DNA of 64,000 bases. Origin: Rhizobium sp. C1. Lineage in GTDB: Bacteria; Pseudomonadota; Alphaproteobacteria; Rhizobiales; Rhizobiaceae. A model generated the notes under the pieces. The model did no database searches. It saw only the letters and a list, made by a program, of their open reading frames with translations, and was not told the origin of the DNA. A program made the translations under genes and the position numbers. Positions 1-64,000 of this stretch are shown piece by piece. The first letter of the stretch is position 1. Every line of letters starts with the position of its first letter. The stretch covers positions 310,001 through 374,000 of the forward strand of contig NZ_JAJNCY010000003.1 in assembly GCF_021026335.1 (NCBI RefSeq). The letters run 5' to 3'.

Positions 1-1
1 C

Positions 2-178
2 AATGTGCTGTTCTCACCGCATCGCGCCGGCGCGTTGAATTCGGCATTGCAGGAAATCGGCAAACGCGTACTGGAGGACGTTGATCTTATCAGCCGGGGC
101 CTGCCGCCGGTCTCCTGCCGTCGCGCCGAACGCGAAACGGTGATGCGCATGCGCAGCAAGCCGGTGGATAAAACCTGA
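2..178 (+). CDS. D-2-hydroxyacid dehydrogenase family protein, C-terminal fragment (cut by window edge)
   Basis: Only the last 58 codons are in the window, ending with TGA at 176-178. The visible part contains FSPHRAG, which matches the position of the catalytic-histidine motif (PHxxG) near the end of the NAD-binding domain of D-isomer-specific 2-hydroxyacid dehydrogenases, followed by a tail reading GLPPV that resembles the end of that family. Members reduce 2-keto acids or oxidise D-2-hydroxyacids with NAD(P)H in the cytoplasm. The substrate cannot be told from this fragment. It converges on the PAS-LuxR gene across about 90 bases. A different NAD-dependent family is possible but less likely. 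Confidence 0.6.
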   Translation, partial: NVLFSPHRAGALNSALQEIGKRVLEDVDLISRGLPPVSCRRAERETVMRMRSKPVDKT

Positions 179-271
179 CGGCTTGTTCCGATAACACCAG
201 TTGAGAGACCGAACTCCATTTCGAAACAGGCTAGCTCAGGTGAGTAGACTAAGATAGCCTAAGGCATTGTG

Positions 272-844
272 TTAAATGGAGAAACCGGCAAGTCTAGCCA
301 TCAGGCCCGAAAAGTTCCGCACTTCGAACTTCTTGATGAGGCGCGCGCGGTAATCCTCCACCGTTCGGGGGGACAGGTTCAGCTCGCGTGCTGTTTCCTT
401 GCTGGTCATGCCGCGCGCCAGACACTTGACGATCTGGCGCTCCCTGTTGGTCAAGGAAATCGCGGGCCTCGTGTCTGAAATATCCGCGAAGGTCAGGATT
501 GCGCGGGCCAGCGGGGCTTCTGCATCAAACGTGAAGACGCGGACGCGGCACCAGAAGATGGAGCCATCCCGTCTCGGCATCAGACGTTCGTCCATATAGC
601 GTCCGGCCTCTTTCAGCGCCTTGAAGCCGACATCGCGAATGGCCTCGAATTCTTTGTTGGAAGCATAGAGCATACGGAAGGATTGGCCGATCAGGGCCTC
701 TCGCGGATAGCCGAACATCTCGGCAAATTGTCGGTTGCATTGTCGTATGATCCTGTCCTCGGTCAGAACGATGCCGATCGGTGCGAATTCAAACGCCAAT
801 TGTTGTAAGTCATCGGTGTCGGCCAAGGCCTCGGCCAGGTTCAT
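272..844 (-). CDS. PAS domain-containing LuxR-family transcriptional regulator
   Basis: This 190-residue protein has an N-terminal PAS domain (about residues 12-122, with the typical FGYPREALIG and RRDGSIFW stretches) and a C-terminal LuxR/GerE helix-turn-helix (about 130-186, LTNRERQIVKCLARGM followed by SPRTVEDYRARL). It should be a cytoplasmic DNA-binding regulator in which the PAS domain senses a ligand or redox state. There is no receiver domain, so phosphorylation by a kinase is not expected. It is transcribed divergently from the M20 amidohydrolase across 75 bases, so the likely role is control of the neighbouring transport and degradation operon. That role is inferred from position only. 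Confidence 0.8.
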   Translation of the reverse strand: MNLAEALADTDDLQQLAFEFAPIGIVLTEDRIIRQCNRQFAEMFGYPREALIGQSFRMLYASNKEFEAIRDVGFKALKEAGRYMDERLMPRRDGSIFWCRVRVFTFDAEAPLARAILTFADISDTRPAISLTNRERQIVKCLARGMTSKETARELNLSPRTVEDYRARLIKKFEVRNFSGLMARLAGFSI

Positions 845-919
845 GTGCGTTCCCGTTTTTTATGCGTCCCGTATTTTTACAGAATTGTGTCAGCTCCATT
901 CTTTCGTGAAGCTGACGCC

Positions 920-2260
920 ATGCAAATAGATAGCGAAACCATTGGTAAATCAATAGAATTTGCGCAGGATGCAGCTTCTGCCCGTCTGCTGCGCGAAATT
1001 GAGGCCCGGCGCGACGATCTTGCCGCGCTGACATCCGATCTCATTCGCATTCCCACGCTCAACCCGCCCGGTGAAGCCTATCTGGAGGTCTGCGAGTTTC
1101 TCAAGAGGCGGCTCGCTCCGAAAGGCTTCGCCATCGAGATGATCCGCGCCGAGGGCGCGCCCGGCGACAGCGATCGATATCCCCGCTGGAACGTGATTGC
1201 CCGCCGCGAAGGTCGCTATTCGGGAGAATGCGTCCATTTCAATTCGCATACGGATGTCGTCGAGCCGGGCAGGGGCTGGACGATGGATCCGTTCGGCGGA
1301 GAGATCCGTGACGGCAAGGTCTACGGGCGCGGCGCCTGCGACATGAAGGGCGGCCTTGCTGCGTCCATCGTTGCTGCAGAAGCCTTTGTCGCGCTCTTTC
1401 CCGATTTTTTCGGCGCTGTGGAGATTTCCGGCACAGCAGACGAGGAAACGGGTGGTTTCGGCGGCGTGGCCCATCTGGCGGAGCTTGGGTATTTCTCGCC
1501 GTCCCGCGTCCAGCACGTCATCATTCCGGAGCCGCTGCACAAGGACAGGATTTGTCTGGGCCATCGCGGGGTGTGGTGGGGCGAGATCGAAACCTTCGGG
1601 CATATCGCTCATGGCTCGATGCCGTTTCTGGGCGATTGCGCGGTTCGACACATGGGCGCGGTCGTCGCGGAAATGGAAAAGAGTCTTTTTCCGGCGCTTG
1701 CCGCGCGGCAGACATCCATGCCGGTCATCCCGCCGCCCGCCCGCCGCTCAACGCTCAACATCAATTCTTTCCATGGTGGTCTGAAGGAGCCGGAGGAGGG
1801 GTTCAGTGGCTATCCCTCGCCCGTGGTGCCGGACAGCGCCCGCATGGTGCTCGATCGCCGCTATCTGATCGAGGAAAGCCCGGAAGGAGTGAAGGGCGAA
1901 ATTGTCGCGCTCCTCAATCGCGTCAAGTCGCAGCGGCCGAGCTTCGACTATGAGCTGAAGGAGCTGTGGGGGGTAACCCCGACCATGACCGAACGCGATG
2001 CGCCGGTGGTGAAAACGGTCGCGAGCGCCATCCAGGCCGTCTTCGATCGCGAGCCGGAATATGTCGTTTCTCCAGGTACTTACGACCAGAAACACATAGC
2101 CCGTATCGGCAAGATGTATAATTGCATCGCCTATGGCCCCGGCATTCTGGATCTTGCGCATCAGCCGGACGAATATGTCGGTATTGACGATATGGTTGAC
2201 AGCGCCAAGGTCATGGCCTTGTCATTGTTGCAATTGCTCATGAAGCCCGATGGCGCTTGA
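920..2260 (+). CDS. M20 family amidohydrolase (ArgE/DapE-like deacylase)
   Basis: The 446-residue product carries the dinuclear-metal M20 signature: a histidine and aspartate in FNSHTDVVEPG (about 110-112), the bridging aspartate in GRGACDMKGG (about 141) and the catalytic glutamate pair in GTADEETGG (about 175). Such enzymes remove an acyl group from an amino acid or cleave a small peptide. The ATG at 920 is preferred over an upstream ATG at 845 because family similarity starts after it and the upstream part overlaps the divergent promoter region. It is the first gene of the operon that continues with an oligopeptide-type importer, so it probably hydrolyses the imported compound. An acetylornithine-deacetylase role is less likely in this context. 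Confidence 0.85.
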   Translation: MQIDSETIGKSIEFAQDAASARLLREIEARRDDLAALTSDLIRIPTLNPPGEAYLEVCEFLKRRLAPKGFAIEMIRAEGAPGDSDRYPRWNVIARREGRYSGECVHFNSHTDVVEPGRGWTMDPFGGEIRDGKVYGRGACDMKGGLAASIVAAEAFVALFPDFFGAVEISGTADEETGGFGGVAHLAELGYFSPSRVQHVIIPEPLHKDRICLGHRGVWWGEIETFGHIAHGSMPFLGDCAVRHMGAVVAEMEKSLFPALAARQTSMPVIPPPARRSTLNINSFHGGLKEPEEGFSGYPSPVVPDSARMVLDRRYLIEESPEGVKGEIVALLNRVKSQRPSFDYELKELWGVTPTMTERDAPVVKTVASAIQAVFDREPEYVVSPGTYDQKHIARIGKMYNCIAYGPGILDLAHQPDEYVGIDDMVDSAKVMALSLLQLLMKPDGA

Positions 2261-2337
2261 GCATCGGGAATTTGCCGGCTAGGGGTAATGGGTCGGCGGA
2301 GACGCGGTACGATAACGCTATCGAGGGGAAGGAAGAC

Positions 2338-3831
2338 ATGACAATGAACAGATTGATGAAGCTGATGACGACGGCGGCCATTCTGGCGGCCGCCAGCGCG
2401 ATGACACCAGCATTTGCGGCCAACACCGCCATCACGGTCGGCATGGTTCTCGAGCCGCCGAACCTCGATCCGACTTCGGGTGCCGCTGCGGCCATCCGTG
2501 AAGTCACCTATGCCAACATCTTCCAGGGCCTCACGCGCTTCGACGCCAATGGCGCCATCATTCCGGATCTCGCCAAGAGCTGGGATATCTCGCCCGATGG
2601 TCTGACCTACACGTTCCATCTGGCCAAGGGCGTCAAATTCCATGACGGCTCCGATTTCAGCGCGGACGATGTGAAATTCTCTCTGGATCGGGCGCGCGCG
2701 CCAGACTCCACCAATGCCCAGAAGGGGCTCTTTGCAGATATTGCCTCCGTCGATGTCGCTGATCCTTTAACGGTAAAAGTGACGCTGAAGAAGCCAAATG
2801 GCAGCTTCCTTTTCAACATGGCCTGGGGCGATGCGGTCATTCTTTCGCCGAAAAGCATCGCGACAGAAGCCACAAAGCCTGTGGGCACGGGGCCATTCAA
2901 ATTCGTGAACTGGGTCAAGGGCGACCATGTAGAGCTTGCAAAATTCGATGGCTACTGGGGTGCGCCGGCCAAGCTCGACAAGGTGACGTTCAAGTTCATC
3001 TCCGACCCTTCGGCAGCCTTCGCTGCGGTCATGGCGGGCGATGTCGATGCTTTCCCCATGTTTCCTGCGGCGGAAACGCTCGAGCAGTTCAAGAGCGACC
3101 CGAGATTTCAGGTGATTGTCGGCAACACGGAAGGCAAGACGATCTTGGCCATGAACAATGGCAAGAAGCCTTTCGATAACATCAAGGTGCGTGAAGCAGT
3201 TGCGCATGCCATCAATCGCAAGGAAATCATCGATGGCGCGATGTTCGGTTATGGTACGCCGATCGGAACGCATTTCTCGCCGCAGAATCCTGACTACGTC
3301 GATCTGACGGGCCAATCGAACTACGACCCGGAAAAGTCGAAGGCTCTGCTCAAAGAGGCAGGCTATCCCAATGGCTTTACCGTATCGTTGAAGCTGCCGC
3401 CGCCGCCGTATGCCCGTAAGGGTGGCGAAATTATCGCGGCCGAACTTGCCAAGGTCGGTATCAAGGCCGAGATCAGCAATGTCGAATGGGCGCAGTGGCT
3501 CGAGCAGGTGTTCAAGGGCAAGGACTACGATATGACGATCATTGCCCATGTCGAGCCGATGGATCTCGATATCTACAGTCGTGACAACTACTATTTCAAT
3601 TACAAGAGCGACGCCTACAAGAAGATCATGGCGGAACTCTCCAGCGCGACCGAGCCGGCCAAGCGTAGCGAATTGTTGAAGCAGGCGCAGAAGCAGATCG
3701 CGGACGATTATGTCAACGCCTTCCTCTTCCAGTTGCCGAAGACGGGTGTCGCAAATGCCAAGATCGTCGGTCTGTGGAAGAACCAGCCGACGCCTGCCAA
3801 CGACATGTCCGAAGTCTACTGGAAGGATTGA
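2338..3831 (+). CDS. ABC transporter substrate-binding protein, peptide/dipeptide type (SBP_bac_5)
   Basis: This 497-residue protein begins with a signal peptide whose hydrophobic core is followed by an AFA-type cleavage site near residue 28. It is the expected length for family 5 binding proteins and shows the hallmark segment YTFHLAKGVKFHDG with FSADDVKFSL directly after. It would bind the substrate in the periplasm and pass it to the two permeases downstream. The ATG at 2338 follows a purine-rich GAGGGGAAGGA site; an upstream in-frame ATG at 2257 lacks one and overlaps the previous stop. A strong hairpin lies directly after the stop codon. The substrate may be a peptide, opine or other amide. 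Confidence 0.88.
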   Translation: MTMNRLMKLMTTAAILAAASAMTPAFAANTAITVGMVLEPPNLDPTSGAAAAIREVTYANIFQGLTRFDANGAIIPDLAKSWDISPDGLTYTFHLAKGVKFHDGSDFSADDVKFSLDRARAPDSTNAQKGLFADIASVDVADPLTVKVTLKKPNGSFLFNMAWGDAVILSPKSIATEATKPVGTGPFKFVNWVKGDHVELAKFDGYWGAPAKLDKVTFKFISDPSAAFAAVMAGDVDAFPMFPAAETLEQFKSDPRFQVIVGNTEGKTILAMNNGKKPFDNIKVREAVAHAINRKEIIDGAMFGYGTPIGTHFSPQNPDYVDLTGQSNYDPEKSKALLKEAGYPNGFTVSLKLPPPPYARKGGEIIAAELAKVGIKAEISNVEWAQWLEQVFKGKDYDMTIIAHVEPMDLDIYSRDNYYFNYKSDAYKKIMAELSSATEPAKRSELLKQAQKQIADDYVNAFLFQLPKTGVANAKIVGLWKNQPTPANDMSEVYWKD

Positions 3832-3841
3832 TCCGCGTAGA

Positions 3842-3863
3842 CCGGAGGCGGGAACGCCTCCGG
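3842..3863 (+). other. Intra-operon hairpin between binding-protein and permease genes
   Basis: A perfect 9-bp inverted repeat (CCGGAGGCG / CGCCTCCGG) with a GGAA loop lies 10 bases after the binding-protein stop codon and is not followed by a T run. Such hairpins often stabilise the upstream part of transporter mRNAs so that the binding protein is made in excess. That role is inferred. Confidence 0.6.
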
Positions 3864-3884
3864 TCGCCGGTCGCTTGCGCCCCC

Positions 3885-4832
3885 ATGGTCCCATTTCTCC
3901 TGAAACGACTGATCTCCCTTGCTTTAAGCCTTCTGGCGGCGAGCGTCGTGATCTTCCTGGTACTTCAGGTCGTTCCTGGGGATCCGGCTTCCTACATGCT
4001 TGGCATGAACGCGCAGCCGGAGACGGTCGAGGCCCTCAGGCAGCAGATGGGTTTGAATGAACCGCTTGTCTGGCGCTACCTCACGTGGATCGCCGGACTG
4101 GCCCATGGAGACTTCGGGATCAGCTACACCTACAAGGTGCCCACTGCGGAACTGATCAGCCAGCGGCTTTGGGTATCGCTTCCTCTAGCCGTCTACGCCC
4201 TTGTTCTCTCCACGCTGATTGCGCTGCCAGTTGGCATCATCGCTGCTGCAAAACGAAATACGGCAGCCGATTACGGCATCATGGGCGTCACTCAATTTGG
4301 AATCGCGGTGCCGAACTTCTGGTTCGCCATGCTGCTGGTCCTGTTGTTTTCCATAACGCTTCGCTGGTTTTCCGCAGGCGGCTTTCCGGGCTGGAGCGCT
4401 GGGTTCCTTCCCGCGATGAAGGCGTTGACGCTGCCGGCGATTGCGCTGGCGCTCCCGCAGGCGTCTATCCTGGCGCGCGTGACCCGTTCTTCGCTTTTGG
4501 ACACGCTTTCGGAAGACTATATCCGTACCGCGCGTGCAAAGGGCCTGACCCGCAGCCAGACGCTGGTCCGGCACGCGGTGCGCAACGCGATGATCCCTGT
4601 TCTCACCATCATCGGGCTGCAGTTTTCCTTCTTGCTGGCCGGCGCGATCATCATCGAAAATGTCTTTTATCTGCCCGGCCTCGGCCGCCTCGTCTTCCAG
4701 GGCATCACGCAGCGCGATCTGATCGTCGTGCAATCGGTGGTCATGCTGCTGGTCTTTGCGGTGATTGTCATCACATTCCTCGTCGATATCGCCTATGCGG
4801 TGGTCGATCCCCGTCTTAGGAGCCGCTCCTGA
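3885..4832 (+). CDS. ABC transporter permease, DppB type
   Basis: The 315-residue integral membrane protein has the DppB/OppB layout: an N-terminal membrane helix, a periplasmic stretch with VVPGDPASYMLG, and the permease EAA-like loop with DYIRTARAKGLT (about residues 205-216) that contacts the ATPase. The start at ATG 3885 (MVPFLLKRL) fits the family N-terminus; longer frames run back into the previous gene. It ends in a TGATG overlap with the next permease, so the two are translationally coupled. Together with the next two genes it forms the inner-membrane part of a peptide-type importer. Confidence 0.9.
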   Translation: MVPFLLKRLISLALSLLAASVVIFLVLQVVPGDPASYMLGMNAQPETVEALRQQMGLNEPLVWRYLTWIAGLAHGDFGISYTYKVPTAELISQRLWVSLPLAVYALVLSTLIALPVGIIAAAKRNTAADYGIMGVTQFGIAVPNFWFAMLLVLLFSITLRWFSAGGFPGWSAGFLPAMKALTLPAIALALPQASILARVTRSSLLDTLSEDYIRTARAKGLTRSQTLVRHAVRNAMIPVLTIIGLQFSFLLAGAIIIENVFYLPGLGRLVFQGITQRDLIVVQSVVMLLVFAVIVITFLVDIAYAVVDPRLRSRS

Positions 4833-5698
4833 TGCAGGAAATTTCCCTGACAGATGACAGGCGTTCGCTCGTCGGCGAGGCTTTCAGGTCGAAGAGCTTT
4901 TCCCTCGGATTTCTCCTGACCGGTGCTTTCATCGTGGCGGCCGTGCTTTCCCTGGTGTGGACGCCCTATGATGCGACGGCCATCTCCGTCGCCGAAAAAT
5001 TGAGGGGGCCGTCGGCGGCGCATTGGCTGGGCACAGACCATTTTGGCCGCGATATTCTGTCGATGATCATGGTGGGAGCCCGGACATCCATTGCGGTCGC
5101 CTTCGTGTCCGTGGGCATCGGGATCGCTGCCGGTGTGCCTCTGGGACTCTGGGCCGCGGCGCGTCAGGGCTCGCTCGTCGATGAGATCATCATGCGCGCC
5201 AATGATCTCGTCTTCGCCTTTCCGGCACTCCTGATCGCCATCCTCATTACCGCCGTCTTCGGTCCCGGAGCTGTCAATGCTATTATTGCCATCGGAATAT
5301 TCAATATTCCGGTCTTTGCGCGGCTGGCGCGCGGCGCGGCGCTGACCTTGTGGACACGGGAATATATCTTTGCGGCCCGTGTTGCCGGCAAGGGCGCAGT
5401 GCGCATTTCGGCTGAGCACATTCTGCCCAACATCATGAACCTGCTGATCGTGCAGGGAACGATCCAGTTCTCGCTTGGCATTCTGGCCGATGCGGCGCTC
5501 TCCTATGTAGGGCTCGGTGCTCAGCCTCCCGTTCCCAGTTGGGGCCGCATGCTTGCGGATGCGCAGACCATGATCAGCCTTGCGCCGCATATGGCGCTGT
5601 TTCCCGGCGCCGCCATCGTGCTGACGGTCCTTGGACTGAACCTTATGGGGGATGGGTTGCGGGATATATTCGACCCGAAACTGAGGAGAAGTCGCTGA
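4832..5698 (+). CDS. ABC transporter permease, DppC type
   Basis: This 288-residue permease matches the DppC/OppC partner: the motif HWLGTDHFGRDILS before the core helices is a family hallmark, and the EAA loop reads REYIFAARVAGKGAVR. Its ATG shares one base with the stop of the preceding gene (TGATG at 4830-4834), and its own stop overlaps the ATPase start in the same way (5696-5700). It would form a heterodimeric channel with the DppB-type subunit. Specificity comes from the binding protein and is not visible here. Confidence 0.9.
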   Translation: MQEISLTDDRRSLVGEAFRSKSFSLGFLLTGAFIVAAVLSLVWTPYDATAISVAEKLRGPSAAHWLGTDHFGRDILSMIMVGARTSIAVAFVSVGIGIAAGVPLGLWAAARQGSLVDEIIMRANDLVFAFPALLIAILITAVFGPGAVNAIIAIGIFNIPVFARLARGAALTLWTREYIFAARVAGKGAVRISAEHILPNIMNLLIVQGTIQFSLGILADAALSYVGLGAQPPVPSWGRMLADAQTMISLAPHMALFPGAAIVLTVLGLNLMGDGLRDIFDPKLRRSR

Positions 5699-7320
5699 TG
5701 ACGCTCCTGCAGATCGACAATCTCAGCCTTTCAATTCTCGGTCTCAATATCCTGTCATCTGTCAGGTTTGAGGTCGACCGTGGGGAAGTCGTCGGCGTCA
5801 TCGGAGAGAGCGGTTCCGGAAAATCCATGACGGCCATGTCTGTCATGCAGCTTCTGCCGCATGGCACCGAGGTCTCTGGTTCCATTCGGCTGGATGGAGA
5901 AGAGCTTCTTTCGAAGAGCGAAAGAGAGATGTGCCGCGTTCGCGGATCGGATGTCGGCATGGTCTTTCAGGAGCCCATGACGGCGCTCAATCCTGTCAAG
6001 ACCATTGGCGATCAGGTTGCCGAAACTGTCATGATCCACAAGGGGGTCCGCCGGGCTGAGGCTCTTGCGATCGCCCGCGAAACCCTGAACCGGGTCGGCT
6101 TGCCGGAGGAACGGTTTCCGCTGACGCGCTATCCGCATGAGCTGTCCGGCGGGCAGCGCCAGCGCGTTGTGATCGCCATGGCAATCGCCCTGCGGCCGAA
6201 ACTGCTGATCGCAGACGAACCGACCACGGCGCTCGACGTGACGACGCAGGCGCAGATTTTGGCGCTGTTGAAGAAGCTGGTGGACGAGGACGGCATGGGC
6301 CTGATCCTCATTACCCACGATCTGGCCGTTGTTGCCGATATTGCAGATCGCATCGTCATCATGAAGTCGGGAGAGGTGGTGGAGGCCGGGCCGGCCGTCC
6401 AGCTGTTCCGCGCCATGCAGCATCCCTATTCGAAGGCTTTGATGGCTGCGACGGGCCATCATCCGGTGCGGAAGCCGCCTCATGTTGCGCTGGATGCGGT
6501 TCCTGTTCTGGAGGTTTCGTCTGTCGTGCGCGAATATGCGCTGCCGCGAAAGACCCTTTTCGCACGGCCCGGCGCCTTTCGCGCCGTGAACAACGTGAGT
6601 TTCAAAATCCACAAGGGCGAGAATGTCGGCCTGGTGGGCGAAAGCGGCTGCGGGAAATCGACACTGACGCGCGCTATTCTCGCGCTGGAGGCGACGCAGT
6701 CCGGCGAGATCCGCGTGGGCGGGGAACTGGTCACCACGAAGTCCGGCGCCAGCCTTGCGGCCCGTCGCAAGATGCAGGTCGTCTTCCAAGACCCATTCGG
6801 GTCGTTCAACCCGCGCCACAAGGTTCGGCGCTTGGTTACCGAGCCGTTTTACCTGATGGGCCGCGATGCGCCGACCGGCGCGGCACTTGAAGCGCGCATT
6901 GCGGAATCGCTCGAGAATGTCGGGCTTTCCGCGCGGGATGCCGACAAATACATTCACGAGTTTTCCGGAGGGCAACGCCAGCGCGTGGCGATCGCGCGCG
7001 CGCTGATTACCCATCCTTCGCTGATCGTTCTGGATGAGGCCGTTTCGGCGCTCGATGTGTCGATCCGGGCGCAGATCCTCGATCTTCTCGCCGATCTCTC
7101 GGACCGGCTCGATCTGTCCTATCTCTTCATCTCGCACGACCTTTCGGTGGTCCGGGCGATCACCGACCGGGTGATGGTCATGAAAGCCGGCCAGATCGTT
7201 GAAACGGGCGAGACCGAGGTGGTCTTCTCCAATCCCCAACACGACTATACGCGGCAGCTCATTGCCGCCACGCCTGATCTGGAGGCGGCGCTGAAGCGTC
7301 GCGAGATCGCGGCGGCCTGA
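5698..7320 (+). CDS. Fused dual ATPase of peptide-type ABC transporter (DppD-DppF fusion)
   Basis: The 540-residue protein joins two ABC ATPase domains that are separate DppD and DppF proteins in many bacteria. The first has Walker A GESGSGKS (about 38), signature LSGGQRQR and Walker [10 protein letters not shown]. The second has GESGCGKST (about 317), FSGGQRQR and LDEAVSALD. Both halves look catalytically complete. The start at 5698 is fixed by the TGATG overlap with the permease. Fused versions are common in Alphaproteobacteria, often in glutathione, opine or uncharacterised peptide importers. It powers the transporter from the cytoplasmic side. Confidence 0.92.
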
Positions 7321-7340
7321 TGCATGCAAGGAGATTTCCC

Positions 7341-8789
7341 ATGATTTCGACGTGGTTCCCAACGGACAAATGCTTCATCGACGGCGCCTGGGTTGCGCCT
7401 GCAAGCAAGGACAGCCTGCCGCTCGAGGATCCTTCGGACGGCACGGTCATTGGCGCCATTGCGCGGGGTGGCTCGGCGGATGTCGATCTCGCTGTGGCCG
7501 CTGCGCGCGGTGCGCTGGACGGGGCGTGGGGAGAAATGCCCGCCTTCGAGCGTGGCAGGCTTTTGGCCAAGGTTGGCAGGGCGGTTCTCGAAAGAGTCGA
7601 GGATCTTGCCAGGCTTGAGGCAGCCGATGTCGGGAAGCCGTTGAAGCAGGCCCGTGCGGATGCTGTTGCTTTGGCACGATATCTGGAGTTTTACGGCGGC
7701 GCCTGTGATAAATTCCATGGTGAAACTATTCCATATTTAAATGGTTACACTGTTTATACATTGCGGGAGCCGCATGGCGTGACCGGCCATATCATCCCGT
7801 GGAATTACCCGATGCAGATCCTCGGTCGCTCGGTGGGCGCGGCGCTGGCCATGGGCAATGCGGCGGTTCTGAAACCCGCGGAAGAGGCCTGCCTGACGGC
7901 GCTCGCCTTTGCCGATATCTGCCATCAGGCCGGTCTGCCGAAGGGTGCGCTGAACGTCGTGCCAGGGCTTGGCGAAGAGGCGGGGGCAACGCTCTCAGCG
8001 CATCCCGGCATCAACCACATTTCGTTTACCGGCTCTGTCGGCGTCGGCATCAAGATCCAGGCGGCGGCGTCGCGTAATGTCGTGCCGGTGACGCTGGAGC
8101 TGGGCGGCAAGTCGCCGCAGGTCGTATTCGCCGATGCCGATCTGGATGCTGCGCTCCCCTTCCTCGTCAATGCCGGCATTCAGAATGCCGGCCAGACCTG
8201 CTCGGCGGCATCGCGCATTCTTGTGCAGAAGGAGGTCTACGATGTCGTCGTCGCCCGCATGGCCGAGCGATATCGCGCGCTGAAGGTTGGCCCGGCCATG
8301 GCGGATCTCGATGTCGGCCCGCTGATTTCGGCGCGGCAGAAGGAGATTGTGGAGGGCTTCCTGTCCCTGGCCGAAGAGGCGAGCGTGGCCGCCAGCGGGG
8401 TGATCGTCGCCGACGCACCGAAGGGTGGAAACTATGTGGCTCCACATCTCATCGCCGGTCTCGATCCGTCGCACCGGCTGGCGCGGGACGAGATTTTCGG
8501 TCCCGTTCAGGCGGTCATTCCATTTGATACGGAAGAAGATGCGATCCGAATTGCCAACGGCACTGATTATGGGCTGGTGGCCGGTGTCTGGACGCGTGAA
8601 GGCGCCCGGCAGATGCGGCTTGCGAAGGCGCTACGGGCCGGACAGGTCTTCATCAACAATTATGGCGCCGGCGGCGGCGTCGAGCTTCCCTTCGGTGGCA
8701 CGGGCAAGTCCGGCCATGGCAGGGAAAAGGGGTTTGAAGCGCTCTATGGCTTTTCGGTCCTGAAGACCGTTGCTGCGCTGCATGGGTAA
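7341..8789 (+). CDS. NAD(P)-dependent aldehyde dehydrogenase
   Basis: The 482-residue enzyme has the full aldehyde dehydrogenase signature: the general-base glutamate in VTLELGGKSPQ (about 250) and the catalytic cysteine in GQTCSAASR (about 285), plus IPWNYPMQ in the cofactor site. The ATG at 7341 follows an AAGGAGA ribosome-binding site; an in-frame ATG at 7320 overlaps the previous stop and has none. It would oxidise an aldehyde released during breakdown of the imported compound to the acid. Substrate range of this superfamily is wide and cannot be fixed here; betaine-aldehyde and vanillin dehydrogenases are relatives. Confidence 0.9.
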   Translation: MISTWFPTDKCFIDGAWVAPASKDSLPLEDPSDGTVIGAIARGGSADVDLAVAAARGALDGAWGEMPAFERGRLLAKVGRAVLERVEDLARLEAADVGKPLKQARADAVALARYLEFYGGACDKFHGETIPYLNGYTVYTLREPHGVTGHIIPWNYPMQILGRSVGAALAMGNAAVLKPAEEACLTALAFADICHQAGLPKGALNVVPGLGEEAGATLSAHPGINHISFTGSVGVGIKIQAAASRNVVPVTLELGGKSPQVVFADADLDAALPFLVNAGIQNAGQTCSAASRILVQKEVYDVVVARMAERYRALKVGPAMADLDVGPLISARQKEIVEGFLSLAEEASVAASGVIVADAPKGGNYVAPHLIAGLDPSHRLARDEIFGPVQAVIPFDTEEDAIRIANGTDYGLVAGVWTREGARQMRLAKALRAGQVFINNYGAGGGVELPFGGTGKSGHGREKGFEALYGFSVLKTVAALHG

Positions 8790-8799
8790 GGAGACAATC

Positions 8800-9546
8800 A
8801 TGCGTTTGGAAGGCAAGGCAGCCATCGTCACGGGCGGGGCATCGGGTTTCGGTGCTGGCATCGTGCGCAAATTCATTGCCGAAGGCGCAAAGGTCATGGT
8901 CGCGGATATCAATGGCGCGGCCGCTGAGGCGTTCGCCAAAGAGCTCGGCGATGCGGCCATGGGCTGGCAGGTCGATGTGTCGAAGGACGACAGTGTGGCC
9001 GCGATGGCGCAGGCCGCGATCGAGGTCTTCGGGCAGGTGGATATTCTGGTCAACAATGCAGGTGTCACGCATCTCCCGGCGGCGATGGAAGACGTTTCCG
9101 AGGTTGATTTCGATCGTGTTATTTCGGTAAACGTAAAGTCTGTTTATCTGACTGCAAGGCATCTGGTTCCGCAGATGAAGGCACGCGGCAAGGGCGCGAT
9201 CCTGAATGTCGCTTCCACCGGCGGCGTGAGTCCGCGTCCGCGGCTGTCCTGGTACAACGCCTCCAAGGGCTGGATGATCACGGCAACACGCGGCATGGCG
9301 ATCGAGCTCGCGCCGGCCGGCGTTCGCGTCAATGCGATCAATCCCGTGGCCGGGGAGACGCCGCTGCTGAAGAGTTTCATGGGTGAGGACACGCCGGATA
9401 TACGCGCCAAGTTTCTGGCGTCCATCCCGATAGGCCGTTTCTCGACGCCGGAGGATATGGGCAATGCGGCCTGCTTCCTCTGCTCGGACGAAGCCTCGAT
9501 GATCACCGGTGTCGCCATGGAAGTGGATGGCGGACGCTGCATATAA
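8800..9546 (+). CDS. Short-chain dehydrogenase/reductase (SDR)
   Basis: The 248-residue classical SDR shows the glycine-rich cofactor motif TGGASGFGAGI (about 12-22), NNAG (about 86-89) and the active-site YNASKG (tyrosine near 151). It oxidises or reduces a hydroxyl/keto group with NAD(P)(H). The ATG at 8800 follows AAGGAGA with normal spacing and lies only 10 bases after the aldehyde dehydrogenase stop, so the genes are co-transcribed. The annotation 3-oxoacyl-ACP reductase is common for such sequences, but the operon context points to a catabolic alcohol or hydroxyacyl dehydrogenase. Confidence 0.88.
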   Translation: MRLEGKAAIVTGGASGFGAGIVRKFIAEGAKVMVADINGAAAEAFAKELGDAAMGWQVDVSKDDSVAAMAQAAIEVFGQVDILVNNAGVTHLPAAMEDVSEVDFDRVISVNVKSVYLTARHLVPQMKARGKGAILNVASTGGVSPRPRLSWYNASKGWMITATRGMAIELAPAGVRVNAINPVAGETPLLKSFMGEDTPDIRAKFLASIPIGRFSTPEDMGNAACFLCSDEASMITGVAMEVDGGRCI

Positions 9547-9623
9547 CCTTCGGATGACTTTTCGAGGAGCGGGGGCCGTGCTAGCACTTCGTTCAAACTT
9601 GAACTGGTGTTGGAGGATTGCCG

Positions 9624-10397
9624 ATGAGTGATACTGTTTTGCTGGAGCGCAAGGGCCGCGTGGCCCTTCTGACGCTGAACCGTCCTCAGGCGCTCAATGC
9701 GCTGAATTCCGAGCTTTTGACGACGCTCTGCGCGCATCTCGATGCCCTCAGCGAGGATGAGAGCGTCGGCTGCGTGTTGATCACCGGCTCGGAAAAGGCC
9801 TTCGCTGCGGGAGCCGACATCAAGGAAATGTCGGACAAGACCTATATCGACATGAAGAATGCCGATTTCTTCGGCCGCCGCTTCAGCGCGCTGACAGCCG
9901 CCAAGCTGCCGATGATTGCTGCCGTTTCCGGCTTTGCCCTGGGAGGCGGCTGCGAGCTGGCGATGATCTGCGATTTCATCATTGCATCCGAGACAGCGAA
10001 GTTCGGTCAGCCGGAAATCAAGCTCGGCGTCATTCCGGGCATGGGCGGAACCCAGCGTCTGACGCGCGCCGTCGGCAAGGCGAAGGCAATGGATCTCGTG
10101 CTGACGGGGCGCATGATGGATGCGCAGGAGGCCGAGCGGTCCGGCCTCGTCGCCCGTGTCGTGCCGGCGGACAAGCTTCTTGAGACGGCACTTGCGGCGG
10201 CGGAAGCCATCGCATCCTATTCGCGTCCCACAGTTGTCACCGCCAAGGAGGCGGTCAACCGCGCCTTCGAAACAACGCTGACGGAAGGTCTCCATTACGA
10301 GCAGCGCGTCTTCTATCCGCTCTTCGCGACGGAGGACCAGAAGGAAGGCATGGCCGCTTTCACCGAAAAGCGCCCGCCCAGTTTCAAGCATCGTTAA
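9624..10397 (+). CDS. Enoyl-CoA hydratase/isomerase (crotonase family)
   Basis: The 257-residue protein has the crotonase oxyanion-hole segment AAGADIKEM and both catalytic glutamate regions, [11 protein letters not shown] (about 110) and [12 protein letters not shown] (about 133), typical of short-chain enoyl-CoA hydratases. The ATG at 9624 follows TTGGAGGA. It follows the SDR after 77 bases in the same direction and is probably the last operon gene. A CoA-dependent step implies that an acyl chain of the imported compound is taken through beta-oxidation, but no acyl-CoA ligase or thiolase is present in the window. Confidence 0.88.
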
Positions 10398-10491
10398 CCG
10401 TGGCGCGGGTCTTCGGCGCTGGCAATGATGTCGTTGCCCGCGTAAGCTGCGCTTTGAGGCCAGCCTCCGTGAAATTCACCGAGTAAACGAA

Positions 10492-10516
10492 GGAACAGGA
10501 GAAGTCGGAGGCAGTT
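10492..10516 (+). promoter_or_regulatory. Possible EcfG-type promoter (GGAAC-N17-GTT) upstream of sdhD
   Basis: GGAAC at 10492-10496 and GTT at 10514-10516 are 17 bases apart, as in the other stress promoters of the region. It lies about 100 bases before the sdhD start, farther than usual, so it is the one most likely to be a chance match. Confidence 0.4.
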
Positions 10517-10624
10517 AGACGCGGGAAACCGAGGTCCGACGATGCTTTCAAACTTTCCAAACCGCCTTCTGCGCTCGCCAGCGGCAGGTCTGCAGCTTGT
10601 GTTTTCCGGCTTGAGGAAAACGGC

Positions 10625-11005
10625 ATGAGAACGCCGCTTGCACGTGTTCTCGGTCTCGGTTCGGCGCGCTCTGGCACCGAGGACTTCTTCGCCGATCGCG
10701 TGAGGGCGGTCGTCCTGACCCTTCTCACGCCTTACATGATCGGCCTCGGCGTCTATCTCTTCGGCCGGCCCCGCGCGGTGGTCATGGACACGCTGTCGCG
10801 GATCTGGGTTGCGCCCGCGGTCATGGTTTTTGTCATCATCAGTCTTCTCCACATGCGTCTCGGCATGCAGGTGATCATTGAGGACTATATCCACCACAAG
10901 GGCTGGAAACTGACGCTGATTTTCGCCAACTGGGCCTTCACCATTGCGGCCGGGTCGGCCCTGATCTTCGCCCTTCTCATGATCGCTCTCAGACCTGTGG
11001 CGTGA
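10625..11005 (+). CDS. sdhD: Orphan succinate dehydrogenase membrane-anchor subunit (SdhD-like)
   Basis: The 126-residue protein has three predicted membrane helices and the segment HMRLGMQVIIEDYIH, the heme/quinone-site region typical of alphaproteobacterial SdhD. Its length matches the normal subunit. In a complete operon SdhD sits between SdhC and SdhA; here neither gene adjoins it. Upstream is noncoding and downstream is a broken NDH-2 gene. It may be a relic copy or an accessory anchor. A possible EcfG-type promoter lies at 10492. The start at ATG 10625 (MRTPLARVLG) agrees with family N-termini. Confidence 0.8.
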   Translation: MRTPLARVLGLGSARSGTEDFFADRVRAVVLTLLTPYMIGLGVYLFGRPRAVVMDTLSRIWVAPAVMVFVIISLLHMRLGMQVIIEDYIHHKGWKLTLIFANWAFTIAAGSALIFALLMIALRPVA

Positions 11006-11051
11006 GCATCGTTTCGGGGACGAGCCGGGCAAGGCCGGCAGGCGGCCGCGC

Positions 11052-11275
11052 GTGGTCATTGTTGGCGGCGGCTTCGGCGGGCTTGCCTGCGCTTCGGCCC
11101 TTGGCAAAGCAGAGGCCGATGTGACGCTGATCGACCGCCGCAATCACAACCTGTTTCAGCCGCTTCTCTATCAGGTCGCCGCGCGATCCTCTCTCCCGCA
11201 GACATTTCCGAACCGCTTTGGCGTACGCTCGGGAGATATCGCAATGTCGCCCGTGTCATCGACGACAAAACCTGA
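11052..11275 (+). pseudogene. N-terminal remnant of type II NADH dehydrogenase, frameshifted
   Basis: From 11052 the frame reads VVIVGGGFGGLACASAL, the FAD-binding dinucleotide motif of NDH-2 flavoproteins, then HNLFQPLLYQVA. Just after that, near 11182, one base seems to be missing: the family sequence continues in another frame as ILSPADISEPLW and then GRYRNVARVIDD before TGA at 11273-11275. Normal NDH-2 is over 400 residues, so about 300 are absent. The coding similarity on both sides of the frameshift makes decay the best explanation. Confidence 0.75.
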
Positions 11276-11295
11276 CCCTTGAATGTCAATGCGGC

Positions 11296-11439
11296 TCATT
11301 GGGTTTGCGGCTGGGTTGTCTGCGTGTCGGGCTGTGTCTGAACGCCGCGGTTCATGTTTCCTGTCGTGCCGAAATACGCGAGAGCGGCGACGATCAGGAT
11401 GACCACGATCACGCCCCAGACGATGCGGTTGTTGTTCAT
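11296..11439 (-). CDS. Small single-pass membrane protein (47 aa), unknown function
   Basis: The reading frame starts with ATG at 11439, after an AAGGAGAGAA ribosome-binding site, and ends at TGA (11298-11296). It encodes 47 residues: a short polar start (MNNNRIVWG), one hydrophobic helix of about 18 residues, and a Thr/Gln-rich tail. I do not recognise a family; a small membrane stress peptide is the natural guess. A perfectly spaced EcfG-type promoter (11491-11467) directs it, which is the main support that this short frame is real. Confidence 0.65.
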   Translation of the reverse strand: MNNNRIVWGVIVVILIVAALAYFGTTGNMNRGVQTQPDTQTTQPQTQ

Positions 11440-11466
11440 GGTTCTCTCCTTCATATCGCAGGGTCG

Positions 11467-11491
11467 AACCGGGTATCGGCGGAAAGGTTCC
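11467..11491 (-). promoter_or_regulatory. EcfG-type stress promoter for the 47-aa membrane protein
   Basis: On the minus strand GGAAC (11491-11487) is followed after 17 bases by GTT (11469-11467), about 28 bases before the start codon. It is back to back with the plus-strand promoter at 11509. Confidence 0.75.
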
Positions 11492-11508
11492 TTTGGTCCG
11501 GCCGGGCG

Positions 11509-11533
11509 GGAACTTTGGCGCGAGCCTTCCGTT
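11509..11533 (+). promoter_or_regulatory. EcfG-type stress promoter (GGAAC-N16-CGTT)
   Basis: GGAAC at 11509-11513 and CGTT at 11530-11533 match the general-stress consensus exactly. It precedes the gene at 11583 by about 50 bases and forms a divergent pair with the promoter at 11491-11467. Confidence 0.78.
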
Positions 11534-11582
11534 GGGTTTCAGGCTCTGCAATCTTCAACCGCAGAGATACCAGGAGCGGAAA

Positions 11583-11858
11583 ATGGATGATGTTAATATT
11601 ACCCACTTGCGTGGGCGGCTGAATGCCCATCGTGAACTTCTGATCGAGATGATGTCCTTGATCATGTCCGATGGCGGGCGCGTTCCGGCCGGCGCGCAGG
11701 GCGGCCCGGGGGACGACCTGGCGGTCTATGACCAGCAGGAGGATCCCGGTGTGATACCCACAGACGCCTATGCGGAACAGGCGGAATTTGCCGCGGAAGT
11801 CCGGGCGATCTTCGATGCGGCCCAGCAGCGGATGCAGGCGCGCAAGAACAAAGCTTGA
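11583..11858 (+). CDS. Hypothetical protein (91 aa), putative stress-regulon member
   Basis: The 91-residue product is soluble and acidic, with an N-terminal helix (HLRGRLNAHRELLIEMMSLI), a glycine/proline-rich middle and a C-terminal helix (AEFAAEVRAIFDAAQQRM). I do not recognise a domain. The ATG at 11583 follows AGGAGCGG. An exact EcfG-type promoter lies 50 bases upstream. The following gene has its own such promoter, so this is probably a monocistronic unit. Confidence 0.7.
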   Translation: MDDVNITHLRGRLNAHRELLIEMMSLIMSDGGRVPAGAQGGPGDDLAVYDQQEDPGVIPTDAYAEQAEFAAEVRAIFDAAQQRMQARKNKA

Positions 11859-11865
11859 GATCGGT

Positions 11866-11891
11866 GGAACCTTAACAGGGCCACGATAGTT
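11866..11891 (+). promoter_or_regulatory. EcfG-like promoter with 18-base spacer
   Basis: GGAAC (11866-11870) and GTT (11889-11891) are 18 bases apart, one more than in the other sites. The GTT ends only 8 bases before the ATG at 11900, so the transcript would have almost no leader. Confidence 0.5.
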
Positions 11892-11899
11892 CTCTTCAC

Positions 11900-12157
11900 A
11901 TGACTCAAGACGACAAATCGTTCAAAGCGCCGAAAGGCGACGTCGGCGAGCGGCGCGCAGGCGAAACCGGCACGGTCACCCGCCTGGAAACCGTGATTGA
12001 CGCTCCGCTTGCATCTGCACTGGAGAAGGCGGCGCCGCCGTTCCACCTGCCGCCTTTGCCCAAATCGCGGCGCACGGAAATTCGGGTTCCGGCATCCATC
12101 AGCCGCGGCGACCTGTCAAAAGGCGCGACCTTGAGACTTCACAGCAACTCCCGGTAA
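11900..12157 (+). CDS. Hypothetical protein (85 aa)
   Basis: The 85-residue product is polar and probably disordered at both ends, with a proline-rich centre (FHLPPLPKSRRTEIRVP). No domain is recognised. There is no clear ribosome-binding site, and the EcfG-like promoter at 11866 would start transcription almost at the ATG, which suggests leaderless translation. It ends 10 bases before the BON protein gene and is probably co-transcribed with it. Confidence 0.6.
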   Translation: MTQDDKSFKAPKGDVGERRAGETGTVTRLETVIDAPLASALEKAAPPFHLPPLPKSRRTEIRVPASISRGDLSKGATLRLHSNSR

Positions 12158-12167
12158 AGGAACGATC

Positions 12168-12665
12168 ATGGCCAACGACAAAACCCCGTCGCGCGAAACA
12201 TCCCGCGAGGAAGACTACCGTGATTACGACAAGCGTAACATCGGTGATGGTTGGCCTTATGCCGATGAAGACGGTGTACCGGCCCCATCCAATGCGCCCT
12301 ATGGAGCAGGCAGCTCCAACCTCGACGAGGCGGAGCGCGTCGGGATCGAGGTGGCCGATCGTCCGGCCATCGACAGCGCGGGCGGGCCTGCGGTTCTGCC
12401 CTGGCGTGAGGAGGATATCATTGAGGATGATGCGCTCGAGGAGCGGATTACGGATGTTCTTTCGGCAGGTGAAGAGTTCGATGCAGATCTGATTACCGTG
12501 ACGGTTCATCAGGGGGTCGCGACCTTGTCCGGCGAGGTGGAAACCGCCGCCGCACGCGCGCTTGCCGCCATGCTGACAAAGTCCGTGGGTGGAGTCCGCC
12601 GGTGCGTCAATGACCTTGTGCTCATCGGTGTCGACGGTCTCATCCCGCCGGATGCCGACGTCTGA
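12168..12665 (+). CDS. BON domain-containing protein
   Basis: The 165-residue protein has a long acidic, glycine- and tyrosine-containing N-terminus and a C-terminal BON domain (about residues 88-158: LEERITDVLSAG, then ITVTVHQGVATLSGEVE and GGVRRCVNDL). BON domains bind phospholipids or other surfaces and occur in osmotic-shock and stationary-phase proteins. No signal peptide is visible, so the protein is probably cytoplasmic. The start follows AAAGGAACG. It sits 10 bases after the preceding gene and is likely in the same stress transcript. Three more BON genes occur in the window. Confidence 0.85.
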   Translation: MANDKTPSRETSREEDYRDYDKRNIGDGWPYADEDGVPAPSNAPYGAGSSNLDEAERVGIEVADRPAIDSAGGPAVLPWREEDIIEDDALEERITDVLSAGEEFDADLITVTVHQGVATLSGEVETAAARALAAMLTKSVGGVRRCVNDLVLIGVDGLIPPDADV

Positions 12666-12950
12666 TGGCCGTCACTTCGGTCGAAACGATCGACTGACCC
12701 TGTTGCTCAGGAGAGGTCAAAGTTCCAAACGCCACGAACTGTCCAGAAGAACCGGAAAACAGGAAGCCGAGACCCCATCCGCCGCGCGAGAAAAGCAGGC
12801 GGCGCCTGAACCGCAGCCATAAGGCTTTGCTTCTTCTGCTGGCCCTGATTGCCGTTGTCGTCCTGGACTGGATTTTCATCCCCTAACAGCGGTTTTGCAA
12901 TGAGCCGCTGCGTTAAACATGTATGACAGACGGGCTTCGCAGATTTGAGG
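12666..12950 (+). other. Short gap without an accepted gene; possible membrane-peptide frame lacking a start codon
   Basis: A frame open from about 12700 to TAA at 12884-12886 encodes a basic stretch rich in R, K and P followed by a hydrophobic helix (KALLLLLALIAVVVLDWIF). It has no ATG, GTG or TTG before the helix. It may be a small membrane protein with a CTG or undetected start, or a remnant. Confidence 0.3.
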
Positions 12951-12975
12951 GGAACAAGCCGTGCTTTGAGCGGTT
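12951..12975 (+). promoter_or_regulatory. EcfG-type stress promoter (GGAAC-N17-GTT)
   Basis: GGAAC at 12951-12955 and GTT at 12973-12975 stand 35 bases before the start of the 63-aa membrane protein gene. Confidence 0.72.
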
Positions 12976-13009
12976 CCGGCTTCATCAAAACGCGGAGATT
13001 GAGGTCATC

Positions 13010-13201
13010 ATGGTCAAGGAAATCCCCCCTGAACAGGCGCGGCAAGGTCGAAATTCGCCCCGCACGTTGATCGTCCTCATAGTGTCCTTCGTCCTCGCTT
13101 TCGGCGCGCTGACACTGCTTTACCTGTATGTCTTCACGGGCTCCTATCCGGAGAACCCGACGGACAGCGCCAATAGGCCGAAGACAGAGACGCAGCGCTG
13201 A
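13010..13201 (+). CDS. Small single-pass membrane protein (63 aa)
   Basis: The product has a polar N-terminus (MVKEIPPEQARQG), one membrane helix (about residues 22-42, TLIVLIVSFVLAFGALTLLY) and a hydrophilic tail. The ATG at 13010 follows GGAGATTGAGG; a longer frame from 12923 would read through the promoter. The function is unknown. It has its own EcfG-type promoter and is convergent with the BON gene at 13214, only 12 bases away. Confidence 0.68.
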   Translation: MVKEIPPEQARQGRNSPRTLIVLIVSFVLAFGALTLLYLYVFTGSYPENPTDSANRPKTETQR

Positions 13202-13213
13202 GCTGCGGTCCCT

Positions 13214-13507
13214 TCAAATATAATCTTTACGTTTCGGGCTTCGGCTGAGCGCGATCTGGTTGTCGACTTCTTCGACGCCGTCGATCGACAGGGCGATCTC
13301 GGCACATCGAGCGATTTCTACGGGGCTGTAGACGTGGCCTGACAGCCGAATCCGTCTGCCCTCGGCAACCACCGTGACATCCGAGGCGTCGACCGAGCCG
13401 CTGGTGGCCAGCAGGTTCGCGACGAGTGTTTCCAACCCCGCCTTGACCGGATGCAGGACTTCGACTTCGGCCAACGAGTCGTGATTTCGCCTGGGTTTGT
13501 GAACCAT
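13214..13507 (-). CDS. BON domain-containing small protein
   Basis: The 97-residue protein is almost entirely one BON domain (about residues 22-88, with DVTVVAEGRRIRLSGHV and IDGVEEVDNQIAL). It starts at ATG 13507 with GGAGCG just upstream, 12 bases after the DUF3008-like gene, so the two form one minus-strand unit. It probably binds lipid or a partner protein under stress. No signal peptide is visible. Confidence 0.8.
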   Translation of the reverse strand: MVHKPRRNHDSLAEVEVLHPVKAGLETLVANLLATSGSVDASDVTVVAEGRRIRLSGHVYSPVEIARCAEIALSIDGVEEVDNQIALSRSPKRKDYI

Positions 13508-13519
13508 GACCTACGCTCC

Positions 13520-13705
13520 TTATTCGCTTTTGTGTTCGGGCTTGCCCTTGCGCCTGGTCGAGGCAAGGTCCTTCAATTCCTTTTCGGACATGGAGCTTTC
13601 CATGCTGCGGGACGCGCCCTGAAGCTCGCTTTTCTTGATGTCGCCCCGCTTGGCAGCAAGCGCTGCACCAGCTGCCTTTTGTTGCGCCTTGGATTTGGCG
13701 GGCAT
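13520..13705 (-). CDS. DUF3008-like small basic protein (61 aa)
   Basis: The 61-residue product (MPAKSKAQQKAAGAALAAKR, then SELQGASRSMESSMSEKEL) is lysine- and serine-rich and matches my recollection of the DUF3008 family of short stress-associated proteins found in many Alphaproteobacteria. It is a cytoplasmic protein of unknown function. The ATG at 13705 follows GAAGGAGAAG; a longer frame would run into the upstream terminator. It is followed directly by the BON gene at 13507. Confidence 0.7.
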   Translation of the reverse strand: MPAKSKAQQKAAGAALAAKRGDIKKSELQGASRSMESSMSEKELKDLASTRRKGKPEHKSE

Positions 13706-13745
13706 GATCTTCTCCTTCTTCGAGTGGCTGTTTTGCGGACGGAAA

Positions 13746-13771
13746 GCCCCGGCTGGTGAGCCAGCCGGGGC
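13746..13771 (-). terminator. Hairpin terminator after the BON gene at 13790
   Basis: An 11-bp GC-rich stem (GCCCCGGCTGG / CCAGCCGGGGC) with a 4-base loop lies just downstream of the minus-strand stop at 13790. The T run after it is short, so read-through into 13705 is possible. Confidence 0.6.
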
Positions 13772-13789
13772 CATCGAACTTGCTGTGGT

Positions 13790-14395
13790 TCAGACCTGGT
13801 CCTGCCGCTCCTGAACGCGAAGATTGTTCTGAACGTTCTTCACGCCCGTGACAGACTCCGCACAGTCCTCCGCGACGCGCTTGTCGCCGCGCCGACGGAC
13901 GAAGCCGCTTAGTGTCACCTCGCCGTTCTCGACACTCACGCTGATATCGCTGGCATCCAGCCGGGGGTGATCGGTGAGGCGATCATGCACATCCTCGTTG
14001 ATGCGGCTGTCGGACCTCAGATAGCCTTTGGGGCCGCGGCCGCGATGGCTTTCGTCCCGGCGCGCATCCATGTCGCGACGGCGCTCTGCGTCCTCGTCGC
14101 CGAACCAGGAGGCGATTTCATCGCCGGCCCGATCCCACATGTCGCGGTCTTCGCCGCGCCCGTAGCTTCCCGGATAGCGATCCGCATCCCGTGGCGAGCC
14201 GTAGCGGTCCGAGGGGCCGAAGGGCATGTAGCCCTGGTAGACAGAGGGACCTCCGCGGCCATAACGCGATCCGTAACCGTCTTCGCCATAGCCCAGATCG
14301 TCGGTCGTCCAGTCATCACGATTGGGACGACGGTTGCTTCGTCCGCGATCGTTCATCGTCTCCCGCTCGTAGCGTCCGTAATTCTCGTATGCCAT
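13790..14395 (-). CDS. BON domain protein with tyrosine/arginine/glycine-rich N-terminus
   Basis: The 201-residue protein has a low-complexity N-terminal half rich in Y, R, G and D, the motif SWFGDEDAERRRDMDARRDE (about 90-109) and a C-terminal BON domain (about 120-195, VHDRLTDHPRLDASDISVSV, GVKNVQNNLRV). The SWFGD-plus-BON layout occurs in a group of rhizobial stress proteins. The C-terminal third is closely similar to the BON protein at 26332, so the two are paralogs. No signal peptide is seen. It may be read from the promoter before the lipoprotein gene at 14776, since no EcfG-type site lies directly before it. Confidence 0.82.
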   Translation of the reverse strand: MAYENYGRYERETMNDRGRSNRRPNRDDWTTDDLGYGEDGYGSRYGRGGPSVYQGYMPFGPSDRYGSPRDADRYPGSYGRGEDRDMWDRAGDEIASWFGDEDAERRRDMDARRDESHRGRGPKGYLRSDSRINEDVHDRLTDHPRLDASDISVSVENGEVTLSGFVRRRGDKRVAEDCAESVTGVKNVQNNLRVQERQDQV

Positions 14396-14456
14396 GGTGC
14401 TTTCTCCTTGGTCGATTGGTTTCTTGTGCGGGGGACCGTGCGGCTCCCCGTCCTGT

Positions 14457-14474
14457 ACCGGCCGGAGGGCCGGT
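14457..14474 (-). terminator. Small GC-rich hairpin after the glycine-zipper lipoprotein gene
   Basis: A 7-bp stem (ACCGGCC / GGCCGGT) with a 4-base loop lies 12 bases past the stop of the minus-strand gene at 14486. There is no clear T run, so this is a weak or partial terminator. Confidence 0.4.
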
Positions 14475-14485
14475 GCAGAGAGGCG

Positions 14486-14776
14486 TCAGTAGCGACGGCC
14501 ATGCCAGCGATAATCGCTGGGGCAGTCTTCCACGATGCGGCGGCCGTAGCGGTCGCGATAGACACAGCGGCCCGGTTCGTTGGCGGAGCCTATCAGGGCG
14601 CCGGCAACAGCCCCGACGGCGCCACCGACAGCTGCACCACCCACATCGCCGGTGACGGCACCGCCTACGATGGCGCCGCCCGCACCGCCGATGGCGGCGC
14701 CCCGTTCGGTCGCTGTGCAGGATGCCAATGCGGCGGCTGCCGTCATCAGCGGGAGCATTACGAGCAGGTGTTTCAT
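14486..14776 (-). CDS. Glycine-zipper lipoprotein
   Basis: The 96-residue protein begins with a lipoprotein signal peptide (hydrophobic core, then a LASC lipobox with cysteine near residue 20). It continues with repeated small-residue helices (GGAGGAIVGGAV, GGAVGAVAGALIG) of the glycine-zipper type and ends in an Arg/Tyr-rich tail with two cysteines. It should be anchored in the outer or inner membrane from the periplasmic side. The start at 14776 is chosen because GGAG lies 9-12 bases upstream; an in-frame ATG at 14788 has no such site. An EcfG-type promoter precedes it. Confidence 0.8.
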   Translation of the reverse strand: MKHLLVMLPLMTAAAALASCTATERGAAIGGAGGAIVGGAVTGDVGGAAVGGAVGAVAGALIGSANEPGRCVYRDRYGRRIVEDCPSDYRWHGRRY

Positions 14777-14818
14777 GAGCGTCTCCAAGCATTCTGTCAG
14801 TGAGGGTTACAGGACGCT

Positions 14819-14843
14819 AACTCCGCATCCGGCGCGATGTTCC
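14819..14843 (-). promoter_or_regulatory. EcfG-type stress promoter for the glycine-zipper lipoprotein
   Basis: On the minus strand GGAAC (14843-14839) and GTT (14821-14819) are 17 bases apart, about 43 bases before the start codon at 14776. Confidence 0.74.
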
Positions 14844-14923
14844 AGCCAGTCGGGCCCGAAGTCACCCCGCAAGAAACAATCGGGCGACGTTGCGCGTTGA
14901 GGAGACATGAAAGGAGAAACATC

Positions 14924-15232
14924 ATGGAAGATCCCAGCCGAACGCCTCCTCGGGCCCATGAAAAGCCCGATGTCATCAATGCTCCGGTCGGTTCCGAAAC
15001 GGATGTGGCCAGCATTGCCCTTCACATCAATTCAGGGGAGATCAATGCGATCACGATTTCCGGTGAACCCTTCGGCGAACGCCGCCGCCGTCTGCAGGAG
15101 CTGATTGGTGAGATCGAAGGGCGTATTGACGCAAGTCCGCGCGGCAAGGACCTTGAGCCGCTTCTTGAAGAGGCGAGAACCGCCTTGCGTCTTGTCGAGG
15201 AACGGGAACGCGCCGAAGGCGACCGTTCCTAG
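14924..15232 (+). CDS. Hypothetical protein (102 aa)
   Basis: The 102-residue soluble protein has a helix-rich, charged C-terminal half (ERRRRLQELIGEIEGRID, EEARTALRLVEERERAE) that may form a coiled coil, and a more ordered middle (ASIALHINSGEINAITISGE). The ATG at 14924 follows AAAGGAGAAAC. No family is recognised. It ends overlapping by four bases the stop of the minus-strand gene at 15229. No EcfG-type promoter is visible directly upstream. Confidence 0.65.
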   Translation: MEDPSRTPPRAHEKPDVINAPVGSETDVASIALHINSGEINAITISGEPFGERRRRLQELIGEIEGRIDASPRGKDLEPLLEEARTALRLVEERERAEGDRS

Positions 15233-15438
15233 TGTCCCGCTAGCGGCTGTGACCATCTCAAGATCATGATCTTGGCGGGGCGGTCGTATTCATCAGGGTT
15301 CGGGACCGGCGTCTCGTCAGGCAGGCGATCCGGTTCCGGCTCGTTGATCGGGGAAGACGGCGTCATGGGCGGCGCAACAAGCTCCGGTTGGGGCGGCACG
15401 ACAGCATCGTCGGCAAGGGCCGGGAAAAGCGAGCGCAT
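15229..15438 (-). CDS. Hypothetical proline-rich small protein (69 aa)
   Basis: The product is short, acidic and rich in proline (VVPPQPELVAPPMTPSSP, EPEPDRLPDETPVPNPDE), so it is probably disordered. Similar short Pro-rich frames are often annotated as hypothetical proteins in rhizobia, but I cannot name a family. No strong ribosome-binding site or promoter is evident. It could also be an unused frame. Confidence 0.4.
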   Translation of the reverse strand: MRSLFPALADDAVVPPQPELVAPPMTPSSPINEPEPDRLPDETPVPNPDEYDRPAKIMILRWSQPLAGH

Positions 15439-15513
15439 GTGAATATATCCTGTCCGAGAAACGCGGCTACTGATGCGCCGCGTTCTCTTTTTGCGTGATT
15501 GGGGAAACCCGGT

Positions 15514-15830
15514 CTAATTGCCGAGACCCTGGGCCATCTTCAGGTGATCCTGAAGCGCCGGCAGCGTCTTGCCGGCCCACGCCTTCAGCGTTTCATCATC
15601 ACCCGTATTGGCATAGGCGCTGAAGCGATCCACCGCCTTGCGGTGGGCTGCGACCTGTTCCTTGCGATACTCGGCGGACAGGGCTTCGCCCTTGAGGCTC
15701 TTCAGCTTTTCGAGCATCTTCTGTTGCGACTTCGATATTGCAGAGGGAGTTGAGACACCGCCTTGGTGGACTGAAGTTGCTGTTTCAGTTCGGCGCTGGT
15801 GCTGTCGTTTCCCGTTCTCAAAGTTTCCCG
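15514..15830 (-). pseudogene. 5'-truncated and frameshifted DUF4142-type gene
   Basis: From about 15717 down to TAG at 15514 the frame encodes a helical segment (MLEKLKSLKGEALSAEYRKE, AHRKAVDRFSAYANTGDDE, TLPALQDHLKMA) matching the C-terminal half of DUF4142 ferritin-like proteins. Upstream similarity continues as SAELKQQLQSTKA in a different frame and stops at the end of the sigma-factor gene at 15836. About 90 N-terminal residues and the signal peptide are therefore missing and one frameshift is present. Translation from the internal ATG at 15717 would give a 67-residue fragment. Confidence 0.55.
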
Positions 15831-15835
15831 ATGGT

Positions 15836-16384
15836 TCAATCCTCGACCGCTTCGCCCAGTTCCTCCTTCAGGCGCTGGCGTGCGCGGTTCAGGCGGCTCT
15901 TGATCGTGCCCACCGCGCAATCGCAGATCACAGCCGCATCTTCGTAGCTTTCCCCCTGGATGACGATTAGTACGAGGATCTCGCGATATTGATCCGGAAG
16001 ACGCATCAGCGCCGAATAAACTTCCTTGGCCCGCGCCGACCATTCCTGATCCGGTTGCGTGACCAGCGTATTGACGCTGTCGGGGGGGAGGCCGATCACC
16101 TCGCGCTCCCTCTTGCGATAACGCGTGTTGAACGTGTTCCGCATGATCGTGAAGAGCCAGGATTTCAGCCTCGTGCCTTCGGTGTACTGGTTGAGGTTGG
16201 CAATCGCCTTGATGAGGGTTTCCTGCACAAGGTCGTCCGCATTTTCGGGCTGAGGGCAAAGAATTCTTGCGAAGGCTCTCAATGCCGGAATCAGTTCAAC
16301 AACTTGTTCACGACTCATGTCGGGTTCCACGCCTGGTTTTGATCGAAAAATGACAAGAACGACCAGCGCCAGCTGTTCGGACAT
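15836..16384 (-). CDS. ECF sigma factor, EcfG (general stress response) type
   Basis: The 182-residue protein has sigma region 2 (PENADDLVQETLIKAIANLN, then GTRLKSWLFTIMRNTFNTRY) and region 4 (LPDQYREILVLIVIQGESYE, CDCAVGTIKSRLNRARQRL) with no region 3, as in ECF sigma factors. The wording of both regions matches the EcfG (ECF15) group that recognises GGAAC-N17-GTT promoters and is released by the PhyR-NepR partner switch. A second start at ATG 16318 (MSREQVVELIPALRAF) fits family N-termini better, while 16384 has a GAGA ribosome-binding site. No phyR is in the window. Many matching promoters surround it. Confidence 0.88.
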   Translation of the reverse strand: MSEQLALVVLVIFRSKPGVEPDMSREQVVELIPALRAFARILCPQPENADDLVQETLIKAIANLNQYTEGTRLKSWLFTIMRNTFNTRYRKREREVIGLPPDSVNTLVTQPDQEWSARAKEVYSALMRLPDQYREILVLIVIQGESYEDAAVICDCAVGTIKSRLNRARQRLKEELGEAVED

Positions 16385-16709
16385 AATTTCTCATGGGGCT
16401 TCGGGCTCACCGGATCGTCCTGACGTAGCCCCGCTCCAGGAGGCCGGGAAACCGGGCTGTTGACGCAAAATCGGGACGGCTGCTGCAGTCGATCCATGGA
16501 CGTCTTCCTCCTCGCACGATCATGGTGATCCAGTCGTATGCGATGGGGTAATGTCCTGCCTGAAGCATTGTTCCGGAGGTGAGCCCACTAGAATTAGCCA
16601 TGCCTAACATTCGTTTGGGCAGGAATTCGTGCGATCATTGATCTGATCGGTGAAACGAAACGTAGGATTTGCGGTTAGTGATTTTCCGGAAGCTAGGCGC
16701 GGGGTAGTT

Positions 16710-16895
16710 ATGGCTCATTCTTTCGACGGAGTTGCCGGTCGCGCCGAAGATGGCGAGGTCGACAAGCTCGTAAACGAACTGATCAGGGAGATTGGGGCGG
16801 CAGAGGTGCCTACGGCGATCCGCGAGCTTGCGATCAAGCTTCAGTCACTGATCGATCAACGGACGACCGAAACAGCGCTCAAGCCGAACCGTTGA
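16710..16895 (+). CDS. Hypothetical protein (61 aa), possibly NepR-like
   Basis: The 61-residue product has an N-terminal flexible part and a helical region (KLVNELIREIGAAEVPTAIR, then LAIKLQSLIDQR). The pattern of a helix, a short link with a proline, and a second helix is loosely like NepR anti-sigma factors (which carry an EPVPxR link), and it stands next to the EcfG-type sigma gene. The residue match is weak, so this is only a suggestion. The ATG at 16710 is preferred over a longer frame from 16650. No clear promoter was found. Confidence 0.45.
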   Translation: MAHSFDGVAGRAEDGEVDKLVNELIREIGAAEVPTAIRELAIKLQSLIDQRTTETALKPNR

Positions 16896-17253
16896 CGCTT
16901 GAAATCGCCCGCCGCTGATGCAGATAAGGCAGCCGGTTTGAACACCGCGTCACGGTTGAAAACTTGACCATCTTCCGCGCATGCGCGGCAGATTACTGAC
17001 ATATCCGACTACGATTCATGCAGCTTGAGGGGTGTCGCCTGTCACTGCGCGTGTCCAACGGCGGAGGCGAGCGGCGTGCGCGGACGCACGCGCCTGCTTG
17101 CATCTTCCTCGTCACCCACGGCCTGCATGAACCACTCGCTCGCCGGCTTCAGGCCTTCCTCAAGCGGAACCCTAGGGGTTGATCTTGTCGATCAGGCTCG
17201 AGCCGCTTTCATCGTTGAATGTTCACCCGGCGTTTTTCGTTTCCCCGATGCAT
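16896..17253. other. Gap without a clear gene; possible 3' gene remnant on the minus strand
   Basis: No start-to-stop gene is convincing here. On the minus strand, about 17175 down to 17048, an open frame reads VPLEEGLKPASEWFMQAVGD followed by an Arg-rich end. It looks protein-like and may be the tail of a lost gene. I do not recognise it. Confidence 0.3.
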
Positions 17254-17278
17254 GGAACAAGCCGCCTTGCCTCGGGTT
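17254..17278 (+). promoter_or_regulatory. EcfG-type stress promoter (GGAAC-N17-GTT)
   Basis: GGAAC at 17254-17258 and GTT at 17276-17278 lie about 58 bases before the ATG at 17337 and face it. Confidence 0.68.
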
Positions 17279-17336
17279 TGGCCGTCATTGTGTGTAAGGG
17301 CGCAGGCGAGCTTGGACAAAATGAGGAGGGCTGTTG

Positions 17337-17531
17337 ATGCCGGGGGGATCCAAACGGAAGACGCATGAAACACTCGACCATCTGGCGCGAAAGGAGCGCG
17401 AAGAGTTCCTGCGCCGATCGTCAATGCGATTTCTGGAATGCGCGATCCATCTCTGTGCGACCCACATGCCGCTTGCCGATGTTGCCGATATTCTCGAGGA
17501 AGAGGCGCGGCATTTGCGCATCTATCAATGA
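17337..17531 (+). CDS. Hypothetical protein (64 aa)
   Basis: The 64-residue basic, helical protein (RKTHETLDHLARKEREEFLR, then MPLADVADILEEEARHLRI) has no family I recognise. The ATG at 17337 follows GAGGAGGG with good spacing. An EcfG-type promoter sits upstream. A run of conserved-looking helices and a good translation start make it likely real. Confidence 0.6.
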   Translation: MPGGSKRKTHETLDHLARKEREEFLRRSSMRFLECAIHLCATHMPLADVADILEEEARHLRIYQ

Positions 17532-17594
17532 ACCGTCTCGCAATGAACCGCCTAGCCACCCGAATGCGGGGCCCGCGAACATGAGGACACTGAT

Positions 17595-17788
17595 ATGAGA
17601 GCCGCGCCGCCGGACCATGTCGATGCGGTATTTCTGTCCGCGCGGATGGCGGCCGCCCAGCAGGAGATGACTTTGCTGTCACTCTACGGAAGCAGCGGAG
17701 AGGCCGGCGCGCTGAACGCTACGCATTGAATGAGTTTCAGCAGGTGCGTGCGGATTTCATGGGCGTACAGGGCCTGTCCGGGCGGTAA
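17595..17788 (+). pseudogene. Possible frameshifted small gene
   Basis: From ATG 17595 a frame reads MRAAPPDHVDAVFLSARMAA to a stop at 17727-17729. Near 17707 the protein-like sequence seems to continue in another frame as ERYALNEFQQVRADFMGVQG to TAA at 17786-17788. A single-base change would join them into one protein of about 64 residues. It may also be a true 44-residue gene or no gene. Confidence 0.3.
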
Positions 17789-17797
17789 GACCGCCGG

Positions 17798-18034
17798 CTA
17801 GAGAGGGCGTTTGTAACCGGATATCAGCCGCAGACGGTTCCGCATGACATCGAAGTCCTGCACACCGTTCTGATACATTTTGATCGCCTGACCGGCGATC
17901 TTGCTCGAATGCGAGCCGTCGTGATCTTCGATGTCAAGGCAAACGTCCTTGACGACCTTTTCAATACGCGAAAGTTCCGTGGGGGAGAAGTAGCCGATAA
18001 AGCGGGCAGGGCTAGATTGCGTGTTCGTGGACAT
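17798..18034 (-). CDS. Hypothetical protein (78 aa)
   Basis: The 78-residue soluble protein (FSPTELSRIEKVVKDVCLDI, then GQAIKMYQNGVQDFDVMRNR) looks well folded, with amphipathic helices. I do not recognise a named family. The ATG at 18034 has a very strong ribosome-binding site (AAAGGAGGCGG). No EcfG-type promoter was found upstream; the 145 bases before it are AT-rich. Confidence 0.65.
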   Translation of the reverse strand: MSTNTQSSPARFIGYFSPTELSRIEKVVKDVCLDIEDHDGSHSSKIAGQAIKMYQNGVQDFDVMRNRLRLISGYKRPL

Positions 18035-18182
18035 TTCCGCCTCCTTTCAAATGAGAGGCTGGTGAGGTCGTTTTTGACTTCCACGGATTGAAGATAGCGT
18101 AATAACCCCCTCGCGACAACCTCCCGCCTCAGAATTAACCAGTAAGGATTGCGAAATAATATTCCGTACGGGCCGGAATTTT

Positions 18183-18407
18183 TTAGTCTGTGTCGGAACG
18201 TTTGGCCGAATCCTTTCGTGTTTTTCCTGCGTCGGCGACCGTCTTGCGCCGCGGATCACGCAGGTTTTCTCCGTGAGCGTCCCTATCCTTTTCCGGGTCG
18301 TCTTTCGCCTTCATGTAGCCTCGCGGCGTGACGTCCTGTGGTCCCTCCCAGCGCGGCGATTGTTCGGTGGTTCCCGGTACGCCATCCTGCGGTTTCTCGA
18401 TTGTCAT
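18183..18407 (-). CDS. Hypothetical hydrophilic protein (74 aa), putative stress-regulon member
   Basis: The 74-residue product is almost wholly charged or polar (KAKDDPEKDRDAHGENLRDP) and probably disordered, similar in style to hydrophilin-like stress proteins. The ATG at 18407 follows GAGGAG at proper spacing. An EcfG-type promoter ends 38 bases upstream. The function is unknown. Confidence 0.65.
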   Translation of the reverse strand: MTIEKPQDGVPGTTEQSPRWEGPQDVTPRGYMKAKDDPEKDRDAHGENLRDPRRKTVADAGKTRKDSAKRSDTD

Positions 18408-18444
18408 AACATCTGCTCCTCATGTGGTGACGGATCAGCCTCCC

Positions 18445-18469
18445 AACCCTTTTGGCCATCTCCTGTTCC
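18445..18469 (-). promoter_or_regulatory. EcfG-type stress promoter for the 74-aa hydrophilic protein
   Basis: On the minus strand GGAAC (18469-18465) and GTT (18447-18445) are 17 bases apart. The site lies between the antiporter stop and the start at 18407. Confidence 0.72.
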
Positions 18470-18476
18470 GGTCCCT

Positions 18477-19739
18477 TCAGGAACGATCTGCGTCTCCCGG
18501 TCTTCCGGCATAGCGCTTCATCAGGCGCGGGAGGGTGAGCGTCTGGACAATGACCGAGAAAACGATGACGGCATATGTGCCGGCGAGGATGAACGGTCTT
18601 GCCTCGCTCGCCGGCAGGGCGAGCGCCAGCGCCGCCGAGATCGCACCCCGAATCGCGCTCCACGTCAGCAGAACGGGCGCGCCCGGTCCGAAATCGAGCC
18701 ATTTTTCGACCGACAGCATGGAAAAACGCACGGCGACATAGCGCACGGCGAGAACGACGGGGATTGCGAGGACGCCGTTCAGAACAACGGTCCAATGGAG
18801 GTTCAGGATGAGCACTTCCAGTCCCAGAAGGGTAAACAGGATGCCGTTCAGCATATAATCGACCAGCCGCCAGAAGCCAAAGAAATAGGAACGGGTTTCC
18901 TTGCTCATGACGAGCGGCGCCCCGCGATTGCCGATGAAGATGCCGGCGATCACCACGGCAATCGGACCGCTGACATTGAGGGTCTCGGCCAGCCCGTAGG
19001 TGCCCATCACCAGAGCGAGAGAAAACAGAACTTCGTCGGAATAGTCGTTGACCGTCCTGATCGCGTGAAAGGCGAGATACCCCGTTGTAAGACCAAGCAG
19101 CAGACCGCCGGCAGTCTGCTGCACAAGGGCAATGGCGATTTCCGTGGGCTGCGGGTTTTGCGGGCCCGTCATGGCGAATTGCAGCGCCACCGTGAAAAGG
19201 ACGATCGACACGCCGTCGTTGAACAGTGCTTCGCCCGAGATCTCCGTTTCGAGCGCTTCCTGCAGATCCACGGATTTCAGTGCGGCGATCGCGGCAACCG
19301 CATCTGTGGGCGCGATCAGCGCGCCGAAAGCAAGGCACCAGGCAAACCCGATCGGAAGGCTCAGGGCCTGCGCGGCCAGCCAGCAGATCGCCGCCACCAG
19401 AAAGGCCGACACGACGACCCCGATCGTCGCCAGCAGCGAAACCATCGGCGCGCGAGCCCGCAGCTTGTCCCATTCCATGGTCGCAGCGCCGGCAAAGAGC
19501 AGAAAGGCCAGCATGCCGTTCATGACGGTCGTGTAGAAATCGATCTCGCCCAGGGCCGTTTTCAGCCGCTGAGGGACGGTCTCGTGCGGAAGAACGAGTT
19601 CCACGCCGAGCAGAATGAAGGCCGCGGCCATACCCATGATCAAGAGCGCCACGTTGCTCGGAAGACCGAGAAAGCGGCGGTTGATCCAGCTGAAAACGGC
19701 TGTCGCCACGACAAGGGCAGAGATGGTTTGAAAGAGCAC
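18477..19739 (-). CDS. Na+/H+ antiporter, CPA1/NhaP type
   Basis: The 420-residue protein has about 12 membrane helices and the cation/proton-antiporter core: FGALIAPTDAVAAIAALK (about 138-155) with the ion-binding aspartate, and SGEALFNDGVSIVLFT (about 167-182) with the ND pair. It should exchange Na+ or K+ for H+ across the inner membrane and help pH and salt tolerance. Translation begins at a GTG (19739-19737) after GGAGACT. Its EcfG-type promoter is back to back with that of the MgtC-like gene, so both membrane proteins are likely induced together under stress. Confidence 0.88.
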   Translation of the reverse strand: MLFQTISALVVATAVFSWINRRFLGLPSNVALLIMGMAAAFILLGVELVLPHETVPQRLKTALGEIDFYTTVMNGMLAFLLFAGAATMEWDKLRARAPMVSLLATIGVVVSAFLVAAICWLAAQALSLPIGFAWCLAFGALIAPTDAVAAIAALKSVDLQEALETEISGEALFNDGVSIVLFTVALQFAMTGPQNPQPTEIAIALVQQTAGGLLLGLTTGYLAFHAIRTVNDYSDEVLFSLALVMGTYGLAETLNVSGPIAVVIAGIFIGNRGAPLVMSKETRSYFFGFWRLVDYMLNGILFTLLGLEVLILNLHWTVVLNGVLAIPVVLAVRYVAVRFSMLSVEKWLDFGPGAPVLLTWSAIRGAISAALALALPASEARPFILAGTYAVIVFSVIVQTLTLPRLMKRYAGRPGDADRS

Positions 19740-19774
19740 GCGAGTCTCCGCGTTACGGGTCGGTTCATTTCAGC

Positions 19775-19799
19775 AACCTATGAAAAGGCGTTTGGTTCC
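19775..19799 (-). promoter_or_regulatory. EcfG-type stress promoter for the antiporter
   Basis: On the minus strand GGAAC (19799-19795) and GTT (19777-19775) are 17 bases apart, 35 bases before the GTG start. It is divergent from the promoter at 19824. Confidence 0.75.
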
Positions 19800-19823
19800 G
19801 AGGACCAGCGCAGCTGCGGCTTG

Positions 19824-19848
19824 GGAACCAATCGTGCCCATCCATGTT
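19824..19848 (+). promoter_or_regulatory. EcfG-type stress promoter for the MgtC-like gene
   Basis: GGAAC (19824-19828) and GTT (19846-19848) are 17 bases apart. GTT ends 7 bases before the ATG at 19856, so the mRNA would be nearly leaderless. Confidence 0.72.
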
Positions 19849-19855
19849 TTGAACG

Positions 19856-20383
19856 ATGACAGACGGATTTTTTGCGCAGGTGGCGACAGCGGAAACCTTG
19901 CCCTGGATGGCAATTGTTTTTCGCCTCCTGCTTGCGGCCGTTTGCGGCGCAGTGGTGGGTGCGGAACGCGAATGGCGCAACCATTCGGCCGGGCTCAGGA
20001 CGCATATTCTGGTCAGCCTTTCAGCAGCGGTTCTCGCCACAATAGCGCTCGAACTCGCCCGCTCGAAACTCTTCGAAGGCCAGATCCGCATGGATCCGAT
20101 GCGGCTTCTGGAGGCGATCACGAATGGCGTGGCTTTCCTCGCCGCCGGCATGATCGCTTTCACGCGCGGCCGCGTGGTGGGTCTGACGACGGGGGCGGGA
20201 ATCTGGCTTGCGGGCGCGATCGGGCTCGCGGCCGGTCTTGGCTTCTGGCGGATCGCGCTCGTCGCCACCGCCGCGGCGCTGGTGGTGCTGTCGCTGCTGC
20301 GCAGCGTCGAAAAAACCATGCCGCCTCTGAAAGACCATACCCGGACCGACGCCCCGAAGAGAGGAGGTCGGGAGCGGAAATAG
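19856..20383 (+). CDS. MgtC/SapB family membrane protein
   Basis: The 175-residue protein has four to five membrane helices and the MgtC hallmark LLLAAVCGAVVGAEREW followed by SAGLRTHILVSLSAA near the N-terminus. MgtC proteins help cells cope with low magnesium and acid and can modulate the ATP synthase; in many Alphaproteobacteria their exact role is unknown. It lacks the long soluble C-terminal domain of virulence-type MgtC and ends in a short basic tail. It appears leaderless from its EcfG-type promoter. Confidence 0.85.
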   Translation: MTDGFFAQVATAETLPWMAIVFRLLLAAVCGAVVGAEREWRNHSAGLRTHILVSLSAAVLATIALELARSKLFEGQIRMDPMRLLEAITNGVAFLAAGMIAFTRGRVVGLTTGAGIWLAGAIGLAAGLGFWRIALVATAAALVVLSLLRSVEKTMPPLKDHTRTDAPKRGGRERK

Positions 20384-20433
20384 CAACCTCGTCTAGCCCG
20401 GGCGTGGTGCCAGGATGAAGTCGAACTTGTAAC

Positions 20434-20706
20434 ATGGACATGAAGATCGTGATGCGAAACATTCAGGGAATAACTCTGGCTCTATCCGCACTCCTGTTGA
20501 CGGTGCCGCTCCTTGAGCCCTGGCAAGCTGTTGCCGCGGAACCGTCTGCTCAGCCCTTCAAGGCAGAGGCGCACATACCGGGCACGACCCCGCAGAGCGG
20601 TGACCGTCCCGCGCAAAGCGGCCTTAAAGACTGCACGGTCTATCCTTTTCATGGGTCGAGATGCGTAACCGCGCTTAGCGCCACCTGTTCCTCTGGAAGA
20701 TGCTGA
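20434..20706 (+). CDS. Hypothetical secreted small protein (90 aa)
   Basis: The 90-residue frame starts with a clear signal-peptide pattern (basic start, hydrophobic helix with ALSALLLTVPLL, AVAAE cleavage site near residue 35), then a polar mature part with four cysteines. Family and function are unknown. There is no strong ribosome-binding site. The frame ends just before the EcfG-type promoter of ku, which is consistent with a real gene boundary. Confidence 0.45.
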   Translation: MDMKIVMRNIQGITLALSALLLTVPLLEPWQAVAAEPSAQPFKAEAHIPGTTPQSGDRPAQSGLKDCTVYPFHGSRCVTALSATCSSGRC

Positions 20707-20714
20707 TCATCCCT

Positions 20715-20739
20715 GGAACAATTGCCCGGATGCCTCGTT
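20715..20739 (+). promoter_or_regulatory. EcfG-type stress promoter for ku (GGAAC-N16-CGTT)
   Basis: GGAAC (20715-20719) and CGTT (20736-20739) match the consensus exactly, 38 bases before the ku start at 20778. It implies stress-induced end joining. Confidence 0.78.
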
Positions 20740-20777
20740 TGACCGTCTCCAGCAGTCCTTCAGAAACGGGAAATCCC

Positions 20778-21566
20778 ATGGCACGAACACGAGACTGGAA
20801 AGGCCATCTCAAGCTTTCGCTTGTGACGGCGCGGGTATCGCTGACGGCGGCGACGACGCAATCTAGGAAAATCCGTTTTCACCTCATCAACCGCGATACC
20901 GGCAATCGAGTCGAGGCGCGCTATTTCGACAGCAAGACCCACCGGCCGGTGTCGGAACGCAATGAGGTCAAGGGCTTTCCCAAGGACGGCGCTGAAGACG
21001 ACTTCGTTTTGCTGGACGATGACGAGATCGATTCCGCCGCGCTGGAAAGCACCCGCACGATCAATATCGAGGCCTTCGTGCCCGCCGGCTCGGTCGCCTG
21101 GATCTGGTACGAAAAGGCGCACTTCCTGAAACCCGATGACGATCTGAGCGAGGAAGCCTATGGCGTCATTCTCCAGTCGATGCGGGAGCATCAGGTTCTC
21201 GGGATCGCCCGTCTCGTGCTTTACGGGCGCGAGAGGGCGGTTCTGCTCGAGCCCTTGCGAAACGGCATCATTCTGTGGACCCTGCGCTATGGCGAGACTG
21301 TCCGGGGGCCGGTGGTGGATCTGCATAAATTGCCCAAGCCGGACGCGGCCGCGATGACAAAGCTTGAGAAGACGATCGAGAAGAAATGTGGCACCTGGCG
21401 GCCTTCTCTCGTCAAGGATCCCATGCAGAAACGTCTGAGCGATATTGTGAAAGCACATCGCGACGATCTGCGGCCGGCCAAGGCACCTGCCCACACACCC
21501 CCCGCCAAGACCGGACGCATTGTCGACATTACGGAAGCGTTGCGAAACAGCCTGCGCAATCCCTGA
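20778..21566 (+). CDS. ku: Non-homologous end-joining protein Ku (first copy)
   Basis: The 262-residue protein fits bacterial Ku, a ring-shaped homodimer that threads DNA ends and recruits LigD. Recognisable segments are TRDWKGHLKLSLVTARVS at the start, FHLINRDTGNRVEARY (about 36-51) and the C-terminal GRIVDITEALRNSL. The ATG at 20778 fits the family start; a longer frame would pass through the promoter. It lies tail to tail with ligD, 24 bases apart, and has its own EcfG-type promoter. A second, clearly different ku is at 24054, so the cell may form two Ku types or a heterodimer. Confidence 0.93.
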   Translation: MARTRDWKGHLKLSLVTARVSLTAATTQSRKIRFHLINRDTGNRVEARYFDSKTHRPVSERNEVKGFPKDGAEDDFVLLDDDEIDSAALESTRTINIEAFVPAGSVAWIWYEKAHFLKPDDDLSEEAYGVILQSMREHQVLGIARLVLYGRERAVLLEPLRNGIILWTLRYGETVRGPVVDLHKLPKPDAAAMTKLEKTIEKKCGTWRPSLVKDPMQKRLSDIVKAHRDDLRPAKAPAHTPPAKTGRIVDITEALRNSLRNP

Positions 21567-21590
21567 CAGTCGAACTGTCCACAGAGACAG

Positions 21591-24050
21591 TCAGGGCAGG
21601 GGTCGCGCCGCCGCAAAGAAACCTGCCCACGGATCGTCGCGCAGGTTTTCCAGCCGGTTTCGTATCTTGTCGATCGTGAAATGCGCCGGCCCGATCGTCG
21701 CCGAGAGCTCCGACCAGTCGAGCGGCATGGACACGGCGGCGCCCGGCCGGGCGCGGGTGGAATAGGGGGCCACCGCCGTGCTGCCGCGTCCGTTGCGTAG
21801 ATAATCGATGAAGATGCGGCCATGACGCTTGGCCTTGGTGGCGACCGCGATGTAGCGGGTCGGCTCTTCCTTCGCCATGTTGGCCGCGAGCTTCTTGGCA
21901 TAGGCCTTCACCTTGGGCCAGCGCGCCGCAGGTTTCAACGGAATGACGACATGCAGCCCCTTGCCGCCGGAGGTCTTCACGAAGGCGGCAAGACCGTCCT
22001 TCTCGATCCGGCTTTTGAGCCTCTGGGCTGCTTCGATCACCGCAGTCCATTCGACATCTGCGGCCGGGTCCAGATCCATGGTGATCATGTCCGGCTGTTC
22101 CCAGTTCCGGGTCGTTGTGCCCCAGGGGTGGATTTCGAGACAGCCGGACTGCGCCAGTGCCACAAGGCCGTCGAAATCCAGAATGCGCATGGCCGGCTTT
22201 CCGGTCTTGTCTTTCGGATCGGCAATCTCGTTGATATGCCGGTTCATCCCGCGCCAGCCATGTTTCTGGAAGAAATGCGGCCCGGCGATGCCATCGGGGC
22301 ATCGCACCAGCGCAATCGGCCGATCCACCACGAAGGGGGCCATGAGCCGCCAGACCTCCGCGTAGTAATCGACCAGTCCCTGCTTGGTGACACCCTCATC
22401 TGGCCAATAGAGACGGTCCGGATGGGTGAGCTTGACGCCCGACTGTGGGGTTTTCCTGCGATCCGTCACATTCCCCTCCCGCACGACGTCTTCCGCCGGC
22501 TTGTCCTCGCGAAGACCTCTAAATGCAGCGTGACGCAGATTGCCATCGCCGGACCATGCCCGGAACTCGACCTCTGCGACCAATTCCGGCCTGACATAGA
22601 TGAGCTGTCGTCTTGCTAGCGCGTCAAGCGGTTCTTCGAAGGGGCTTTCGCGGGTGATCAGAGGCTGGAGGCGGTCAAAGAGAGCTTCCGCCATGTCGCG
22701 GGTGAAGCCGGTGCCGACGCGCCCGACATGACGAAGCCGGCCGCGCTCATAAACGCCGAGCGCAAGCGACCCGATCGCCGCGCGCGAAGTGGAAGAGGGG
22801 GCATAGCCGCCGATCACGAATTCCTGCCGCTCGGAGCATTTCGACTTGATCCATTCTCGGCTGCGGCCAGAGTGATAACTGGCATCGGCACGCTTGGACA
22901 CGACGCCTTCCAGGCTGAGGCGGCAGGCATGCTCGAGAACCAACCCGCCTGCCTCGCTGAAATGCGCGCTGAAGCGGATCTGCGGATCGGCATTTCGCAG
23001 CAGGGCCTCCAGACGCGCCTTGCGATCGGCAAGCGCTGCGTTTCTCAAGTCATGGCCGTCGAGATAGAGAATGTCGAACGCATAGTAGACGAACCGGTCC
23101 CTGCGCTCCTCGCTGAGGTCTTTCTGCAAGGCCGAGAAGTCCGAGACGCCATTGGCCCTTTCTACAACGATCTCGCCGTCGATGATCGCGCTCTCCGCGG
23201 GCAGCGCAAGCAGGGCCTTCCCGAGCGTCTCCCCGAATTTCTCGGTCCAGTCGAGACCGCTGCGGGTCGAAAGCGTCAGCTCGCCATGGTCGAGACGGGC
23301 TTCTATCCGATAGCCGTCGAACTTGATTTCATGCAGCCAGGCCGTGCCCTTGGGCGGCACGGGCTTCAGGGTCGCAAGCTGCGGCTTCACGAAGCGGGGC
23401 AGTGGAGCGCGTTTGGCACCCTTGGGCCAATCGGTCGGTGCGCCGGGTTCCTTCATTGCCTTGCCGCCGCTCCAGTGGGCGACCGGCGCTTTCGCCATGT
23501 CCTCGATCTTTTTCTTCGACTTTACCGATTGCGGCATCTCGTCCAGCAGTGCGTCGCCGTCTCCCGGCCGGGCCTCGTCGTCGTCGCCCTTGATCAGCAG
23601 CCAGTTGTTGCGCTTCTCGTTGTCGCGCCGCTTCATGCGGATGAGATGCCAGCGGCCGGAGAGCTTTTCGCCTTCGAGCGTGAATTCGAGATGGCCCTTT
23701 TTCAGGCCCTTGTGCGGGTCGTCGAGCGGAGCCCAGGTGCCGCGGTCCCAAAGGATGACCGCACCGGCGCCATATTGCCCCTTCGGAATGGCGCCCTCGA
23801 AATCGCCATAGGCCAGGGGATGATCCTCAACCTCCACCGCCAGCCGCTTTTCTTCGGGGTCGAGGCTCGGGCCGCGTGTGACGGCCCAGCTTTTCAGTAC
23901 GCCGTCCAGTTCCAGGCGAAAATCGTAATGCAGTCGGCGGGCCGCGTGTTTCTGAATCACGAAGCTGAAACCGCCTGATTGTCCTGTCGCACCTTCCGGC
24001 TCGGGCGTTTTATCGAAACGCCGGCGCGCGTTGTAAGTCTCCAGGCCCAT
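21591..24050 (-). CDS. ligD: ATP-dependent DNA ligase LigD (phosphoesterase-ligase-polymerase)
   Basis: The 819-residue protein carries all three LigD activities. The N-terminal 3'-phosphoesterase spans about 30-150 (HAARRLHYDFRLELDGVLKS). The central ATP-dependent ligase has the adenylated lysine in EIKFDGYRIEAR (about 243). The C-terminal primase-like polymerase includes MITMDLDPAADVEW and TSGGKGLHVVIPL (about 660-710). This PE-Lig-Pol order is usual in rhizobia. It follows the second ku gene by 3 bases and should be made with it. It repairs double-strand breaks without a sister copy, typically in non-growing cells. Confidence 0.95.
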   Translation of the reverse strand: MGLETYNARRRFDKTPEPEGATGQSGGFSFVIQKHAARRLHYDFRLELDGVLKSWAVTRGPSLDPEEKRLAVEVEDHPLAYGDFEGAIPKGQYGAGAVILWDRGTWAPLDDPHKGLKKGHLEFTLEGEKLSGRWHLIRMKRRDNEKRNNWLLIKGDDDEARPGDGDALLDEMPQSVKSKKKIEDMAKAPVAHWSGGKAMKEPGAPTDWPKGAKRAPLPRFVKPQLATLKPVPPKGTAWLHEIKFDGYRIEARLDHGELTLSTRSGLDWTEKFGETLGKALLALPAESAIIDGEIVVERANGVSDFSALQKDLSEERRDRFVYYAFDILYLDGHDLRNAALADRKARLEALLRNADPQIRFSAHFSEAGGLVLEHACRLSLEGVVSKRADASYHSGRSREWIKSKCSERQEFVIGGYAPSSTSRAAIGSLALGVYERGRLRHVGRVGTGFTRDMAEALFDRLQPLITRESPFEEPLDALARRQLIYVRPELVAEVEFRAWSGDGNLRHAAFRGLREDKPAEDVVREGNVTDRRKTPQSGVKLTHPDRLYWPDEGVTKQGLVDYYAEVWRLMAPFVVDRPIALVRCPDGIAGPHFFQKHGWRGMNRHINEIADPKDKTGKPAMRILDFDGLVALAQSGCLEIHPWGTTTRNWEQPDMITMDLDPAADVEWTAVIEAAQRLKSRIEKDGLAAFVKTSGGKGLHVVIPLKPAARWPKVKAYAKKLAANMAKEEPTRYIAVATKAKRHGRIFIDYLRNGRGSTAVAPYSTRARPGAAVSMPLDWSELSATIGPAHFTIDKIRNRLENLRDDPWAGFFAAARPLP

Positions 24051-24053
24051 GAG

Positions 24054-24887
24054 CTAACCAGCCTTTCGCATCTTGCCGCGGGTCGATTTCGGCTTTGTGT
24101 CGCTTTTCCGCTCACTCTGCAGGGCGCTGAGGCGCAGCGCCTCGCGCAGGTCGACGACCTTTTGCTCCGGCTCCCTGTCGGGTTTCGGCAGCGGCCGGCC
24201 TTCCATCTTGGCGCGGACGAGTTTCAGCAGTGCCGCATTGTATCGGTCGTGAAATTCGGCCGGATCGAAGCGGCTCAATTTCGTCTGGATGAGGTGTCCG
24301 GCAAGATCCAGCAGCTCCTCGTCATAGTGGGGCTCCGAAAGGCCGCGGAAGGCGTTCCGCGCGGAGCGAACCTCGTAATCATAGTTCAGCGTGGTGGCGA
24401 TAACGATGCCCTCATGAACCCTCAGGATCAGGCCGCGATTGCGCCGGAACAGCACGGCCTGTGCAAAGGCGGTCGTTGCGCCTTTTTCCAACGCTTCGCT
24501 GAAGGCGCGAAACGCCTCCTCGTCCGCCTTTGCGGCGGGGGCGAGATAGTAGGGCTTGTCGAAATAGAGCTTGTCCACCGCATCGCAGGGCAGGAAATGC
24601 TTGATCGCGATTGTCTTGTCGCTGTGGGGGATCAGCGCGGCCAGAGTTTCGGGCTCTATGAGGACGTAATTTCCGTCATCGAGCTGAAATCCGCGCACCT
24701 GAGCGTCTCGCTCCACCGGTTGCTCCGTTTCGCTGTCGACAAAGCGGCGCTCGACACGGTTTCCGGTCTTGCGGTTCACGATGTGGAACGACACCTTTTC
24801 ATCCGACGACAAGGCCGAATAGAGAGCGACGCCGCAGTCGACGCCCGGTCCGTTCAGCTTGCCTTTCCACAATGCGCGGCGGGTCAC
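24054..24887 (-). CDS. ku: Non-homologous end-joining protein Ku (second copy)
   Basis: The 277-residue protein shares the Ku fold pattern (FHIVNRKTGNRVERRFVDSE, VVDLREALRLSAL near the end) but differs markedly from the copy at 20778, so it is an old paralog, not a recent duplicate. The C-terminus is a basic Lys/Arg-rich tail that in other Ku proteins touches DNA or the ligase. It overlaps the upstream 106-aa gene by four bases and lies 3 bases before ligD, forming one operon with topoisomerase IB. Confidence 0.92.
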   Translation of the reverse strand: MTRRALWKGKLNGPGVDCGVALYSALSSDEKVSFHIVNRKTGNRVERRFVDSETEQPVERDAQVRGFQLDDGNYVLIEPETLAALIPHSDKTIAIKHFLPCDAVDKLYFDKPYYLAPAAKADEEAFRAFSEALEKGATTAFAQAVLFRRNRGLILRVHEGIVIATTLNYDYEVRSARNAFRGLSEPHYDEELLDLAGHLIQTKLSRFDPAEFHDRYNAALLKLVRAKMEGRPLPKPDREPEQKVVDLREALRLSALQSERKSDTKPKSTRGKMRKAG

Positions 24888-25204
24888 GGCGAATGTCCCC
24901 CGCTACGGGTTTCGGTCGATGTCTTGTCGCGGGCGAGCCCGGCTTCGATTTCCGCAATGTCTTCCGACGTGACCACGGGCACCGGATCGGAGACGATGGC
25001 GGCAAGCACCTCGCGGGAGACGACGCCATTGCGGATCGCCTCCTCAAGGGCCTCGCGCGTCAGCCGTTCGGCCTTGAGTTCAGCATATAGCGCCATGATC
25101 AGCCGGTCTCGGGCGTCCGGCTTTGAGGATTGCTGAAGATGAAGCGGTTCTGTCGTCATAGCGTTCAAATCATCCGGACCGGCGATTTGTTCCAGCCGGA
25201 TCAA
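24884..25204 (-). CDS. Hypothetical protein (106 aa) between topoisomerase IB and Ku
   Basis: The 106-residue soluble protein is acidic and mainly helical (LIMALYAELKAERLTREALE, then SREVLAAIVSDPVPVVTSED). I know no family for it. A TTG start at 25204 overlaps the topoisomerase stop (TTGA) and has GGAAA upstream, which suggests coupled translation; an ATG at 25159 is the alternative. Its stop overlaps the Ku start. Being locked between a topoisomerase and Ku-LigD, it may serve DNA-end handling, but nothing in the sequence shows this. Confidence 0.65.
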   Translation of the reverse strand: MIRLEQIAGPDDLNAMTTEPLHLQQSSKPDARDRLIMALYAELKAERLTREALEEAIRNGVVSREVLAAIVSDPVPVVTSEDIAEIEAGLARDKTSTETRSGGHSP

Positions 25205-26226
25205 CGGCTTTCCAGAAAGGCCAGCAACCGCTGTTCGTCGGCCCGCAGTCCGTCTTTCCGGGGCAAGGGCTCGCTCGCCTGTTTTTTCAGCTCTTCGCCC
25301 ATCAGGGGATCCGTGGCGATCTTGAGGACCTGCGGGTGGATGTAGCTCTTTCGGCTGATCGCGGGCGTATTGGCCAGCTCGTCTGCCGCAGCTTCCGCCA
25401 TGGACTTGATGGTCGGTCGCTCGTCTTTCGAGAGCTGGCTTAGCGCCGCCGTAAAGGCCGCAACCGTCCCGCCCCAGGTGCGGAAGGTCTTGGCCGAGGC
25501 CGGTGCGCCGCTGATGTCCGCGATATAGCGGTTGAGCTGGCTGGAATCGACGGATCGCAGGTTTCCCGTCACGTCCTGCCAGACGAAGAGTTCGCGGCCT
25601 GGCAGGTCTGCAATGCTTTCCAGAATGCGCTGAAGCCGGGGCGCCCGCAGGTGGCGCCGGACCTTCTTGCCGCCCTTGGCCGTGAATTGCAGCTCCAGCC
25701 CCTCACCGAAGCGCACGTGGCGTTTCAGAAGGGTCGTTGCGCCGTAGGTTCCGTTTTCAGCCAGATATTGCCGGTTTCCGACGCGCAGGTGGGCCGAGTC
25801 CAGCAGGAGGACGAGGGCCGCGAGCGTCGCCCGCTCCGGCTCTTCCAGCCGCTGCGCATCCGCCAGTACCTGCCGGCGAAGCGCGGGAAGGGCATGACCG
25901 AAGGGGACGAGCTGATCGAATTTCTGTTCGTCGCGTAGTGCCTGCCAGCGCTCGTGATACCGATACTGCTTGCGGCCGCGATCGTCGTAACCGGTCGCCT
26001 GCAGATGACCGTCGGCCAGGGCGCAGATCCAGACACCGCGATAGGCGGGCGGAATGGCCAGACGCGCGACACGGGCTTTGTCGGCGGCGGCGTTCAGGGC
26101 TTCGCCGCCCGGCAGATGATAGCTGAAGCCCTTGCCGCGCTTGCGGCGCGTGATCCCGGGCTCGCGGTCGCTCACATAAACCAGTCCGGCCTGTCGCAAG
26201 AGTTTGGGATCGAAAGGGTCATCCAT
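25201..26226 (-). CDS. DNA topoisomerase IB (poxvirus-like)
   Basis: The 341-residue protein matches bacterial type IB topoisomerases, which relax supercoils through a 3'-phosphotyrosine. The catalytic core shows LDSAHLRVGNRQYLAENGTY (arginine near 146), AKTFRTWGGTVAAFTAAL and the active-site tyrosine in ISRKSYIHPQVL (near 295). The length is normal. It is the first gene of an operon with a 106-aa protein, Ku and LigD, which links supercoil relaxation with end joining. No EcfG-type promoter is apparent directly upstream. Confidence 0.9.
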   Translation of the reverse strand: MDDPFDPKLLRQAGLVYVSDREPGITRRKRGKGFSYHLPGGEALNAAADKARVARLAIPPAYRGVWICALADGHLQATGYDDRGRKQYRYHERWQALRDEQKFDQLVPFGHALPALRRQVLADAQRLEEPERATLAALVLLLDSAHLRVGNRQYLAENGTYGATTLLKRHVRFGEGLELQFTAKGGKKVRRHLRAPRLQRILESIADLPGRELFVWQDVTGNLRSVDSSQLNRYIADISGAPASAKTFRTWGGTVAAFTAALSQLSKDERPTIKSMAEAAADELANTPAISRKSYIHPQVLKIATDPLMGEELKKQASEPLPRKDGLRADEQRLLAFLESR

Positions 26227-26268
26227 GGGAGGGGATTTCAGTGGCGCCGAAAGCGAGTTGAGCCTGAG

Positions 26269-26300
26269 GTCGCCGCAGCCTCGACTGCGGCGACGTTTTT
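26269..26300 (+). terminator. Rho-independent terminator-like hairpin
   Basis: A perfect 10-bp stem (GTCGCCGCAG / CTGCGGCGAC) with a 6-base loop is followed on the plus strand by GTTTTT. No plus-strand gene precedes it. It lies between the stop of the BON gene (26332, minus) and the start of topoisomerase IB, so it may stop BON transcription weakly on the minus strand. Confidence 0.5.
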
Positions 26301-26331
26301 CGTACTCGGGGGGAGGGAGGGGCAGGCTTGT

Positions 26332-26985
26332 TCAGGCCTGTGTCAGCGTTGCCGAGCGAGGGTCGGAGGTCCCGCGGACGCGCAGGTTGTTCTGCACGTT
26401 GGTGACGCCCGAAACGCTTTCGACGCAATCTTCCGCGCGGCGCTTGTCGGCGCGGCTGTTGACCTCGCCGGTCAGCGTCACTTCGCTTGCTTTGACCGAG
26501 ACTTCGATATCTGACGCATCGAGGTGATGGTCATCACTCAGCCGGTCATTGACATCTTCCTCAATCCGCTCGTCGGCGCGCTGATAGCCGCGCGGGCCCT
26601 TGCCGCGAAATTCGCCCTCATCGCGCCGCTCGCCGTAATAGCCCTGTCCGCCTCGTTCTTCTCTGCCCCGGAAGGAGTGCTGATAGGGGTAGGCAGTTCG
26701 GGCGTAGCCGCCCCGCTGGAAAGGATGGTCGGACGGATAGAAGCCGCTCGCAGCGTAGCGGGCATAGCCGCTTCCGGTTGGGCCGCCATCGCCATAGCCC
26801 TGATCGAAACCGTCACTATAGCCTTCCTGGCGTCCGTAGCGCGGGGCGCCGGGACGCGGATGATCGCCGCCATACGTGCTCCTGTCATAGGTGCCCGCGT
26901 GGCCGCGTTCCCTCGGCTCCCGATCCGGATGGCCAGCAACGATGGGGCCGCGCCGGCGGCCGTGTTCGTAATCACGATCGTCCAT
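26332..26985 (-). CDS. BON domain protein with Gly/Tyr/Arg-rich N-terminus
   Basis: The 217-residue protein starts with about 130 low-complexity residues (RDYEHGRRRG, then EGYSDGFDQGYGDGG) and ends with a BON domain (about 140-205, VNDRLSDDHHLDASDIEVSV, GVTNVQNNLRV). The C-terminal part is a close paralog of the gene at 13790. The Gly/Tyr/Arg-rich part resembles sequences that phase-separate or bind nucleic acids, which is only a suggestion. The ATG at 26985 follows AAAGGAGAT, and an exact EcfG-type promoter precedes it. Confidence 0.85.
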   Translation of the reverse strand: MDDRDYEHGRRRGPIVAGHPDREPRERGHAGTYDRSTYGGDHPRPGAPRYGRQEGYSDGFDQGYGDGGPTGSGYARYAASGFYPSDHPFQRGGYARTAYPYQHSFRGREERGGQGYYGERRDEGEFRGKGPRGYQRADERIEEDVNDRLSDDHHLDASDIEVSVKASEVTLTGEVNSRADKRRAEDCVESVSGVTNVQNNLRVRGTSDPRSATLTQA

Positions 26986-27021
26986 GTCTCGATCTCCTTT
27001 TGGATGTCGGTATAGTCATCG

Positions 27022-27046
27022 AACGTCAACCTTGGCTGATTGTTCC
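27022..27046 (-). promoter_or_regulatory. EcfG-type stress promoter for the BON gene (GGAAC-N16-CGTT)
   Basis: On the minus strand GGAAC (27046-27042) is followed after 16 bases by CGTT (27025-27022), about 37 bases before the start codon. Confidence 0.78.
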
Positions 27047-27062
27047 AGGCTCGTAGCGAGGC

Positions 27063-27248
27063 CTAATTCTTGCCGTCCGACTTGGGCGGACGGTTGTGGA
27101 TGGTGGCGTCCTCGGACGTGTTGATGACGCGCGGCTTGGCGTCAGCGACGCCATTGTTCTTTCCGCCGGCCTGCTTGGGAGCAAACTGGCCTTCGGCGTC
27201 ACGTTCGATCTCGCTTGTGCGCTTGTCTTCGGCCTTGTCTTCGCGCAT
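27063..27248 (-). CDS. Hypothetical hydrophilic protein (61 aa)
   Basis: The 61-residue product is polar and probably unfolded (TSEIERDAEGQFAPKQAGGK, NTSEDATIHNRPPKSDGKN). No domain is recognised. It follows the 87-aa gene at 27326 in the same direction after 77 bases and may share its transcript. There is GGAGA upstream of the ATG at 27248. Confidence 0.5.
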   Translation of the reverse strand: MREDKAEDKRTSEIERDAEGQFAPKQAGGKNNGVADAKPRVINTSEDATIHNRPPKSDGKN

Positions 27249-27325
27249 CGGCTTTGTCTCCTCTCCTGCATCGGATGCTCCGGTACCCGCTGGCGGCGAC
27301 GTCGTTTCAGAAGGTTGTCTCTGGG

Positions 27326-27589
27326 TCAGTCGCGGTCGATGAATTTGTTGAAACGGCTTTTCTCGCCCTTGGCGGTTTCCTCCTGGCAGAGAAAGGCGAG
27401 GTTCGACTCCTCGAAAATCCGGAAGAACTCGTCCCAGCCGATTTCGGTCAGATCCTCGTCCTTTTCCCGGAATTCCACGCGCAGAATGCCGCTCTTGCCC
27501 TTCGCGGCGACCTTGGAGGGGCGTCCCCTGCGCGCCTCGATCCAGGCCCTGATTTTTTCGTGATCCGTCGTCTGTTGTGCCTTCGTCAT
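27326..27589 (-). CDS. Conserved hypothetical protein (87 aa)
   Basis: The 87-residue protein (TDHEKIRAWIEARRGRPSKV, then EIGWDEFFRIFEESNLAFLC and SRFNKFIDRD) matches a short family I have seen often in bacteria as an uncharacterised protein, with the WDEFF and FEESNLAFLYQ-type core. It is cytoplasmic. The ATG at 27589 has a strong AAGGAGG site. It follows the UDP-glucose dehydrogenase remnant by 37 bases and is probably transcribed from the EcfG-type promoter at 27976. Confidence 0.78.
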   Translation of the reverse strand: MTKAQQTTDHEKIRAWIEARRGRPSKVAAKGKSGILRVEFREKDEDLTEIGWDEFFRIFEESNLAFLCQEETAKGEKSRFNKFIDRD

Positions 27590-27626
27590 TTGAAACCTCC
27601 TTCTTTCACGATGCTGTCGCAGATAT

Positions 27627-27904
27627 TCAAAATGCCGCGGCTGCCGCCTTGTCCGCCGTCAGCGGACCGATCTCGCCGCCGCTTTCTGCACGCGGGGCCA
27701 CGGGCCCTCCGTTGCGTCCGACCCCGCGATAACGAAAACCGCTTGCGATTGCCGTTGCCGGATCGATGATCTTCCGCAAGTCGATCATGTGATCGCCGCG
27801 GCTGCCCGATCAGCGTCAAAACAGCGGGCGCGATGACCCAGCTCCGCCAGGCAGCATCCGGTCGTCAGTCCAACATAACCCGTTCCGATGATTGCAACCC
27901 TCAT
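27627..27904 (-). pseudogene. UDP-glucose 6-dehydrogenase remnant with a large internal deletion
   Basis: The first 38 codons from ATG 27904 read MRVAIIGTGYVGLTTGCCLA, the NAD-binding start of UDP-glucose/GDP-mannose dehydrogenases, and reach a stop after the FDADR stretch. Directly after, in another frame, comes IDLRKIIDPATAIASGFRYR, typical of the C-terminal end of the same family, running to TGA at 27629-27627. More than 300 internal residues are gone. A well-spaced EcfG-type promoter still stands in front, so it may now serve the genes downstream. Confidence 0.75.
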
Positions 27905-27951
27905 ATGCGCCTCTTCTATCGTTAGGAGACTTCGGCTCGTGTGGCGGGCCC

Positions 27952-27976
27952 AACTGAAAAAGCGCAGCAAGGTTCC
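27952..27976 (-). promoter_or_regulatory. EcfG-type stress promoter before the UDP-glucose dehydrogenase remnant
   Basis: On the minus strand GGAAC (27976-27972) and GTT (27954-27952) are 17 bases apart, about 48 bases before the ATG at 27904. Confidence 0.7.
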
Positions 27977-28038
27977 GGAAGATGTCACTGATGAACATCT
28001 TGTTGTGCATGAGAAAGTAACCCGGCGGCGGATCCGTT

Positions 28039-28048
28039 GGGGGGGGGG
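28039..28048. repeat. Run of ten G residues
   Basis: Ten consecutive G lie between two divergent stress promoters, outside any gene. Such tracts can change length by slippage but may also be a read error. Confidence 0.6.
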
Positions 28049-28081
28049 TGGAAGGCCGCTCACGCACCGCCTTCGAAAACT

Positions 28082-28106
28082 GGAACAAATCGGGCGGCGA
28101 CATGTT
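28082..28106 (+). promoter_or_regulatory. EcfG-type stress promoter for the DUF892 gene
   Basis: GGAAC (28082-28086) and GTT (28104-28106) are 17 bases apart and 39 bases before the ATG at 28146. Confidence 0.76.
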
Positions 28107-28145
28107 CGACTGTGGCATGAAACATGAGCCAAAGGAGACCCTGCA

Positions 28146-28646
28146 ATGGCCGAGAAAACCCTCAATGACCTCTTTCACGAGACGCTCAGGGATATCTATT
28201 ATGCTGAGCGTAAGATACTGAAATCTCTACCGAAAATGGCGCGGAATGCGCAGAGCGACAAGCTGAAGAATGCCTTCCAGAAACATCGCGACGAGACCGA
28301 AGGGCAGGTCGAACGTCTGCAGCAGGTCTTCGAAATCATCGGCAAGAATGCCCGTGGCAAGACCTGCCAGGCAATCGAGGGCATCGTTGAAGAAGCCGAG
28401 GAAATCATGGAGGAGTTCAAGGGAGCGCCTGCGCTCGACGCTGGCCTTCTGGCTGCGGCTCAGGCTGTCGAGCATTATGAGATCAGCCGCTACGGCACGC
28501 TGGTGGCCTGGGCCCGCGAACTCGGCCTCAAGGACGCCGTGACGCTTCTGGAGCAGACGCTGGCCGAGGAGTCCAAAACCGATGAGGCGCTGACCAAGCT
28601 TGCCGAAGCGGCCGTCAACCAGGCTGCCCAGAAGAAGGCTGCCTGA
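28146..28646 (+). CDS. Ferritin-like DUF892 (YciE/YciF) stress protein
   Basis: The 166-residue all-helical protein matches the YciE/YciF family: TLNDLFHETLRDIYYAERKI at the start, HRDETEGQVERLQQVFE (about 43-59) and AAQAVEHYEISRYGTLVAWA (about 103-122). The spacing of Glu/His residues is ferritin-like, so it may bind iron or manganese, but no activity is established for most members. It is typically osmotic- or general-stress induced, in line with the promoter at 28082. The ATG follows AAAGGAG. A clear terminator lies after the gene. Confidence 0.9.
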   Translation: MAEKTLNDLFHETLRDIYYAERKILKSLPKMARNAQSDKLKNAFQKHRDETEGQVERLQQVFEIIGKNARGKTCQAIEGIVEEAEEIMEEFKGAPALDAGLLAAAQAVEHYEISRYGTLVAWARELGLKDAVTLLEQTLAEESKTDEALTKLAEAAVNQAAQKKAA

Positions 28647-28684
28647 TCGTTTCGATCAGCCGTCGTCACCGTCGCTTGAACACA

Positions 28685-28715
28685 AAAACCCGGCGGATTG
28701 ATCCCGCCGGGTTTT
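28685..28715 (+). terminator. Rho-independent terminator, probably bidirectional
   Basis: An 8-bp stem (CCCGGCGG / CCGCCGGG) with a 7-base loop, extended by A4/T4, ends in TTTT. It lies between the convergent genes at 28146 and 28754 and can serve both. Confidence 0.8.
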
Positions 28716-28753
28716 CTTGTGCCTTACGGTAACGAAACGGCGAAGTTCCGCGC

Positions 28754-29119
28754 TCACGAGCCGGCATGGGCCCGTTTCGGCAATGTAGACGTGACGACCG
28801 TTGCCACCGGGTCGCTTGCAGGAAAGGAATCCTCCAGCCCCGCGTTCAACTGGTCATCCAGTTCGGCCTGATCCTGCGCACTGCGCGCACTGGCCTTCGC
28901 ATCCTTGCCGGCGCGCCTTGCCCGCTCATCGCCGGCAGCGGAGGACAGATCCGAAAGTGCGCCGAGCGCCCGGTCGATGGGGTCGGACTCTGCCTGCGAC
29001 GGAGCCAGTGGCAGATTGACAACAAGAGTGATGTGGTCGTCTGTCGTGATCTCGACGATCGGCCCGTGCCAGTCGTCACCCGGATCGGCAAGCCGCGTCG
29101 TTGCGATCTTCATGCTCAT
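28754..29119 (-). CDS. Hypothetical protein (121 aa) with a SFPASDP tail
   Basis: The 121-residue acidic protein has a beta-like first half (WHGPIVEITTDDHITLVVNL) and a charged second half ending in LNAGLEDSFPASDPVAT. The SFPASDPVA motif recurs at the end of many small uncharacterised alphaproteobacterial proteins. The ATG at 29119 follows AGGAGGAAAG. An exact EcfG-type promoter precedes it, back to back with that of the gene at 29283. Confidence 0.7.
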   Translation of the reverse strand: MSMKIATTRLADPGDDWHGPIVEITTDDHITLVVNLPLAPSQAESDPIDRALGALSDLSSAAGDERARRAGKDAKASARSAQDQAELDDQLNAGLEDSFPASDPVATVVTSTLPKRAHAGS

Positions 29120-29182
29120 GCTCTTTCCTCCTTCTGAGAGGGTTCCTGACGCTGCGGTTCGTCAGACGAACGCCGGTGTTCA

Positions 29183-29207
29183 AACGCGGCGTTGCGGCTT
29201 CGGTTCC
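29183..29207 (-). promoter_or_regulatory. EcfG-type stress promoter (GGAAC-N16-CGTT)
   Basis: On the minus strand GGAAC (29207-29203) and CGTT (29186-29183) are 16 bases apart. It drives the 121-aa gene and is paired with 29226 on the other strand. Confidence 0.76.
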
Positions 29208-29225
29208 ATCGAAAGGGAGGATGCG

Positions 29226-29250
29226 GGAACAAGATCTAGGCCGCGCGGTT
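29226..29250 (+). promoter_or_regulatory. EcfG-type stress promoter (GGAAC-N17-GTT)
   Basis: GGAAC (29226-29230) and GTT (29248-29250) stand 33 bases before the ATG at 29283, with only 18 bases between this GGAAC and that of the divergent promoter. Confidence 0.75.
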
Positions 29251-29282
29251 CATCCGGCATGGGCAAGCACGGAGGCACAATC

Positions 29283-29618
29283 ATGCATATCTATAGGCTC
29301 ATCCCGGTCGCCGAAGCCGATGATCCGAACTGGTCCCTCTCGCCGGACCAGGGCGAAGTCATTGTGCGTGCCAGAACCAGCGGTGATGCTCGTGTGGTTG
29401 CTGCCGAAGCCGAGGCGGACTTTCTGCAACATCACGCGAAGCCGGGCGAGGGGGTGTCGACAGCGGACGCTTCCGCCTTTCGGAACGAGAAGCTCTATAC
29501 CGTGATCGAAGATCTGAGCGGCCGTTACGTGAGCGAAGGACCGCGCCAGCTGTTGAGTGGTTCTGTTGATCCCAAGGTCATTCTGCCGCTTACGGCGCGG
29601 GGGCCAGGCAAAGGTTGA
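29283..29618 (+). CDS. Hypothetical protein (111 aa)
   Basis: The 111-residue soluble protein (MHIYRLIPVAEADDPNWSLS, GEVIVRARTSGDARVVAAEA, LYTVIEDLSGRYVSEGPRQL) looks like a small alpha/beta domain that I have seen only as an uncharacterised rhizobial protein. The ATG at 29283 follows CGGAGGCAC. It has its own EcfG-type promoter, and the next gene has another. Confidence 0.7.
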   Translation: MHIYRLIPVAEADDPNWSLSPDQGEVIVRARTSGDARVVAAEAEADFLQHHAKPGEGVSTADASAFRNEKLYTVIEDLSGRYVSEGPRQLLSGSVDPKVILPLTARGPGKG

Positions 29619-29638
29619 GCAATCGTGAACAAGCTCAG

Positions 29639-29663
29639 GAACCTTTGTCTTCGGGCCGAGTTG
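29639..29663 (+). promoter_or_regulatory. EcfG-type stress promoter for the DUF982 gene
   Basis: GGAAC (29639-29643) and GTT (29661-29663) are 17 bases apart and 21 bases before the ATG at 29685. Confidence 0.74.
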
Positions 29664-29684
29664 TGAGGGCTGGAGGTAGCGCAC

Positions 29685-30014
29685 ATGCTCACATTCGATC
29701 TCAAATGGATTGCACCCATCCGCGTTGGCGTTCTTGACGACGACGCGACCGTTGTGGAGGGGCCGATGCAGGCTCTCTCCCTGTTGCACGACGACTGGCC
29801 GGCGCCTGGTGGCAAGCACCATCAGACTGCCATTCAGGAGTGCAAGCTCGCGTGTCACGAGCTTGGCCGCTCGGAAAAGGCACGCGAGGCGTTCATGGCG
29901 GCGGCACTGGAAGCTGGAATTCTGATCTTCGGCCGGGCGCCTGCCCGCAAGCAGAGGTCGTCCGTGCTGCCCCGTGCGTCGGAGCGACGGAAGGGTTTCG
30001 CGCTGCCGGTGTAA
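29685..30014 (+). CDS. DUF982 family protein
   Basis: The 109-residue protein shows the DUF982 core: GPMQALSLLHDDWPAPGG (about 26-43) and EKAREAFMAAALEAGILI (about 64-81). This family is common in many copies in rhizobia and has no known activity. It is followed by a basic tail. The ATG at 29685 follows GGAGGTAG. The EcfG-type promoter gives a leader of only about 15 bases. Confidence 0.8.
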   Translation: MLTFDLKWIAPIRVGVLDDDATVVEGPMQALSLLHDDWPAPGGKHHQTAIQECKLACHELGRSEKAREAFMAAALEAGILIFGRAPARKQRSSVLPRASERRKGFALPV

Positions 30015-30099
30015 CGGCACCCTCAGCCGATCCATTGCCCGAATTCGGCCCGTGCGATGCGCGGGCCGATTTGCGTTTTTTGGGGGGGGAGGCCGGGCC

Positions 30100-30124
30100 G
30101 GAACATTTCTCCAGAGCGACGGTT
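30100..30124 (+). promoter_or_regulatory. EcfG-type stress promoter for the SDR gene
   Basis: GGAAC (30100-30104) and GTT (30122-30124) are 17 bases apart, 30 bases before the ATG at 30155. A run of eight G (30082-30089) lies just upstream. Confidence 0.75.
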
Positions 30125-30154
30125 TCATCCCAACGTGACTGAAGGAGAAATCAG

Positions 30155-31015
30155 ATGAACGAGCACTTCCCCCGTCCTCCGTTTCCCAAGCAGCAGCAGG
30201 CGGTTCCAGGCAAGACCGACGCAATGCAGCCGAGACCCGATCATGGCGAGGAAAGCTATGTCGGCTCGGGGAGACTGCAAGGCAAACGCGCGCTGATCAC
30301 CGGTGGCGATTCCGGCATCGGCCGCGCCGTGGCGATCGCTTTCGCACGCGAAGGCGCTGACGTCGCCATCTGCTACCTCAATGAAGATGAGGATGCTGAG
30401 AGTACGCGAAAGCTGATCGAAGCGGAGGGACGCGCATGCGAGACGATCCGCATCGACGTCTCGAAAGCTGATAACTGTCGTCAGTTGATCGACAAGGTCG
30501 TCCAATCCTTTGGCGGTCTTGACATTCTGGTCAACAACGCCGCCCACCAGATGACATTCGATACCCTGGAGGATATCTCCGACGCCGAATGGGATCTGAC
30601 CCTAGCGACCAACATCTCTTCAATGTTCTACCTGTCGAAGGCTGCGCTGCCGCATCTGGGCGAGGGAGGCACGATCATCAACACCGCCTCCATCAATTCC
30701 GACAATCCGAAGCCCACGCTTCTTGCCTACGCGACCACCAAAGGCGCGGTCCAGAATTTCACGGCCGGTCTGGCGCAATTGCTCGGCAAGAAGAACATTC
30801 GAGTCAACTGCGTTGCCCCTGGTCCCGTCTGGACGCCGCTGATCCCCTCGACGATGCCGGCCGAAACGGTCGCGCATTTTGGGGCGAACACGCCGATGGG
30901 ACGTCCCGCCCAGCCCCGCGAACTGGCTCCCATCTACGTCATGTTGGCCAGTGACGAGGCCAGCTATGTCTCTGGCGCGACCGTTGCCGCGACCGGCGGA
31001 AAGCCGATGATATAG
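30155..31015 (+). CDS. Stress-type SDR oxidoreductase (YghA/YdaD-like)
   Basis: The 286-residue SDR has the N-terminal extension with PPFPKQQQAVPGKTDAMQPR that marks the YghA/YdaD general-stress group. After it come the cofactor motif TGGDSGIGRA (about 48-57), NNAAHQ (about 127) and the active-site YATTKGA (tyrosine near 193). It acts on an unknown alcohol or aldehyde in the cytoplasm. The ATG follows GAAGGAG. It is the last gene of the stress island, has an EcfG-type promoter and is followed by a clear terminator. Confidence 0.9.
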   Translation: MNEHFPRPPFPKQQQAVPGKTDAMQPRPDHGEESYVGSGRLQGKRALITGGDSGIGRAVAIAFAREGADVAICYLNEDEDAESTRKLIEAEGRACETIRIDVSKADNCRQLIDKVVQSFGGLDILVNNAAHQMTFDTLEDISDAEWDLTLATNISSMFYLSKAALPHLGEGGTIINTASINSDNPKPTLLAYATTKGAVQNFTAGLAQLLGKKNIRVNCVAPGPVWTPLIPSTMPAETVAHFGANTPMGRPAQPRELAPIYVMLASDEASYVSGATVAATGGKPMI

Positions 31016-31050
31016 GCCTTCGTTGGAGCTTTTTCACAACGACCCAAATC

Positions 31051-31080
31051 CGGCGGGCGACCAGTGTTGCCCGCCGTTTC
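31051..31080 (+). terminator. Rho-independent terminator of the stress SDR
   Basis: An 8-bp stem (CGGCGGGC / GCCCGCCG) with a 10-base loop is followed by TTTCTAATCTT, 35 bases after the stop codon. Confidence 0.75.
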
Positions 31081-31415
31081 TAATCTTAACCACGGCCAGC
31101 GCTGCAGACATTCTAACTTTGCGATTCTGATTCCGGTTCAATAAGATATCTTATGGAACCATTGCGCCGACGAAATCCGAGTAAAGTCTCCCTTCCTCTG
31201 GCGTGTGCCAAATTCTGCCGACCCGTCCAGAAAGGCGCTGTAACCGCCGAGCGCGTGTCCGTTCATGCTTCGGCAGCAAAACGGCTGTACGCCAAATCAG
31301 ATGGTTGGGTATGCCGCAACGTCCGGCTTAGGCAAGTTTGACCGGACGTGCTGTCCCATCATGTCGGTCAGCCATCGGAAATGGACAGCGGAACTTGCTT
31401 GATCGAATCCGCGCT
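31081..31415. other. Intergenic stretch without a convincing gene
   Basis: A short frame (31153-31341, 62 residues) exists but has no ribosome-binding site and no recognisable content. A 12-bp palindrome TAAGATATCTTA lies at 31143-31154. I see nothing else. It separates the stress island from the RutA-type cluster. Confidence 0.4.
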
Positions 31416-31961
31416 CTAACCTGCAACTCCAACGCCCACACTGTGATAGCCGCGCTTGAAATAGATCAGCGCCTCCGCCTCCTCGCCATGGGAAACCCCC
31501 AGCACGGAGCAGAAGAGGACACGATGAGTGCCCACATCCATGCTTTCCGTCACCATGCAGTCGAAGGAGACGACGGCATCATCGAGCACGGGTGCACCCG
31601 AGACGCCGCGATGCCAGTTCGCCGCCGCAAAGCGCTCCTCCACGGGCGTCTTGCCACCAAAGAGGTTCGACAGGCGATCATGCGCGCTGGAAAGCACGTT
31701 CACGCAGAGCGTACGGTTTTCCATCACGGCGTTGAAGACCGAGGCCGAGCGGTTGAGGCAGACGAGCAGCGTAGGCGGCGTGTCGGTGACGCTGCAGACG
31801 GCTGTTGCCGCGAAGCCCACCTTGCCGGCTGGGCCATCAGAGGTCACGATGTTGACGGCAGCACCCATTTTGGACATGGCCTCGCGAAAGGTCTGTGGCG
31901 AGACAGCATCCGCGACAACTTCGGCTTGGGCGAAAGACGGGTTGAGGGTCATCAGAGACAT
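31416..31961 (-). CDS. NAD(P)H:flavin reductase (RutF/HpaC type)
   Basis: The 181-residue protein has the flavin-reductase-domain pattern ([73 protein letters not shown]). RutF and HpaC supply reduced FMN to two-component monooxygenases. The obvious partner is the RutA-like enzyme at 40006. It is the last gene of the minus-strand operon that begins with the binding protein at 37305, 15 bases after the amidase. Other flavin-reductase roles are possible. Confidence 0.85.
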
Positions 31962-31976
31962 CCTTTCAAGGTGCGC

Positions 31977-33398
31977 TTATGCCGACTGCGCCAGCGGCGC
32001 GCTTTGCGGCATGAAGGGTTTGAGGGAAAGTTCGCGTTCGAGGCGACGTGCGACCGAGGAGATCTGCGCTTCCCGCCAGGGCCGGCCGATGATCTGGATG
32101 GCGACGGGCAAACCTTCGGGCGAGACGGCAACCGGCAGTGTGACGACCGGCAGACCCAGATAGGAGAATGGCCGCGTGAACGATGTCATCGCACTGACGA
32201 TGCGGTTCATCTCGGGGCTTGCCCCGATATCGACATCGGCCGAGCGCGGCGGCAGGAACGGCATGACCGGTGCGATCAGCACGTCGGCGTGCGCAAAGGC
32301 AGTTTCCAGGAACTCGGCGAGCATCAGGCTCCGCATCTGCAACGCGCGGATATAGATCGGCGCGGGCATGGCAAGCGACTGCGACAGGCGCATGCGGATC
32401 TGCGGACCGTAATCTTCCGGGCGCTCGCGCATCCAGTCGAAATGCACGGTGCCGGCTTCGGCCATGGCCACGACATTGGCGAGTTCCGCAACGGTAGAGA
32501 GATCGGAGGGCTTGACCTGCCCAACGGACGCGACATGTGGCGCAAGCGATGACATCGCGGTGGAAATGCCGTTACCGACGACGGCAGCGAGGTCCTTCTC
32601 GAAGAAGCCGCCCAAAACGCCGAGGCGTATCGAGGAAAGGTCGTCAAGAAGGTCACCGGGTGGGGGTATGCGTTCACAGGTCGGGTCAAGCGGGTCCGCC
32701 CCGCTGATGATCTGCAGGATGCGGTAGGCATCCTCGACATTTCCGGCGAGCGGACCCACGCAATCCTGTGAGAAGGAAAGCGGCATCGCTCCGTGACGGC
32801 TGACGCGCCCCTGCGTCGGCTTGATGCCGACGACGCCGCAGCAGGCGGCGGGCAAGCGGATGGAGCCCCCCGTGTCTGAACCGAGTGCCGCCAGCACGAC
32901 CCCTGCCCCTACGGCTGCGCCCGAACCGCTGGATGAACCGCCCGTGATAAGTTCCGGATCGATCGGGTTGCGCGCCCGGCCATGATGGGCGTTGTGCCCT
33001 GTGGGCCCCATGGCGAATTCGCTCATGTTCAGCCGGCCGATCGAGATCGCGCCGGCTGCCTCCAGCCGCTGCATGACAGTCGAGGTCGAGCTTGCGACAT
33101 GATCCGCACGGATTTTCGAGCCGCAACCGGTCACCATGCCCTTCCGGTCATACATGTCCTTGTGCGCCAGCGGCACGCCGTGAAGCGCCCCAAGCGGCTT
33201 TCCCTCCGCCTGCCATCGGTCGGCGGCCTCTGCGGCGGCAAGCGCTGCCTCTTCCTCGATGGCGATGAAGGCATTGATGCGCGGCTGCGCGGCCTTGGCG
33301 CGGGCGATGGCGGCTTGGGTCAGTTCCACGGAGCTGGTAGCACCGCTGCGGACCATTGTGACAGCCTCCGCGAAGCTTTTCGGGTTGAGTTCGCTCAT
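31977..33398 (-). CDS. Amidase signature enzyme (AtzE-like), paired with an AtzG-like protein
   Basis: The 473-residue enzyme has the Ser-Ser-Lys amidase triad: the lysine in PLAHKDMYD (about 79), GGSSSGSGAAV (about 153) and GSDTGGSIRLP (about 175). The preceding gene is a 68-aa AtzG-like protein whose stop overlaps this start (ATGA at 33398-33395). AtzE, the 1-carboxybiuret hydrolase of cyanuric-acid breakdown, works as a complex with AtzG, so this pair may also act as a heteromer on a small amide or ureide. The substrate is unknown. It is part of the operon 37305-31416. Confidence 0.85.
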   Translation of the reverse strand: MSELNPKSFAEAVTMVRSGATSSVELTQAAIARAKAAQPRINAFIAIEEEAALAAAEAADRWQAEGKPLGALHGVPLAHKDMYDRKGMVTGCGSKIRADHVASSTSTVMQRLEAAGAISIGRLNMSEFAMGPTGHNAHHGRARNPIDPELITGGSSSGSGAAVGAGVVLAALGSDTGGSIRLPAACCGVVGIKPTQGRVSRHGAMPLSFSQDCVGPLAGNVEDAYRILQIISGADPLDPTCERIPPPGDLLDDLSSIRLGVLGGFFEKDLAAVVGNGISTAMSSLAPHVASVGQVKPSDLSTVAELANVVAMAEAGTVHFDWMRERPEDYGPQIRMRLSQSLAMPAPIYIRALQMRSLMLAEFLETAFAHADVLIAPVMPFLPPRSADVDIGASPEMNRIVSAMTSFTRPFSYLGLPVVTLPVAVSPEGLPVAIQIIGRPWREAQISSVARRLERELSLKPFMPQSAPLAQSA

Positions 33399-33601
33399 GC
33401 CTTAGCCTCCTTCGCCATCAGCGCGTAATAGGTGGAGGGCTCTATCGAGAAGAAGACATTCCCCTCCCCCACACGCGGCGGAGCAATCGCCGCGCTGTCA
33501 CGCTGCATTTCGCCGGCCATGGCGACCATCTCGGCCTCGTTCGCCTGGCGCGCCCAATATAGGCGCGCCAGCGTATCCGCGATGTCCTTGAGCTCCTTCA
33601 T
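33395..33601 (-). CDS. AtzG-like small protein (DUF4089 type)
   Basis: The 68-residue helical protein (ELKDIADTLARLYWARQANE, then SIEPSTYYALMAKE) is linked by ATGA overlaps to the permease upstream and the amidase downstream. Its size, helical style and place beside an amidase-signature gene match AtzG/DUF4089 partners that stabilise AtzE and close its active site. The sequence link to AtzG is from memory and weak, because these proteins are short and diverse. Confidence 0.6.
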   Translation of the reverse strand: MKELKDIADTLARLYWARQANEAEMVAMAGEMQRDSAAIAPPRVGEGNVFFSIEPSTYYALMAKEAKA

Positions 33602-34611
33602 CAGCTGAAATCCTGCGGCTGGCGATTGCGCACGAGCTGGCTGAGCGACACGGCGATGACCAGCGCGCCGCCATAGAACAGGTTCTGCACATAGGCATGC
33701 GCGCCCATCATGGTGAGACCGGTGATGCCGGTCACCAAAAAGTAGACGCTGATCACCGCGCCGAAGGCATTGAAGCGGCCGGGCGCAATGGTCGTGGCGC
33801 CGAGGAAAGCGGCGGCGAAAGCCGGTAGCAGCAGGTTGAGGCCGGAGAGCGGATCGGCCGAACCGGTCATGCCGGAATAGAGGATGCCGGCAAAGGCGGA
33901 GATGAGACCGGAGAGAATGAAGGAGGTCGCCCGCACCCGCTCGACCGGTATGCCGTTCAGCCGCGAAACCTCACGCCCGCGACCGACAAAGAGCAGCTTG
34001 CGGCCTGGAATGGTGAATTCGAAGGCATACCAGATGACGGCCGCGAGGATCAGCGCATAGTAGAAGGCCAGCGGAATGCCCCAGAGCCTGCCCATGATCA
34101 CCCAGGAGACCAGCTCCATCGAGACACCGGAAATGGTCTGCGATCCGCTCATCCAGAGGATGACGCCGTTGACGAACGTCCCGACACCCAGCGTCACGAT
34201 CAGAGAGTGAATGCGGAAGTAGAGGACGAAGAAGGCGTTGATTGCCCCGATCAGCGCACCGACGGCGAGCGACATGACGAGCACCGGCAGGATCGGCCAG
34301 CCCATCTGCGCGTTGAAGACGCCGATCACCATGGAACTCATCGTCAGGATCGACGCGCCGGAGAGATCGAAATCACCAGACGTCAGCGGAATGATGATGC
34401 CGAGCGTCAGCACGACCAGCACCGCCTGCGAGCCGAACATGGTGGAGAAGTTCCGCCAGCTGAGGAAGCTGTCAGGCATGAGAATGCCGAAAAGGATGAT
34501 GAGGAAGAGCCAGGCAGCGACCAGCGCGAAGCGTTCCGCCTCGGTCTTCAGCGTGAAGCGCGACTTGAGCGCGGAAACGGGCTTCTGGATGGGCATGTCG
34601 ATCGTCGTCAT
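33601..34611 (-). CDS. ABC transporter permease, sugar/nucleoside (RbsC-like) type
   Basis: The 336-residue protein has about ten membrane helices and the BPD_transp_2 pattern (ILTMSSMVIGVFNAQMGWPI, IHSLIVTLGVGTFVNGVILW, RVRATSFILSGLISAFAGIL). Family members import pentoses, autoinducer-2, nucleosides or heterocycles. The start at 34611 is fixed by an ATGA overlap with the ATPase stop. The N-terminal 30 residues are cytoplasmic. It works with the ATPase at 34608 and the binding protein at 36205. Confidence 0.9.
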   Translation of the reverse strand: MTTIDMPIQKPVSALKSRFTLKTEAERFALVAAWLFLIILFGILMPDSFLSWRNFSTMFGSQAVLVVLTLGIIIPLTSGDFDLSGASILTMSSMVIGVFNAQMGWPILPVLVMSLAVGALIGAINAFFVLYFRIHSLIVTLGVGTFVNGVILWMSGSQTISGVSMELVSWVIMGRLWGIPLAFYYALILAAVIWYAFEFTIPGRKLLFVGRGREVSRLNGIPVERVRATSFILSGLISAFAGILYSGMTGSADPLSGLNLLLPAFAAAFLGATTIAPGRFNAFGAVISVYFLVTGITGLTMMGAHAYVQNLFYGGALVIAVSLSQLVRNRQPQDFS

Positions 34612-36170
34612 TCTGCGGCCTCCGCATCGGTGCTGTAGAAGCAGGCTTCGGTGATTGCCTTGCGGCTGATCTCGTGTCCCTTGAGCTCGACCACAGGCCG
34701 CCCGCGCGAGAAGACGAGGATGCGGTCGCAAATCTGCTCAAGCTGTTCATTGTCGGTGGAAGCGCAGAGGATGGACGTGCCGGCCCTTGCCGCCCCGTCC
34801 AGCGCCTTGAAAATCTGCTGGCGCGCACCGAAATCGACGCCCTGCGTCGGCTCGTCGAGAAGCAGGAGCTTCGGCTGGATGCGCAGCCATTTGGCGAGCA
34901 GCACCTTCTGCTGGTTGCCGCCCGAAAGCGACCCTAGCGCCAGCGCCGGATTGTGCGGCCGCACATCGTGCATGGTCGAAAGCCGCCCCGCCTCCCTGAC
35001 CATCGCGCCACGGTCGAGGCCTGCGAGATGCGAAAGCTCATCGAGGATCGGCAACGTGATATTATCTGTGACGGCCAGCGACCCGATGCCGGCCGCGCCC
35101 AGCCGGTCGCCGGGCAGAAGCGCCACGCCCATGCGCTGCGCAATGAGTGGCGTGATCGTTGCCAGATCGATCTTCCGGTCGGCCACAGTCAGCGTGCCCG
35201 CGCCACGCCGCGCGCCGTAGAGCGTGTAAGGCACGCTGGCGAAGCCGGACCCGATCAAACCCGTGACCCCGAGGATTTCGCCCTCCTGCAAGGACAGGCT
35301 GAAAGGCGGCGTTTTGCCGTCGGTCAGGTTGTCGGCGCGGATAGCAACAGGTGCTGCACCCAGGGCCATGCGCTGCTTGGCAAAAGCATCGATGCGCGAA
35401 CCGACGATGGTGTCAAGAATGGCCTGCCGGCTGGAGGCCCTCGTATCGAGCACATCGACGAGTTGCCCGTCGCGCAGGACGGCAACACGATCAGTAATGT
35501 CGCGCACCTCGTCGATATCGTGGGTGACGATGATGACGGACGCTCCGGTCTTCACGATCGAGCGCACGAGGTCAAAGAGGCGCTTCACGTCTTCGCCCGG
35601 CAGGAAGGGCGTAGGCTCGTCGAGCACGAGAATGCCCTCCCCGCCATAACCGGCGTCGGATGCGCGCAGGTCTTCGAAGGCGCGGATGATGGCGACGAAG
35701 GCGCGCTCAACCGGCGGTAGGCTTGCGACCGTCGCCAGCGGGTCGATGTCGAGATTGAATTCTGCAAAGAGCGCCGAAAGCCGCTCTGCTTCCTTGCGCC
35801 AGGAGACGAACCATGGGTTCTTTTGGCCAAGCGACGTGACGCGCATGTTCTCGGCGACGGTGAGTGACGGCACGAGGCCGAGATGCTGGTGGACGAAGGC
35901 GACGCCGCGTTTCTTGATCAGCATGGGGTCGAGCGGCAGGGCCATTTTCTCGCCCCACAACACCACCTCACTGCCCTCTTCCGGCTGGTGAAAGCCAGCC
36001 AGAACCTTGATGAGGGTGGATTTGCCCGAGCCGTTCTGCCCGAGCAGACCGAAGACCTCGCCACGGCGAACTGCAACGCTGACGCCCTTGAGCGCATAAT
36101 TGCTTCCGAACTTCATCTTGATGTCGTTCATCAAAAGGACGGCATTGTCGGTCGTTGCAGTGTTGGACAT
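34608..36170 (-). CDS. ABC transporter dual ATPase, sugar (RbsA-like) type, with odd first signature
   Basis: The 520-residue protein has two ABC domains. The first has a normal Walker A (GQNGSGKST, about 43) and Walker B (ILVLDEPTPFL), but where LSGGQ is expected it reads SLPPVERAFVAII. The second domain has a proper signature [12 protein letters not shown] (about 415) and LLLLDEPTQGVD, but its Walker A region reads GLIGSGFAS, as in other sugar ATPases with a degenerate second P-loop. One composite site could therefore still be active. It starts at ATG 36170, 34 bases after the binding-protein gene. Confidence 0.88.
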   Translation of the reverse strand: MSNTATTDNAVLLMNDIKMKFGSNYALKGVSVAVRRGEVFGLLGQNGSGKSTLIKVLAGFHQPEEGSEVVLWGEKMALPLDPMLIKKRGVAFVHQHLGLVPSLTVAENMRVTSLGQKNPWFVSWRKEAERLSALFAEFNLDIDPLATVASLPPVERAFVAIIRAFEDLRASDAGYGGEGILVLDEPTPFLPGEDVKRLFDLVRSIVKTGASVIIVTHDIDEVRDITDRVAVLRDGQLVDVLDTRASSRQAILDTIVGSRIDAFAKQRMALGAAPVAIRADNLTDGKTPPFSLSLQEGEILGVTGLIGSGFASVPYTLYGARRGAGTLTVADRKIDLATITPLIAQRMGVALLPGDRLGAAGIGSLAVTDNITLPILDELSHLAGLDRGAMVREAGRLSTMHDVRPHNPALALGSLSGGNQQKVLLAKWLRIQPKLLLLDEPTQGVDFGARQQIFKALDGAARAGTSILCASTDNEQLEQICDRILVFSRGRPVVELKGHEISRKAITEACFYSTDAEAAE

Positions 36171-36204
36171 GGCGTGGCTCCCGTTCCGGTCTGCGTTGCT
36201 CAGA

Positions 36205-37305
36205 TCACTTCAGCTTCCAGAGCTTGCGGAAGCCGTCGAGATGGGCGTCGCCATAGCCGTCGTTGAAGTTGGCCGGAATGCCCGCCGTCTTCACGTTGTC
36301 CTTGTCGAAGATGAGCAGCGGGACGTTGAGCTTGGCCACTTCCGGCTTGCCGCAGATCATGCGCATGATGTTGTCGATCGCCGCATAACCGGCCCAGCCG
36401 AGGCTTTCGCCGATATCCATGTTGACCTGGCCCTCGCGCAGCATATCCAGAACGAAGGGCGTGCCGTTGAAGCCGGCAACGCCGACCGAGCCGAGAGCGC
36501 CGGTGATGCGCAGCGCCGGCACGACGAATTGCGACATCGAGTCATAGATCGGGATGATGTAGTTGATGCCCGGATCGGCCAGCAGCGCCGACTGGGTGCC
36601 CGGCTGGATCTTCGTCGCCCAGTCGGAGACCGGAACGTCGAGATGCTTCTGCTTGCATTCCGGGCAGAGCGCCTTCAGCTCGTCCTGGATCGCCTTGACG
36701 AAGGGAATGGACGGCAGAACGTCGGACGAGCCGATGATCAGGACGTTGGGCTTGCCGCCGGTCTGCACATAGGCGTAAGCGGCGAGCACCTTGCCGGCGC
36801 CGGTGAAGTCGACGCGCGAAGAATAGTCGACCGTCGGCGCGGATTTCTGCGTGACGTCGTAAAGATGCGTCGTCGTAACCTTCAGGCCGGCATTGCGCGC
36901 TTCGGTGAGCTGCGGACCCAGCCATTCGGGATTGAGACCGCCAGCCAGATCCAGCACGTCGTATTTCTGGCTGATCGCCTGCGACACGCCTTGGATCCAC
37001 TGGTCCGTCTTCAGCTGGTTGTCCCAGGTCGTATAGGTGAAGCCCACTTCCTTCGCTGCGGTGGACATGGCCTTCTGCAGCTCGACATTGAACGGGATCG
37101 TCATCGAAATCGGGATCGACAGCACCTTCTTGCCGGCCATGCAGGACTTCGCATCGAAGGGCTCGCCCGGCGGATCGAAGACGGGCATCTTCTTATGCTG
37201 TTCAAGGATCGTCTTGGCGTCGGCCATGGCATCCGCATGCGCGCCGGACGGCACTGCAGCAATGGCGGACACGGCAACGAAAGCGCTGAGTAGAAGCACA
37301 CGCAT
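36205..37305 (-). CDS. ABC transporter periplasmic binding protein, sugar/heterocycle type
   Basis: The 366-residue protein begins with a signal peptide (LLLSAFVAVSAIAAVPSG, cleavage near AHADA) and has the periplasmic-binding-protein type 1 fold pattern (ISMTIPFNVELQKAMSTAAK, then VLIIGSSDVLPSIPFVKAIQ). The start at 37305 is chosen because AGGGGA lies 10 bases before it; an in-frame ATG at 37314 touches that site. It is the first gene of a six-gene operon ending with the flavin reductase. A palindromic operator-like sequence lies upstream at 37379. The ligand is probably the N-containing ring compound degraded by the cluster. Confidence 0.86.
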   Translation of the reverse strand: MRVLLLSAFVAVSAIAAVPSGAHADAMADAKTILEQHKKMPVFDPPGEPFDAKSCMAGKKVLSIPISMTIPFNVELQKAMSTAAKEVGFTYTTWDNQLKTDQWIQGVSQAISQKYDVLDLAGGLNPEWLGPQLTEARNAGLKVTTTHLYDVTQKSAPTVDYSSRVDFTGAGKVLAAYAYVQTGGKPNVLIIGSSDVLPSIPFVKAIQDELKALCPECKQKHLDVPVSDWATKIQPGTQSALLADPGINYIIPIYDSMSQFVVPALRITGALGSVGVAGFNGTPFVLDMLREGQVNMDIGESLGWAGYAAIDNIMRMICGKPEVAKLNVPLLIFDKDNVKTAGIPANFNDGYGDAHLDGFRKLWKLK

Positions 37306-37378
37306 ATCTGACATTCCCCTGTTGGATGCCCCGCTTTTCCGGGGTCGTGATCGCATCTTCACCGTGATGAGGCATTTT

Positions 37379-37394
37379 AATGTACGTACATATT
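37379..37394 (-). promoter_or_regulatory. Operator-like 16-mer before the binding-protein operon
   Basis: AATGTACGTACATATT includes a perfect 12-bp palindrome (ATGTACGTACAT, 37380-37391), about 75 bases before the start at 37305. The CGTACATAT half recurs at 38855 and 39952, in the other two control regions of the cluster. The likely binder is the GntR-family regulator at 38978. Confidence 0.6.
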
Positions 37395-37597
37395 CAGTTG
37401 TCCGTCAACGGTTTTGCAAGAATTTTTTGCAGTGCAAAATATTGAGGCAATTGCCGGATTGTGTATAAAAAAGTGCAATATTCTTATTCATTTTCAGCGA
37501 TTTCTATCGTCGTAACCTAACGTCAGCAGACGACAAAACGGGGCTGCAGCAACGCCGCAACCCCGTACAACGCGTTAGTATGTCGGTACTTTTGGAA

Positions 37598-38830
37598 TCA
37601 GACTCGGGCAGCTCGGTGCGAACGCCACGCGGCAATCATTCCAAAGAACCCGAGCAGCGAGAAGACCAGGAAGCTCGCACCGTAATGACCGGTAACCATG
37701 TAGAGGCTGGCGAAGCTCGACGGTCCGACGATGACGCCGATGAAAGTGTAGACCAGCACACCGCCCGTGATCGCGCCAATCCGTCCTTCAGGCGCATTGT
37801 GGGCGACTTCCGCCAGTAGCACGCCATTCCAGCCGATCGTGGTCATGCCCAGCATGATGAGGACGCCCACCTGCAGCCAGGCCGGCATATGCACTACAAA
37901 GAAGAGGGACGCGAAGCCGACGCCGATCAAGAGACCGAGCAGCGCCAGCGTCTTGAAGCCGCCCCCTAGCCTGTCTGCAACCACACCCCAGAAAATACGG
38001 CCGAAGGCGCCGAAAAACTGCATGATGGCAGCAACGGATCCGGCCGCCAGCAGCGACCATCCGCCATCATGAACCAATGTGACCACTGCAAAGGCCGAGA
38101 GAGACAGCTGCGTCGCCGAATAGGCGAAGCCGAGAAAACTCAAGCTCCGCAGCTTCCCGTTCTTCCAGATGATCCCCTGCTCGTCGCGGAAGCCCTTCAT
38201 CATCGAGCCCATCGGCACGCTGCGGTCGATCGGCTCTGTCACGTGCGTGGCAGCCAGCAGTACCATGGTCGCCAGCGGCGCGGCAGCGCCGATCAGCAGT
38301 GCATATTGCCAGTCCATCTGCCGCGACAGGAAGGGAAAGGCGAAACTTGCGAGAATACCGCCCAAAGGCACGCCCGACTGCTTGATGGAAAACACGATGT
38401 TGCGCTTGCCGTGCGGCGTGATCCGTCCCAGCATCTCCGAAGAGGCGGGATTGTTGAGGCCATAGCCGATACCGATGAGGAGGGATGCGACGATGATCGG
38501 CAGGACTTGCGCCATGGCAATACCCACGAAGCCGAGCAGGAAGCAGGCAAGCGCCAGCTGCTCGACTCGCACCGGACCGAGGCGCTTCACCAGCGTTCCC
38601 GCGACAGCGGAGGAAAACATGCCGGACGCATAGATCAGACTGATCTGGTAGCCGATGAGATAGGCGCCGATACCAAGATCAGCCGCCACGGTTGGGGCAA
38701 TGGCCGTCAGCGCCAGCACGCTGGCCGTCGCCACGATCTGGATCAATGTCGCGGCACTTAACGTAACCACTAGGGAATGGGATTTGCGGGCGCCCGAACC
38801 TGAGGTGTCGTCGGCTGTGATGTCTGACAT
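37598..38830 (-). CDS. Major facilitator superfamily transporter
   Basis: The roughly 410-residue protein has 12 membrane helices and MFS loop motifs (GTLVKRLGPVRVEQLALAC between helices 2 and 3, GVVADRLGGGFKTLALLGL between 8 and 9). It probably moves a small organic molecule with protons across the inner membrane, as a second uptake route or an exporter for the RutA cluster. The start at 38830 (MSDITADD) is preferred over 38839. It has its own operator-like site upstream and is divergent from the GntR gene. Confidence 0.86.
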   Translation of the reverse strand: MSDITADDTSGSGARKSHSLVVTLSAATLIQIVATASVLALTAIAPTVAADLGIGAYLIGYQISLIYASGMFSSAVAGTLVKRLGPVRVEQLALACFLLGFVGIAMAQVLPIIVASLLIGIGYGLNNPASSEMLGRITPHGKRNIVFSIKQSGVPLGGILASFAFPFLSRQMDWQYALLIGAAAPLATMVLLAATHVTEPIDRSVPMGSMMKGFRDEQGIIWKNGKLRSLSFLGFAYSATQLSLSAFAVVTLVHDGGWSLLAAGSVAAIMQFFGAFGRIFWGVVADRLGGGFKTLALLGLLIGVGFASLFFVVHMPAWLQVGVLIMLGMTTIGWNGVLLAEVAHNAPEGRIGAITGGVLVYTFIGVIVGPSSFASLYMVTGHYGASFLVFSLLGFFGMIAAWRSHRAARV

Positions 38831-38854
38831 GAAAGGCAACTGTCCTAAAAATCG

Positions 38855-38870
38855 TATATGTACGTACTAA
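38855..38870 (-). promoter_or_regulatory. Operator-like 16-mer between MFS and regulator genes
   Basis: Read on the minus strand the site is TTAGTACGTACATATA; it matches the site at 39952 in 14 of 16 positions and contains the palindromic core GTACGTAC. It lies 25 bases before the MFS start and 108 before the GntR start, so it may control both. Confidence 0.58.
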
Positions 38871-38977
38871 TTGATTTCTTGTTTTGGCGCAAGGACGGGT
38901 GCCGAAATTGCTCCAGCGCCGAAATTTGTTTGCTTTTATAAGAAAAAACATATTGATGAGCCGGGAGGCCCGAACAC

Positions 38978-39775
38978 ATGAGCAATGCGATTTCTGAGGA
39001 AATGACCGGCAGCACGCAGGAAATCAAGAATAGCTGGAAGCCCGAGATCGCGACCGCGCCGCTCTATATGCAGGTGGCGCATCACCTGGACGCGCGCATT
39101 ACCAACGGGGATTTCGCTGTCGGCTCCCTCCTGCCGACCGAAAACGAGCTTGCCGAGGCGTTGGGCGTCAGCCGTCAGACCGTGCGTCAAGCCATCGGTC
39201 TGCTGCGCAACAAGGGGCGACTTTCCGCACGTAAGGGTGTCGGTACGCGGGTGGAGTCTACCGAGCCGACGAGCGGCAGTACACGCTTCATAGCCCATTC
39301 GCGCTCCGAGCTGTTCGAGATCGCGGCAGAAACGGAATTCGTCATCGGCTTCCGCGAAATGGTCTCCGCCCAGGGCAAGCTCGCCGTGGATCTCGGCTGC
39401 CGGCCGGGGCGCAAGTTTCTGCATATTACCGGCGTGCGTTATCCCGCCAATCGTGGCAAGGCCTTTTCCTGGAACGAGGTCTATATCGATTCCCGCGTGG
39501 CCGCCGCTGTCAAGGACGTGACCGTCGCCCGGCGTGCCATCTTCCACTACATCGAAGAATTCACTGGCGAAAAGATCCATGAGATCCAGCAGGATGTCAG
39601 GCCGATCGCCATGGATGCGGACATTGCCGAAAAGGTCGGAGGCAAGGGTGGCGACCTCGCACTGATCGTCAATCGCCGCTACTACGGCTCCGGCCGCCGG
39701 CTCCTCGAATACGCCTTCCAGATTCTCCCTGCCGACCGCTTCACCTACACGACGACGCTGCGCGCAGAGACTTAA
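38978..39775 (+). CDS. GntR-family regulator, HutC subfamily (UTRA domain)
   Basis: The 265-residue protein has a GntR winged helix (about 30-95: APLYMQVAHHLDARITNGDF, then LAEALGVSRQTVRQAIGLLR) and a UTRA ligand domain (about 115-258, ending in RRYYGSGRRLLEYAFQIL). HutC-type proteins usually repress transport and degradation genes until they bind a pathway substrate. It lies between the two halves of the cluster, and the three recurrent 16-mers are its likely targets. The ATG at 38978 has only a weak ribosome-binding site. Confidence 0.88.
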   Translation: MSNAISEEMTGSTQEIKNSWKPEIATAPLYMQVAHHLDARITNGDFAVGSLLPTENELAEALGVSRQTVRQAIGLLRNKGRLSARKGVGTRVESTEPTSGSTRFIAHSRSELFEIAAETEFVIGFREMVSAQGKLAVDLGCRPGRKFLHITGVRYPANRGKAFSWNEVYIDSRVAAAVKDVTVARRAIFHYIEEFTGEKIHEIQQDVRPIAMDADIAEKVGGKGGDLALIVNRRYYGSGRRLLEYAFQILPADRFTYTTTLRAET

Positions 39776-39951
39776 GAGCTCCCCAGCCCTATCGCTGACC
39801 ACGATCCCGCACTGCACAATCCTGCTGCAGGGGGCGCGCTGACGCGCCCATTTCCACGTCATTTTCGCCCCAGATCGCGAAGATTTGCACCTATTTTATG
39901 CACGCCTATTTGTGCGGCATTTTTGTCTGGACAGCCTTCGGAATTTTTGCA

Positions 39952-39967
39952 TTAGTTCGTACATATT
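39952..39967 (+). promoter_or_regulatory. Operator-like 16-mer before the RutA-like operon
   Basis: TTAGTTCGTACATATT lies 38 bases before the RutA-like start. It shares CGTACATATT with the site at 37379 and 14 of 16 positions with the reverse of 38855. Confidence 0.58.
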
Positions 39968-40005
39968 GCATTTCTTTCCAAGCATTCCGACCACAGGAGC
40001 ACATC

Positions 40006-41088
40006 ATGGACATTGGCGTTTTCATTCCGATCGGCAACAATGGCTGGCTGATTTCCGAGGCCGCGCCGCAATACATGCCCAGCTTCGAGCTGAACAAGAA
40101 GATCGTCCAGAAGGCAGAGAGCTACGGTCTCGAATTCGCGCTCTCGATGATCAAACTGCGCGGTTTCGGCGGCAAGACCGAGTTCTGGGACTACAATCTT
40201 GAATCCTTCACGCTGATGGCGAGCCTCGCTGCCGTCACCGAGCGCATCAAGCTCTTCGCCTCGACTGCCGTGCTGACGCTCCCCCCGGCCATCGTGGCGC
40301 GCATGGCGACGACGATCGACAACGTTGCCCCCGGCCGCTTCGGCGTCAACATCGTCTCCGGCTGGCAGATGGCCGAATACGACCAGATGGGCATCTGGCC
40401 GGGCAACGATTACTTCGGCTACCGCTACGACTATTCGTCCGAATATGTGCACGTCATGAAGGAGCTCTGGGCAAAGGGCGAATGCACCTTCGACGGCAAG
40501 CATTTCCAGATGAATGACTGCAAGATGAAGCCGATGCCGGCCAACAAGATCGAGATCGTGGCCGCCGGCCAGAGCCCTCGCGGCATGGAATTCGCCGCTG
40601 AATATGCCGACTACAACTTCGTCATGGGCGCCGGCATCAACACGCCGACCGCGCACAGCGAAGGCAATGTGCGCCTCGTCGAGGCTTCGGCCAAGACCGG
40701 CCGCGACGTTGGCGCCTATGTCCTCTTCATGGTCATTGCCGACGAGACCGACGAACTGGCCAAGGCCAAGTGGGAAAAGTATCGCGCTGGCGCCGATGTC
40801 GACGCGCTCGCCTGGATGGCGGACCAGGGCAGCAAGGATGCCTCTGCCGACAGCTCCTCGACCGCCAAGCACATCAACCTGCCGGAAGGCGCTGTCAACT
40901 TCAACATGGGCACGATCGTCGGCTCCTACGCCTCCGTCGCACGCATGCTGGATGAAGCCGCCAACGTCCCTGGCACGAAGGGCATCATGCTGACCTTCGA
41001 CGACTTCCTGATCGGCCTCGACCAGTTCGGCCAGCGCATCCAGCCGCTCATGGCCTCGCGCAACGCCACCAGCATTGCTGCGGAGTAA
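40006..41088 (+). CDS. RutA-like FMN-dependent monooxygenase (pyrimidine oxygenase family)
   Basis: The 360-residue protein is of the luciferase-like flavin monooxygenase class and is strikingly close to RutA, the uracil oxygenase: [20 protein letters not shown] at the start, [38 protein letters not shown], and the end [20 protein letters not shown]. RutA opens a ring by N-C amide cleavage with a flavin-N5-peroxide. The rest of the Rut pathway (RutC, D, E, G) is missing; amidases take its place, so the substrate may differ from uracil. The ATG at 40006 follows AGGAGCAC. It starts a four-gene operon. Confidence 0.9.
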
Positions 41089-41091
41089 GCG

Positions 41092-42636
41092 ATGAACGTG
41101 CTCCAGCCCCTCCCCAACAAGGACGTGCTGGAGCCGACCTCCTTTGTCGATCCGGGGCAAGCGGACGCGCGGCTTGTCGCGAGTCCATCCCCATCCGCGA
41201 CCATTGAGACCGAGCTTGACGCGATGCCGATCGCCGAAAGCTCCATCAGCGGAATTTCTGAAGCAGGCGTAGGCGATCTTCTTTTCGCCTATGCCAACGG
41301 TCATTTCGACCCGGTCGCGGTTCTGGATCGTCTTACTGCCACGATTGATGCCACACGCTCCGGCCAGGAGGCGGTCTTGCGTCTTGTTCCGGGGGCGCGG
41401 GAGGCGGCAATCGAAAGCGCCGCCCGATGGGCCTCCGGCACACCTCGCCCGCTGGAAGGCATCCCCTTCGGAATAAAGGACATTATCGACGTCGCCGGAA
41501 CGGAAGTGACAAGCGGCTCGCACTTTACCGGTCACCGCATCGCCCCTGCCGATGCTCACGTCGTCGCTCGCCTCAGGGCAGCCGGCGCCATACCGTTCGC
41601 GATGACCGCCACCAGCGAATTTGCCTGCGGCGGCCCGCACAATCCCCGCTACGGCGCCGTCACCAATCCGTGGGACGCGACCCGCTGGACCGGCGGCTCC
41701 TCCACCGGCTCGGGCGCCGCGCTCGCCGCCCGGCTGATGCCGCTTGCGCTCGGCACCGACACCGGCGGCTCGATCCGCGTGCCGTCCTGCTGGTGCGGAA
41801 CGACGGGCCTCAAGCCGACCCGAGAGAAAGTGTCTCGCGACCGCGTCGCGTCCCTCTCGTGGACGCTCGACCATATAGGCCCCATGGCTCGATCCGCCCG
41901 GGATATCGCCCGCGTCCTGCCCTTCATGACGGCATCGCCAGATCCGAAACTCGCCAAAGACTGCGCCGCTATGTTCGGAGACCTCGACATTTCCGGCCTG
42001 CGCATCGGCGTGCCTACCAGCTGGTTCACCGAGAATGTTGACGAAGCCGTCCTGGCGAACTGGAAGACCGCGCTGGAAACCTTGGGAAATCTGGGCGGCA
42101 CTCTGATTGATCTGCCGCCTATCGATGTCCGCCCTTTTCACGAGGCAGGCTGGGTCGTTCTGCAGAGCGAGCTCGCAGCGCTCCATGCGGACAGGGCAGA
42201 TCGCAGCGACCTCATGGATCCCGGCATGCTCGGCCGCCTGCGAAAGGGCATGGCCTTCAGCGCCATGGATTATACGCGTGCACTTCAGGCGCGAGTCACC
42301 GCGCAAGACAGTTTCCTGAGCGCAATGGCAGATGTTGATCTCATGATCACACCGGGCATCGGCGGCGAAGCGGGTTCGCTCGAGACACTCACCGTGGATG
42401 TCAACGGCACGCCGATGAGCTTCCAGGACCTCATTTCCCGGAACACCATGATCTTCGACTTCACAGGCTTCCCCGCGCTGATGCTGCCCACGGGAATTGG
42501 CCGCACCGGATTGCCGACGGGCATGCAGATCGTCGGAAGACCGCATGCAGAGGCGCTTTGCCTTCTCGCCGGCGCGGCCTTTCAAGCCGTGATGGCCCAT
42601 CATCGCCTGGTGCCGCCGGGCATAGCCACAGCCTGA
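41092..42636 (+). CDS. Amidase signature enzyme (second of three)
   Basis: The 514-residue enzyme has the Ser-cisSer-Lys triad: lysine in PFGIKDIIDV (about 128), GGSSTGSGAAL (about 204) and GTDTGGSIRVP (about 226). About 60 extra N-terminal residues of low complexity precede the catalytic domain. The gene begins 4 bases after the RutA-like stop, so it is in the same operon. It would hydrolyse an amide or ureide made from the ring-opened product. A Glu-tRNA(Gln) amidotransferase subunit A role is unlikely, because no GatB or GatC is near. Confidence 0.87.
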   Translation: MNVLQPLPNKDVLEPTSFVDPGQADARLVASPSPSATIETELDAMPIAESSISGISEAGVGDLLFAYANGHFDPVAVLDRLTATIDATRSGQEAVLRLVPGAREAAIESAARWASGTPRPLEGIPFGIKDIIDVAGTEVTSGSHFTGHRIAPADAHVVARLRAAGAIPFAMTATSEFACGGPHNPRYGAVTNPWDATRWTGGSSTGSGAALAARLMPLALGTDTGGSIRVPSCWCGTTGLKPTREKVSRDRVASLSWTLDHIGPMARSARDIARVLPFMTASPDPKLAKDCAAMFGDLDISGLRIGVPTSWFTENVDEAVLANWKTALETLGNLGGTLIDLPPIDVRPFHEAGWVVLQSELAALHADRADRSDLMDPGMLGRLRKGMAFSAMDYTRALQARVTAQDSFLSAMADVDLMITPGIGGEAGSLETLTVDVNGTPMSFQDLISRNTMIFDFTGFPALMLPTGIGRTGLPTGMQIVGRPHAEALCLLAGAAFQAVMAHHRLVPPGIATA

Positions 42637-42646
42637 AGGCAAAGCC

Positions 42647-43987
42647 ATGAACCTGCAAACACCGCATGCCTTCGAACCGCCATCCGCAATCGCGCCGAAC
42701 TGCTTGACCGCAACGCAGGCTTTGCAGGCGCTGCAAAAGGACCGCGTCTCCGCAATAGAGCTCGTCAAAGCCTGCCTGCAGCGGATCGAGGAACGGAACC
42801 ACGACGTTCGCGCCTGGCTGCACATCAACGCCCATGCGCTGGAGCAGGCTGCAAAGCTCGACGCCCTGCCCAAGGATCAGCGCGGCAAGCTGCATGGTCT
42901 GCCGATCGGTATCAAGGATGTCTTCGAGACCAAGGACATGCCGACAACATTCAACTCACCGAATTTCCAAGGCCATCAGCCCGGCCAGGATGCGGCGGTC
43001 GTCGATCTCCTGCGCGCGGAAGGGGCGATTATTCTCGGCAAGACGGACACGACCGAATTCGCCGCTGCCGGCCGCAATGCCGCCACAGGCAATCCGCACG
43101 ACACGCAATTCTCCTCCGGTGGTTCCTCCGCCGGTTCCGCGGCCTCTGTCGCAGACTTCCACGTGCCGCTCTCGATCGGTACGCAGACCGGTGGCTCCAC
43201 CATCCGCCCCGCCTCCTTCTGCGGCGTATACGCGTTCAAGCCCACTTTCGGCATGGTCAGCCGCGAGGGATTCAAGATCTATGCCAACAGCCTCGACACC
43301 GTCGGCTGGTACGGCCGCTCGGTGGCCGATCTTGCGCTGCTTGCAGACGTGTTCGGGTTGACAGAGACCATCCGACCAAAGCCTAGCACCCTACGCTTGC
43401 GGATCTGCATGAGCCTCGGTCCTTATTGCGATCGGCTGCAGCCGGAAGCCCTTCATGCCATGAACGTCGCTGCAGACCGTCTTCGCCATGGTGGGCACGA
43501 GGTGGCCGGGAGCGATCTGCCCGCTGATTTTGACGCTCTGGACGGCCACCACCGCACCATCCTGCATCGCGAGGGTGCCGCAGCCTTCCGCAATCTCGCC
43601 CGCCGCTTTGGTGGCGAGCTTCACGACGACTTCCATCACCGGGTCGAAAACCGCGACAGGCGCAGCCTGACCGAACTGCGTCACGCTTACGATGCAGCCG
43701 CGCAGGCGCGCGTTGCGTTCGATGCGCTTGCTGGCGACTTCGACGCGATCCTCGTTCCGAGCGCCCCGGGCTATGCGCCGGAAGGCCGACACCCGGGCGA
43801 TCCGGTTTTCAATGCCATGTGGACGCTTCTCGGTGTGCCTTGCGTCAACATTCCCGTATTCCTCCCGGACGCGCCTCTGCCGATCGGGATCACACTGACG
43901 GGACCTCGCTTCAGCGATTGCGCGCTGCTTGCGTCTGCAGGCCTCGTCGCGCCGCTGATCGATTGCGCCCCCACTCCACACGTCTGA
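42647..43987 (+). CDS. Amidase signature enzyme (third of three)
   Basis: The 446-residue enzyme shows the amidase triad region (PIGIKDVFETKD near 88; GGSSAGSAASV near 163; GTQTGGSTIRP near 185). Its sequence differs clearly from the amidases at 31977 and 41092, so the three are not recent copies and probably act on different intermediates. It starts 11 bases after the previous amidase. Resemblance to indole-acetamide-type and allophanate-type hydrolases is general only. The substrate is unknown. Confidence 0.85.
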   Translation: MNLQTPHAFEPPSAIAPNCLTATQALQALQKDRVSAIELVKACLQRIEERNHDVRAWLHINAHALEQAAKLDALPKDQRGKLHGLPIGIKDVFETKDMPTTFNSPNFQGHQPGQDAAVVDLLRAEGAIILGKTDTTEFAAAGRNAATGNPHDTQFSSGGSSAGSAASVADFHVPLSIGTQTGGSTIRPASFCGVYAFKPTFGMVSREGFKIYANSLDTVGWYGRSVADLALLADVFGLTETIRPKPSTLRLRICMSLGPYCDRLQPEALHAMNVAADRLRHGGHEVAGSDLPADFDALDGHHRTILHREGAAAFRNLARRFGGELHDDFHHRVENRDRRSLTELRHAYDAAAQARVAFDALAGDFDAILVPSAPGYAPEGRHPGDPVFNAMWTLLGVPCVNIPVFLPDAPLPIGITLTGPRFSDCALLASAGLVAPLIDCAPTPHV

Positions 43988-43997
43988 AGAGGATGAA

Positions 43998-44624
43998 ATG
44001 ACGGAAACGGACCTGAGCGCCAACTACGCCGCCGCCTATAACAATCGGATCGGCTTTGGAAAGAAGCCCGCGCTCATCCTGATCGATTTCGTGCAAGCCT
44101 ATTTCGAACCCTCCAGCCCCCTTTATGCGGGCGTGGATGCGGCGCTCGCCTCTGCGCTTCGCATTCGCGAGGCGGCGCGGGCAAAGGGCATGCCGGTGAT
44201 CCTCACAGGAGTGGTTCTGCACCCCTCAGGTCTCGATGGCGGCCGCTTCTTTCAGAAGGCGAAACCGCTCGCCTGCTTCACGGCTGATAATCCTTTGGGT
44301 GCGTGGCCGCATGGGCTGGCCCCCTACGCGGACGAGTTCGTGGTCACGAAACAATATCCGAGCGCGTTTTTTGGAACGTCGCTCGCGCCGCTTCTTGTCA
44401 GCATGGGCGTGGACAATGTCATCCTGACAGGCCTCACCACCAGCGGCTGTGTGCGCGCGAGCTGTGTCGATGCGATGTCGCACGGCTTCATCACCACGGT
44501 CGTTGGCGACGCTTGCGGCGACCGTCATCCGGCACCGCACGAAGCCAATCTCTTCGACATGAATGCAAAATATGCCGACGTGGTCTCCGAAGCGGAAATT
44601 CTCGAGTTTGTTAGAAGCCTTTAA
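43998..44624 (+). CDS. Isochorismatase-fold amidohydrolase (N-carbamoylsarcosine amidase-like)
   Basis: The 208-residue enzyme has the cysteine-hydrolase triad of the isochorismatase fold: aspartate in LILIDFVQAYF (about 29), lysine in VVTKQYPSAFFGTSL (about 118) and the nucleophile in TTSGCVRASCVDA (about 152). The wording (VQAYFEPSSPLYAG, ACGDRHPAPHEANLFDMNAK) is closest to N-carbamoylsarcosine amidases and maleamate hydrolases, which release ammonia from carbamoyl or amide groups. RutB belongs to the same fold. It is the last gene of the RutA operon, 10 bases after the amidase. Confidence 0.88.
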   Translation: MTETDLSANYAAAYNNRIGFGKKPALILIDFVQAYFEPSSPLYAGVDAALASALRIREAARAKGMPVILTGVVLHPSGLDGGRFFQKAKPLACFTADNPLGAWPHGLAPYADEFVVTKQYPSAFFGTSLAPLLVSMGVDNVILTGLTTSGCVRASCVDAMSHGFITTVVGDACGDRHPAPHEANLFDMNAKYADVVSEAEILEFVRSL

Positions 44625-45119
44625 GGCGACAAGATCGCCGCTGGAATCACCGGCTTGCGTCTCAGATTCCACCATCGTGCATGCCGCCTACTCCCGCCTG
44701 CCCCATTTGCCCGCAACAGCGCCGGAATAACAGGCCCCGCGGGCGGGTCTTGCATGTGCCTATCTCCTCGGTCTCGCCTTGTACCTGTTCAGAGCGAGAA
44801 ACTCCGTCGATGAATTCGCGACTGGTAGCCGGTAGGGCGCGTACATTGGCATCTGACCGGTTCTTATTCAGCGACGGTGCCGCCCTTAGGCGACATCTCT
44901 TTATTATCAATGCACTGGACGTGAGAGAAGAATCGTGGCCTATCTGATAGTTGTGCCTTTTTGGGCGCTGTCAGGATCAAGATGCATGAAGCCACTGGGC
45001 AGAACGCGTGACAAATCAAAACGTGAGGCAACGTCGACGGGCTTTCGAGCGGTCGCATCGCTGCACCATGGAATATTGAGGTTTGACTTTGCTTCGGGCT
45101 TGTTGTCGCGAGGTGCGTC
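44625..45119. other. Gap before repB where repA would be expected; no gene found
   Basis: About 495 bases separate the amidohydrolase from repB. Frames of 60-90 residues exist on both strands, but none has RepA (ParA) motifs such as a Walker A lysine loop, and none has a good start. The stretch must hold the promoter for repB-repC unless transcription enters from the RutA operon. I see no parS-like palindrome in it. Confidence 0.5.
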
Positions 45120-46139
45120 ATGAGCCGTCGGAAGCTTGCGGGCTCAACCTTCAGCCTGGTGCCTCAGGCTGCTCCTGCAAAACAGGCGGAGCAGGCGGTT
45201 GAGAAGCAGGCAGCGACGCGTGCAGCGCAGTCCCCTGCCCGTGCCCCTGCCAATACAGAGCAGACGGGTCTCGTCAGGCTCGATACCGCGCTGATCGACC
45301 CTTCCCCGTTTGCTGACCGTCTGCTGGACGATGATCACGAACGCTTTGCAGCTTTCGTCAAGAGCGTTGCGGACCACGGCCAGCAGGTGCCGATACGTGT
45401 TCGCCCCCATCCCGAGATGGCCGGACGCTATCAGGTCGTTTACGGCCATCGGCGACTGGCCGCGGCCAAAGAGCTCAAGATTCCTGTGAACGCCCATGTC
45501 GTCGAGATCGACGATCGCGATCTGGCCGTTGCTCAAGGCATTGAAAACAGCGAGAGACAGGATCTTTCCTGGATCGAGAGAGCTCTGTTTGCCCGCAGGA
45601 TGGATGAGGCGGGATTTCGTCCCAGCGATATCTACACGGCCCTTTCGATCGACGACGCCGAACTTGCCCGTATGCGCGGCGTGAGCCGTCATGTTCCCAT
45701 GGATATTATCGAGGCCATAGGCCGCGCGCCGAAGATCGGCAGGCCGCGATGGGTTGCCATGGCGAAATCCTTTGCAAAAAATACAAATGCAGTTCAGAAC
45801 ATCCGGGAAATGTTGCAGTCCGAACGGATTCGCAAGATGGCGTCGGATGCCCGGTTCTCCTGGGTTTATGAGCTGATCGCCGAATCCCGGTCCGCTGGAA
45901 CGGGCAATGCGCCTTTGCGCGAAGCCGATGGCTTCGGCTTGGGCGAAATCAGCTATACGAGTAAACAGTTGCGTATCACGGCTGCCAACGAACGCGGACA
46001 GGCCTTCGCGGATTTCGTCAGAGCCGAGCTGCCGCGTTTGATCGAAGAGTTTAGCGCGCTGGATATCGTGACACCGAAGGCCTGTCAGATGACAGGGAAG
46101 AGCAACAGGAATAAGCCCGCTAGCGGGCCGAATGTTTAA
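45120..46139 (+). CDS. repB: RepB partition protein (first copy), not preceded by repA
   Basis: The 339-residue ParB-family protein has the nuclease-like core (HPEMAGRYQVVYGHRRLAAA, about 98-117), ENSERQDLSWIERALFARRM (about 142-161) and a helix-turn-helix with VPMDIIEAIGRAPKIGRPRW. RepB binds parS and works with RepA to segregate the replicon. The gene starts at ATG 45120. Normally repA directly precedes repB; here it does not. The stop is followed by the antisense RNA gene and repC, as in a normal repABC operon. This RepB differs strongly from the one at 58392, so they come from different repABC lineages. Confidence 0.9.
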   Translation: MSRRKLAGSTFSLVPQAAPAKQAEQAVEKQAATRAAQSPARAPANTEQTGLVRLDTALIDPSPFADRLLDDDHERFAAFVKSVADHGQQVPIRVRPHPEMAGRYQVVYGHRRLAAAKELKIPVNAHVVEIDDRDLAVAQGIENSERQDLSWIERALFARRMDEAGFRPSDIYTALSIDDAELARMRGVSRHVPMDIIEAIGRAPKIGRPRWVAMAKSFAKNTNAVQNIREMLQSERIRKMASDARFSWVYELIAESRSAGTGNAPLREADGFGLGEISYTSKQLRITAANERGQAFADFVRAELPRLIEEFSALDIVTPKACQMTGKSNRNKPASGPNV

Positions 46140-46162
46140 ATACCGAAAGGAAAACAAGCCGG

Positions 46163-46220
46163 TAAAAGAAAAGCTCCCAGAACGTCGCCGTCGTGGAAGC
46201 CTCTCTCTAAGTGTCGCAGC
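46163..46220 (-). ncRNA. ctRNA antisense to the repB-repC leader (first copy)
   Basis: On the minus strand a -35 TTGACT (46252-46247) precedes a stretch that ends in a hairpin (GCTTCCA pairing with TGGGAGC around a GACG/CGTT stem, 46200-46173) and a U-rich tail (46172-46163). The core of about 43 bases matches the second copy at 59365 with one mismatch. In repABC replicons such an RNA represses repC and sets incompatibility. The exact start and -10 are uncertain. Confidence 0.78.
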
Positions 46221-46310
46221 TTGAGAATCGCATTTCCCCGAATCATAGTCAAGAGTGTTTGGCGCCATTCATGGCGGGTGGTTTCTTTTGCCTTGTGGAA
46301 AGGTAGAAAG

Positions 46311-47603
46311 ATGCACACGGGAAATGTGACGACGCCCTTTGGGCGGCGGCCGATGACCTATGCGATGTTGACGGATCAGCTCGCAGCTCAAAGAATTGAC
46401 GAAAACGCCTCCGTCGACAAATGGAAGCTATATCGCTGGCTTTGTGAGGCCAGGACCAGGATTGGCGTTTCCGATCGCGCGCTTTCACTTCTGAATGCGC
46501 TCCTGAGCTTCTATCCGAAATCCGAGCTGCTGGGATCTGACAGTCTCATTGTCTTTCCGTCCAATGCGCAGCTGTCGCTGAGAGCGCATGGCATGGCAGA
46601 GGCGACGATCCGACGCCATATTGCAGCGCTGGTTGACGCCGGTCTGCTCATCAGACGCGACAGCGCCAACGGGAAGCGGTTTGCCAGACGCGACAGCGAA
46701 GGGGACATCGGGCAGGCCTTCGGTTTCTCGCTGGCGCCGCTTCTGCAGCGCGCGGAAGAACTGGAGGCCATGGCTGCCGAGGTTGTCGCAGAGCGGCTTC
46801 ATTTCCAGTCTCTGCGGGAACGGCTCACGATCTGCCGGCGCGATATCGTGAAACTGCTGGACGCCTCTGGCGACGAAGCTGACGTGGCTGAGGATGAAGA
46901 GATCGAACGCATGCGTAGCCTTTACAGAGACGTGATGGCAGGCCTCCCCCGAAAGCCGGATGTGTCGGAACTCGACGCGATAATCCTGGTCCTTGAAGCG
47001 CTCCGCGAAAATCTCGCCAACTACCTGGCGCATCGCCATAAAACTGAAAATTATAGCGGCAATCCCGCCCATTCTGAGCGGCACATACAGAATTCAAATA
47101 CACAATCCAAATATGAACTTGAACCTCGCTTTGAAACAAAGCCGGGTGAAAATCGCGACGTGGCAAATCAGGAAATGCCGGACATGATGAAGGGACAGAC
47201 AACGCACCGAGCGCCTGTCAGCTACCAGGCAGGACCCGTGCTGGAGAGTGCCGGACTGAAACCGTTCCCGCTGGCCATGGTTTTGTCCGCCTGCCCTGAA
47301 ATGCTGAATTATGGGCCCGGGGGCACAATTGGAAGCTGGCGCGACTTCCTGAGCGCTGCGGTCGTTGTCAGATCGATGTTGGGTGTCTCTCCGAGTGCCT
47401 TTGAGGAGGCCTGTGCGGTGATGGGACCTGAAAATGCCGCGACCGCGATTGCCTGCATTCTCGAGCGCGCCGGACACATCAATTCTGCTGGCGGCTACCT
47501 GCGCGACCTCACGCGCCGTGCGGAGCGCGGCGAATTTTCGCTGGGCCCGATGCTGATGGCGCAGTTGCGCGCCAATGGTGAAGTGGGCGTGAGACGAGCA
47601 TGA
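46311..47603 (+). CDS. repC: Replication initiator RepC
   Basis: The 430-residue protein fits repABC RepC: the start TPFGRRPMTYAMLTDQ, the winged-helix part (LLGSDSLIVFPSNAQLSLRA, then MAEATIRRHIAALVDAGLLI), a variable middle, and the conserved end (PENAATAIACILERAGHINS, GGYLRDLTRRAERGEFSLGP). RepC binds inside its own coding region and starts replication. The ATG at 46311 follows GAAAGGTAG; a longer frame from 46221 crosses the ctRNA. This is the only repC in the window, so replication of the replicon may depend on it. Confidence 0.93.
   Translation: MHTGNVTTPFGRRPMTYAMLTDQLAAQRIDENASVDKWKLYRWLCEARTRIGVSDRALSLLNALLSFYPKSELLGSDSLIVFPSNAQLSLRAHGMAEATIRRHIAALVDAGLLIRRDSANGKRFARRDSEGDIGQAFGFSLAPLLQRAEELEAMAAEVVAERLHFQSLRERLTICRRDIVKLLDASGDEADVAEDEEIERMRSLYRDVMAGLPRKPDVSELDAIILVLEALRENLANYLAHRHKTENYSGNPAHSERHIQNSNTQSKYELEPRFETKPGENRDVANQEMPDMMKGQTTHRAPVSYQAGPVLESAGLKPFPLAMVLSACPEMLNYGPGGTIGSWRDFLSAAVVVRSMLGVSPSAFEEACAVMGPENAATAIACILERAGHINSAGGYLRDLTRRAERGEFSLGPMLMAQLRANGEVGVRRA
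47030..47130. other. Probable oriV, AT-rich segment inside repC
   Basis: The middle of repC contains a clearly AT-richer stretch (for example AAACTGAAAATTATAG at about 47040 and AATTCAAATACACAATCC near 47091), in contrast to the GC-rich flanks. In studied repABC replicons the origin lies in such a segment of repC. The limits are approximate. Confidence 0.5.
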
Positions 47604-47631
47604 AAAACGCCGCGATCGGTAACCGCGGCGT
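47603..47631 (-). terminator. Rho-independent terminator between the convergent repC and FAH genes
   Basis: An 8-bp stem (ACGCCGCG / CGCGGCGT) with a 9-base loop is followed on the minus strand by TTTT (47606-47603). It would end the fucose operon after the FAH-family gene; it overlaps the repC stop. Confidence 0.72.
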
Positions 47632-47674
47632 GAAGAGGCTTGTTGTGTCGGGTCGGCTGTCGGCTGCTGTCCGG

Positions 47675-48526
47675 TCAGGACACGACGCGTTGCGTTTGAA
47701 CGCCGAGACCTTCGATCCCGAGCGTCATGACCTCGCCGCCTTTGAGATAGACTGGCGGCTTCTGTCCCATCCCGACGCCGGGAGGCGTGCCCGTCGAAAT
47801 GACGTCGCCGGGCTGCAGGCTCATGAAACGGCTGAGATAGGAAATCAGGAAGGGCACCTTGTAGACCATCGTTTTGGTGGAGCCGTTCTGATAGCGGTGA
47901 CCATCGACCTCGAGCCACATCTTCAGGTCATCGAGATTGCGGACTTCATCCGGGGTCACGAGCCAAGGACCAAGCGGACCGAATGTGTCGCAGCCCTTGC
48001 CCTTATCCCAGGTCCCTGCCCGCTCGATCTGGTATTCGCGTTCGGAGACGTCGTTGATGACGCAAAAGCCAGCGACATGCGACATGGCGTCAGCTTCGTC
48101 AATGTAGACGCCGCCCTTGCCGATGACGACGCCGAGCTCGACTTCCCAGTCGGTTTTGACCGAGCCTCGCGGAATTCTGACCTCGTCGTCAGGCCCGATA
48201 ATTGCAGAGGTCCACTTGTTGAAGACAACCGGCTCCGGAGGCACGGTCGCGCCGGTTTCGGCGGCATGGTCGGCATAGTTGAGACCGATGCAGATAAATT
48301 TTCCGACCTGGCCGACACAGGGACCGAGCCGCGTCTCCTTTTGCGGTGCGCCTGGGACCAAGGGAAGCTTGTTGATGTCCAACGTCTTGAGCCGGGATAT
48401 TGTGTCAGGCAGGAGCGATGCACCGGCCACGTCCGGTATGACAGCTGACAGGTCACGAATACGGCCCTGCTCGTCGAGAAGACCAGGCTTTTCCTGTCCG
48501 GCAGGACCATAGCGCAGCAGTTTCAT
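47675..48526 (-). CDS. FAH-family hydrolase, probable 2,4-diketo-3-deoxy-L-fuconate hydrolase
   Basis: The 283-residue protein has the fumarylacetoacetate-hydrolase metal site: CIGLNYADHAAETG (about 78-91), PVVFNKWTSAIIGP, the acidic residues in DWEVELGVVIGKG (about 125), and STGTPPGVGMGQKPP. In the non-phosphorylating L-fucose pathway such an enzyme cleaves 2,4-diketo-3-deoxy-L-fuconate to pyruvate and lactate. The role is inferred from the operon; related enzymes serve other diketo acids. It starts after AGGAGACT and is last in the operon from 54557. Confidence 0.85.
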   Translation of the reverse strand: MKLLRYGPAGQEKPGLLDEQGRIRDLSAVIPDVAGASLLPDTISRLKTLDINKLPLVPGAPQKETRLGPCVGQVGKFICIGLNYADHAAETGATVPPEPVVFNKWTSAIIGPDDEVRIPRGSVKTDWEVELGVVIGKGGVYIDEADAMSHVAGFCVINDVSEREYQIERAGTWDKGKGCDTFGPLGPWLVTPDEVRNLDDLKMWLEVDGHRYQNGSTKTMVYKVPFLISYLSRFMSLQPGDVISTGTPPGVGMGQKPPVYLKGGEVMTLGIEGLGVQTQRVVS

Positions 48527-48602
48527 AGGGGAGTCTCCTGTTGGGATGGAATAGGCCCGGCATTATTCGTGCCGGGCCGGAAAATATTAGAAAACGCGTT
48601 GA

Positions 48603-49550
48603 TCAATCGTAGAGAACTGCGGCGATCTTCGGGTCGTTGATATTGGACTTATCGTACCAGTAGAAGCCGGTGTCGATATGCTTCTGAACCGGTTGACCCT
48701 TGACGGCAGCAAGCGCGGCTTTGACGGTTTCATAACCGATCCCCACCGGGTTCTGCGTAATCGCGCCCGCCATGACACCGTCGTTGATCGCCTGCTTCTG
48801 CGCCTTGCCGGAGTCGTAGCCGATAATGACGATCTTCGACTTGCCGCTTTCCTTCACACCATTGACCACGCCAATGGCCGAACCTTCGTTCGCGCCGAAG
48901 AAGCCCTTGATGTCTGGATGTGCGGTGATGATCGACTTGGTGATTTCCGTCGATTGAAGCTGGTCGCCCGCACCATACTGGATGTCGACGATCTGGATTT
49001 TCGGATACTTGGACTTGATCTGGTTGACAAAGCCGTCGCGGCGGTCAATGCCGGTGCGCGAGGTCTGATCGTGAACCACGAGAGCAACCTTGCCTTCGTT
49101 GCCTATTAGAGCTGCCATCTTGTCAGCTGCCAGGGCTGCTGCTGCAACGTTGTCCGTCGAGCAGGTTGTTACTGGAATGTCGCTATCCACGCCGGAGTCG
49201 AAAGCGATAACCGGGATCTTCTCCGATTGGGCCTTCTTGAGAAGCGGGATGGCGGCCTGGCTGTCCAGTGCGGCGAAGCCGATGGCGGCCGGATGCTTGG
49301 CGAGTGCCGCGGTCAGCATATCGATCTGTTTGTCGACCTGCGCTTCGGTATCAGGACCTTCGAACGTGACCTGAAGGTCAAATTCCTTGGCGGCCTTGTC
49401 CGCGCCGGCTTTGACGGCCTGCCAGAACTGATGCTGGAAGCCCTTCGAAATCAGCGGAATGTAAATTTTGTCGGCAGCCTTTGCGACACCGGTCGCTGCG
49501 ACCACGGCGGTCGCGCTGACGGCGCCGAGAAATGTACGTCTCGTGAACAT
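48603..49550 (-). CDS. Sugar ABC transporter binding protein (RbsB-like)
   Basis: The 315-residue protein starts with a signal peptide (RRTFLGAVSATAVVAATG, cleavage after AKA) and shows the periplasmic-binding-protein fold of ribose-type proteins (IPLISKGFQHQFWQAVKAGA, AALDSQAAIPLLKKAQSEKI, PVIAFDSGVDSD, KIVIIGYDSGKAQ). Two arginines at the start hint at possible Tat export. The ATG at 49550 has GGAGGAC directly before it. It probably binds L-fucose or a related deoxysugar and passes it to the permease at 49636. Confidence 0.88.
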   Translation of the reverse strand: MFTRRTFLGAVSATAVVAATGVAKAADKIYIPLISKGFQHQFWQAVKAGADKAAKEFDLQVTFEGPDTEAQVDKQIDMLTAALAKHPAAIGFAALDSQAAIPLLKKAQSEKIPVIAFDSGVDSDIPVTTCSTDNVAAAALAADKMAALIGNEGKVALVVHDQTSRTGIDRRDGFVNQIKSKYPKIQIVDIQYGAGDQLQSTEITKSIITAHPDIKGFFGANEGSAIGVVNGVKESGKSKIVIIGYDSGKAQKQAINDGVMAGAITQNPVGIGYETVKAALAAVKGQPVQKHIDTGFYWYDKSNINDPKIAAVLYD

Positions 49551-49635
49551 GATGTCCTCCTCAGGTTGGTTCACTTCATTTTGTGATAGTCACGGGGCGT
49601 TCAGTGCCCTTCTGTTTTGGTCGGAACGGAAACCT

Positions 49636-50643
49636 TCAGGCCGTCCGTCTCCGCATCATGTCCGCATAGACGGCGATGATGATGATGGATCCCGTAACCA
49701 CGGTCTGCCATTCCTGCGGCATGGACAGAATGCGCAATCCGTTGAGCAACACGGACATGATGAGCGCGCCGATCAGGGTGCCGAGAATGGTTCCGCGTCC
49801 GCCGGAAAGAGATGTGCCGCCGATGACGACCGCCGCGATGGCGTCGAGTTCGTAACCCTGGCCGAGAGCTGGCTGGGCAGAATTCAGGCGCGACGCGATG
49901 ACCAGTCCTGCGATGCCGCAGATGCCTCCGGAGAGGGCGTAAATCGCCATTTTCCAGTTATCGACACTGACGCCTGAGAGGCGTGCGGCTTCCTCATTCG
50001 ACCCCAAGGCAAAGCAATATCGACCCAAAACGGTGCGACCCAGAATATAAGAAGCAAGGACCGCAACCAAAAATAGCACCAGAACCCCGTTAGGCACCGG
50101 AAGGCCCGGAATGAGATCGCCCGTGATCGAACCTGTGGAGATGACGGGGAAGGAAGGCGTGTTGTTGAAATAGATCGGCTTCGTGCCGGAGATCACCAGT
50201 GACAGACCCTTCAAGATCAGCATCATGCCGAGGGTGGCGATAAAAGGCGGGATTTTCATCTTGGCTATGATCGCCCCAGACGTGAAGCCGATCAGGGCCC
50301 CGGTCAAAATGGCGGCAAGAATGCCAAGTGGCAGGGGCATCCCCCAGTAGGTAAGCACAACGCCAGCGATAACCGCGGTGAAGGTCATCAAAGTACCGAC
50401 CGACAGGTCGATTCCGCCCGTAATGATGACGAGCGTCGCCGCAACGGCCAAGATGCCGTTCACGCTGGTTGCCTGCAGAATCGCCAGGATATTAGTCGTC
50501 TGCATGAAGTTCGGCGATGCCAGGCTGAAGCCGATCAAGAGAATGATAAGTGTTCCGAAGGCCAACAACTTCTGTTGCGCGCCGGAAAAACGGCCTTTTG
50601 ACGCGGCGGCGGCCATAGGGGCCGTGATCTCGGTGTTGGTCAC
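49636..50643 (-). CDS. Sugar ABC transporter permease (RbsC-like)
   Basis: The 335-residue protein has about ten membrane helices and the BPD_transp_2 signature ([20 protein letters not shown] near 80-99, [40 protein letters not shown]). It is close in style to ribose and deoxysugar permeases. Its ATG overlaps the ATPase stop (ATGA, 50643-50640). It serves the same importer as the flanking binding protein and ATPase. Confidence 0.92.
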
Positions 50644-52181
50644 CCTACCCTCCTCTGCATTTCCGTATCGGTCTCAACAACCATCGATTCTCGCAGTGTG
50701 GCGAGACGCATGATATCTTCCTGCCCCGTGGCCGCGCCGCCCGGCAGGATACCGGTCAGCCGTCCTTCGCACATGACCGCGATGCGGTGCGAAAGCCGCA
50801 TCACTTCCGGCAGTTCCGAGCTGATGACGATGATCGCCTTTCCACTTTTGGAAAGATTGGTAAGCAGCTGATATATCTCTGATTTCGCGCCCACATCGAT
50901 CCCGCGGGTCGGTTCGTCGAAAATCAGGATGTCACAGTTTCTCAGTAGCCACTTGGCGATGACGACCTTCTGCTGGTTGCCCCCGGAAAGGAGCTTGACC
51001 TCCTGAGTGTCGGACGGGGTGCGAATGGCAAGCTTTCGAATGTAGTCGTGAGCCGTATTTTTCATTGATTTTTCATCGAGTCGCCCCGGAAATCTCATGA
51101 AAGACTTGAGCGACGCCAAGGCGATATTGTTGCGCACGTCCATGGACAGTGCCAAGCCAAAATGCTTGCGATCTTCCGAAAGGTAGCCGATTCCAGCTTT
51201 CACCGCGTCATGGGGCGAGCGGATAGTCTGCGGCTTGCCATGAACCAGAATCTCACCAGACTCCAGCGGGTCGGCACCGAAAATGGCGCGTGCAACTTCC
51301 GTGCGCCCTGCGCCCATGAGGCCGGCGAAGCCCAGGATCTCGCCACGGGCCAGCGAGAAGCTTACATCCCTGATTTCACGTCCACGCCTAAGGCCTTTTA
51401 CTTCCAATGCAATCGGGTTTTTCGACGTATCGGGTACCTGTAGCGGTTCATCCTTCACTTCGCGGCCAACCATTTTGGTAATGATTGTGTTGATCGGCGT
51501 GTCCGCGGCCGGAACGGTGTCGACAAACTCGCCGTCCCGCATAATCGTGACGCGATCGGCTATGCGTTTCAACTCGTCCATCTTGTGGCTGATATAGACC
51601 ACGCCGACACCCTGCACCTTCAGATCCCGGATGATGCCGAACAGATCGGCGATCTCGGCGTCGTTCAGGGCTGCGGTGGGTTCGTCCATGATCAGGACTC
51701 GAAAATTATAAGACAGAGCCTTGGCGATTTCGACCATCTGCTGTTTGGCGATCGTCAGGCCTCCGACCGTCGCCTGGGGATCGAGCTTGAGCCGCATGGT
51801 TTTGAAAATCTCGGCGGCCTGCTGATTGAGCAGACGTTCGTCCAAGAGACCGAAGGCGCGGCGGGGCTCGCGACCGATGAAAATGTTTTGCGCGGCTGTG
51901 AGGTCATTCATCAGGCTGAGCTCTTGATGAATGATGCCGATACCGGCCGCCTGCGCGCTGCGTGGACTGGCAAGCTCGATTGTCTTGCCGTCTATGAGGA
52001 TTTCGCCTGCGTCCGGGCGGTATATGCCGGCCAGTATCTTCATCAGGGTGGACTTGCCGGCGCCATTTTCACCCATCAGTGCGTGAACTTCGCCTGGACG
52101 CAGGTCGAAGCGGGCCGATTTGAGCGCATGAACGCCGGGGAACCGTTTCTCGATTCCCCTCATTTCGATCACTGTTTGCAT
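50640..52181 (-). CDS. Sugar ABC transporter dual ATPase (RbsA-like)
   Basis: The 513-residue protein has two ABC domains: the first with [16 protein letters not shown] (about 38) and [12 protein letters not shown], the second with [15 protein letters not shown] and the signature [17 protein letters not shown] (about 402) followed by [14 protein letters not shown]. This is the normal pattern of RbsA/MglA proteins. The ATG at 52181 follows GGGAGGG; a longer frame would run into the SDR gene. It drives uptake of the sugar used by the surrounding fucose-type pathway. Confidence 0.92.
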
Positions 52182-52215
52182 TTGCAGCCCTCCCAAGCCG
52201 CTGGATGCCGTCAGG

Positions 52216-52965
52216 CTAGATGGTAACACCTCCATCCACCAGCATGGCCTGGCCGCTGACGAAGCGGCTTTCGGGCGACAAAAGATAGATCACCATGGGC
52301 GTTATGTCGCTCACGCTGGCGAGCCGTCCCATCGGCTGCCGTGCAATAAAGTCCTTCTCCGCCTGAACCGGGTCGGCCGAGGCAGCAATGCGCCCGCGCA
52401 ACGAGGGGGTGTCGACCGTTCCGGGGCAAATGGCGTTACAGCGTATCCCCTGCTTGACGAAATCAGCGGCGATCGACTTGGACAGCCCTATGACGGCGGC
52501 CTTTGTGGCGCCGTAGGATGTCCGATTGACGAAGCCCTTGATGGAAGAGGCCATGGAAGCCATGTTGAGGACCGAAGCGGTCCCGGTTTCCGCTGCCCGA
52601 TCAAGCATTCCGGGCAGAAATGTCCGGCACATTCGCATCATGGCCGTCACGTTCAGATCGAAGGCAAACGCCCAGTCGGCGTCGGTGATGTCGAGAACCG
52701 TGCCGTTGTGAACGACACCTGCGCAGTTGAAAAGCCCGTCCAGTTTCGGAAGATTGGCCGCCAAAGCATCGATTTGTGTCTGCTTCGTCACATCAAGACG
52801 ATATGTCTTAATGTTTGAATTTTCAGCATAAAGCGACGCCAGAGATTCCGTATCAATATCGGTCGCGTGAACAACTGCGCCTTCCGCAGCCGCCGCCAGC
52901 GCCGATGCGCGTCCTATACCCTGCGCCGCGGCAGTTATAAGTATATTCATACCCTTAAGGCGCAT
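52216..52965 (-). CDS. SDR oxidoreductase, probable 2-keto-3-deoxy-L-fuconate dehydrogenase
   Basis: The 249-residue SDR has [18 protein letters not shown] as cofactor motif (about 12-29), NCAGVVHNG (about 84), and the active-site [12 protein letters not shown] (tyrosine near 151). The start and spacing resemble DHRS6-like enzymes that oxidise 2-keto-3-deoxy-L-fuconate at C4 with NAD+. The neighbours (dehydratase before, FAH hydrolase after) fit that role. Substrate assignment is by pathway context. Confidence 0.86.
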
Positions 52966-53033
52966 TATTAAACCTCTACGCGAGCTTACTTAAACGATCG
53001 CGTGAAACTGAAGTAATATCTCACGCGAGAGTG

Positions 53034-54557
53034 TTACATAACTGCACCGATTTGCCACGGAACAAACTCCGCGCCGCCGAAGCCTAGTTCTTCGCTCTTA
53101 GTCCGCTCGCCCGACGCCACACGGATAATCAGCTCAAAAAGCTCCTTGCCCTTCTGCTCGATGCTCACACCGTCGGAGACAATGTCGCCACAGTTGAGAT
53201 CCATGTCTTCCGACAACTTATTGTACATTTCCGAGTTGGTGGCGAGTTTGATGCAGGGAGTCGGCTTGTATCCCGAGACGGAACCACGACCCGTGGTGAA
53301 GACGATGAGGTTTGCGCCGGAGGCAACCTGGCCCGTCACGGAGCACGGATCGAAACCGGGACTATCCATGAAGACAAAACCCTTTGCGTCGATTTTCTCA
53401 CCGAATTTGTAAACGCCGCTCAAGGGTGCAGTGCCGCCTTTTGCGACCGCCCCCAGAGACTTTTCAAGGATCGTTGTCAATCCGCCGCGTTTATTTCCGG
53501 GGGACGGATTGTTGTCCATCTCGCCGCCGTTGCGGGCGGTATAATCCTCCCACCAACGGATGCGTTCGATGAGCTTTTCACCGATTTCCACGCTCTTGGC
53601 GCGGCGCGTCAGCAGGTGCTCCGCGCCATAAATTTCAGAGGTTTCAGACAGGATTGTGGTGCCACCGTGGCGCACCAGAAGGTCGGATGCGTAACCGAGG
53701 GCCGGGTTCGCCGTAATACCGGAATATCCATCTGAACCGCCGCATTGCAGCCCAATTGTGATCTCAGAAACAGAAATTGGTTCGCGGACCGCCTGGTTTG
53801 CGTATTCTGCGACGCCCTTGAGGGCATCCAGGCCACGTTCTATAGTCCGGCGGGTACCACCCTCCTGCTGGATAGTCATGTATTGCAGAGCCCCGTCTGC
53901 GCGGATTTTACGGCCGCCGACGAGTTCGGGGATCTGCATGACCTCACAGCCGAGGCCGAGCAGCAGAATACCGCCAAAATTGGGGTTTTGCGCGTAGCCG
54001 GAGAGGGTTCTGAAGAGTGTGGAATAGCCCTCGCCTTCGCCCGACATGCCGCAGCCGGTCGAATGAACAATCGGAACGATCCCGTCAATGTTCGCGTATT
54101 GGTTGAGGAATCCGGCCTTCTCTGCTGCTTCAGCAATAAATTTCGCTACCGAGCCGGAACAGTTCACGGTTGTCAGGATGCCGATGTAGTTGCGGGTTCC
54201 GGCCTTGCCGTCCGCGCGACGAAAACCCTGGAATGTGCGAAGGTCGGTTGCGCGCTCCAAAGGCAAGTTTTGTGTGGCGTGACCATAATCTTGGTGATGC
54301 TCACCCATGCCGAGATTTTGGACGTGGACATGTTCGCCGGCGAGGATATCCGCCTTTGCCTGCCCGATTATCTGTCCGTATCGATAAATGTTCTCGCCCG
54401 ACATGATGTTCCGGGTCGCTACTTTATGGCCGCGCGGAATTGCAAACTGAAGGGGCATGGAAATCTCGTCGACGCGCTCGCCCGCAGCCAGATCGCGCAG
54501 CGCGATTGCCACGTTGTCATTCAAATGCAGGCGAATCAATTTAGCGCCTCGGTCCAT
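53034..54557 (-). CDS. UxaA/GarD-family sugar-acid dehydratase, probable L-fuconate dehydratase
   Basis: The 507-residue protein has the altronate/galactarate dehydratase organisation: an N-terminal SAF-like part (NDNVAIALRDLAAGERVDEI, about 13-32) and the large catalytic part with GYRRADGKAGTRN-like wording (FRRADGKAGTRNYIGILTTV, about 112-131), HSTGCGMSGEGEG, LLLGLGCEVMQ, LQCGGSDGYSGITANPA and FTTGRGSVSGYKPTP. The conserved cysteines and histidines suit an iron site. In the better known pathway L-fuconate is dehydrated by an enolase-superfamily enzyme; a UxaA-type replacement is known from Campylobacter fucose clusters. It is the first gene of the minus-strand fucose operon. Confidence 0.87.
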   Translation of the reverse strand: MDRGAKLIRLHLNDNVAIALRDLAAGERVDEISMPLQFAIPRGHKVATRNIMSGENIYRYGQIIGQAKADILAGEHVHVQNLGMGEHHQDYGHATQNLPLERATDLRTFQGFRRADGKAGTRNYIGILTTVNCSGSVAKFIAEAAEKAGFLNQYANIDGIVPIVHSTGCGMSGEGEGYSTLFRTLSGYAQNPNFGGILLLGLGCEVMQIPELVGGRKIRADGALQYMTIQQEGGTRRTIERGLDALKGVAEYANQAVREPISVSEITIGLQCGGSDGYSGITANPALGYASDLLVRHGGTTILSETSEIYGAEHLLTRRAKSVEIGEKLIERIRWWEDYTARNGGEMDNNPSPGNKRGGLTTILEKSLGAVAKGGTAPLSGVYKFGEKIDAKGFVFMDSPGFDPCSVTGQVASGANLIVFTTGRGSVSGYKPTPCIKLATNSEMYNKLSEDMDLNCGDIVSDGVSIEQKGKELFELIIRVASGERTKSEELGFGGAEFVPWQIGAVM

Positions 54558-54660
54558 TCCTGTACATCCTCCCCCGTTAATTCTTGGTTTTCCGGGCCTC
54601 TGGCGTCTACTGACATCAGATGTTAATTAGAGTTCTATCTTGACTAGTACACAATGTCAA

Positions 54661-54672
54661 CTAACATGTTAG
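54661..54672. promoter_or_regulatory. Palindromic operator candidate in the fucose control region
   Basis: CTAACATGTTAG is a perfect 12-bp palindrome between the divergent dehydratase and regulator genes. A half-site-like TGTTAATTAG lies at about 54621 and a TTGAC/GTCAA inverted pair at 54640-54660. It is a plausible binding site for the GntR regulator at 54700. Confidence 0.5.
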
Positions 54673-54699
54673 AAATGATTTGACGGAGATTCGACGGGG

Positions 54700-55416
54700 A
54701 TGACGCAGGCTTTCAATGCACGAGTTTTAACTGCGATTGATGATTTACCGGGGTCGCTGGCGCAGCGTGTGTATCAGTCGCTGCAGGAGGCGATCATGTC
54801 CCTGACGTTTCCGCCGGGCACTTTGATCCGCAAGGGCGCCATCTGCGATGAACTCGGCGTATCACGTTCGCCGGTGTCGGAAGCGATCACGCGGTTGGCC
54901 TCTGAAGGCCTGGTGGATGTGATCCCCCAGAGCGGAACGCGCGTTGCGCGCTTCTCGATTGAAGAAATTCGCGAGGCCGCTTTCATGCGCGAGGCGCTGG
55001 AAGTCGCGGCTGTCGAAAAGGTCGCCCGCGATCACACACCCGACCAATATGCCAAACTCGCCCGCAATGTTCGGTTGCAGGCTATGCTTGTCGAGGATCA
55101 TGACACGGCGGGCTTCTATCAGGCGGATGAAGAGTTTCATGCGCTGCTGATGGAATTCACCGGCTTTCCCGGCGTCGCGGCTGCCGTCTCAACGATCGCG
55201 CTGAAACTGAAGCGGCCTAGAATGCTCCTTCTGCCTGAACCCGGACGGAACGACAACGCGGTGCGGGAGCATCTGGCGATAGTCGAGGCTATTCGCGACC
55301 GAAATCCGGACGAGGCGCGTTCTGCCATGCGTTATCATCTGGCTCAGTTGGTCAGCCGTTTCGATCCGCTCGAGAAGGAGCATCCGGAATTTTTCCGTTC
55401 GCGGCAGTCGCACTGA
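54700..55416 (+). CDS. GntR-family regulator, FadR/FCD subfamily
   Basis: The 238-residue protein has a GntR winged helix (about 20-85: LAQRVYQSLQEAIMSLTFPP, CDELGVSRSPVSEAITRLAS) and an FCD ligand domain (about 93-220) with the metal-binding histidines in DEEFHALLMEFTG, EHLAIVEAI and AMRYHLAQL. Such proteins commonly sense sugar acids. It is divergent from the fuconate dehydratase operon and upstream of the aldo/keto reductase and FucU genes, so it probably controls both transcripts. The ATG at 54700 follows a weak GACGGGG. Confidence 0.9.
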   Translation: MTQAFNARVLTAIDDLPGSLAQRVYQSLQEAIMSLTFPPGTLIRKGAICDELGVSRSPVSEAITRLASEGLVDVIPQSGTRVARFSIEEIREAAFMREALEVAAVEKVARDHTPDQYAKLARNVRLQAMLVEDHDTAGFYQADEEFHALLMEFTGFPGVAAAVSTIALKLKRPRMLLLPEPGRNDNAVREHLAIVEAIRDRNPDEARSAMRYHLAQLVSRFDPLEKEHPEFFRSRQSH

Positions 55417-55448
55417 ACCGCCCTTCCCTCCTCTGAAAGTGTGTCCGC

Positions 55449-56501
55449 ATGAAGCTGACCGATACGATGCTGCTGAACAAGCGGACCCGCGACCCTGTTT
55501 TCATGACACGAATGGGGTTCGGTGGAGCGCCGCTCGGGAATCTGTACCGCAAGGTCAGCGATGAGGACGCGCAAGCCGCTCTGCTTGCCGCCTATGACGT
55601 CGGCATTCGTTACTTCGACACGGCGCCGCAATACGGCCTTGGGCGGTCGGAAGAGCGTGTCGGCAAGGCCATGCAGGCCTTCGGTGCAGAAAACATCGTT
55701 CTCTCAACCAAGGTTGGAAGGCTCTTGCTCGACTGCGAGCCGGACGAGGTGACGCCGGAGAGTTTCGTCGATGTGCCTCAGAAGCGCATCGTCTTCGACT
55801 ATACCTATGACGGGGTGATGCGAAGCTATGAGGCCAGCAAGGACCGGCTTCAGACTGACCATGCTAGCATTCTACTCGTGCACGATGTTTGCGTTTTTTC
55901 GCAAGGGTCACAAGAGGCTAGCGACGCCAAAGTTCGCGAGCTTTTCGATGGCGGCGGCTACAAGGCCCTGGTCGAGCTTCGCGACGCCGGGCAGATTTCG
56001 GCTATTGGTGCGGGCGTGAACGAATGGCAGGTTTGCGAAAAGCTTCTCGGGCTTGGCGACTTCGACTGCTTCCTGCTGGCCGGCCGTTATACGCTTCTGG
56101 AACAGGAGGCGCTGGAAAGTTTTCTTCCGCTTTGCGAGACACGCGACGTCGGGATCATATTGGGCGGTCCCTATAACTCCGGGATCCTGGCCACCGGGGC
56201 TGTCGAAGGCGCGCGGTATAATTACGAGCCGGCTCCGCCGGAAATCCTCGAGCGAGTCGGCAAGATCGAAACCGTATGCCGTGCGCATGATACGCCGCTG
56301 ATTGCAGCAGCGCTTCAGTTCGTATTCGGACCCCCTTGTGTCAAGACGGTGATTCCGGGTGCGGTGAACCGGAACGAGCTTCTGGCCAATGCCAAACTTC
56401 TGGAAGTGGATATCCCCCCTGCCCTCTGGACGGACTTGAAAGAGGAAGGTCTTATCCGCTCAGATGCCCCCGTTCCAAAGGATAACCGACATGCTGCGTA
56501 A
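55449..56501 (+). CDS. Aldo/keto reductase, probable L-fucose 1-dehydrogenase
   Basis: The 350-residue protein has the aldo/keto reductase tetrad: aspartate in YFDTAPQYGLG with tyrosine just after (about 53-58), lysine in LSTKVGRLL (about 82) and histidine in ILLVHDVCVF. It belongs to the group of D-threo-aldose/L-fucose dehydrogenases that oxidise L-fucose to its lactone with NAD(P)+. It starts 32 bases after the regulator, and its last codons overlap the start of fucU. No lactonase gene follows, so the lactone may open by itself or elsewhere. Confidence 0.86.
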   Translation: MKLTDTMLLNKRTRDPVFMTRMGFGGAPLGNLYRKVSDEDAQAALLAAYDVGIRYFDTAPQYGLGRSEERVGKAMQAFGAENIVLSTKVGRLLLDCEPDEVTPESFVDVPQKRIVFDYTYDGVMRSYEASKDRLQTDHASILLVHDVCVFSQGSQEASDAKVRELFDGGGYKALVELRDAGQISAIGAGVNEWQVCEKLLGLGDFDCFLLAGRYTLLEQEALESFLPLCETRDVGIILGGPYNSGILATGAVEGARYNYEPAPPEILERVGKIETVCRAHDTPLIAAALQFVFGPPCVKTVIPGAVNRNELLANAKLLEVDIPPALWTDLKEEGLIRSDAPVPKDNRHAA

Positions 56502-56919
56502 CATCCCACCGATTCTGTCGCCCGATCTGCTTCACGCCCTTGCCGCCATGGGCCATGGCGACGACATCGTCATCGCCGATGCCAACTATCCGGCCGAGAG
56601 TTCGGGTGTTCCCTGCATCCGGCTCGACGGAATTTCCGCCACCGATGCGCTGGAAGCGATTCTTGCGCTCTTGCCGCTCGACAGCTACGTGCCCGACCCG
56701 GCTCTGGTGATGCAGGTCGTGGGCGACCCGTCGGCGGTTCCGGAGGTTGTTTCCGAATTCCAGGCGATTATTGAGCGCGTCGCTGATAATCCGGCTAAGA
56801 TTGGCAGTCTCGAGCGCTTTGCCTTCTATGATCGCGCCAGCGATGCCTTCGCCGTGGTCCAAACCGGCGAGCGGCGGCTCTATGGCAATATCATCCTGAA
56901 GAAGGGCGTTATCAAGTAG
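56491..56919 (+). CDS. fucU: L-fucose mutarotase (RbsD/FucU family)
   Basis: The 142-residue protein has the FucU hallmarks: IPPILSPDLLHALAAMGHGD at the start with the catalytic-site histidine, IADANYPAESSG (about 27-38), and RASDAFAVVQTGERRLYGNI at the end. FucU interconverts alpha- and beta-L-fucose so that dehydrogenase or transporter can use the proper anomer. The ATG at 56491 lies inside the end of the preceding gene and follows AAAGGATAA. This protein is the strongest evidence that the operon handles L-fucose or a close 6-deoxysugar. Confidence 0.9.
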   Translation: MLRNIPPILSPDLLHALAAMGHGDDIVIADANYPAESSGVPCIRLDGISATDALEAILALLPLDSYVPDPALVMQVVGDPSAVPEVVSEFQAIIERVADNPAKIGSLERFAFYDRASDAFAVVQTGERRLYGNIILKKGVIK

Positions 56920-57004
56920 CACCTGCCTGCGGTCGGAGGCGAACCTCTCTCCGCACATAAGGCGGATCGATATTCTTGAGCCGGATAAGCAAGTGGCCCG
57001 GGAG

Positions 57005-57021
57005 CGGGCCATTACGGCCCG
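57005..57021 (+). repeat. Inverted repeat between fucU and repA
   Basis: CGGGCC and GGCCCG flank a 5-base loop (ATTAC), about 85 bases after the fucU stop. There is no T run. It may slow transcription from the fucose operon into repA. Confidence 0.4.
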
Positions 57022-57060
57022 TTAACCCTGTTCCCTTGCGCTATCTGACGAATCTGCGAT

Positions 57061-57101
57061 AATAACGATTATTCATTCTACCCCGTCCGAAAATCGTTAT
57101 T
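57061..57101 (+). promoter_or_regulatory. Inverted repeat in the repA promoter region (candidate RepA operator)
   Basis: AATAACGATT (57061-57070) and AATCGTTATT (57092-57101) form a perfect 10-bp inverted repeat in an AT-rich stretch 16-56 bases before the repA start. RepA-RepB complexes repress their own promoter at such repeats in known replicons. Confidence 0.55.
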
Positions 57102-57116
57102 TGGAAATCAGACTCG

Positions 57117-58328
57117 ATGAACGCCGTCACCTCAACAGCGACCGATCGCACAGCCTTTCACTTTGAGGACGAGATTCTCGAGCAGGGCGATCTGATTTCG
57201 AAGAAGCTGCATCTGCTGAGCCTGCAGCGTTTTCCCCCAACGGCACACAAGACCTTGCGCGCCTTTTCCCTCGCAGAGGTGGCGCACTTTCTCGGCGTTT
57301 CGCAAAGCACGCTGAAGAAGCTCCATCTTGAAGGCAAAGGTCCCCTGCCCCAGACGTCGGCTTCCGGGCGCCGTTCCTATACCGCGCAGCAAATGGCGGA
57401 GTTGCGTGACTATCTGAGCCAGCATGGACGCTCTGACGTAAAGGATTATTCGCCGCGTCGCCGTCCCGGCGACAAGCTTCAGGTCGTGGCGGTCGTGAAT
57501 TTCAAGGGCGGTTCTGCCAAGACCACGACGGCCGCGCATCTTGCGCAGCATCTGGCACTGACGGGTCATCGCGTCCTTGCGATCGACCTGGACCCGCAGG
57601 CCTCCCTCACCTCGCTTCACGGTTTCCAGCCTGAGCTCGACCAGACGCAATCGCTCTATGAGGCCATCCGCTATGACGACGAGCGCAGACCTATTGCAGA
57701 TGTGATCCGGCAGACAAATTTCCCCGGGCTGGATATCGTACCTGCCAATCTGGAGCTTCAGGAATTCGAATACGACACGCCGCTTGCGATGGCGAACCGC
57801 AATTCGAATGAGGGCAAGACCTTTTTCACGCGCATCTCGCGCGCGCTTGCGGAGGTCGATGATCAGTATGACGTCGTTGTCATCGATTGCCCTCCGCAAC
57901 TCGGCTATCTGACCATTACGGCGCTTGTTGCTGCGACTAGCGTGCTGATCACCATCCATCCGCAGATGCTGGATGTGATGTCGATGGGTCAGTTCCTGTT
58001 GATGCTGGGCGGTATTCTGAAGCCGATCCGTCAGGCGGGCGCGGAGGTCAATCTGTCCTGGTACCGTTATCTTGTGACGCGTTACGAGCCGACCGATGTG
58101 CCGCAGGCGCAGATGGTTGGTTTCATGCAGACGCTGTTCAACGAGTTCATGCTGAAAAACCAGATGCTGAAATCGACGGCGATTTCCGATGCGGGCATTA
58201 CCAAGCAGACACTCTATGAAGTGGAGCGGACGCAGATGACCCGGTCAACCTATGACCGCGCCATGGAGGCTTTGGGATCCGTCAATGCGGAAATCACGCA
58301 ACTCATTCATGAGGCGTGGGGCCGGTGA
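57117..58328 (+). CDS. repA: RepA partition ATPase (ParA family)
   Basis: The 403-residue protein has an N-terminal MerR-like helix-turn-helix (about 43-100: SLAEVAHFLGVSQSTLKKLH, then RRSYTAQQMAELRDYL) and a ParA ATPase domain with the deviant Walker A NFKGGSAKTTTAAHLA (about 130-145), ALDLDPQASL-type wording (AIDLDPQASLTSLHG) and VVIDCPPQLGYL. It segregates the replicon together with RepB and represses the operon. The following repB is 63 bases away, with a parS-like site between. Its own operon lacks repC. Confidence 0.94.
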   Translation: MNAVTSTATDRTAFHFEDEILEQGDLISKKLHLLSLQRFPPTAHKTLRAFSLAEVAHFLGVSQSTLKKLHLEGKGPLPQTSASGRRSYTAQQMAELRDYLSQHGRSDVKDYSPRRRPGDKLQVVAVVNFKGGSAKTTTAAHLAQHLALTGHRVLAIDLDPQASLTSLHGFQPELDQTQSLYEAIRYDDERRPIADVIRQTNFPGLDIVPANLELQEFEYDTPLAMANRNSNEGKTFFTRISRALAEVDDQYDVVVIDCPPQLGYLTITALVAATSVLITIHPQMLDVMSMGQFLLMLGGILKPIRQAGAEVNLSWYRYLVTRYEPTDVPQAQMVGFMQTLFNEFMLKNQMLKSTAISDAGITKQTLYEVERTQMTRSTYDRAMEALGSVNAEITQLIHEAWGR

Positions 58329-58329
58329 A

Positions 58330-58345
58330 GTTGTCGGCTGACAAA
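58330..58345. promoter_or_regulatory. Candidate parS site between repA and repB
   Basis: GTTGTCGGCTGACAAA matches the repABC centromere consensus GTTNNCNGCNGNNAAC in every fixed position except the last. Some repABC replicons carry parS between repA and repB. The palindrome is imperfect. Confidence 0.55.
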
Positions 58346-58350
58346 AACAG

Positions 58351-58369
58351 GGAAATACGCAATATTTCC
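58351..58369. repeat. Inverted repeat between repA and repB
   Basis: GGAAATA and TATTTCC are perfect inverted arms around a CGCAA loop, 5 bases after the parS-like site and 23 before the repB start. It may be a second protein site or an mRNA structure in the repB leader. Confidence 0.45.
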
Positions 58370-58391
58370 AGTGGCATAGAGGTGGATGGCA

Positions 58392-59366
58392 ATGGCGCGT
58401 AAGAATCTTCTCGCGGGTTTGGCGAATGCGGACGAAGTGCAGCCGGCCTCTGCGGCCGCCTACCCCATGCGCGGCGCGTCGAAGACAATGATCCGCTCGC
58501 TTGACGAGCTGGCCAGGCAGGCTGACAAGTTTCTGGAAGGCGAAGCTGTTATCGAGATCGATCCCTCGGATATTGACGGTTCGTTCGTTTCTGACCGGCT
58601 GGAGGATGATGAGGCGCAGTTTGCGGCGCTGAAGGATGCGATTGCTGAGCGTGGGCAGGATTCGCCTGTCCTGCTTCGTCCGCATCCCGAGCGCCAGGGA
58701 CGCTACCAGATTGTCTTCGGCCATCGTCGTGTCCGCGCCGCCCGCGAACTCGGGCGCCAGGTCCGGGCTGTAGTGAAGGCGATTGACGATCGCTCTCATG
58801 TCATTGCCCAAGGCCAGGAAAATTCAGCGCGCGCCAATCTGAGTTTCATCGAGCGCGCGCTCTTCGCAAAACGGTTGGAAGATCTCGGTTATGGACGAGA
58901 GGTCATCGGCTCAGCGCTTGCGGCCAATGCGGCAGCTTTGTCCAAGATGGTGTCTGTCACGTCCCGCATCTCGGAGAATGTTCTTTCAGCTATCGGTCCG
59001 GCGCGTGGTGTGGGCCGTGAACGGTGGGTGGAATTGTCTTTGTTAGCCGGCAAGGAATCGAACGCGGACCGCATCGATTCCATCGTGTCCGATCCGTCTT
59101 TCCGGGGGCAGTCGAGTGATGAACGTTTCAACGGGCTCTATCTTGCGCTGAAGCAGGGAGGGAAGCCGGTCAAGAAGACGAAGCCGGCGGCCAGTGTGGA
59201 AACATGGCAGGCGGGCGACAAGCTCGTCTCTGCGCAGTTCTCGCAGTCGACCACGTCGTTCTCCGTGACATTGAAGGCGAAGGATGCGCCCGCCTTTGGT
59301 CGCTTCCTGAAAGAAAACCTGGACAGGCTTTACGGTGAATATCTGTTGGAAAAGAAGGGGCGCTAA
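58392..59366 (+). CDS. repB: RepB partition protein (second copy)
   Basis: The 324-residue ParB-family protein has HPERQGRYQIVFGHRRVRAA (about 98-117), ENSARANLSFIERALFAKRL (about 142-161) and a helix-turn-helix around SKMVSVTSRISENVLSAIGP. The ATG at 58392 follows GAGGTGG; an ATG 6 bases earlier is too close to that site. It is in one operon with repA. Its start (ARKNLLAGL) is a typical RepB N-terminus. It differs markedly from the RepB at 45120, yet both are followed by nearly the same ctRNA gene. Here no repC follows. Confidence 0.92.
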   Translation: MARKNLLAGLANADEVQPASAAAYPMRGASKTMIRSLDELARQADKFLEGEAVIEIDPSDIDGSFVSDRLEDDEAQFAALKDAIAERGQDSPVLLRPHPERQGRYQIVFGHRRVRAARELGRQVRAVVKAIDDRSHVIAQGQENSARANLSFIERALFAKRLEDLGYGREVIGSALAANAAALSKMVSVTSRISENVLSAIGPARGVGRERWVELSLLAGKESNADRIDSIVSDPSFRGQSSDERFNGLYLALKQGGKPVKKTKPAASVETWQAGDKLVSAQFSQSTTSFSVTLKAKDAPAFGRFLKENLDRLYGEYLLEKKGR

Positions 59367-59422
59367 AAAAGAAAGGCCCCCAGACGTCGCCGTCGTGGAA
59401 GCCCCTCTCTAAGTGTCGCAGC
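59365..59422 (-). ncRNA. ctRNA antisense to the repB 3' leader (second copy)
   Basis: On the minus strand a -35 TTGACG (59454-59449) leads to an RNA ending in a strong hairpin (GGCTTCCA pairing with TGGGGGCC around GACG/CGTC) and a U-rich tail that overlaps the repB stop (59374-59365). The core is shared with the copy at 46163 with one mismatch, and base changes in the stem keep pairing. The exact 5' end is uncertain. Confidence 0.78.
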
Positions 59423-59450
59423 TTATGGGTGCCACGTCCTCGAATAGGCG

Positions 59451-59888
59451 TCAAGAGTCCGCATCGGTTTTGATCCCGATGCGGACTATTTTTTTTATGG
59501 GAGCGGCGCGAGAGTGCCGGCGGGCAGCGTTGGCAATTGGCCAAATCAACCGAGTGGGGCGGGCGAGGGCGTGCCCTCGAAGCGCAAGCCGGACGATCGC
59601 TGCTTGTTCAAGCAACGCGAATCGCTTCGTGTCATCGAGGTGCTTGACGGCGCCCAAGGCCCTTTGGGTTGTGGTCGCCCCCTTGAGAACGGCTTCCCAG
59701 ATTTGTCGACCCGCCCCAGGCAGCCCCACCACGTCGTGTGCGGTATCTTTCGCGACGGTAGCAGAGGAGTCGTTCTGGTCGAGCGCGAAATGTTGCGACC
59801 GAATTGCGTCAGTCGGGGCTATGGGGGGGTAAGTTGGTGCGAACGCGGCGTGTGGGCTCGGCTGCTCCTGTAGTCTCTCCTTGGTCAT
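59451..59888 (-). CDS. Uncertain hypothetical protein (145 aa)
   Basis: An open frame from ATG 59888 encodes 145 residues (TKERLQEQPSPHAAFAPTYP, ALDQNDSSATVAKDTAHDVV) that look fairly protein-like but match nothing I know. There is no ribosome-binding site, and its end runs through the terminator and ctRNA promoter, which argues against a real gene. Confidence 0.25.
   Translation of the reverse strand: MTKERLQEQPSPHAAFAPTYPPIAPTDAIRSQHFALDQNDSSATVAKDTAHDVVGLPGAGRQIWEAVLKGATTTQRALGAVKHLDDTKRFALLEQAAIVRLALRGHALARPTRLIWPIANAARRHSRAAPIKKIVRIGIKTDADS
59456..59496 (+). terminator. Strong rho-independent terminator after repA-repB
   Basis: A perfect 12-bp stem (AGTCCGCATCGG / CCGATGCGGACT) with an 8-base loop is followed by eight T. 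It lies where the leader of repC would be in a normal repABC operon. It would stop the repAB transcript. Confidence 0.82.
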
Positions 59889-60960
59889 CTATGGCGGTCT
59901 GCGGGCCAAGCAGGTGCTTGGCCGGGTACAGGACTGCGTTCCCGGAGATATTTGAGTGTTACCACTCGCCGGCGCGCTGCTAGGCGCCGATCTAGGGGCG
60001 CTCGCTGAATTTGCTACGGCGGTTTCATGATGTGCAGCCTTCGAGCCCTGCCATGAGGCCGCTCAGCCACCTCCTGCTCCATGTGGCCGCTTCGTGCAGT
60101 ATGGGGAGCTCAGAGGGGCTGGACTATGGCGGGCGGGGCGTCGCTTCCCGCGTCGCTGGTGCGGTGCGCCCAACGATAACCCCGCCATCCACCGGGATTC
60201 TCAATCTGCCAAATGAGCCCTGCCGGCAGTGTGGGTTCCCGTATAAGACCTAGCCACGAAGACGCGATTTGATGGCGATGGGCCCGATCTTCCCTCTGTG
60301 TGTTCGGCAAGGTTTGGCGCTTGCGTGGCGCCCCTGTGCGTCTTCCTTCGGCAAGGGTAGGGCCTCACGCAGATGACATCTCTGCTGCTCAGATGAGGCG
60401 AGGAGGATATCCCAAGCCAAAGTGCTCCGGGTCAATGGACGTGGTTCGAGCAAAAAGCGTCACTGATGCAGCTCGGGGGAGCGAAGGTGGTGCTTAAGGT
60501 TGCTTTCCCATGGCTAGGTCCGACAAGATGTTACACGCGGCTTTTAGTATATGTAGAGAAAATATAAGCTCATTTTGCTTTCATTTGAGAAGGTAGGCTC
60601 ATGTTTCTAATGAGCTAGAGGCGCGGCATGCTGCACCTCATGGTATGTGGGGGTGGGTACGTGGGGCAGATTCGTTGTCCGTGCCGGTGCGCGCGCTGCG
60701 GCCGCCATCCCTTTCTCCCCAGGGCTTTAGGGGCCGTCCGCGGGCTCCGTGCCCGCTTCGCCGGAGACCGCAGCCGGGTGTGAATTTGCAATGCGATTAT
60801 GAGCACAATTTTACCCTAGATAGCATAACGCTTCTCTTTTCAGGCAGGTGCCGGTCGGGCTACTCGTTGGTCCAACGGAGCGAGATCGCAAAGGGCAAAC
60901 CCGGTTACGTCGATGCGAGCGGCGACTGCTGTCGCGGGGAACATGTAGCTGAAGCCTGAG
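59889..60960. other. About 1.1 kb with no convincing gene
   Basis: Frames here are short, lack ribosome-binding sites and show no family motif. The stretch mixes GC-rich parts with an AT-rich island at about 60535-60610. It may be decayed DNA where repC of the second repABC set once lay, but no RepC motif could be read in it. The last 100 bases must carry the promoter for melA. Confidence 0.45.
60567..60616. repeat. Inverted repeat around an AT-rich island
   Basis: AGCTCATT (60567-60574) and AATGAGCT (60609-60616) are perfect inverted 8-mers, 34 bases apart. They enclose an AT-rich stretch. Function is unknown. Confidence 0.35.
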
Positions 60961-60977
60961 ATGCAAGGGAGAGAACT

Positions 60978-62429
60978 ATGAGTTTCAAGATTGCCATCAT
61001 TGGCGCCGGCAGTGTCGAATTCACGCGCAAGCTTTTCTCGGACATTCTAAAGGTCGCCGAATTCGAGGATGTCGAATTCGCGCTTACCGATACGTCTGAG
61101 CACAATCTCTCCCTTATTGAGAAAGTTCTGAATACGATCAAGGAAGCCAACGGGCTGAAGGTTCGCATCAGCGCCACCACGGATCGACGCAGGGCGGTTG
61201 CGGGCGCGCGCTATGTCGTCTCCTGCGTCCGCGTCGGTGGACTGGAAGCCTATGCCGACGATATCCGCATTCCGCTCAAGTATGGCGTCGACCAATGCGT
61301 CGGCGACACGATCTGCGCGGGCGGCATTTTCTATGGCCAGCGCAACATTCCGGTCATTCTCGATTTCTGCAAGGACATTCGTGAAGTCGCCGAAACGGGT
61401 GCGAAGTTCCTGAACTATGCCAACCCCATGGCGATGAACACCTGGGCCGCGATCGATTACGGCAAGGTCGACACGATCGGCCTCTGCCACGGCGTGCAGC
61501 ATGGCGGCGAGCAGATCGCTGAGGTTCTGGGCGTGGCCCATGAAGACCTCGATTTCATCTGCTCGGGCATCAATCACCAGACCTGGTATGTCGATGTGCG
61601 CGTCAAGGGCCGGAAAATCGGCAAGGACGAGCTGATCGCCGCCTTCGAACGTCACCCGGTCATCAGCCAGCAGGAAAAGGTCCGCATCGACGTTCTGAAG
61701 CGCTTCGGCGTCTATTCGACGGAGAGCAACGGGCATCTGTCCGAGTATCTGCCCTGGTATCGCAAGCGGGCGGATGAGATCGTCAAGTGGATCGACATGT
61801 CGGACTGGATCCACGGGGAAACCGGCGGCTATCTGCGCTACACGACCGAGAACCGCAACTGGTTCGAGACCGAATTCCCCACCGTGCTCGAGCGCGCCAA
61901 GCGGCCGCTTTCCGCCTACAAGCGCTCCAGCGAACATGCGAGCTACATTCTCGAAGCCATCGAGACCGGTCGCGTCTATCGCGGTCACTTCAACCAGAAG
62001 AACAACGGTGTCATCACCAATTTGCCGTCGGATGCGATCATAGAATCGCCCGGCTTCGTCGATCGCTTCGGCATCAACATGGCCGCCGGCATAACGCTTC
62101 CGGAAGCCGCCGCTGCGACCTGCATCGCCTCCATCAACGTGCAGCGCATGTCGGTTCATGCGGCTGTTACCGGCGATGTCGATCTTCTGAAGCAGGCGAT
62201 GATGCACGACCCGCTGGTCGGTGCGATCTGCACACCGGAGGAGGTGTGGCAGATGGTGGACGAGATGCTGGTGGCGCAGGCCGAATGGCTGCCGCAATAT
62301 GCCGAGGCGATTCCGGGGGCGCGCGAGCGTCTGAAGACATCGACAGTAAAGACGCGCGACTGGCAGGGCTCGGCTCGCCGCGAGGTGCGCTCCATCGAGG
62401 AACTGCGCATCGTCAAACAGGCGAGCTGA
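60978..62429 (+). CDS. melA: Alpha-galactosidase, glycoside hydrolase family 4
   Basis: The 483-residue protein has the GH4 layout: the NAD-binding start KIAIIGAGSVEFTRKLFSDI, the metal-site motifs NYANPMAMNTWA (about 148), GLCHGVQHGGEQIAE (about 171) and ICSGINHQTWYVDV (about 195). GH4 enzymes use NAD+ and Mn2+ in a redox-assisted cleavage. MelA-type members hydrolyse melibiose and raffinose-family sugars in the cytoplasm. The ATG at 60978 follows AGGGAGAG. It is followed by an alpha-galactoside-type binding protein, which supports the substrate. Confidence 0.92.
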   Translation: MSFKIAIIGAGSVEFTRKLFSDILKVAEFEDVEFALTDTSEHNLSLIEKVLNTIKEANGLKVRISATTDRRRAVAGARYVVSCVRVGGLEAYADDIRIPLKYGVDQCVGDTICAGGIFYGQRNIPVILDFCKDIREVAETGAKFLNYANPMAMNTWAAIDYGKVDTIGLCHGVQHGGEQIAEVLGVAHEDLDFICSGINHQTWYVDVRVKGRKIGKDELIAAFERHPVISQQEKVRIDVLKRFGVYSTESNGHLSEYLPWYRKRADEIVKWIDMSDWIHGETGGYLRYTTENRNWFETEFPTVLERAKRPLSAYKRSSEHASYILEAIETGRVYRGHFNQKNNGVITNLPSDAIIESPGFVDRFGINMAAGITLPEAAAATCIASINVQRMSVHAAVTGDVDLLKQAMMHDPLVGAICTPEEVWQMVDEMLVAQAEWLPQYAEAIPGARERLKTSTVKTRDWQGSARREVRSIEELRIVKQAS

Positions 62430-62446
62430 TAGCGCGACATCCAATC

Positions 62447-62490
62447 CGGCGGCCCCCATGGCCGCCGACAGACCGGGCGGGAGGCCCGGG
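62447..62490 (+). other. Tandem hairpins between melA and the binding-protein gene
   Basis: Two perfect hairpins follow each other: CGGCGGCC/GGCCGCCG (62447-62467) and CCGGGC/GCCCGG (62474-62490). Neither has a T run. They probably tune mRNA stability so that the binding protein is expressed differently from the enzyme. Confidence 0.6.
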
Positions 62491-62540
62491 TTCATCAGCT
62501 AAAAGGCGGGACAGGAGCCCGCGCTTAAAAGGGGAGTGAG

Positions 62541-64000
62541 ATGACAAATCGATATCTTTTGCGTACGGCCGCCCTTCTTGTCGGCGTGTCGGCACTGGCA
62601 GCGGGCGCCGTGGCATCCGACCTGACGGTCGTGCCGCAGCCGCCGGATTTTCCGGCGCAGACCAAGGTGCAGTATGTGGATGGCAAGGACATCCTCGAAT
62701 ACAAGGCGCTGCCCGAATATCATGAGCCCGCCTGGGTCACGAAGGATTTCGTAGACAAGGGCAAGCTGCCGCCCGTCAAGGATCGCCTACCCAAGGAGCC
62801 TATGGTCTACAAGACCGGCAACATGGTGGACGGCATCGGCGTCTATGGCGACACGATGCGCCATGTCATCGGCGGCCGACCCGAAGGCTGGAACTATTGG
62901 GCCGGCCAGAACCAGGGCTGGGGCGGCATCGATATCGGTCTCTACGAATGCCTGACGCGCACCGGCCCGCTGTTCCAGGTCAAGGCGGATGATCTTCAGC
63001 CGCTGCCGAACCTCGCCAAGAGCTGGGAATGGTCGAAGGATGGCCATACGTTGACCATGCACCTCATCGAGGGCGCCAAATGGTCCGACGGTGTCGATTT
63101 CACCTCCGACGACCTGATGTTCTACTGGAACGACAATGTGCTCGATCCGAATGTCAAGCCGCTGAACGGCGCCTCGCCCGAGACCTTCGGTGTCGGCACG
63201 ACCCTCAAGGCGCTCGACAAGTATACGGTCGAATGGACCTTCAAGGACGCGTTTCCGAAGCAGTTCATCTACAACATGGCCTATGGCACGTTCTGCCCGG
63301 GTCCGGCGCATATGCTCAAGCCGCAGCACCCGAAATATTCCAAGAACACCTACGACCAGTACAAGAACGCCTTCCCGCCATCCTACATGAACTTCCCCGT
63401 CATGGGCGCCTGGGTGCCGGTGGCCTACCGTCCGGATGACATTATCGTCCTGCGCCGCAATCCGTACTACTGGAAGGTCGATGAAAAGGGCAACCAGCTG
63501 CCTTACCTGGACGAGATGCATTACAAGCTCTCGACCTGGGCTGATCGCGATGTGCAGGCCGTTGCCGGTTCGGGCGACTTCTCGAACCTTGAGCAGCCGG
63601 AAAACTTCGTGGAATCGCTGAAGCGCGCCGCGCAGAAGGATGCGCCGGCCCGTCTCGCTTTCGGTTCGCGCCTCATCGGCTATAACATCAACATGAACTT
63701 CTCGGCCAATGGCTGGGGCGATCCGGACGCACGGGCGCAGGCGGTTCGTGAGCTGAACCGCAATGAGCACTTCCGCAAGGCCGTGACCATGGCGCTGAAC
63801 CGCAAGGAGCTGGGCGACTCCCTCGTCAAGGGACCCTTCGTCGCCACCTATCCCGGCGGCATTCTCTCGGGCTCGAACTTTTATGATCGCCAGTCGACCA
63901 TGTATTATCCCTTCGACCTCGAAGGAGCGAAGAAGGAATTGGCGGCCGCAGGTCTGAAGGACACGGACGGCGACGGCATCGTGAACTTCCCGGCCGGGGT
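62541..64000 (+). CDS. agpA: ABC transporter binding protein, alpha-galactoside (AgpA) type, cut by window end
   Basis: At least 486 residues are present and the gene continues beyond the window. It starts with a signal peptide (TAALLVGVSALAAGAVAS) and is a family 5 (peptide/nickel type) binding protein, with LPNLAKSWEWSKDGHTLTMH and WSDGVDFTSDDLMFYWND (about 155-195). In Sinorhizobium meliloti the alpha-galactoside importer Agp uses a binding protein of this peptide-like family next to the alpha-galactosidase gene, which fits here. The ATG at 62541 follows AAAAGGGGAG. The permeases and ATPases should follow outside the window. Confidence 0.82.
   Translation, partial: MTNRYLLRTAALLVGVSALAAGAVASDLTVVPQPPDFPAQTKVQYVDGKDILEYKALPEYHEPAWVTKDFVDKGKLPPVKDRLPKEPMVYKTGNMVDGIGVYGDTMRHVIGGRPEGWNYWAGQNQGWGGIDIGLYECLTRTGPLFQVKADDLQPLPNLAKSWEWSKDGHTLTMHLIEGAKWSDGVDFTSDDLMFYWNDNVLDPNVKPLNGASPETFGVGTTLKALDKYTVEWTFKDAFPKQFIYNMAYGTFCPGPAHMLKPQHPKYSKNTYDQYKNAFPPSYMNFPVMGAWVPVAYRPDDIIVLRRNPYYWKVDEKGNQLPYLDEMHYKLSTWADRDVQAVAGSGDFSNLEQPENFVESLKRAAQKDAPARLAFGSRLIGYNINMNFSANGWGDPDARAQAVRELNRNEHFRKAVTMALNRKELGDSLVKGPFVATYPGGILSGSNFYDRQSTMYYPFDLEGAKKELAAAGLKDTDGDGIVNFPAG

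Follow-up and report, generated by a model that had tools for sequence, protein, structure and literature searches.

The window, a 64,000-nucleotide stretch of Rhizobium sp. C1 DNA, carries the rep genes of a stable mosaic replicon in which the replication and partition modules of repABC are separated, a repABC variant previously undescribed. Titles and abstract openings in the literature, mostly from outside the subscription journals, contained no repABC system in two incomplete halves, no ParA-less RepB, and no ctRNA decoy. The divided mosaic is probably a working, vertically inherited system in which a RepA-free RepB (RepB1) acts at dispersed parS-like sites, parS(beta), and the second of two ctRNAs (ctRNA2) may serve as a decoy. 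The repABC operon is the textbook case of replication coupled to partition within a single operon, and a natural, conserved separation would reveal which link is essential: the same operon, the same lineage, or regulation in trans only. Such a system would also be a natural experiment on the behavior of a ParB protein without ParA, and it would supply a candidate for an RNA decoy that acts in the control of plasmid copy number.

The ORF list and the Pfam, NCBIfam, and Rfam matches confirmed the arrangement proposed in a first-pass annotation, namely, repB1-ctRNA1-repC without repA at 45.1 to 47.6 kb and repA-repB2-ctRNA2 without repC at 57.1 to 59.4 kb, with all rep ORFs on the plus strand (Table 1). 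Its description of the two RepB proteins as clearly different and of the ctRNAs as alike was also borne out: the RepB proteins were ~36% identical, both ctRNAs exceeded the RF00489 gathering score of 50, and the two ctRNA regions formed a 93-nt direct repeat with 77% identity. Homologues of RepA, RepB, and RepC were all present (Pfam, NCBIfam), ctRNA1 lay between repB1 and repC, and the gene directly upstream of repC was repB1, with no repA there. The genes did not form one operon; they made up two units 9.5 kb apart, with intervening genes partly on the opposite strand and a terminator after repB2. The repC ORF was listed as 46221-47603 with a TTG start, and translation likely begins at the ATG at 46311, because in the relative G002 an in-frame stop codon separates these positions. 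The intervening catabolic cluster, encoding an FAH-type hydrolase, a sugar ABC transporter, an SDR, a UxaA-type dehydratase, a GntR regulator, an aldo/keto reductase, and an RbsD/FucU protein, was kept between the halves within the genus; G001 and G004 gave no match to its transporter genes, and its aldo/keto reductase matched poorly in G004. Upstream of repB1, a block conserved in all five genus genomes that share the split layout, with nonconserved neighboring sequence, is, judged by eye, likely the promoter region of repB1-repC. Among the loci collected at that stage, matches to a 21-base segment of this block with no more than 2 mismatches were confined to the region upstream of repB1; three unrelated places matched with 4 or 5 mismatches.

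Table 1. Features of the divided rep system in the window
Feature	Coordinates	Strand	Basis or remark
Dispersed beta-parS-like palindrome	4846..4861	+	Pattern scan; 2 mismatches
Dispersed beta-parS-like palindrome, site I	5751..5766	+	Pattern scan; orthologous in 5/5 genomes
Block upstream of repB1, candidate repB1-repC promoter region (CTGGACG ... CTATCT)	44915..44978	+	Conservation
repB1 (339 aa)	45120..46139	+	ParB_N and RepB DNA-binding domains; Pfam PF07506, PF02195
Beta-parS-like palindrome CCTGTCAGATGACAGG, repB1 3' end	46081..46096	+	1 mismatch to proposed pSmeLPU88b parS
ctRNA1, intact promoter pattern (-35 TTGAC, -10 in GATTC)	46162..46206	-	Rfam ctRNA_p42d RF00489, 54.3 bits
repC (430 aa from ATG 46311)	46311..47603	+	Pfam RP-C, RP-C_C; NF040974 RepABC_RepC
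Beta-parS-like palindrome within repC	47214..47229	+	Pattern scan; 2 mismatches
Catabolic cluster between halves	47675..56919		ORFs; PF05025 for FucU protein; other names from sequence by eye
Beta-parS-like palindrome in transporter binding-protein gene	49119..49134	+	Pattern scan; 2 mismatches
repA (403 aa), ParA-type ATPase	57117..58328	+	TIGR03453 partition_RepA
Alpha-parS-like site GTTGTCGGCTGACAAA, between repA and repB2	58330..58345	+	Exact only here in the window
repB2 (326 aa), full-length RepB	58386..59366	+	TIGR03454 positions 1-323 of 325
ctRNA2 core, usual -10 lost	59365..59408	-	Rfam ctRNA_p42d RF00489, 53.8 bits
Intrinsic terminator directly after ctRNA2 (GTCCGCATCGG/CCGATGCGGAC, run of T)	59457..59496	+	Conserved in 5/5 genomes

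Judging by gene neighborhoods in other genomes, two repABC lineages contributed to the split system. Relatives of RepA and RepB2 (alpha loci) were encoded in canonical repABC operons; in 72 of the 74 scorable loci, the sequence immediately downstream matched RepC. Relatives of RepB1 (beta loci) adjoined a different RepA of their own in 25 of 25 cases, and this RepA was 46 to 52% identical to the window RepA in 24 loci and 64% identical in one. Because these two sets of relatives adjoin repC and a different repA, respectively, the neighborhoods partly support the earlier suggestion that two replicons fused with complementary loss. Cognate repA was absent beside repB1 in all five genomes, and tblastn with the collected RepA and RepC queries (E up to 0.01) detected neither a repA relic upstream of repB1, where the G005 contig leaves 327 bases, nor a repC relic downstream of repB2; the only two hits, both short and located upstream of repB1, were to RepC (E of 0.007 and 0.008). 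The further suggestion that RepC and RepA/RepB belong to different lineages held for the layout, in which repC stands beside the RepB of the other lineage, but the RepC tree gave no tie to the RepB1 lineage. In that tree, the window RepC and its counterpart from genus member G003 grouped together; the G003 repC lies in a canonical operon whose RepA/RepB are different again. Assignment of RepC to one lineage by the tree was dropped, since the RepC proteins of the genus form one group and RepC switches partners frequently (12 changes over three labels).

RepB1 retained the ParB_N and RepB domains (Pfam) and lacked the first 54 positions of the RepB profile, matching TIGR03454 only at positions 55 to 324 of 325. 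An N-terminal segment of the Arg-Gly-Ala type was present in 78 of the 79 alpha-locus RepB proteins, in all 25 beta-locus RepB proteins, and in none of the five RepB1 proteins, as scored with a hand-tuned pattern that was also missing in 4 of 8 RepB proteins of other lineages and in the canonical G003 RepB. The missing region is the one expected to bind RepA. The RepB1 proteins still begin with a short conserved stretch, MSRRK.AGS.F.LVP, through which contact with RepA is conceivable.

The palindrome at the 3' end of repB1 differed at 1 position from the parS proposed for pSmeLPU88b (PMC10194956) and had an equivalent in the corresponding position in all five genomes, with 1 or 2 mismatches. 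A total of 33 beta-parS-like sites with up to 2 mismatches were found in the five genomes, spread over tens to hundreds of kilobases, compared with 8 matches to a reversed control pattern in the same genomes. The repB1 contig held 29 of them and contig C36 of G005 held the other 4; that contig is probably part of the split replicon, because its site order equals that of contig C2 of G001. In eight genomes of other genera, 16 of the 36 beta-parS-like sites were off the contig of the RepB1 relative. At three orthologous sites lying within genes, 18 of 18 third codon positions were invariant, compared with 24 to 54% in the flanks, which shows selection on the three sites at the DNA level. RepB1 is a ParB paralogue with dispersed candidate sites, recognized by their sequence, on its own replicon. 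Distant beta-parS-like sites also occurred in G286, G174, and G220, members of other genera in which the RepB of the contig keeps the N-terminal segment; therefore, dispersal also occurs outside the split system and need not be a consequence of losing RepA binding. Of 77 alpha loci, 68 had an alpha-parS-like site (up to 4 mismatches) close to where repA meets repB. The generic parS consensus is GTTNNNNGCNNNNAAC. Its two matches in the window were not above chance (22 of 100 shuffles) and were rejected as candidates; the match at 44787 was not conserved among relatives.

On the plus strand, the ctRNA2 region reads as a copy of the ctRNA target in the 3' region of repAB, and the terminator that follows it was the end hairpin in the computed fold. 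The promoter pattern of GANTC and TTGAC, 23 nt apart, was found in all 75 alpha-locus regions with an anchored ctRNA and in all five ctRNA1 regions. None of the five ctRNA2 regions had it: TTGAC was retained at -35, and GANTC was missing at the -10 place. The pattern was also missing in 6 of 15 scorable beta regions, and a ctRNA2 promoter could be invisible to so simple a pattern. The first 65 nt of the ctRNA2 element were invariant in all five genomes (65/65 nt), compared with 7 of 137 fourfold sites in repB2. The predicted duplex of ctRNA1 with the ctRNA2 sense strand had an energy of -99.5 kcal/mol, compared with -120.7 for its own target and -46.8 and -50.0 kcal/mol for two further leaders from this genome. 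This duplex test is not very specific, because the ctRNA of contig C18 also paired with the ctRNA2 sense strand (-79.9 kcal/mol) and with the repC leader (-71.9 kcal/mol). ctRNA1 and ctRNA2 differ at some positions, which would put mismatches into a ctRNA1-decoy duplex; their wobble patterns, mixed by eye, were set aside as evidence for a decoy. If ctRNA2 has a role at all, it is most likely that of a decoy for ctRNA1, which is the best available guess. The N-terminal loss of RepB1, its own class of dispersed parS-like sites, and the loss of the ctRNA2 -10 element lie beyond the first-pass annotation.

The split layout recurred in five of six genus assemblies, with flanking sequence differing among the five. 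An artefact can be practically dismissed on this basis: the window comes from a draft assembly, and the ctRNA repeat is a potential source of assembly error, but the identical layout in five assemblies contradicts the misassembly that the first-pass annotation had named as a threat to its reading. The idea that both halves are dispensable remains on a molecule replicated by another system is very unlikely, although rhizobial plasmids of composite origin that carry spare rep modules are described (PMC5613091) and the draft window genome, the one genome covered by a genome-wide RepA search, has complete repABC operons on contigs C6 and C18 that possibly belong to the same molecule. All four ORFs were retained in five species, and mean pN was well below pS in each (repB1, 0.131 and 0.684; repC, 0.151 and 0.630; repA, 0.025 and 0.569; repB2, 0.065 and 0.636). 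Because of this retention and the deficit of nonsynonymous changes, the halves are unlike relics, in agreement with the mosaic replicon of separated modules proposed earlier. Identity of the four relatives to the window proteins was 95 to 97% for RepA, 86 to 88% for RepB2, 75 to 78% for RepC, and 76 to 81% for RepB1. The possibility of a complete repABC on the same molecule, raised beforehand, stands for the window genome. G001, with an assembly of 6 contigs, carries the split system on the 580-kb contig C2. That contig had no further RepB or RepC match and no RPA-type initiator (PF10134), RPA being the sole other initiator type covered; complete repABC operons were on C1 and C3, and RPA-type initiators were on C5 and the 3.5-Mb contig C4. 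The ends of C2 showed no overlap of the kind that would point to a circular molecule, and GC skew along 144 kb of contig C16 indicated no origin.

Two further explanations accept a working system and assign other roles to its parts. RepB1 could still be a partition protein, with the single RepA serving RepB2 at parS(alpha) and RepB1 at the dispersed parS(beta) sites to form a wide centromere; its DNA-binding domains, its conserved N-terminal peptide, and the selection on three presumed RepB1 sites fit such a role. We consider it unlikely in view of the N-terminal region missing from the profile match and the low identity of the RepA proteins beside RepB1 relatives, and also of the operator specificity reported for the RepA proteins of coexisting plasmids (PMC4492784), although that specificity concerns operators and not RepB binding. 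Somewhat less unlikely, but still doubtful, is that ctRNA2 is expressed from another promoter as a second antisense RNA repressing repC in trans, which would raise the ctRNA dose. The loss from every ctRNA2 region of the -10 GANTC, which all scorable alpha-locus regions and all ctRNA1 regions have, argues against expression, whereas the retained -35 element, the conserved core and 5' tail, and a predicted pairing of -102.9 kcal/mol with the repC leader argue for it.

In the favored reading, that of a divided mosaic, the promoter, repB1, ctRNA1, and repC would form the replication module. By analogy with other repABC plasmids, RepC would start replication from an origin expected inside repC, and ctRNA1 would limit RepC. 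The partition module would comprise repA, parS(alpha), and repB2, ~9.5 kb away, and end in the ctRNA-target copy and terminator. Most likely, the system arose from a fusion of two repABC replicons, for which a crossover between their similar ctRNA segments is one possible route; the loss of a repA and of a repC followed. RepB1, deprived of its own repA and of the expected RepA-binding region, would no longer be a RepA partner; it most likely still binds the dispersed parS(beta) sites, where it may regulate repC or organize the molecule. The weakest step is the ctRNA2 decoy, which would soak up ctRNA1 during repAB transcription and thereby reconnect the partition genes with the replication genes after their uncoupling by the split. 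A bolder version, in which RepA-less RepB1 is a replicon-wide organizer or clock convergent with Noc and the promoterless ctRNA is a decoy in the partition mRNA, is speculative and rather improbable. If true, RepB1 would load at selected palindromes scattered across hundreds of kilobases of a single secondary replicon, and the decoy would recouple partition and replication across two transcription units.

The split system shares with the canonical operons of p42d, pTiR10, and pSymA, as reviewed in PMC6090056, the RepA, RepB, RepC, and ctRNA families, the ctRNA1 promoter pattern, and a parS near repAB. It differs from the form outlined there in its two transcription units ~9.5 kb apart, its two RepB lineages, one RepB without RepA, and one ctRNA without the usual -10. 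In p42d, RepC is reported to be sufficient for replication, with the origin in repC (PMC3155836). The Rhizobium grahamii megaplasmid pRgrCCGE502b, described as carrying two RepB proteins, encoded by a repABC and a repAB operon, respectively (PMC3898782), likewise combines a repC-less repAB operon with a second RepB on a large replicon; its other operon is repABC, whereas neither half is complete here. Fusion origin and a repC apart from repAB are also features of the composite Martelella plasmid pMM259 (PMC5613091) and of pSmeLPU88b, with a repABC plus a repC of the repC family (PMC10194956), but these plasmids, as described, keep at least one complete repABC, and in the split system the functions are shared between the halves. 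Sites distant from the rep genes resemble the remote parS loci of pAMI4 (3parS) and Allorhizobium vitis chromosome 2 (PMC9040568), a study in which a figure legend notes that repC is missing from some replicons. In the account given there, those loci are noncoding clusters used for partition with a full repABC, unlike the single sites of the split system, three orthologous ones of which lie within genes. Noc, a ParB paralogue of Firmicutes with 16-bp sites scattered along the DNA molecule (PMC8429893), resembles RepB1 in being a ParB relative with scattered 16-bp sites, which for RepB1 are candidates; the two differ in that RepB1 scored 41.9 bits with the Noc family model (RepB2, 39.7), far below the cutoff of 315, and in that Noc, as portrayed in that source, belongs to a chromosome and RepB1 to a secondary replicon.

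The first-pass annotation had claimed two incomplete repABC halves with different RepB proteins, and this layout was borne out in the window, contig C16:310001-374000 of the 22-contig, 4.53-Mb draft genome. The same split arrangement, including the genes between the halves, was common to five of the six genus genomes (the window strain G000 and its relatives G001, G002, G004, and G005); G001 and G004 gave no match to the ABC transporter genes of the intervening cluster. Neither a repA trace 5' of repB1 nor a repC trace 3' of repB2 was recognised. Identities of the relatives to the window were 95 to 97% for RepA, 86 to 88% for RepB2, 75 to 78% for RepC, and 76 to 81% for RepB1, and mean pN and pS across the five split genomes were 0.025 and 0.569 (repA), 0.065 and 0.636 (repB2), 0.131 and 0.684 (repB1), and 0.151 and 0.630 (repC). 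The rep system is very probably both split and functional. In G001 (six contigs of 3.47 Mb and 886, 580, 169, 49, and 41 kb), it lay on the 580-kb contig, which held no further RepC or RepB matches and showed no overlap between its ends when checked for circularity; complete repABC operons were on the 169- and 886-kb contigs. G001 also carried two RPA-type plasmid initiators, one on the 41-kb contig C5 and one in the 3.5-Mb contig C4, the latter perhaps in an integrated element. The window genome contains one more incomplete system, its third (L028), in which repA-repB is followed by a 155-aa ORF matching RepC across 25 residues only.

Positions of rep features in the window strain and in G001
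Feature	Position	Strand	Remark
repB1-ctRNA1-repC	window, 45.1-47.6 kb	+	no repA; likely repC start, ATG 46311
Catabolic cluster		 	about 9.2 kb, separating both rep halves
repA-repB2-ctRNA2	window, 57.1-59.4 kb	+	no repC
L028, third incomplete system	4662-7404 of C21:24000-36000		226-kb contig
RPA-type initiator, G001	C4, 792960		

The two RepB proteins, already described in the first pass as clearly different, were assigned to two lineages: RepB2 kin (alpha, with RepA) occurred in canonical repABC operons, and RepB1 kin (beta) occurred with a different RepA. The alpha set comprised 77 extra-genus loci, from 80 kept of 316, with identities to the window of 76 to 84% (one 67%) for RepA and 53 to 66% for RepB2. 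RepC was scorable in 74 (L121, L151, and L176 end too soon after repB), and a match lay directly 3' of repB in 72, including a partial one in L116 and a fragmented one in L122; it was absent in L115 and L138. The L115 genome has a repABC, of whose repA the fetched stretch covers only the end, about 8 kb 5' of the repAB that lacks repC and in the same orientation; the arrangement may parallel an intermediate state, although its RepB is just 41% like RepB1. In L138 (Rhizobium sp. Leaf453), neither a recognisable ctRNA nor, over the next 10 kb, a RepC match was seen after repA-repB; genes for large repeat proteins come next. In the beta set (25 loci, the best fetched outside the split genomes among 297 family genomes, G003 included), RepA lay immediately 5' of the RepB1 relative in every case, at 46 to 52% identity to the window RepA (one at 64%), and RepC matched 3' in 21, some loci being short. 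A RepC tree of 103 rows placed the genus RepC proteins, including that of G003, in a single group (97/85) and indicated frequent exchange of RepC between alpha and beta backgrounds. G003, the sixth genus genome, had no close RepB2 (best match 43%); its RepC, 61% identical to that of the window, sits in a canonical operon, and its contig C6 carried a RepB 54% identical to RepB1, the RepA belonging to that RepB, and two exact copies of the 16-bp beta-type parS palindrome. Separately, a stretch of about 11 kb in L153 held two oppositely oriented repABC operons from different lineages. The RepC proteins of L172 and L173 are identical, one coming from a Rhizobiaceae assembly and the other from a MAG that bears the label Aggregatilineales (Chloroflexota), where the contig is probably a contaminant.

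Against the NCBIfam partition_RepB profile (325 positions), RepB1 matched 55 to 324 and RepB2 matched 1 to 323. The segment absent from RepB1 is approximately RVGAGVIGA..R.I.DIR.ERDRL in the closer relatives, which have it. A hand-tuned pattern for it was present in 78 of 79 alpha-locus RepB proteins (two come from second operons, one of them the single miss), in 25/25 beta-locus RepB proteins, and in none of the five genus RepB1 proteins. It was also missing from four of eight RepB rows of other lineages and from the canonical G003 RepB, and more weight is therefore placed on the profile match. The N-terminal region is expected to bind RepA, which for RepB is an inference, and RepB1 has rather likely lost RepA binding.

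The 16-bp palindrome has been proposed as parS of pSmeLPU88b (PMC10194956); the RepB of that plasmid is 52% like RepB1. The window had six sites at ≤3 mismatches (0.27 expected), and 0/100 shuffles reached as many. At ≤2 mismatches genome-wide, the sites lay on C16 in G000 (10/10), C2 in G001 (6/6), C45 in G002 (5/5), and C28 in G004 (6/6); G005 had two on C10 and four on C36. The reversed pattern gave 2, 1, 2, 2, and 1 sites in G000, G001, G002, G004, and G005 (genome-wide counts only). Because the four C36 sites are orthologous, in order, to four on G001 C2, C36 was taken as part of the split replicon. Three orthologous sites, present in five, five, and four genomes, each lie inside a reading frame; 18/18 of their third codon positions were invariant, compared with 39/99, 53/99, and 24/99 in the flanks, part of the site I flank being perhaps non-coding because the frame has three stops there. 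Multiplying the three probabilities gives 1.8e-8, a value that assumes independent positions and concerns sites chosen by palindrome match. At a fourth place, the genomes differ in which of two sites they carry, the two lying about 350 bases apart. The dispersed sites are highly likely to be under DNA-level selection.

As controls, eight complete plasmids that encode RepB1 relatives were scanned (six have an annotated repC next to repAB, W01 lists none, and W04 is unannotated); of their 16 beta-parS-like sites, 15 lay no more than about 3 kb from the rep genes. Eight genomes from other genera that encode RepB1 relatives had 36 sites, 20 of them sharing a contig with that RepB and 16 located elsewhere. 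G286, G174, and G220 each had two extra sites 83 kb to >1 Mb from RepB on the same contig, although their RepB proteins retain the N-terminal segment; dispersal is thus not unique to the split. L200 (G174 C14), a RepB1-related repAB whose short flank showed no repC, shares its contig with beta-parS-like sites at distances of about 200 and 420 kb. Only two beta-type sites occurred across the 77 alpha loci (1.48 Mb); a sequence like the alpha-type site (≤4 mismatches) was near the repA-repB junction in 68/77, and RepB2 retains such a site in the window.

The 13-nt sequence ACGTCGCCGTCGT was present in all five ctRNA2 regions (ct2) and in four of the five ctRNA1 regions (ct1), its last base differing in G002 ct1. 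It occurred in one (L149) of 110 other RepB-downstream regions compared, a few of which have no recognisable ctRNA, and was missing from the canonical G003 operon; two regions were too short for the comparison. The pattern used for the ctRNA promoter (GANTC and TTGAC at a 23-nt spacing) was present in 75/75 scorable alpha-locus regions (from 79, two without ctRNA, one without an anchor, and one too short being dropped), 9/15 scorable beta regions (25 in all), all six scorable regions of other lineages (two of them with a 21-nt spacing), ct1 5/5, and G003. It was found in ct2 of none of the five genomes, where the -35 is retained. In ct2, 65/65 nt were invariant versus 7/137 fourfold sites in the adjacent repB2 across the five genomes, and a conserved terminator lies immediately 3'. 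Invariance despite the absent promoter pattern, together with the terminator, was interpreted to mean that the + strand, which carries the target copy, is under selection. From this comes the decoy idea: ct2 in the repAB transcript would titrate ctRNA1. Computed duplex energies, a guide to possible pairing only, allowed ctRNA1/ct2 cross-pairing stronger than that of ctRNA1 with two other leaders. The contig C18 ctRNA paired moderately with the repC leader (-71.9 kcal/mol) and with the ct2 sense strand (-79.9 kcal/mol), which leaves the specificity less than clear. A decoy role for ct2 is put forward only tentatively.

A literature search found no report of repABC as two complementary incomplete halves. 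Rhizobia are known to have RepC-less repAB operons, repC copies that stand apart, and composite plasmids (PMC3898782, PMC5613091, PMC10194956). RepC alone is described as necessary and sufficient for replication of p42d, with the origin within repC (PMC3155836), so replication should continue when repC is separated from repAB. RepB has been proposed to influence transcription of the ctRNA through a parS close to it (PMC9040568), a role consistent with RepB1, whose predicted site is at the end of repB1.
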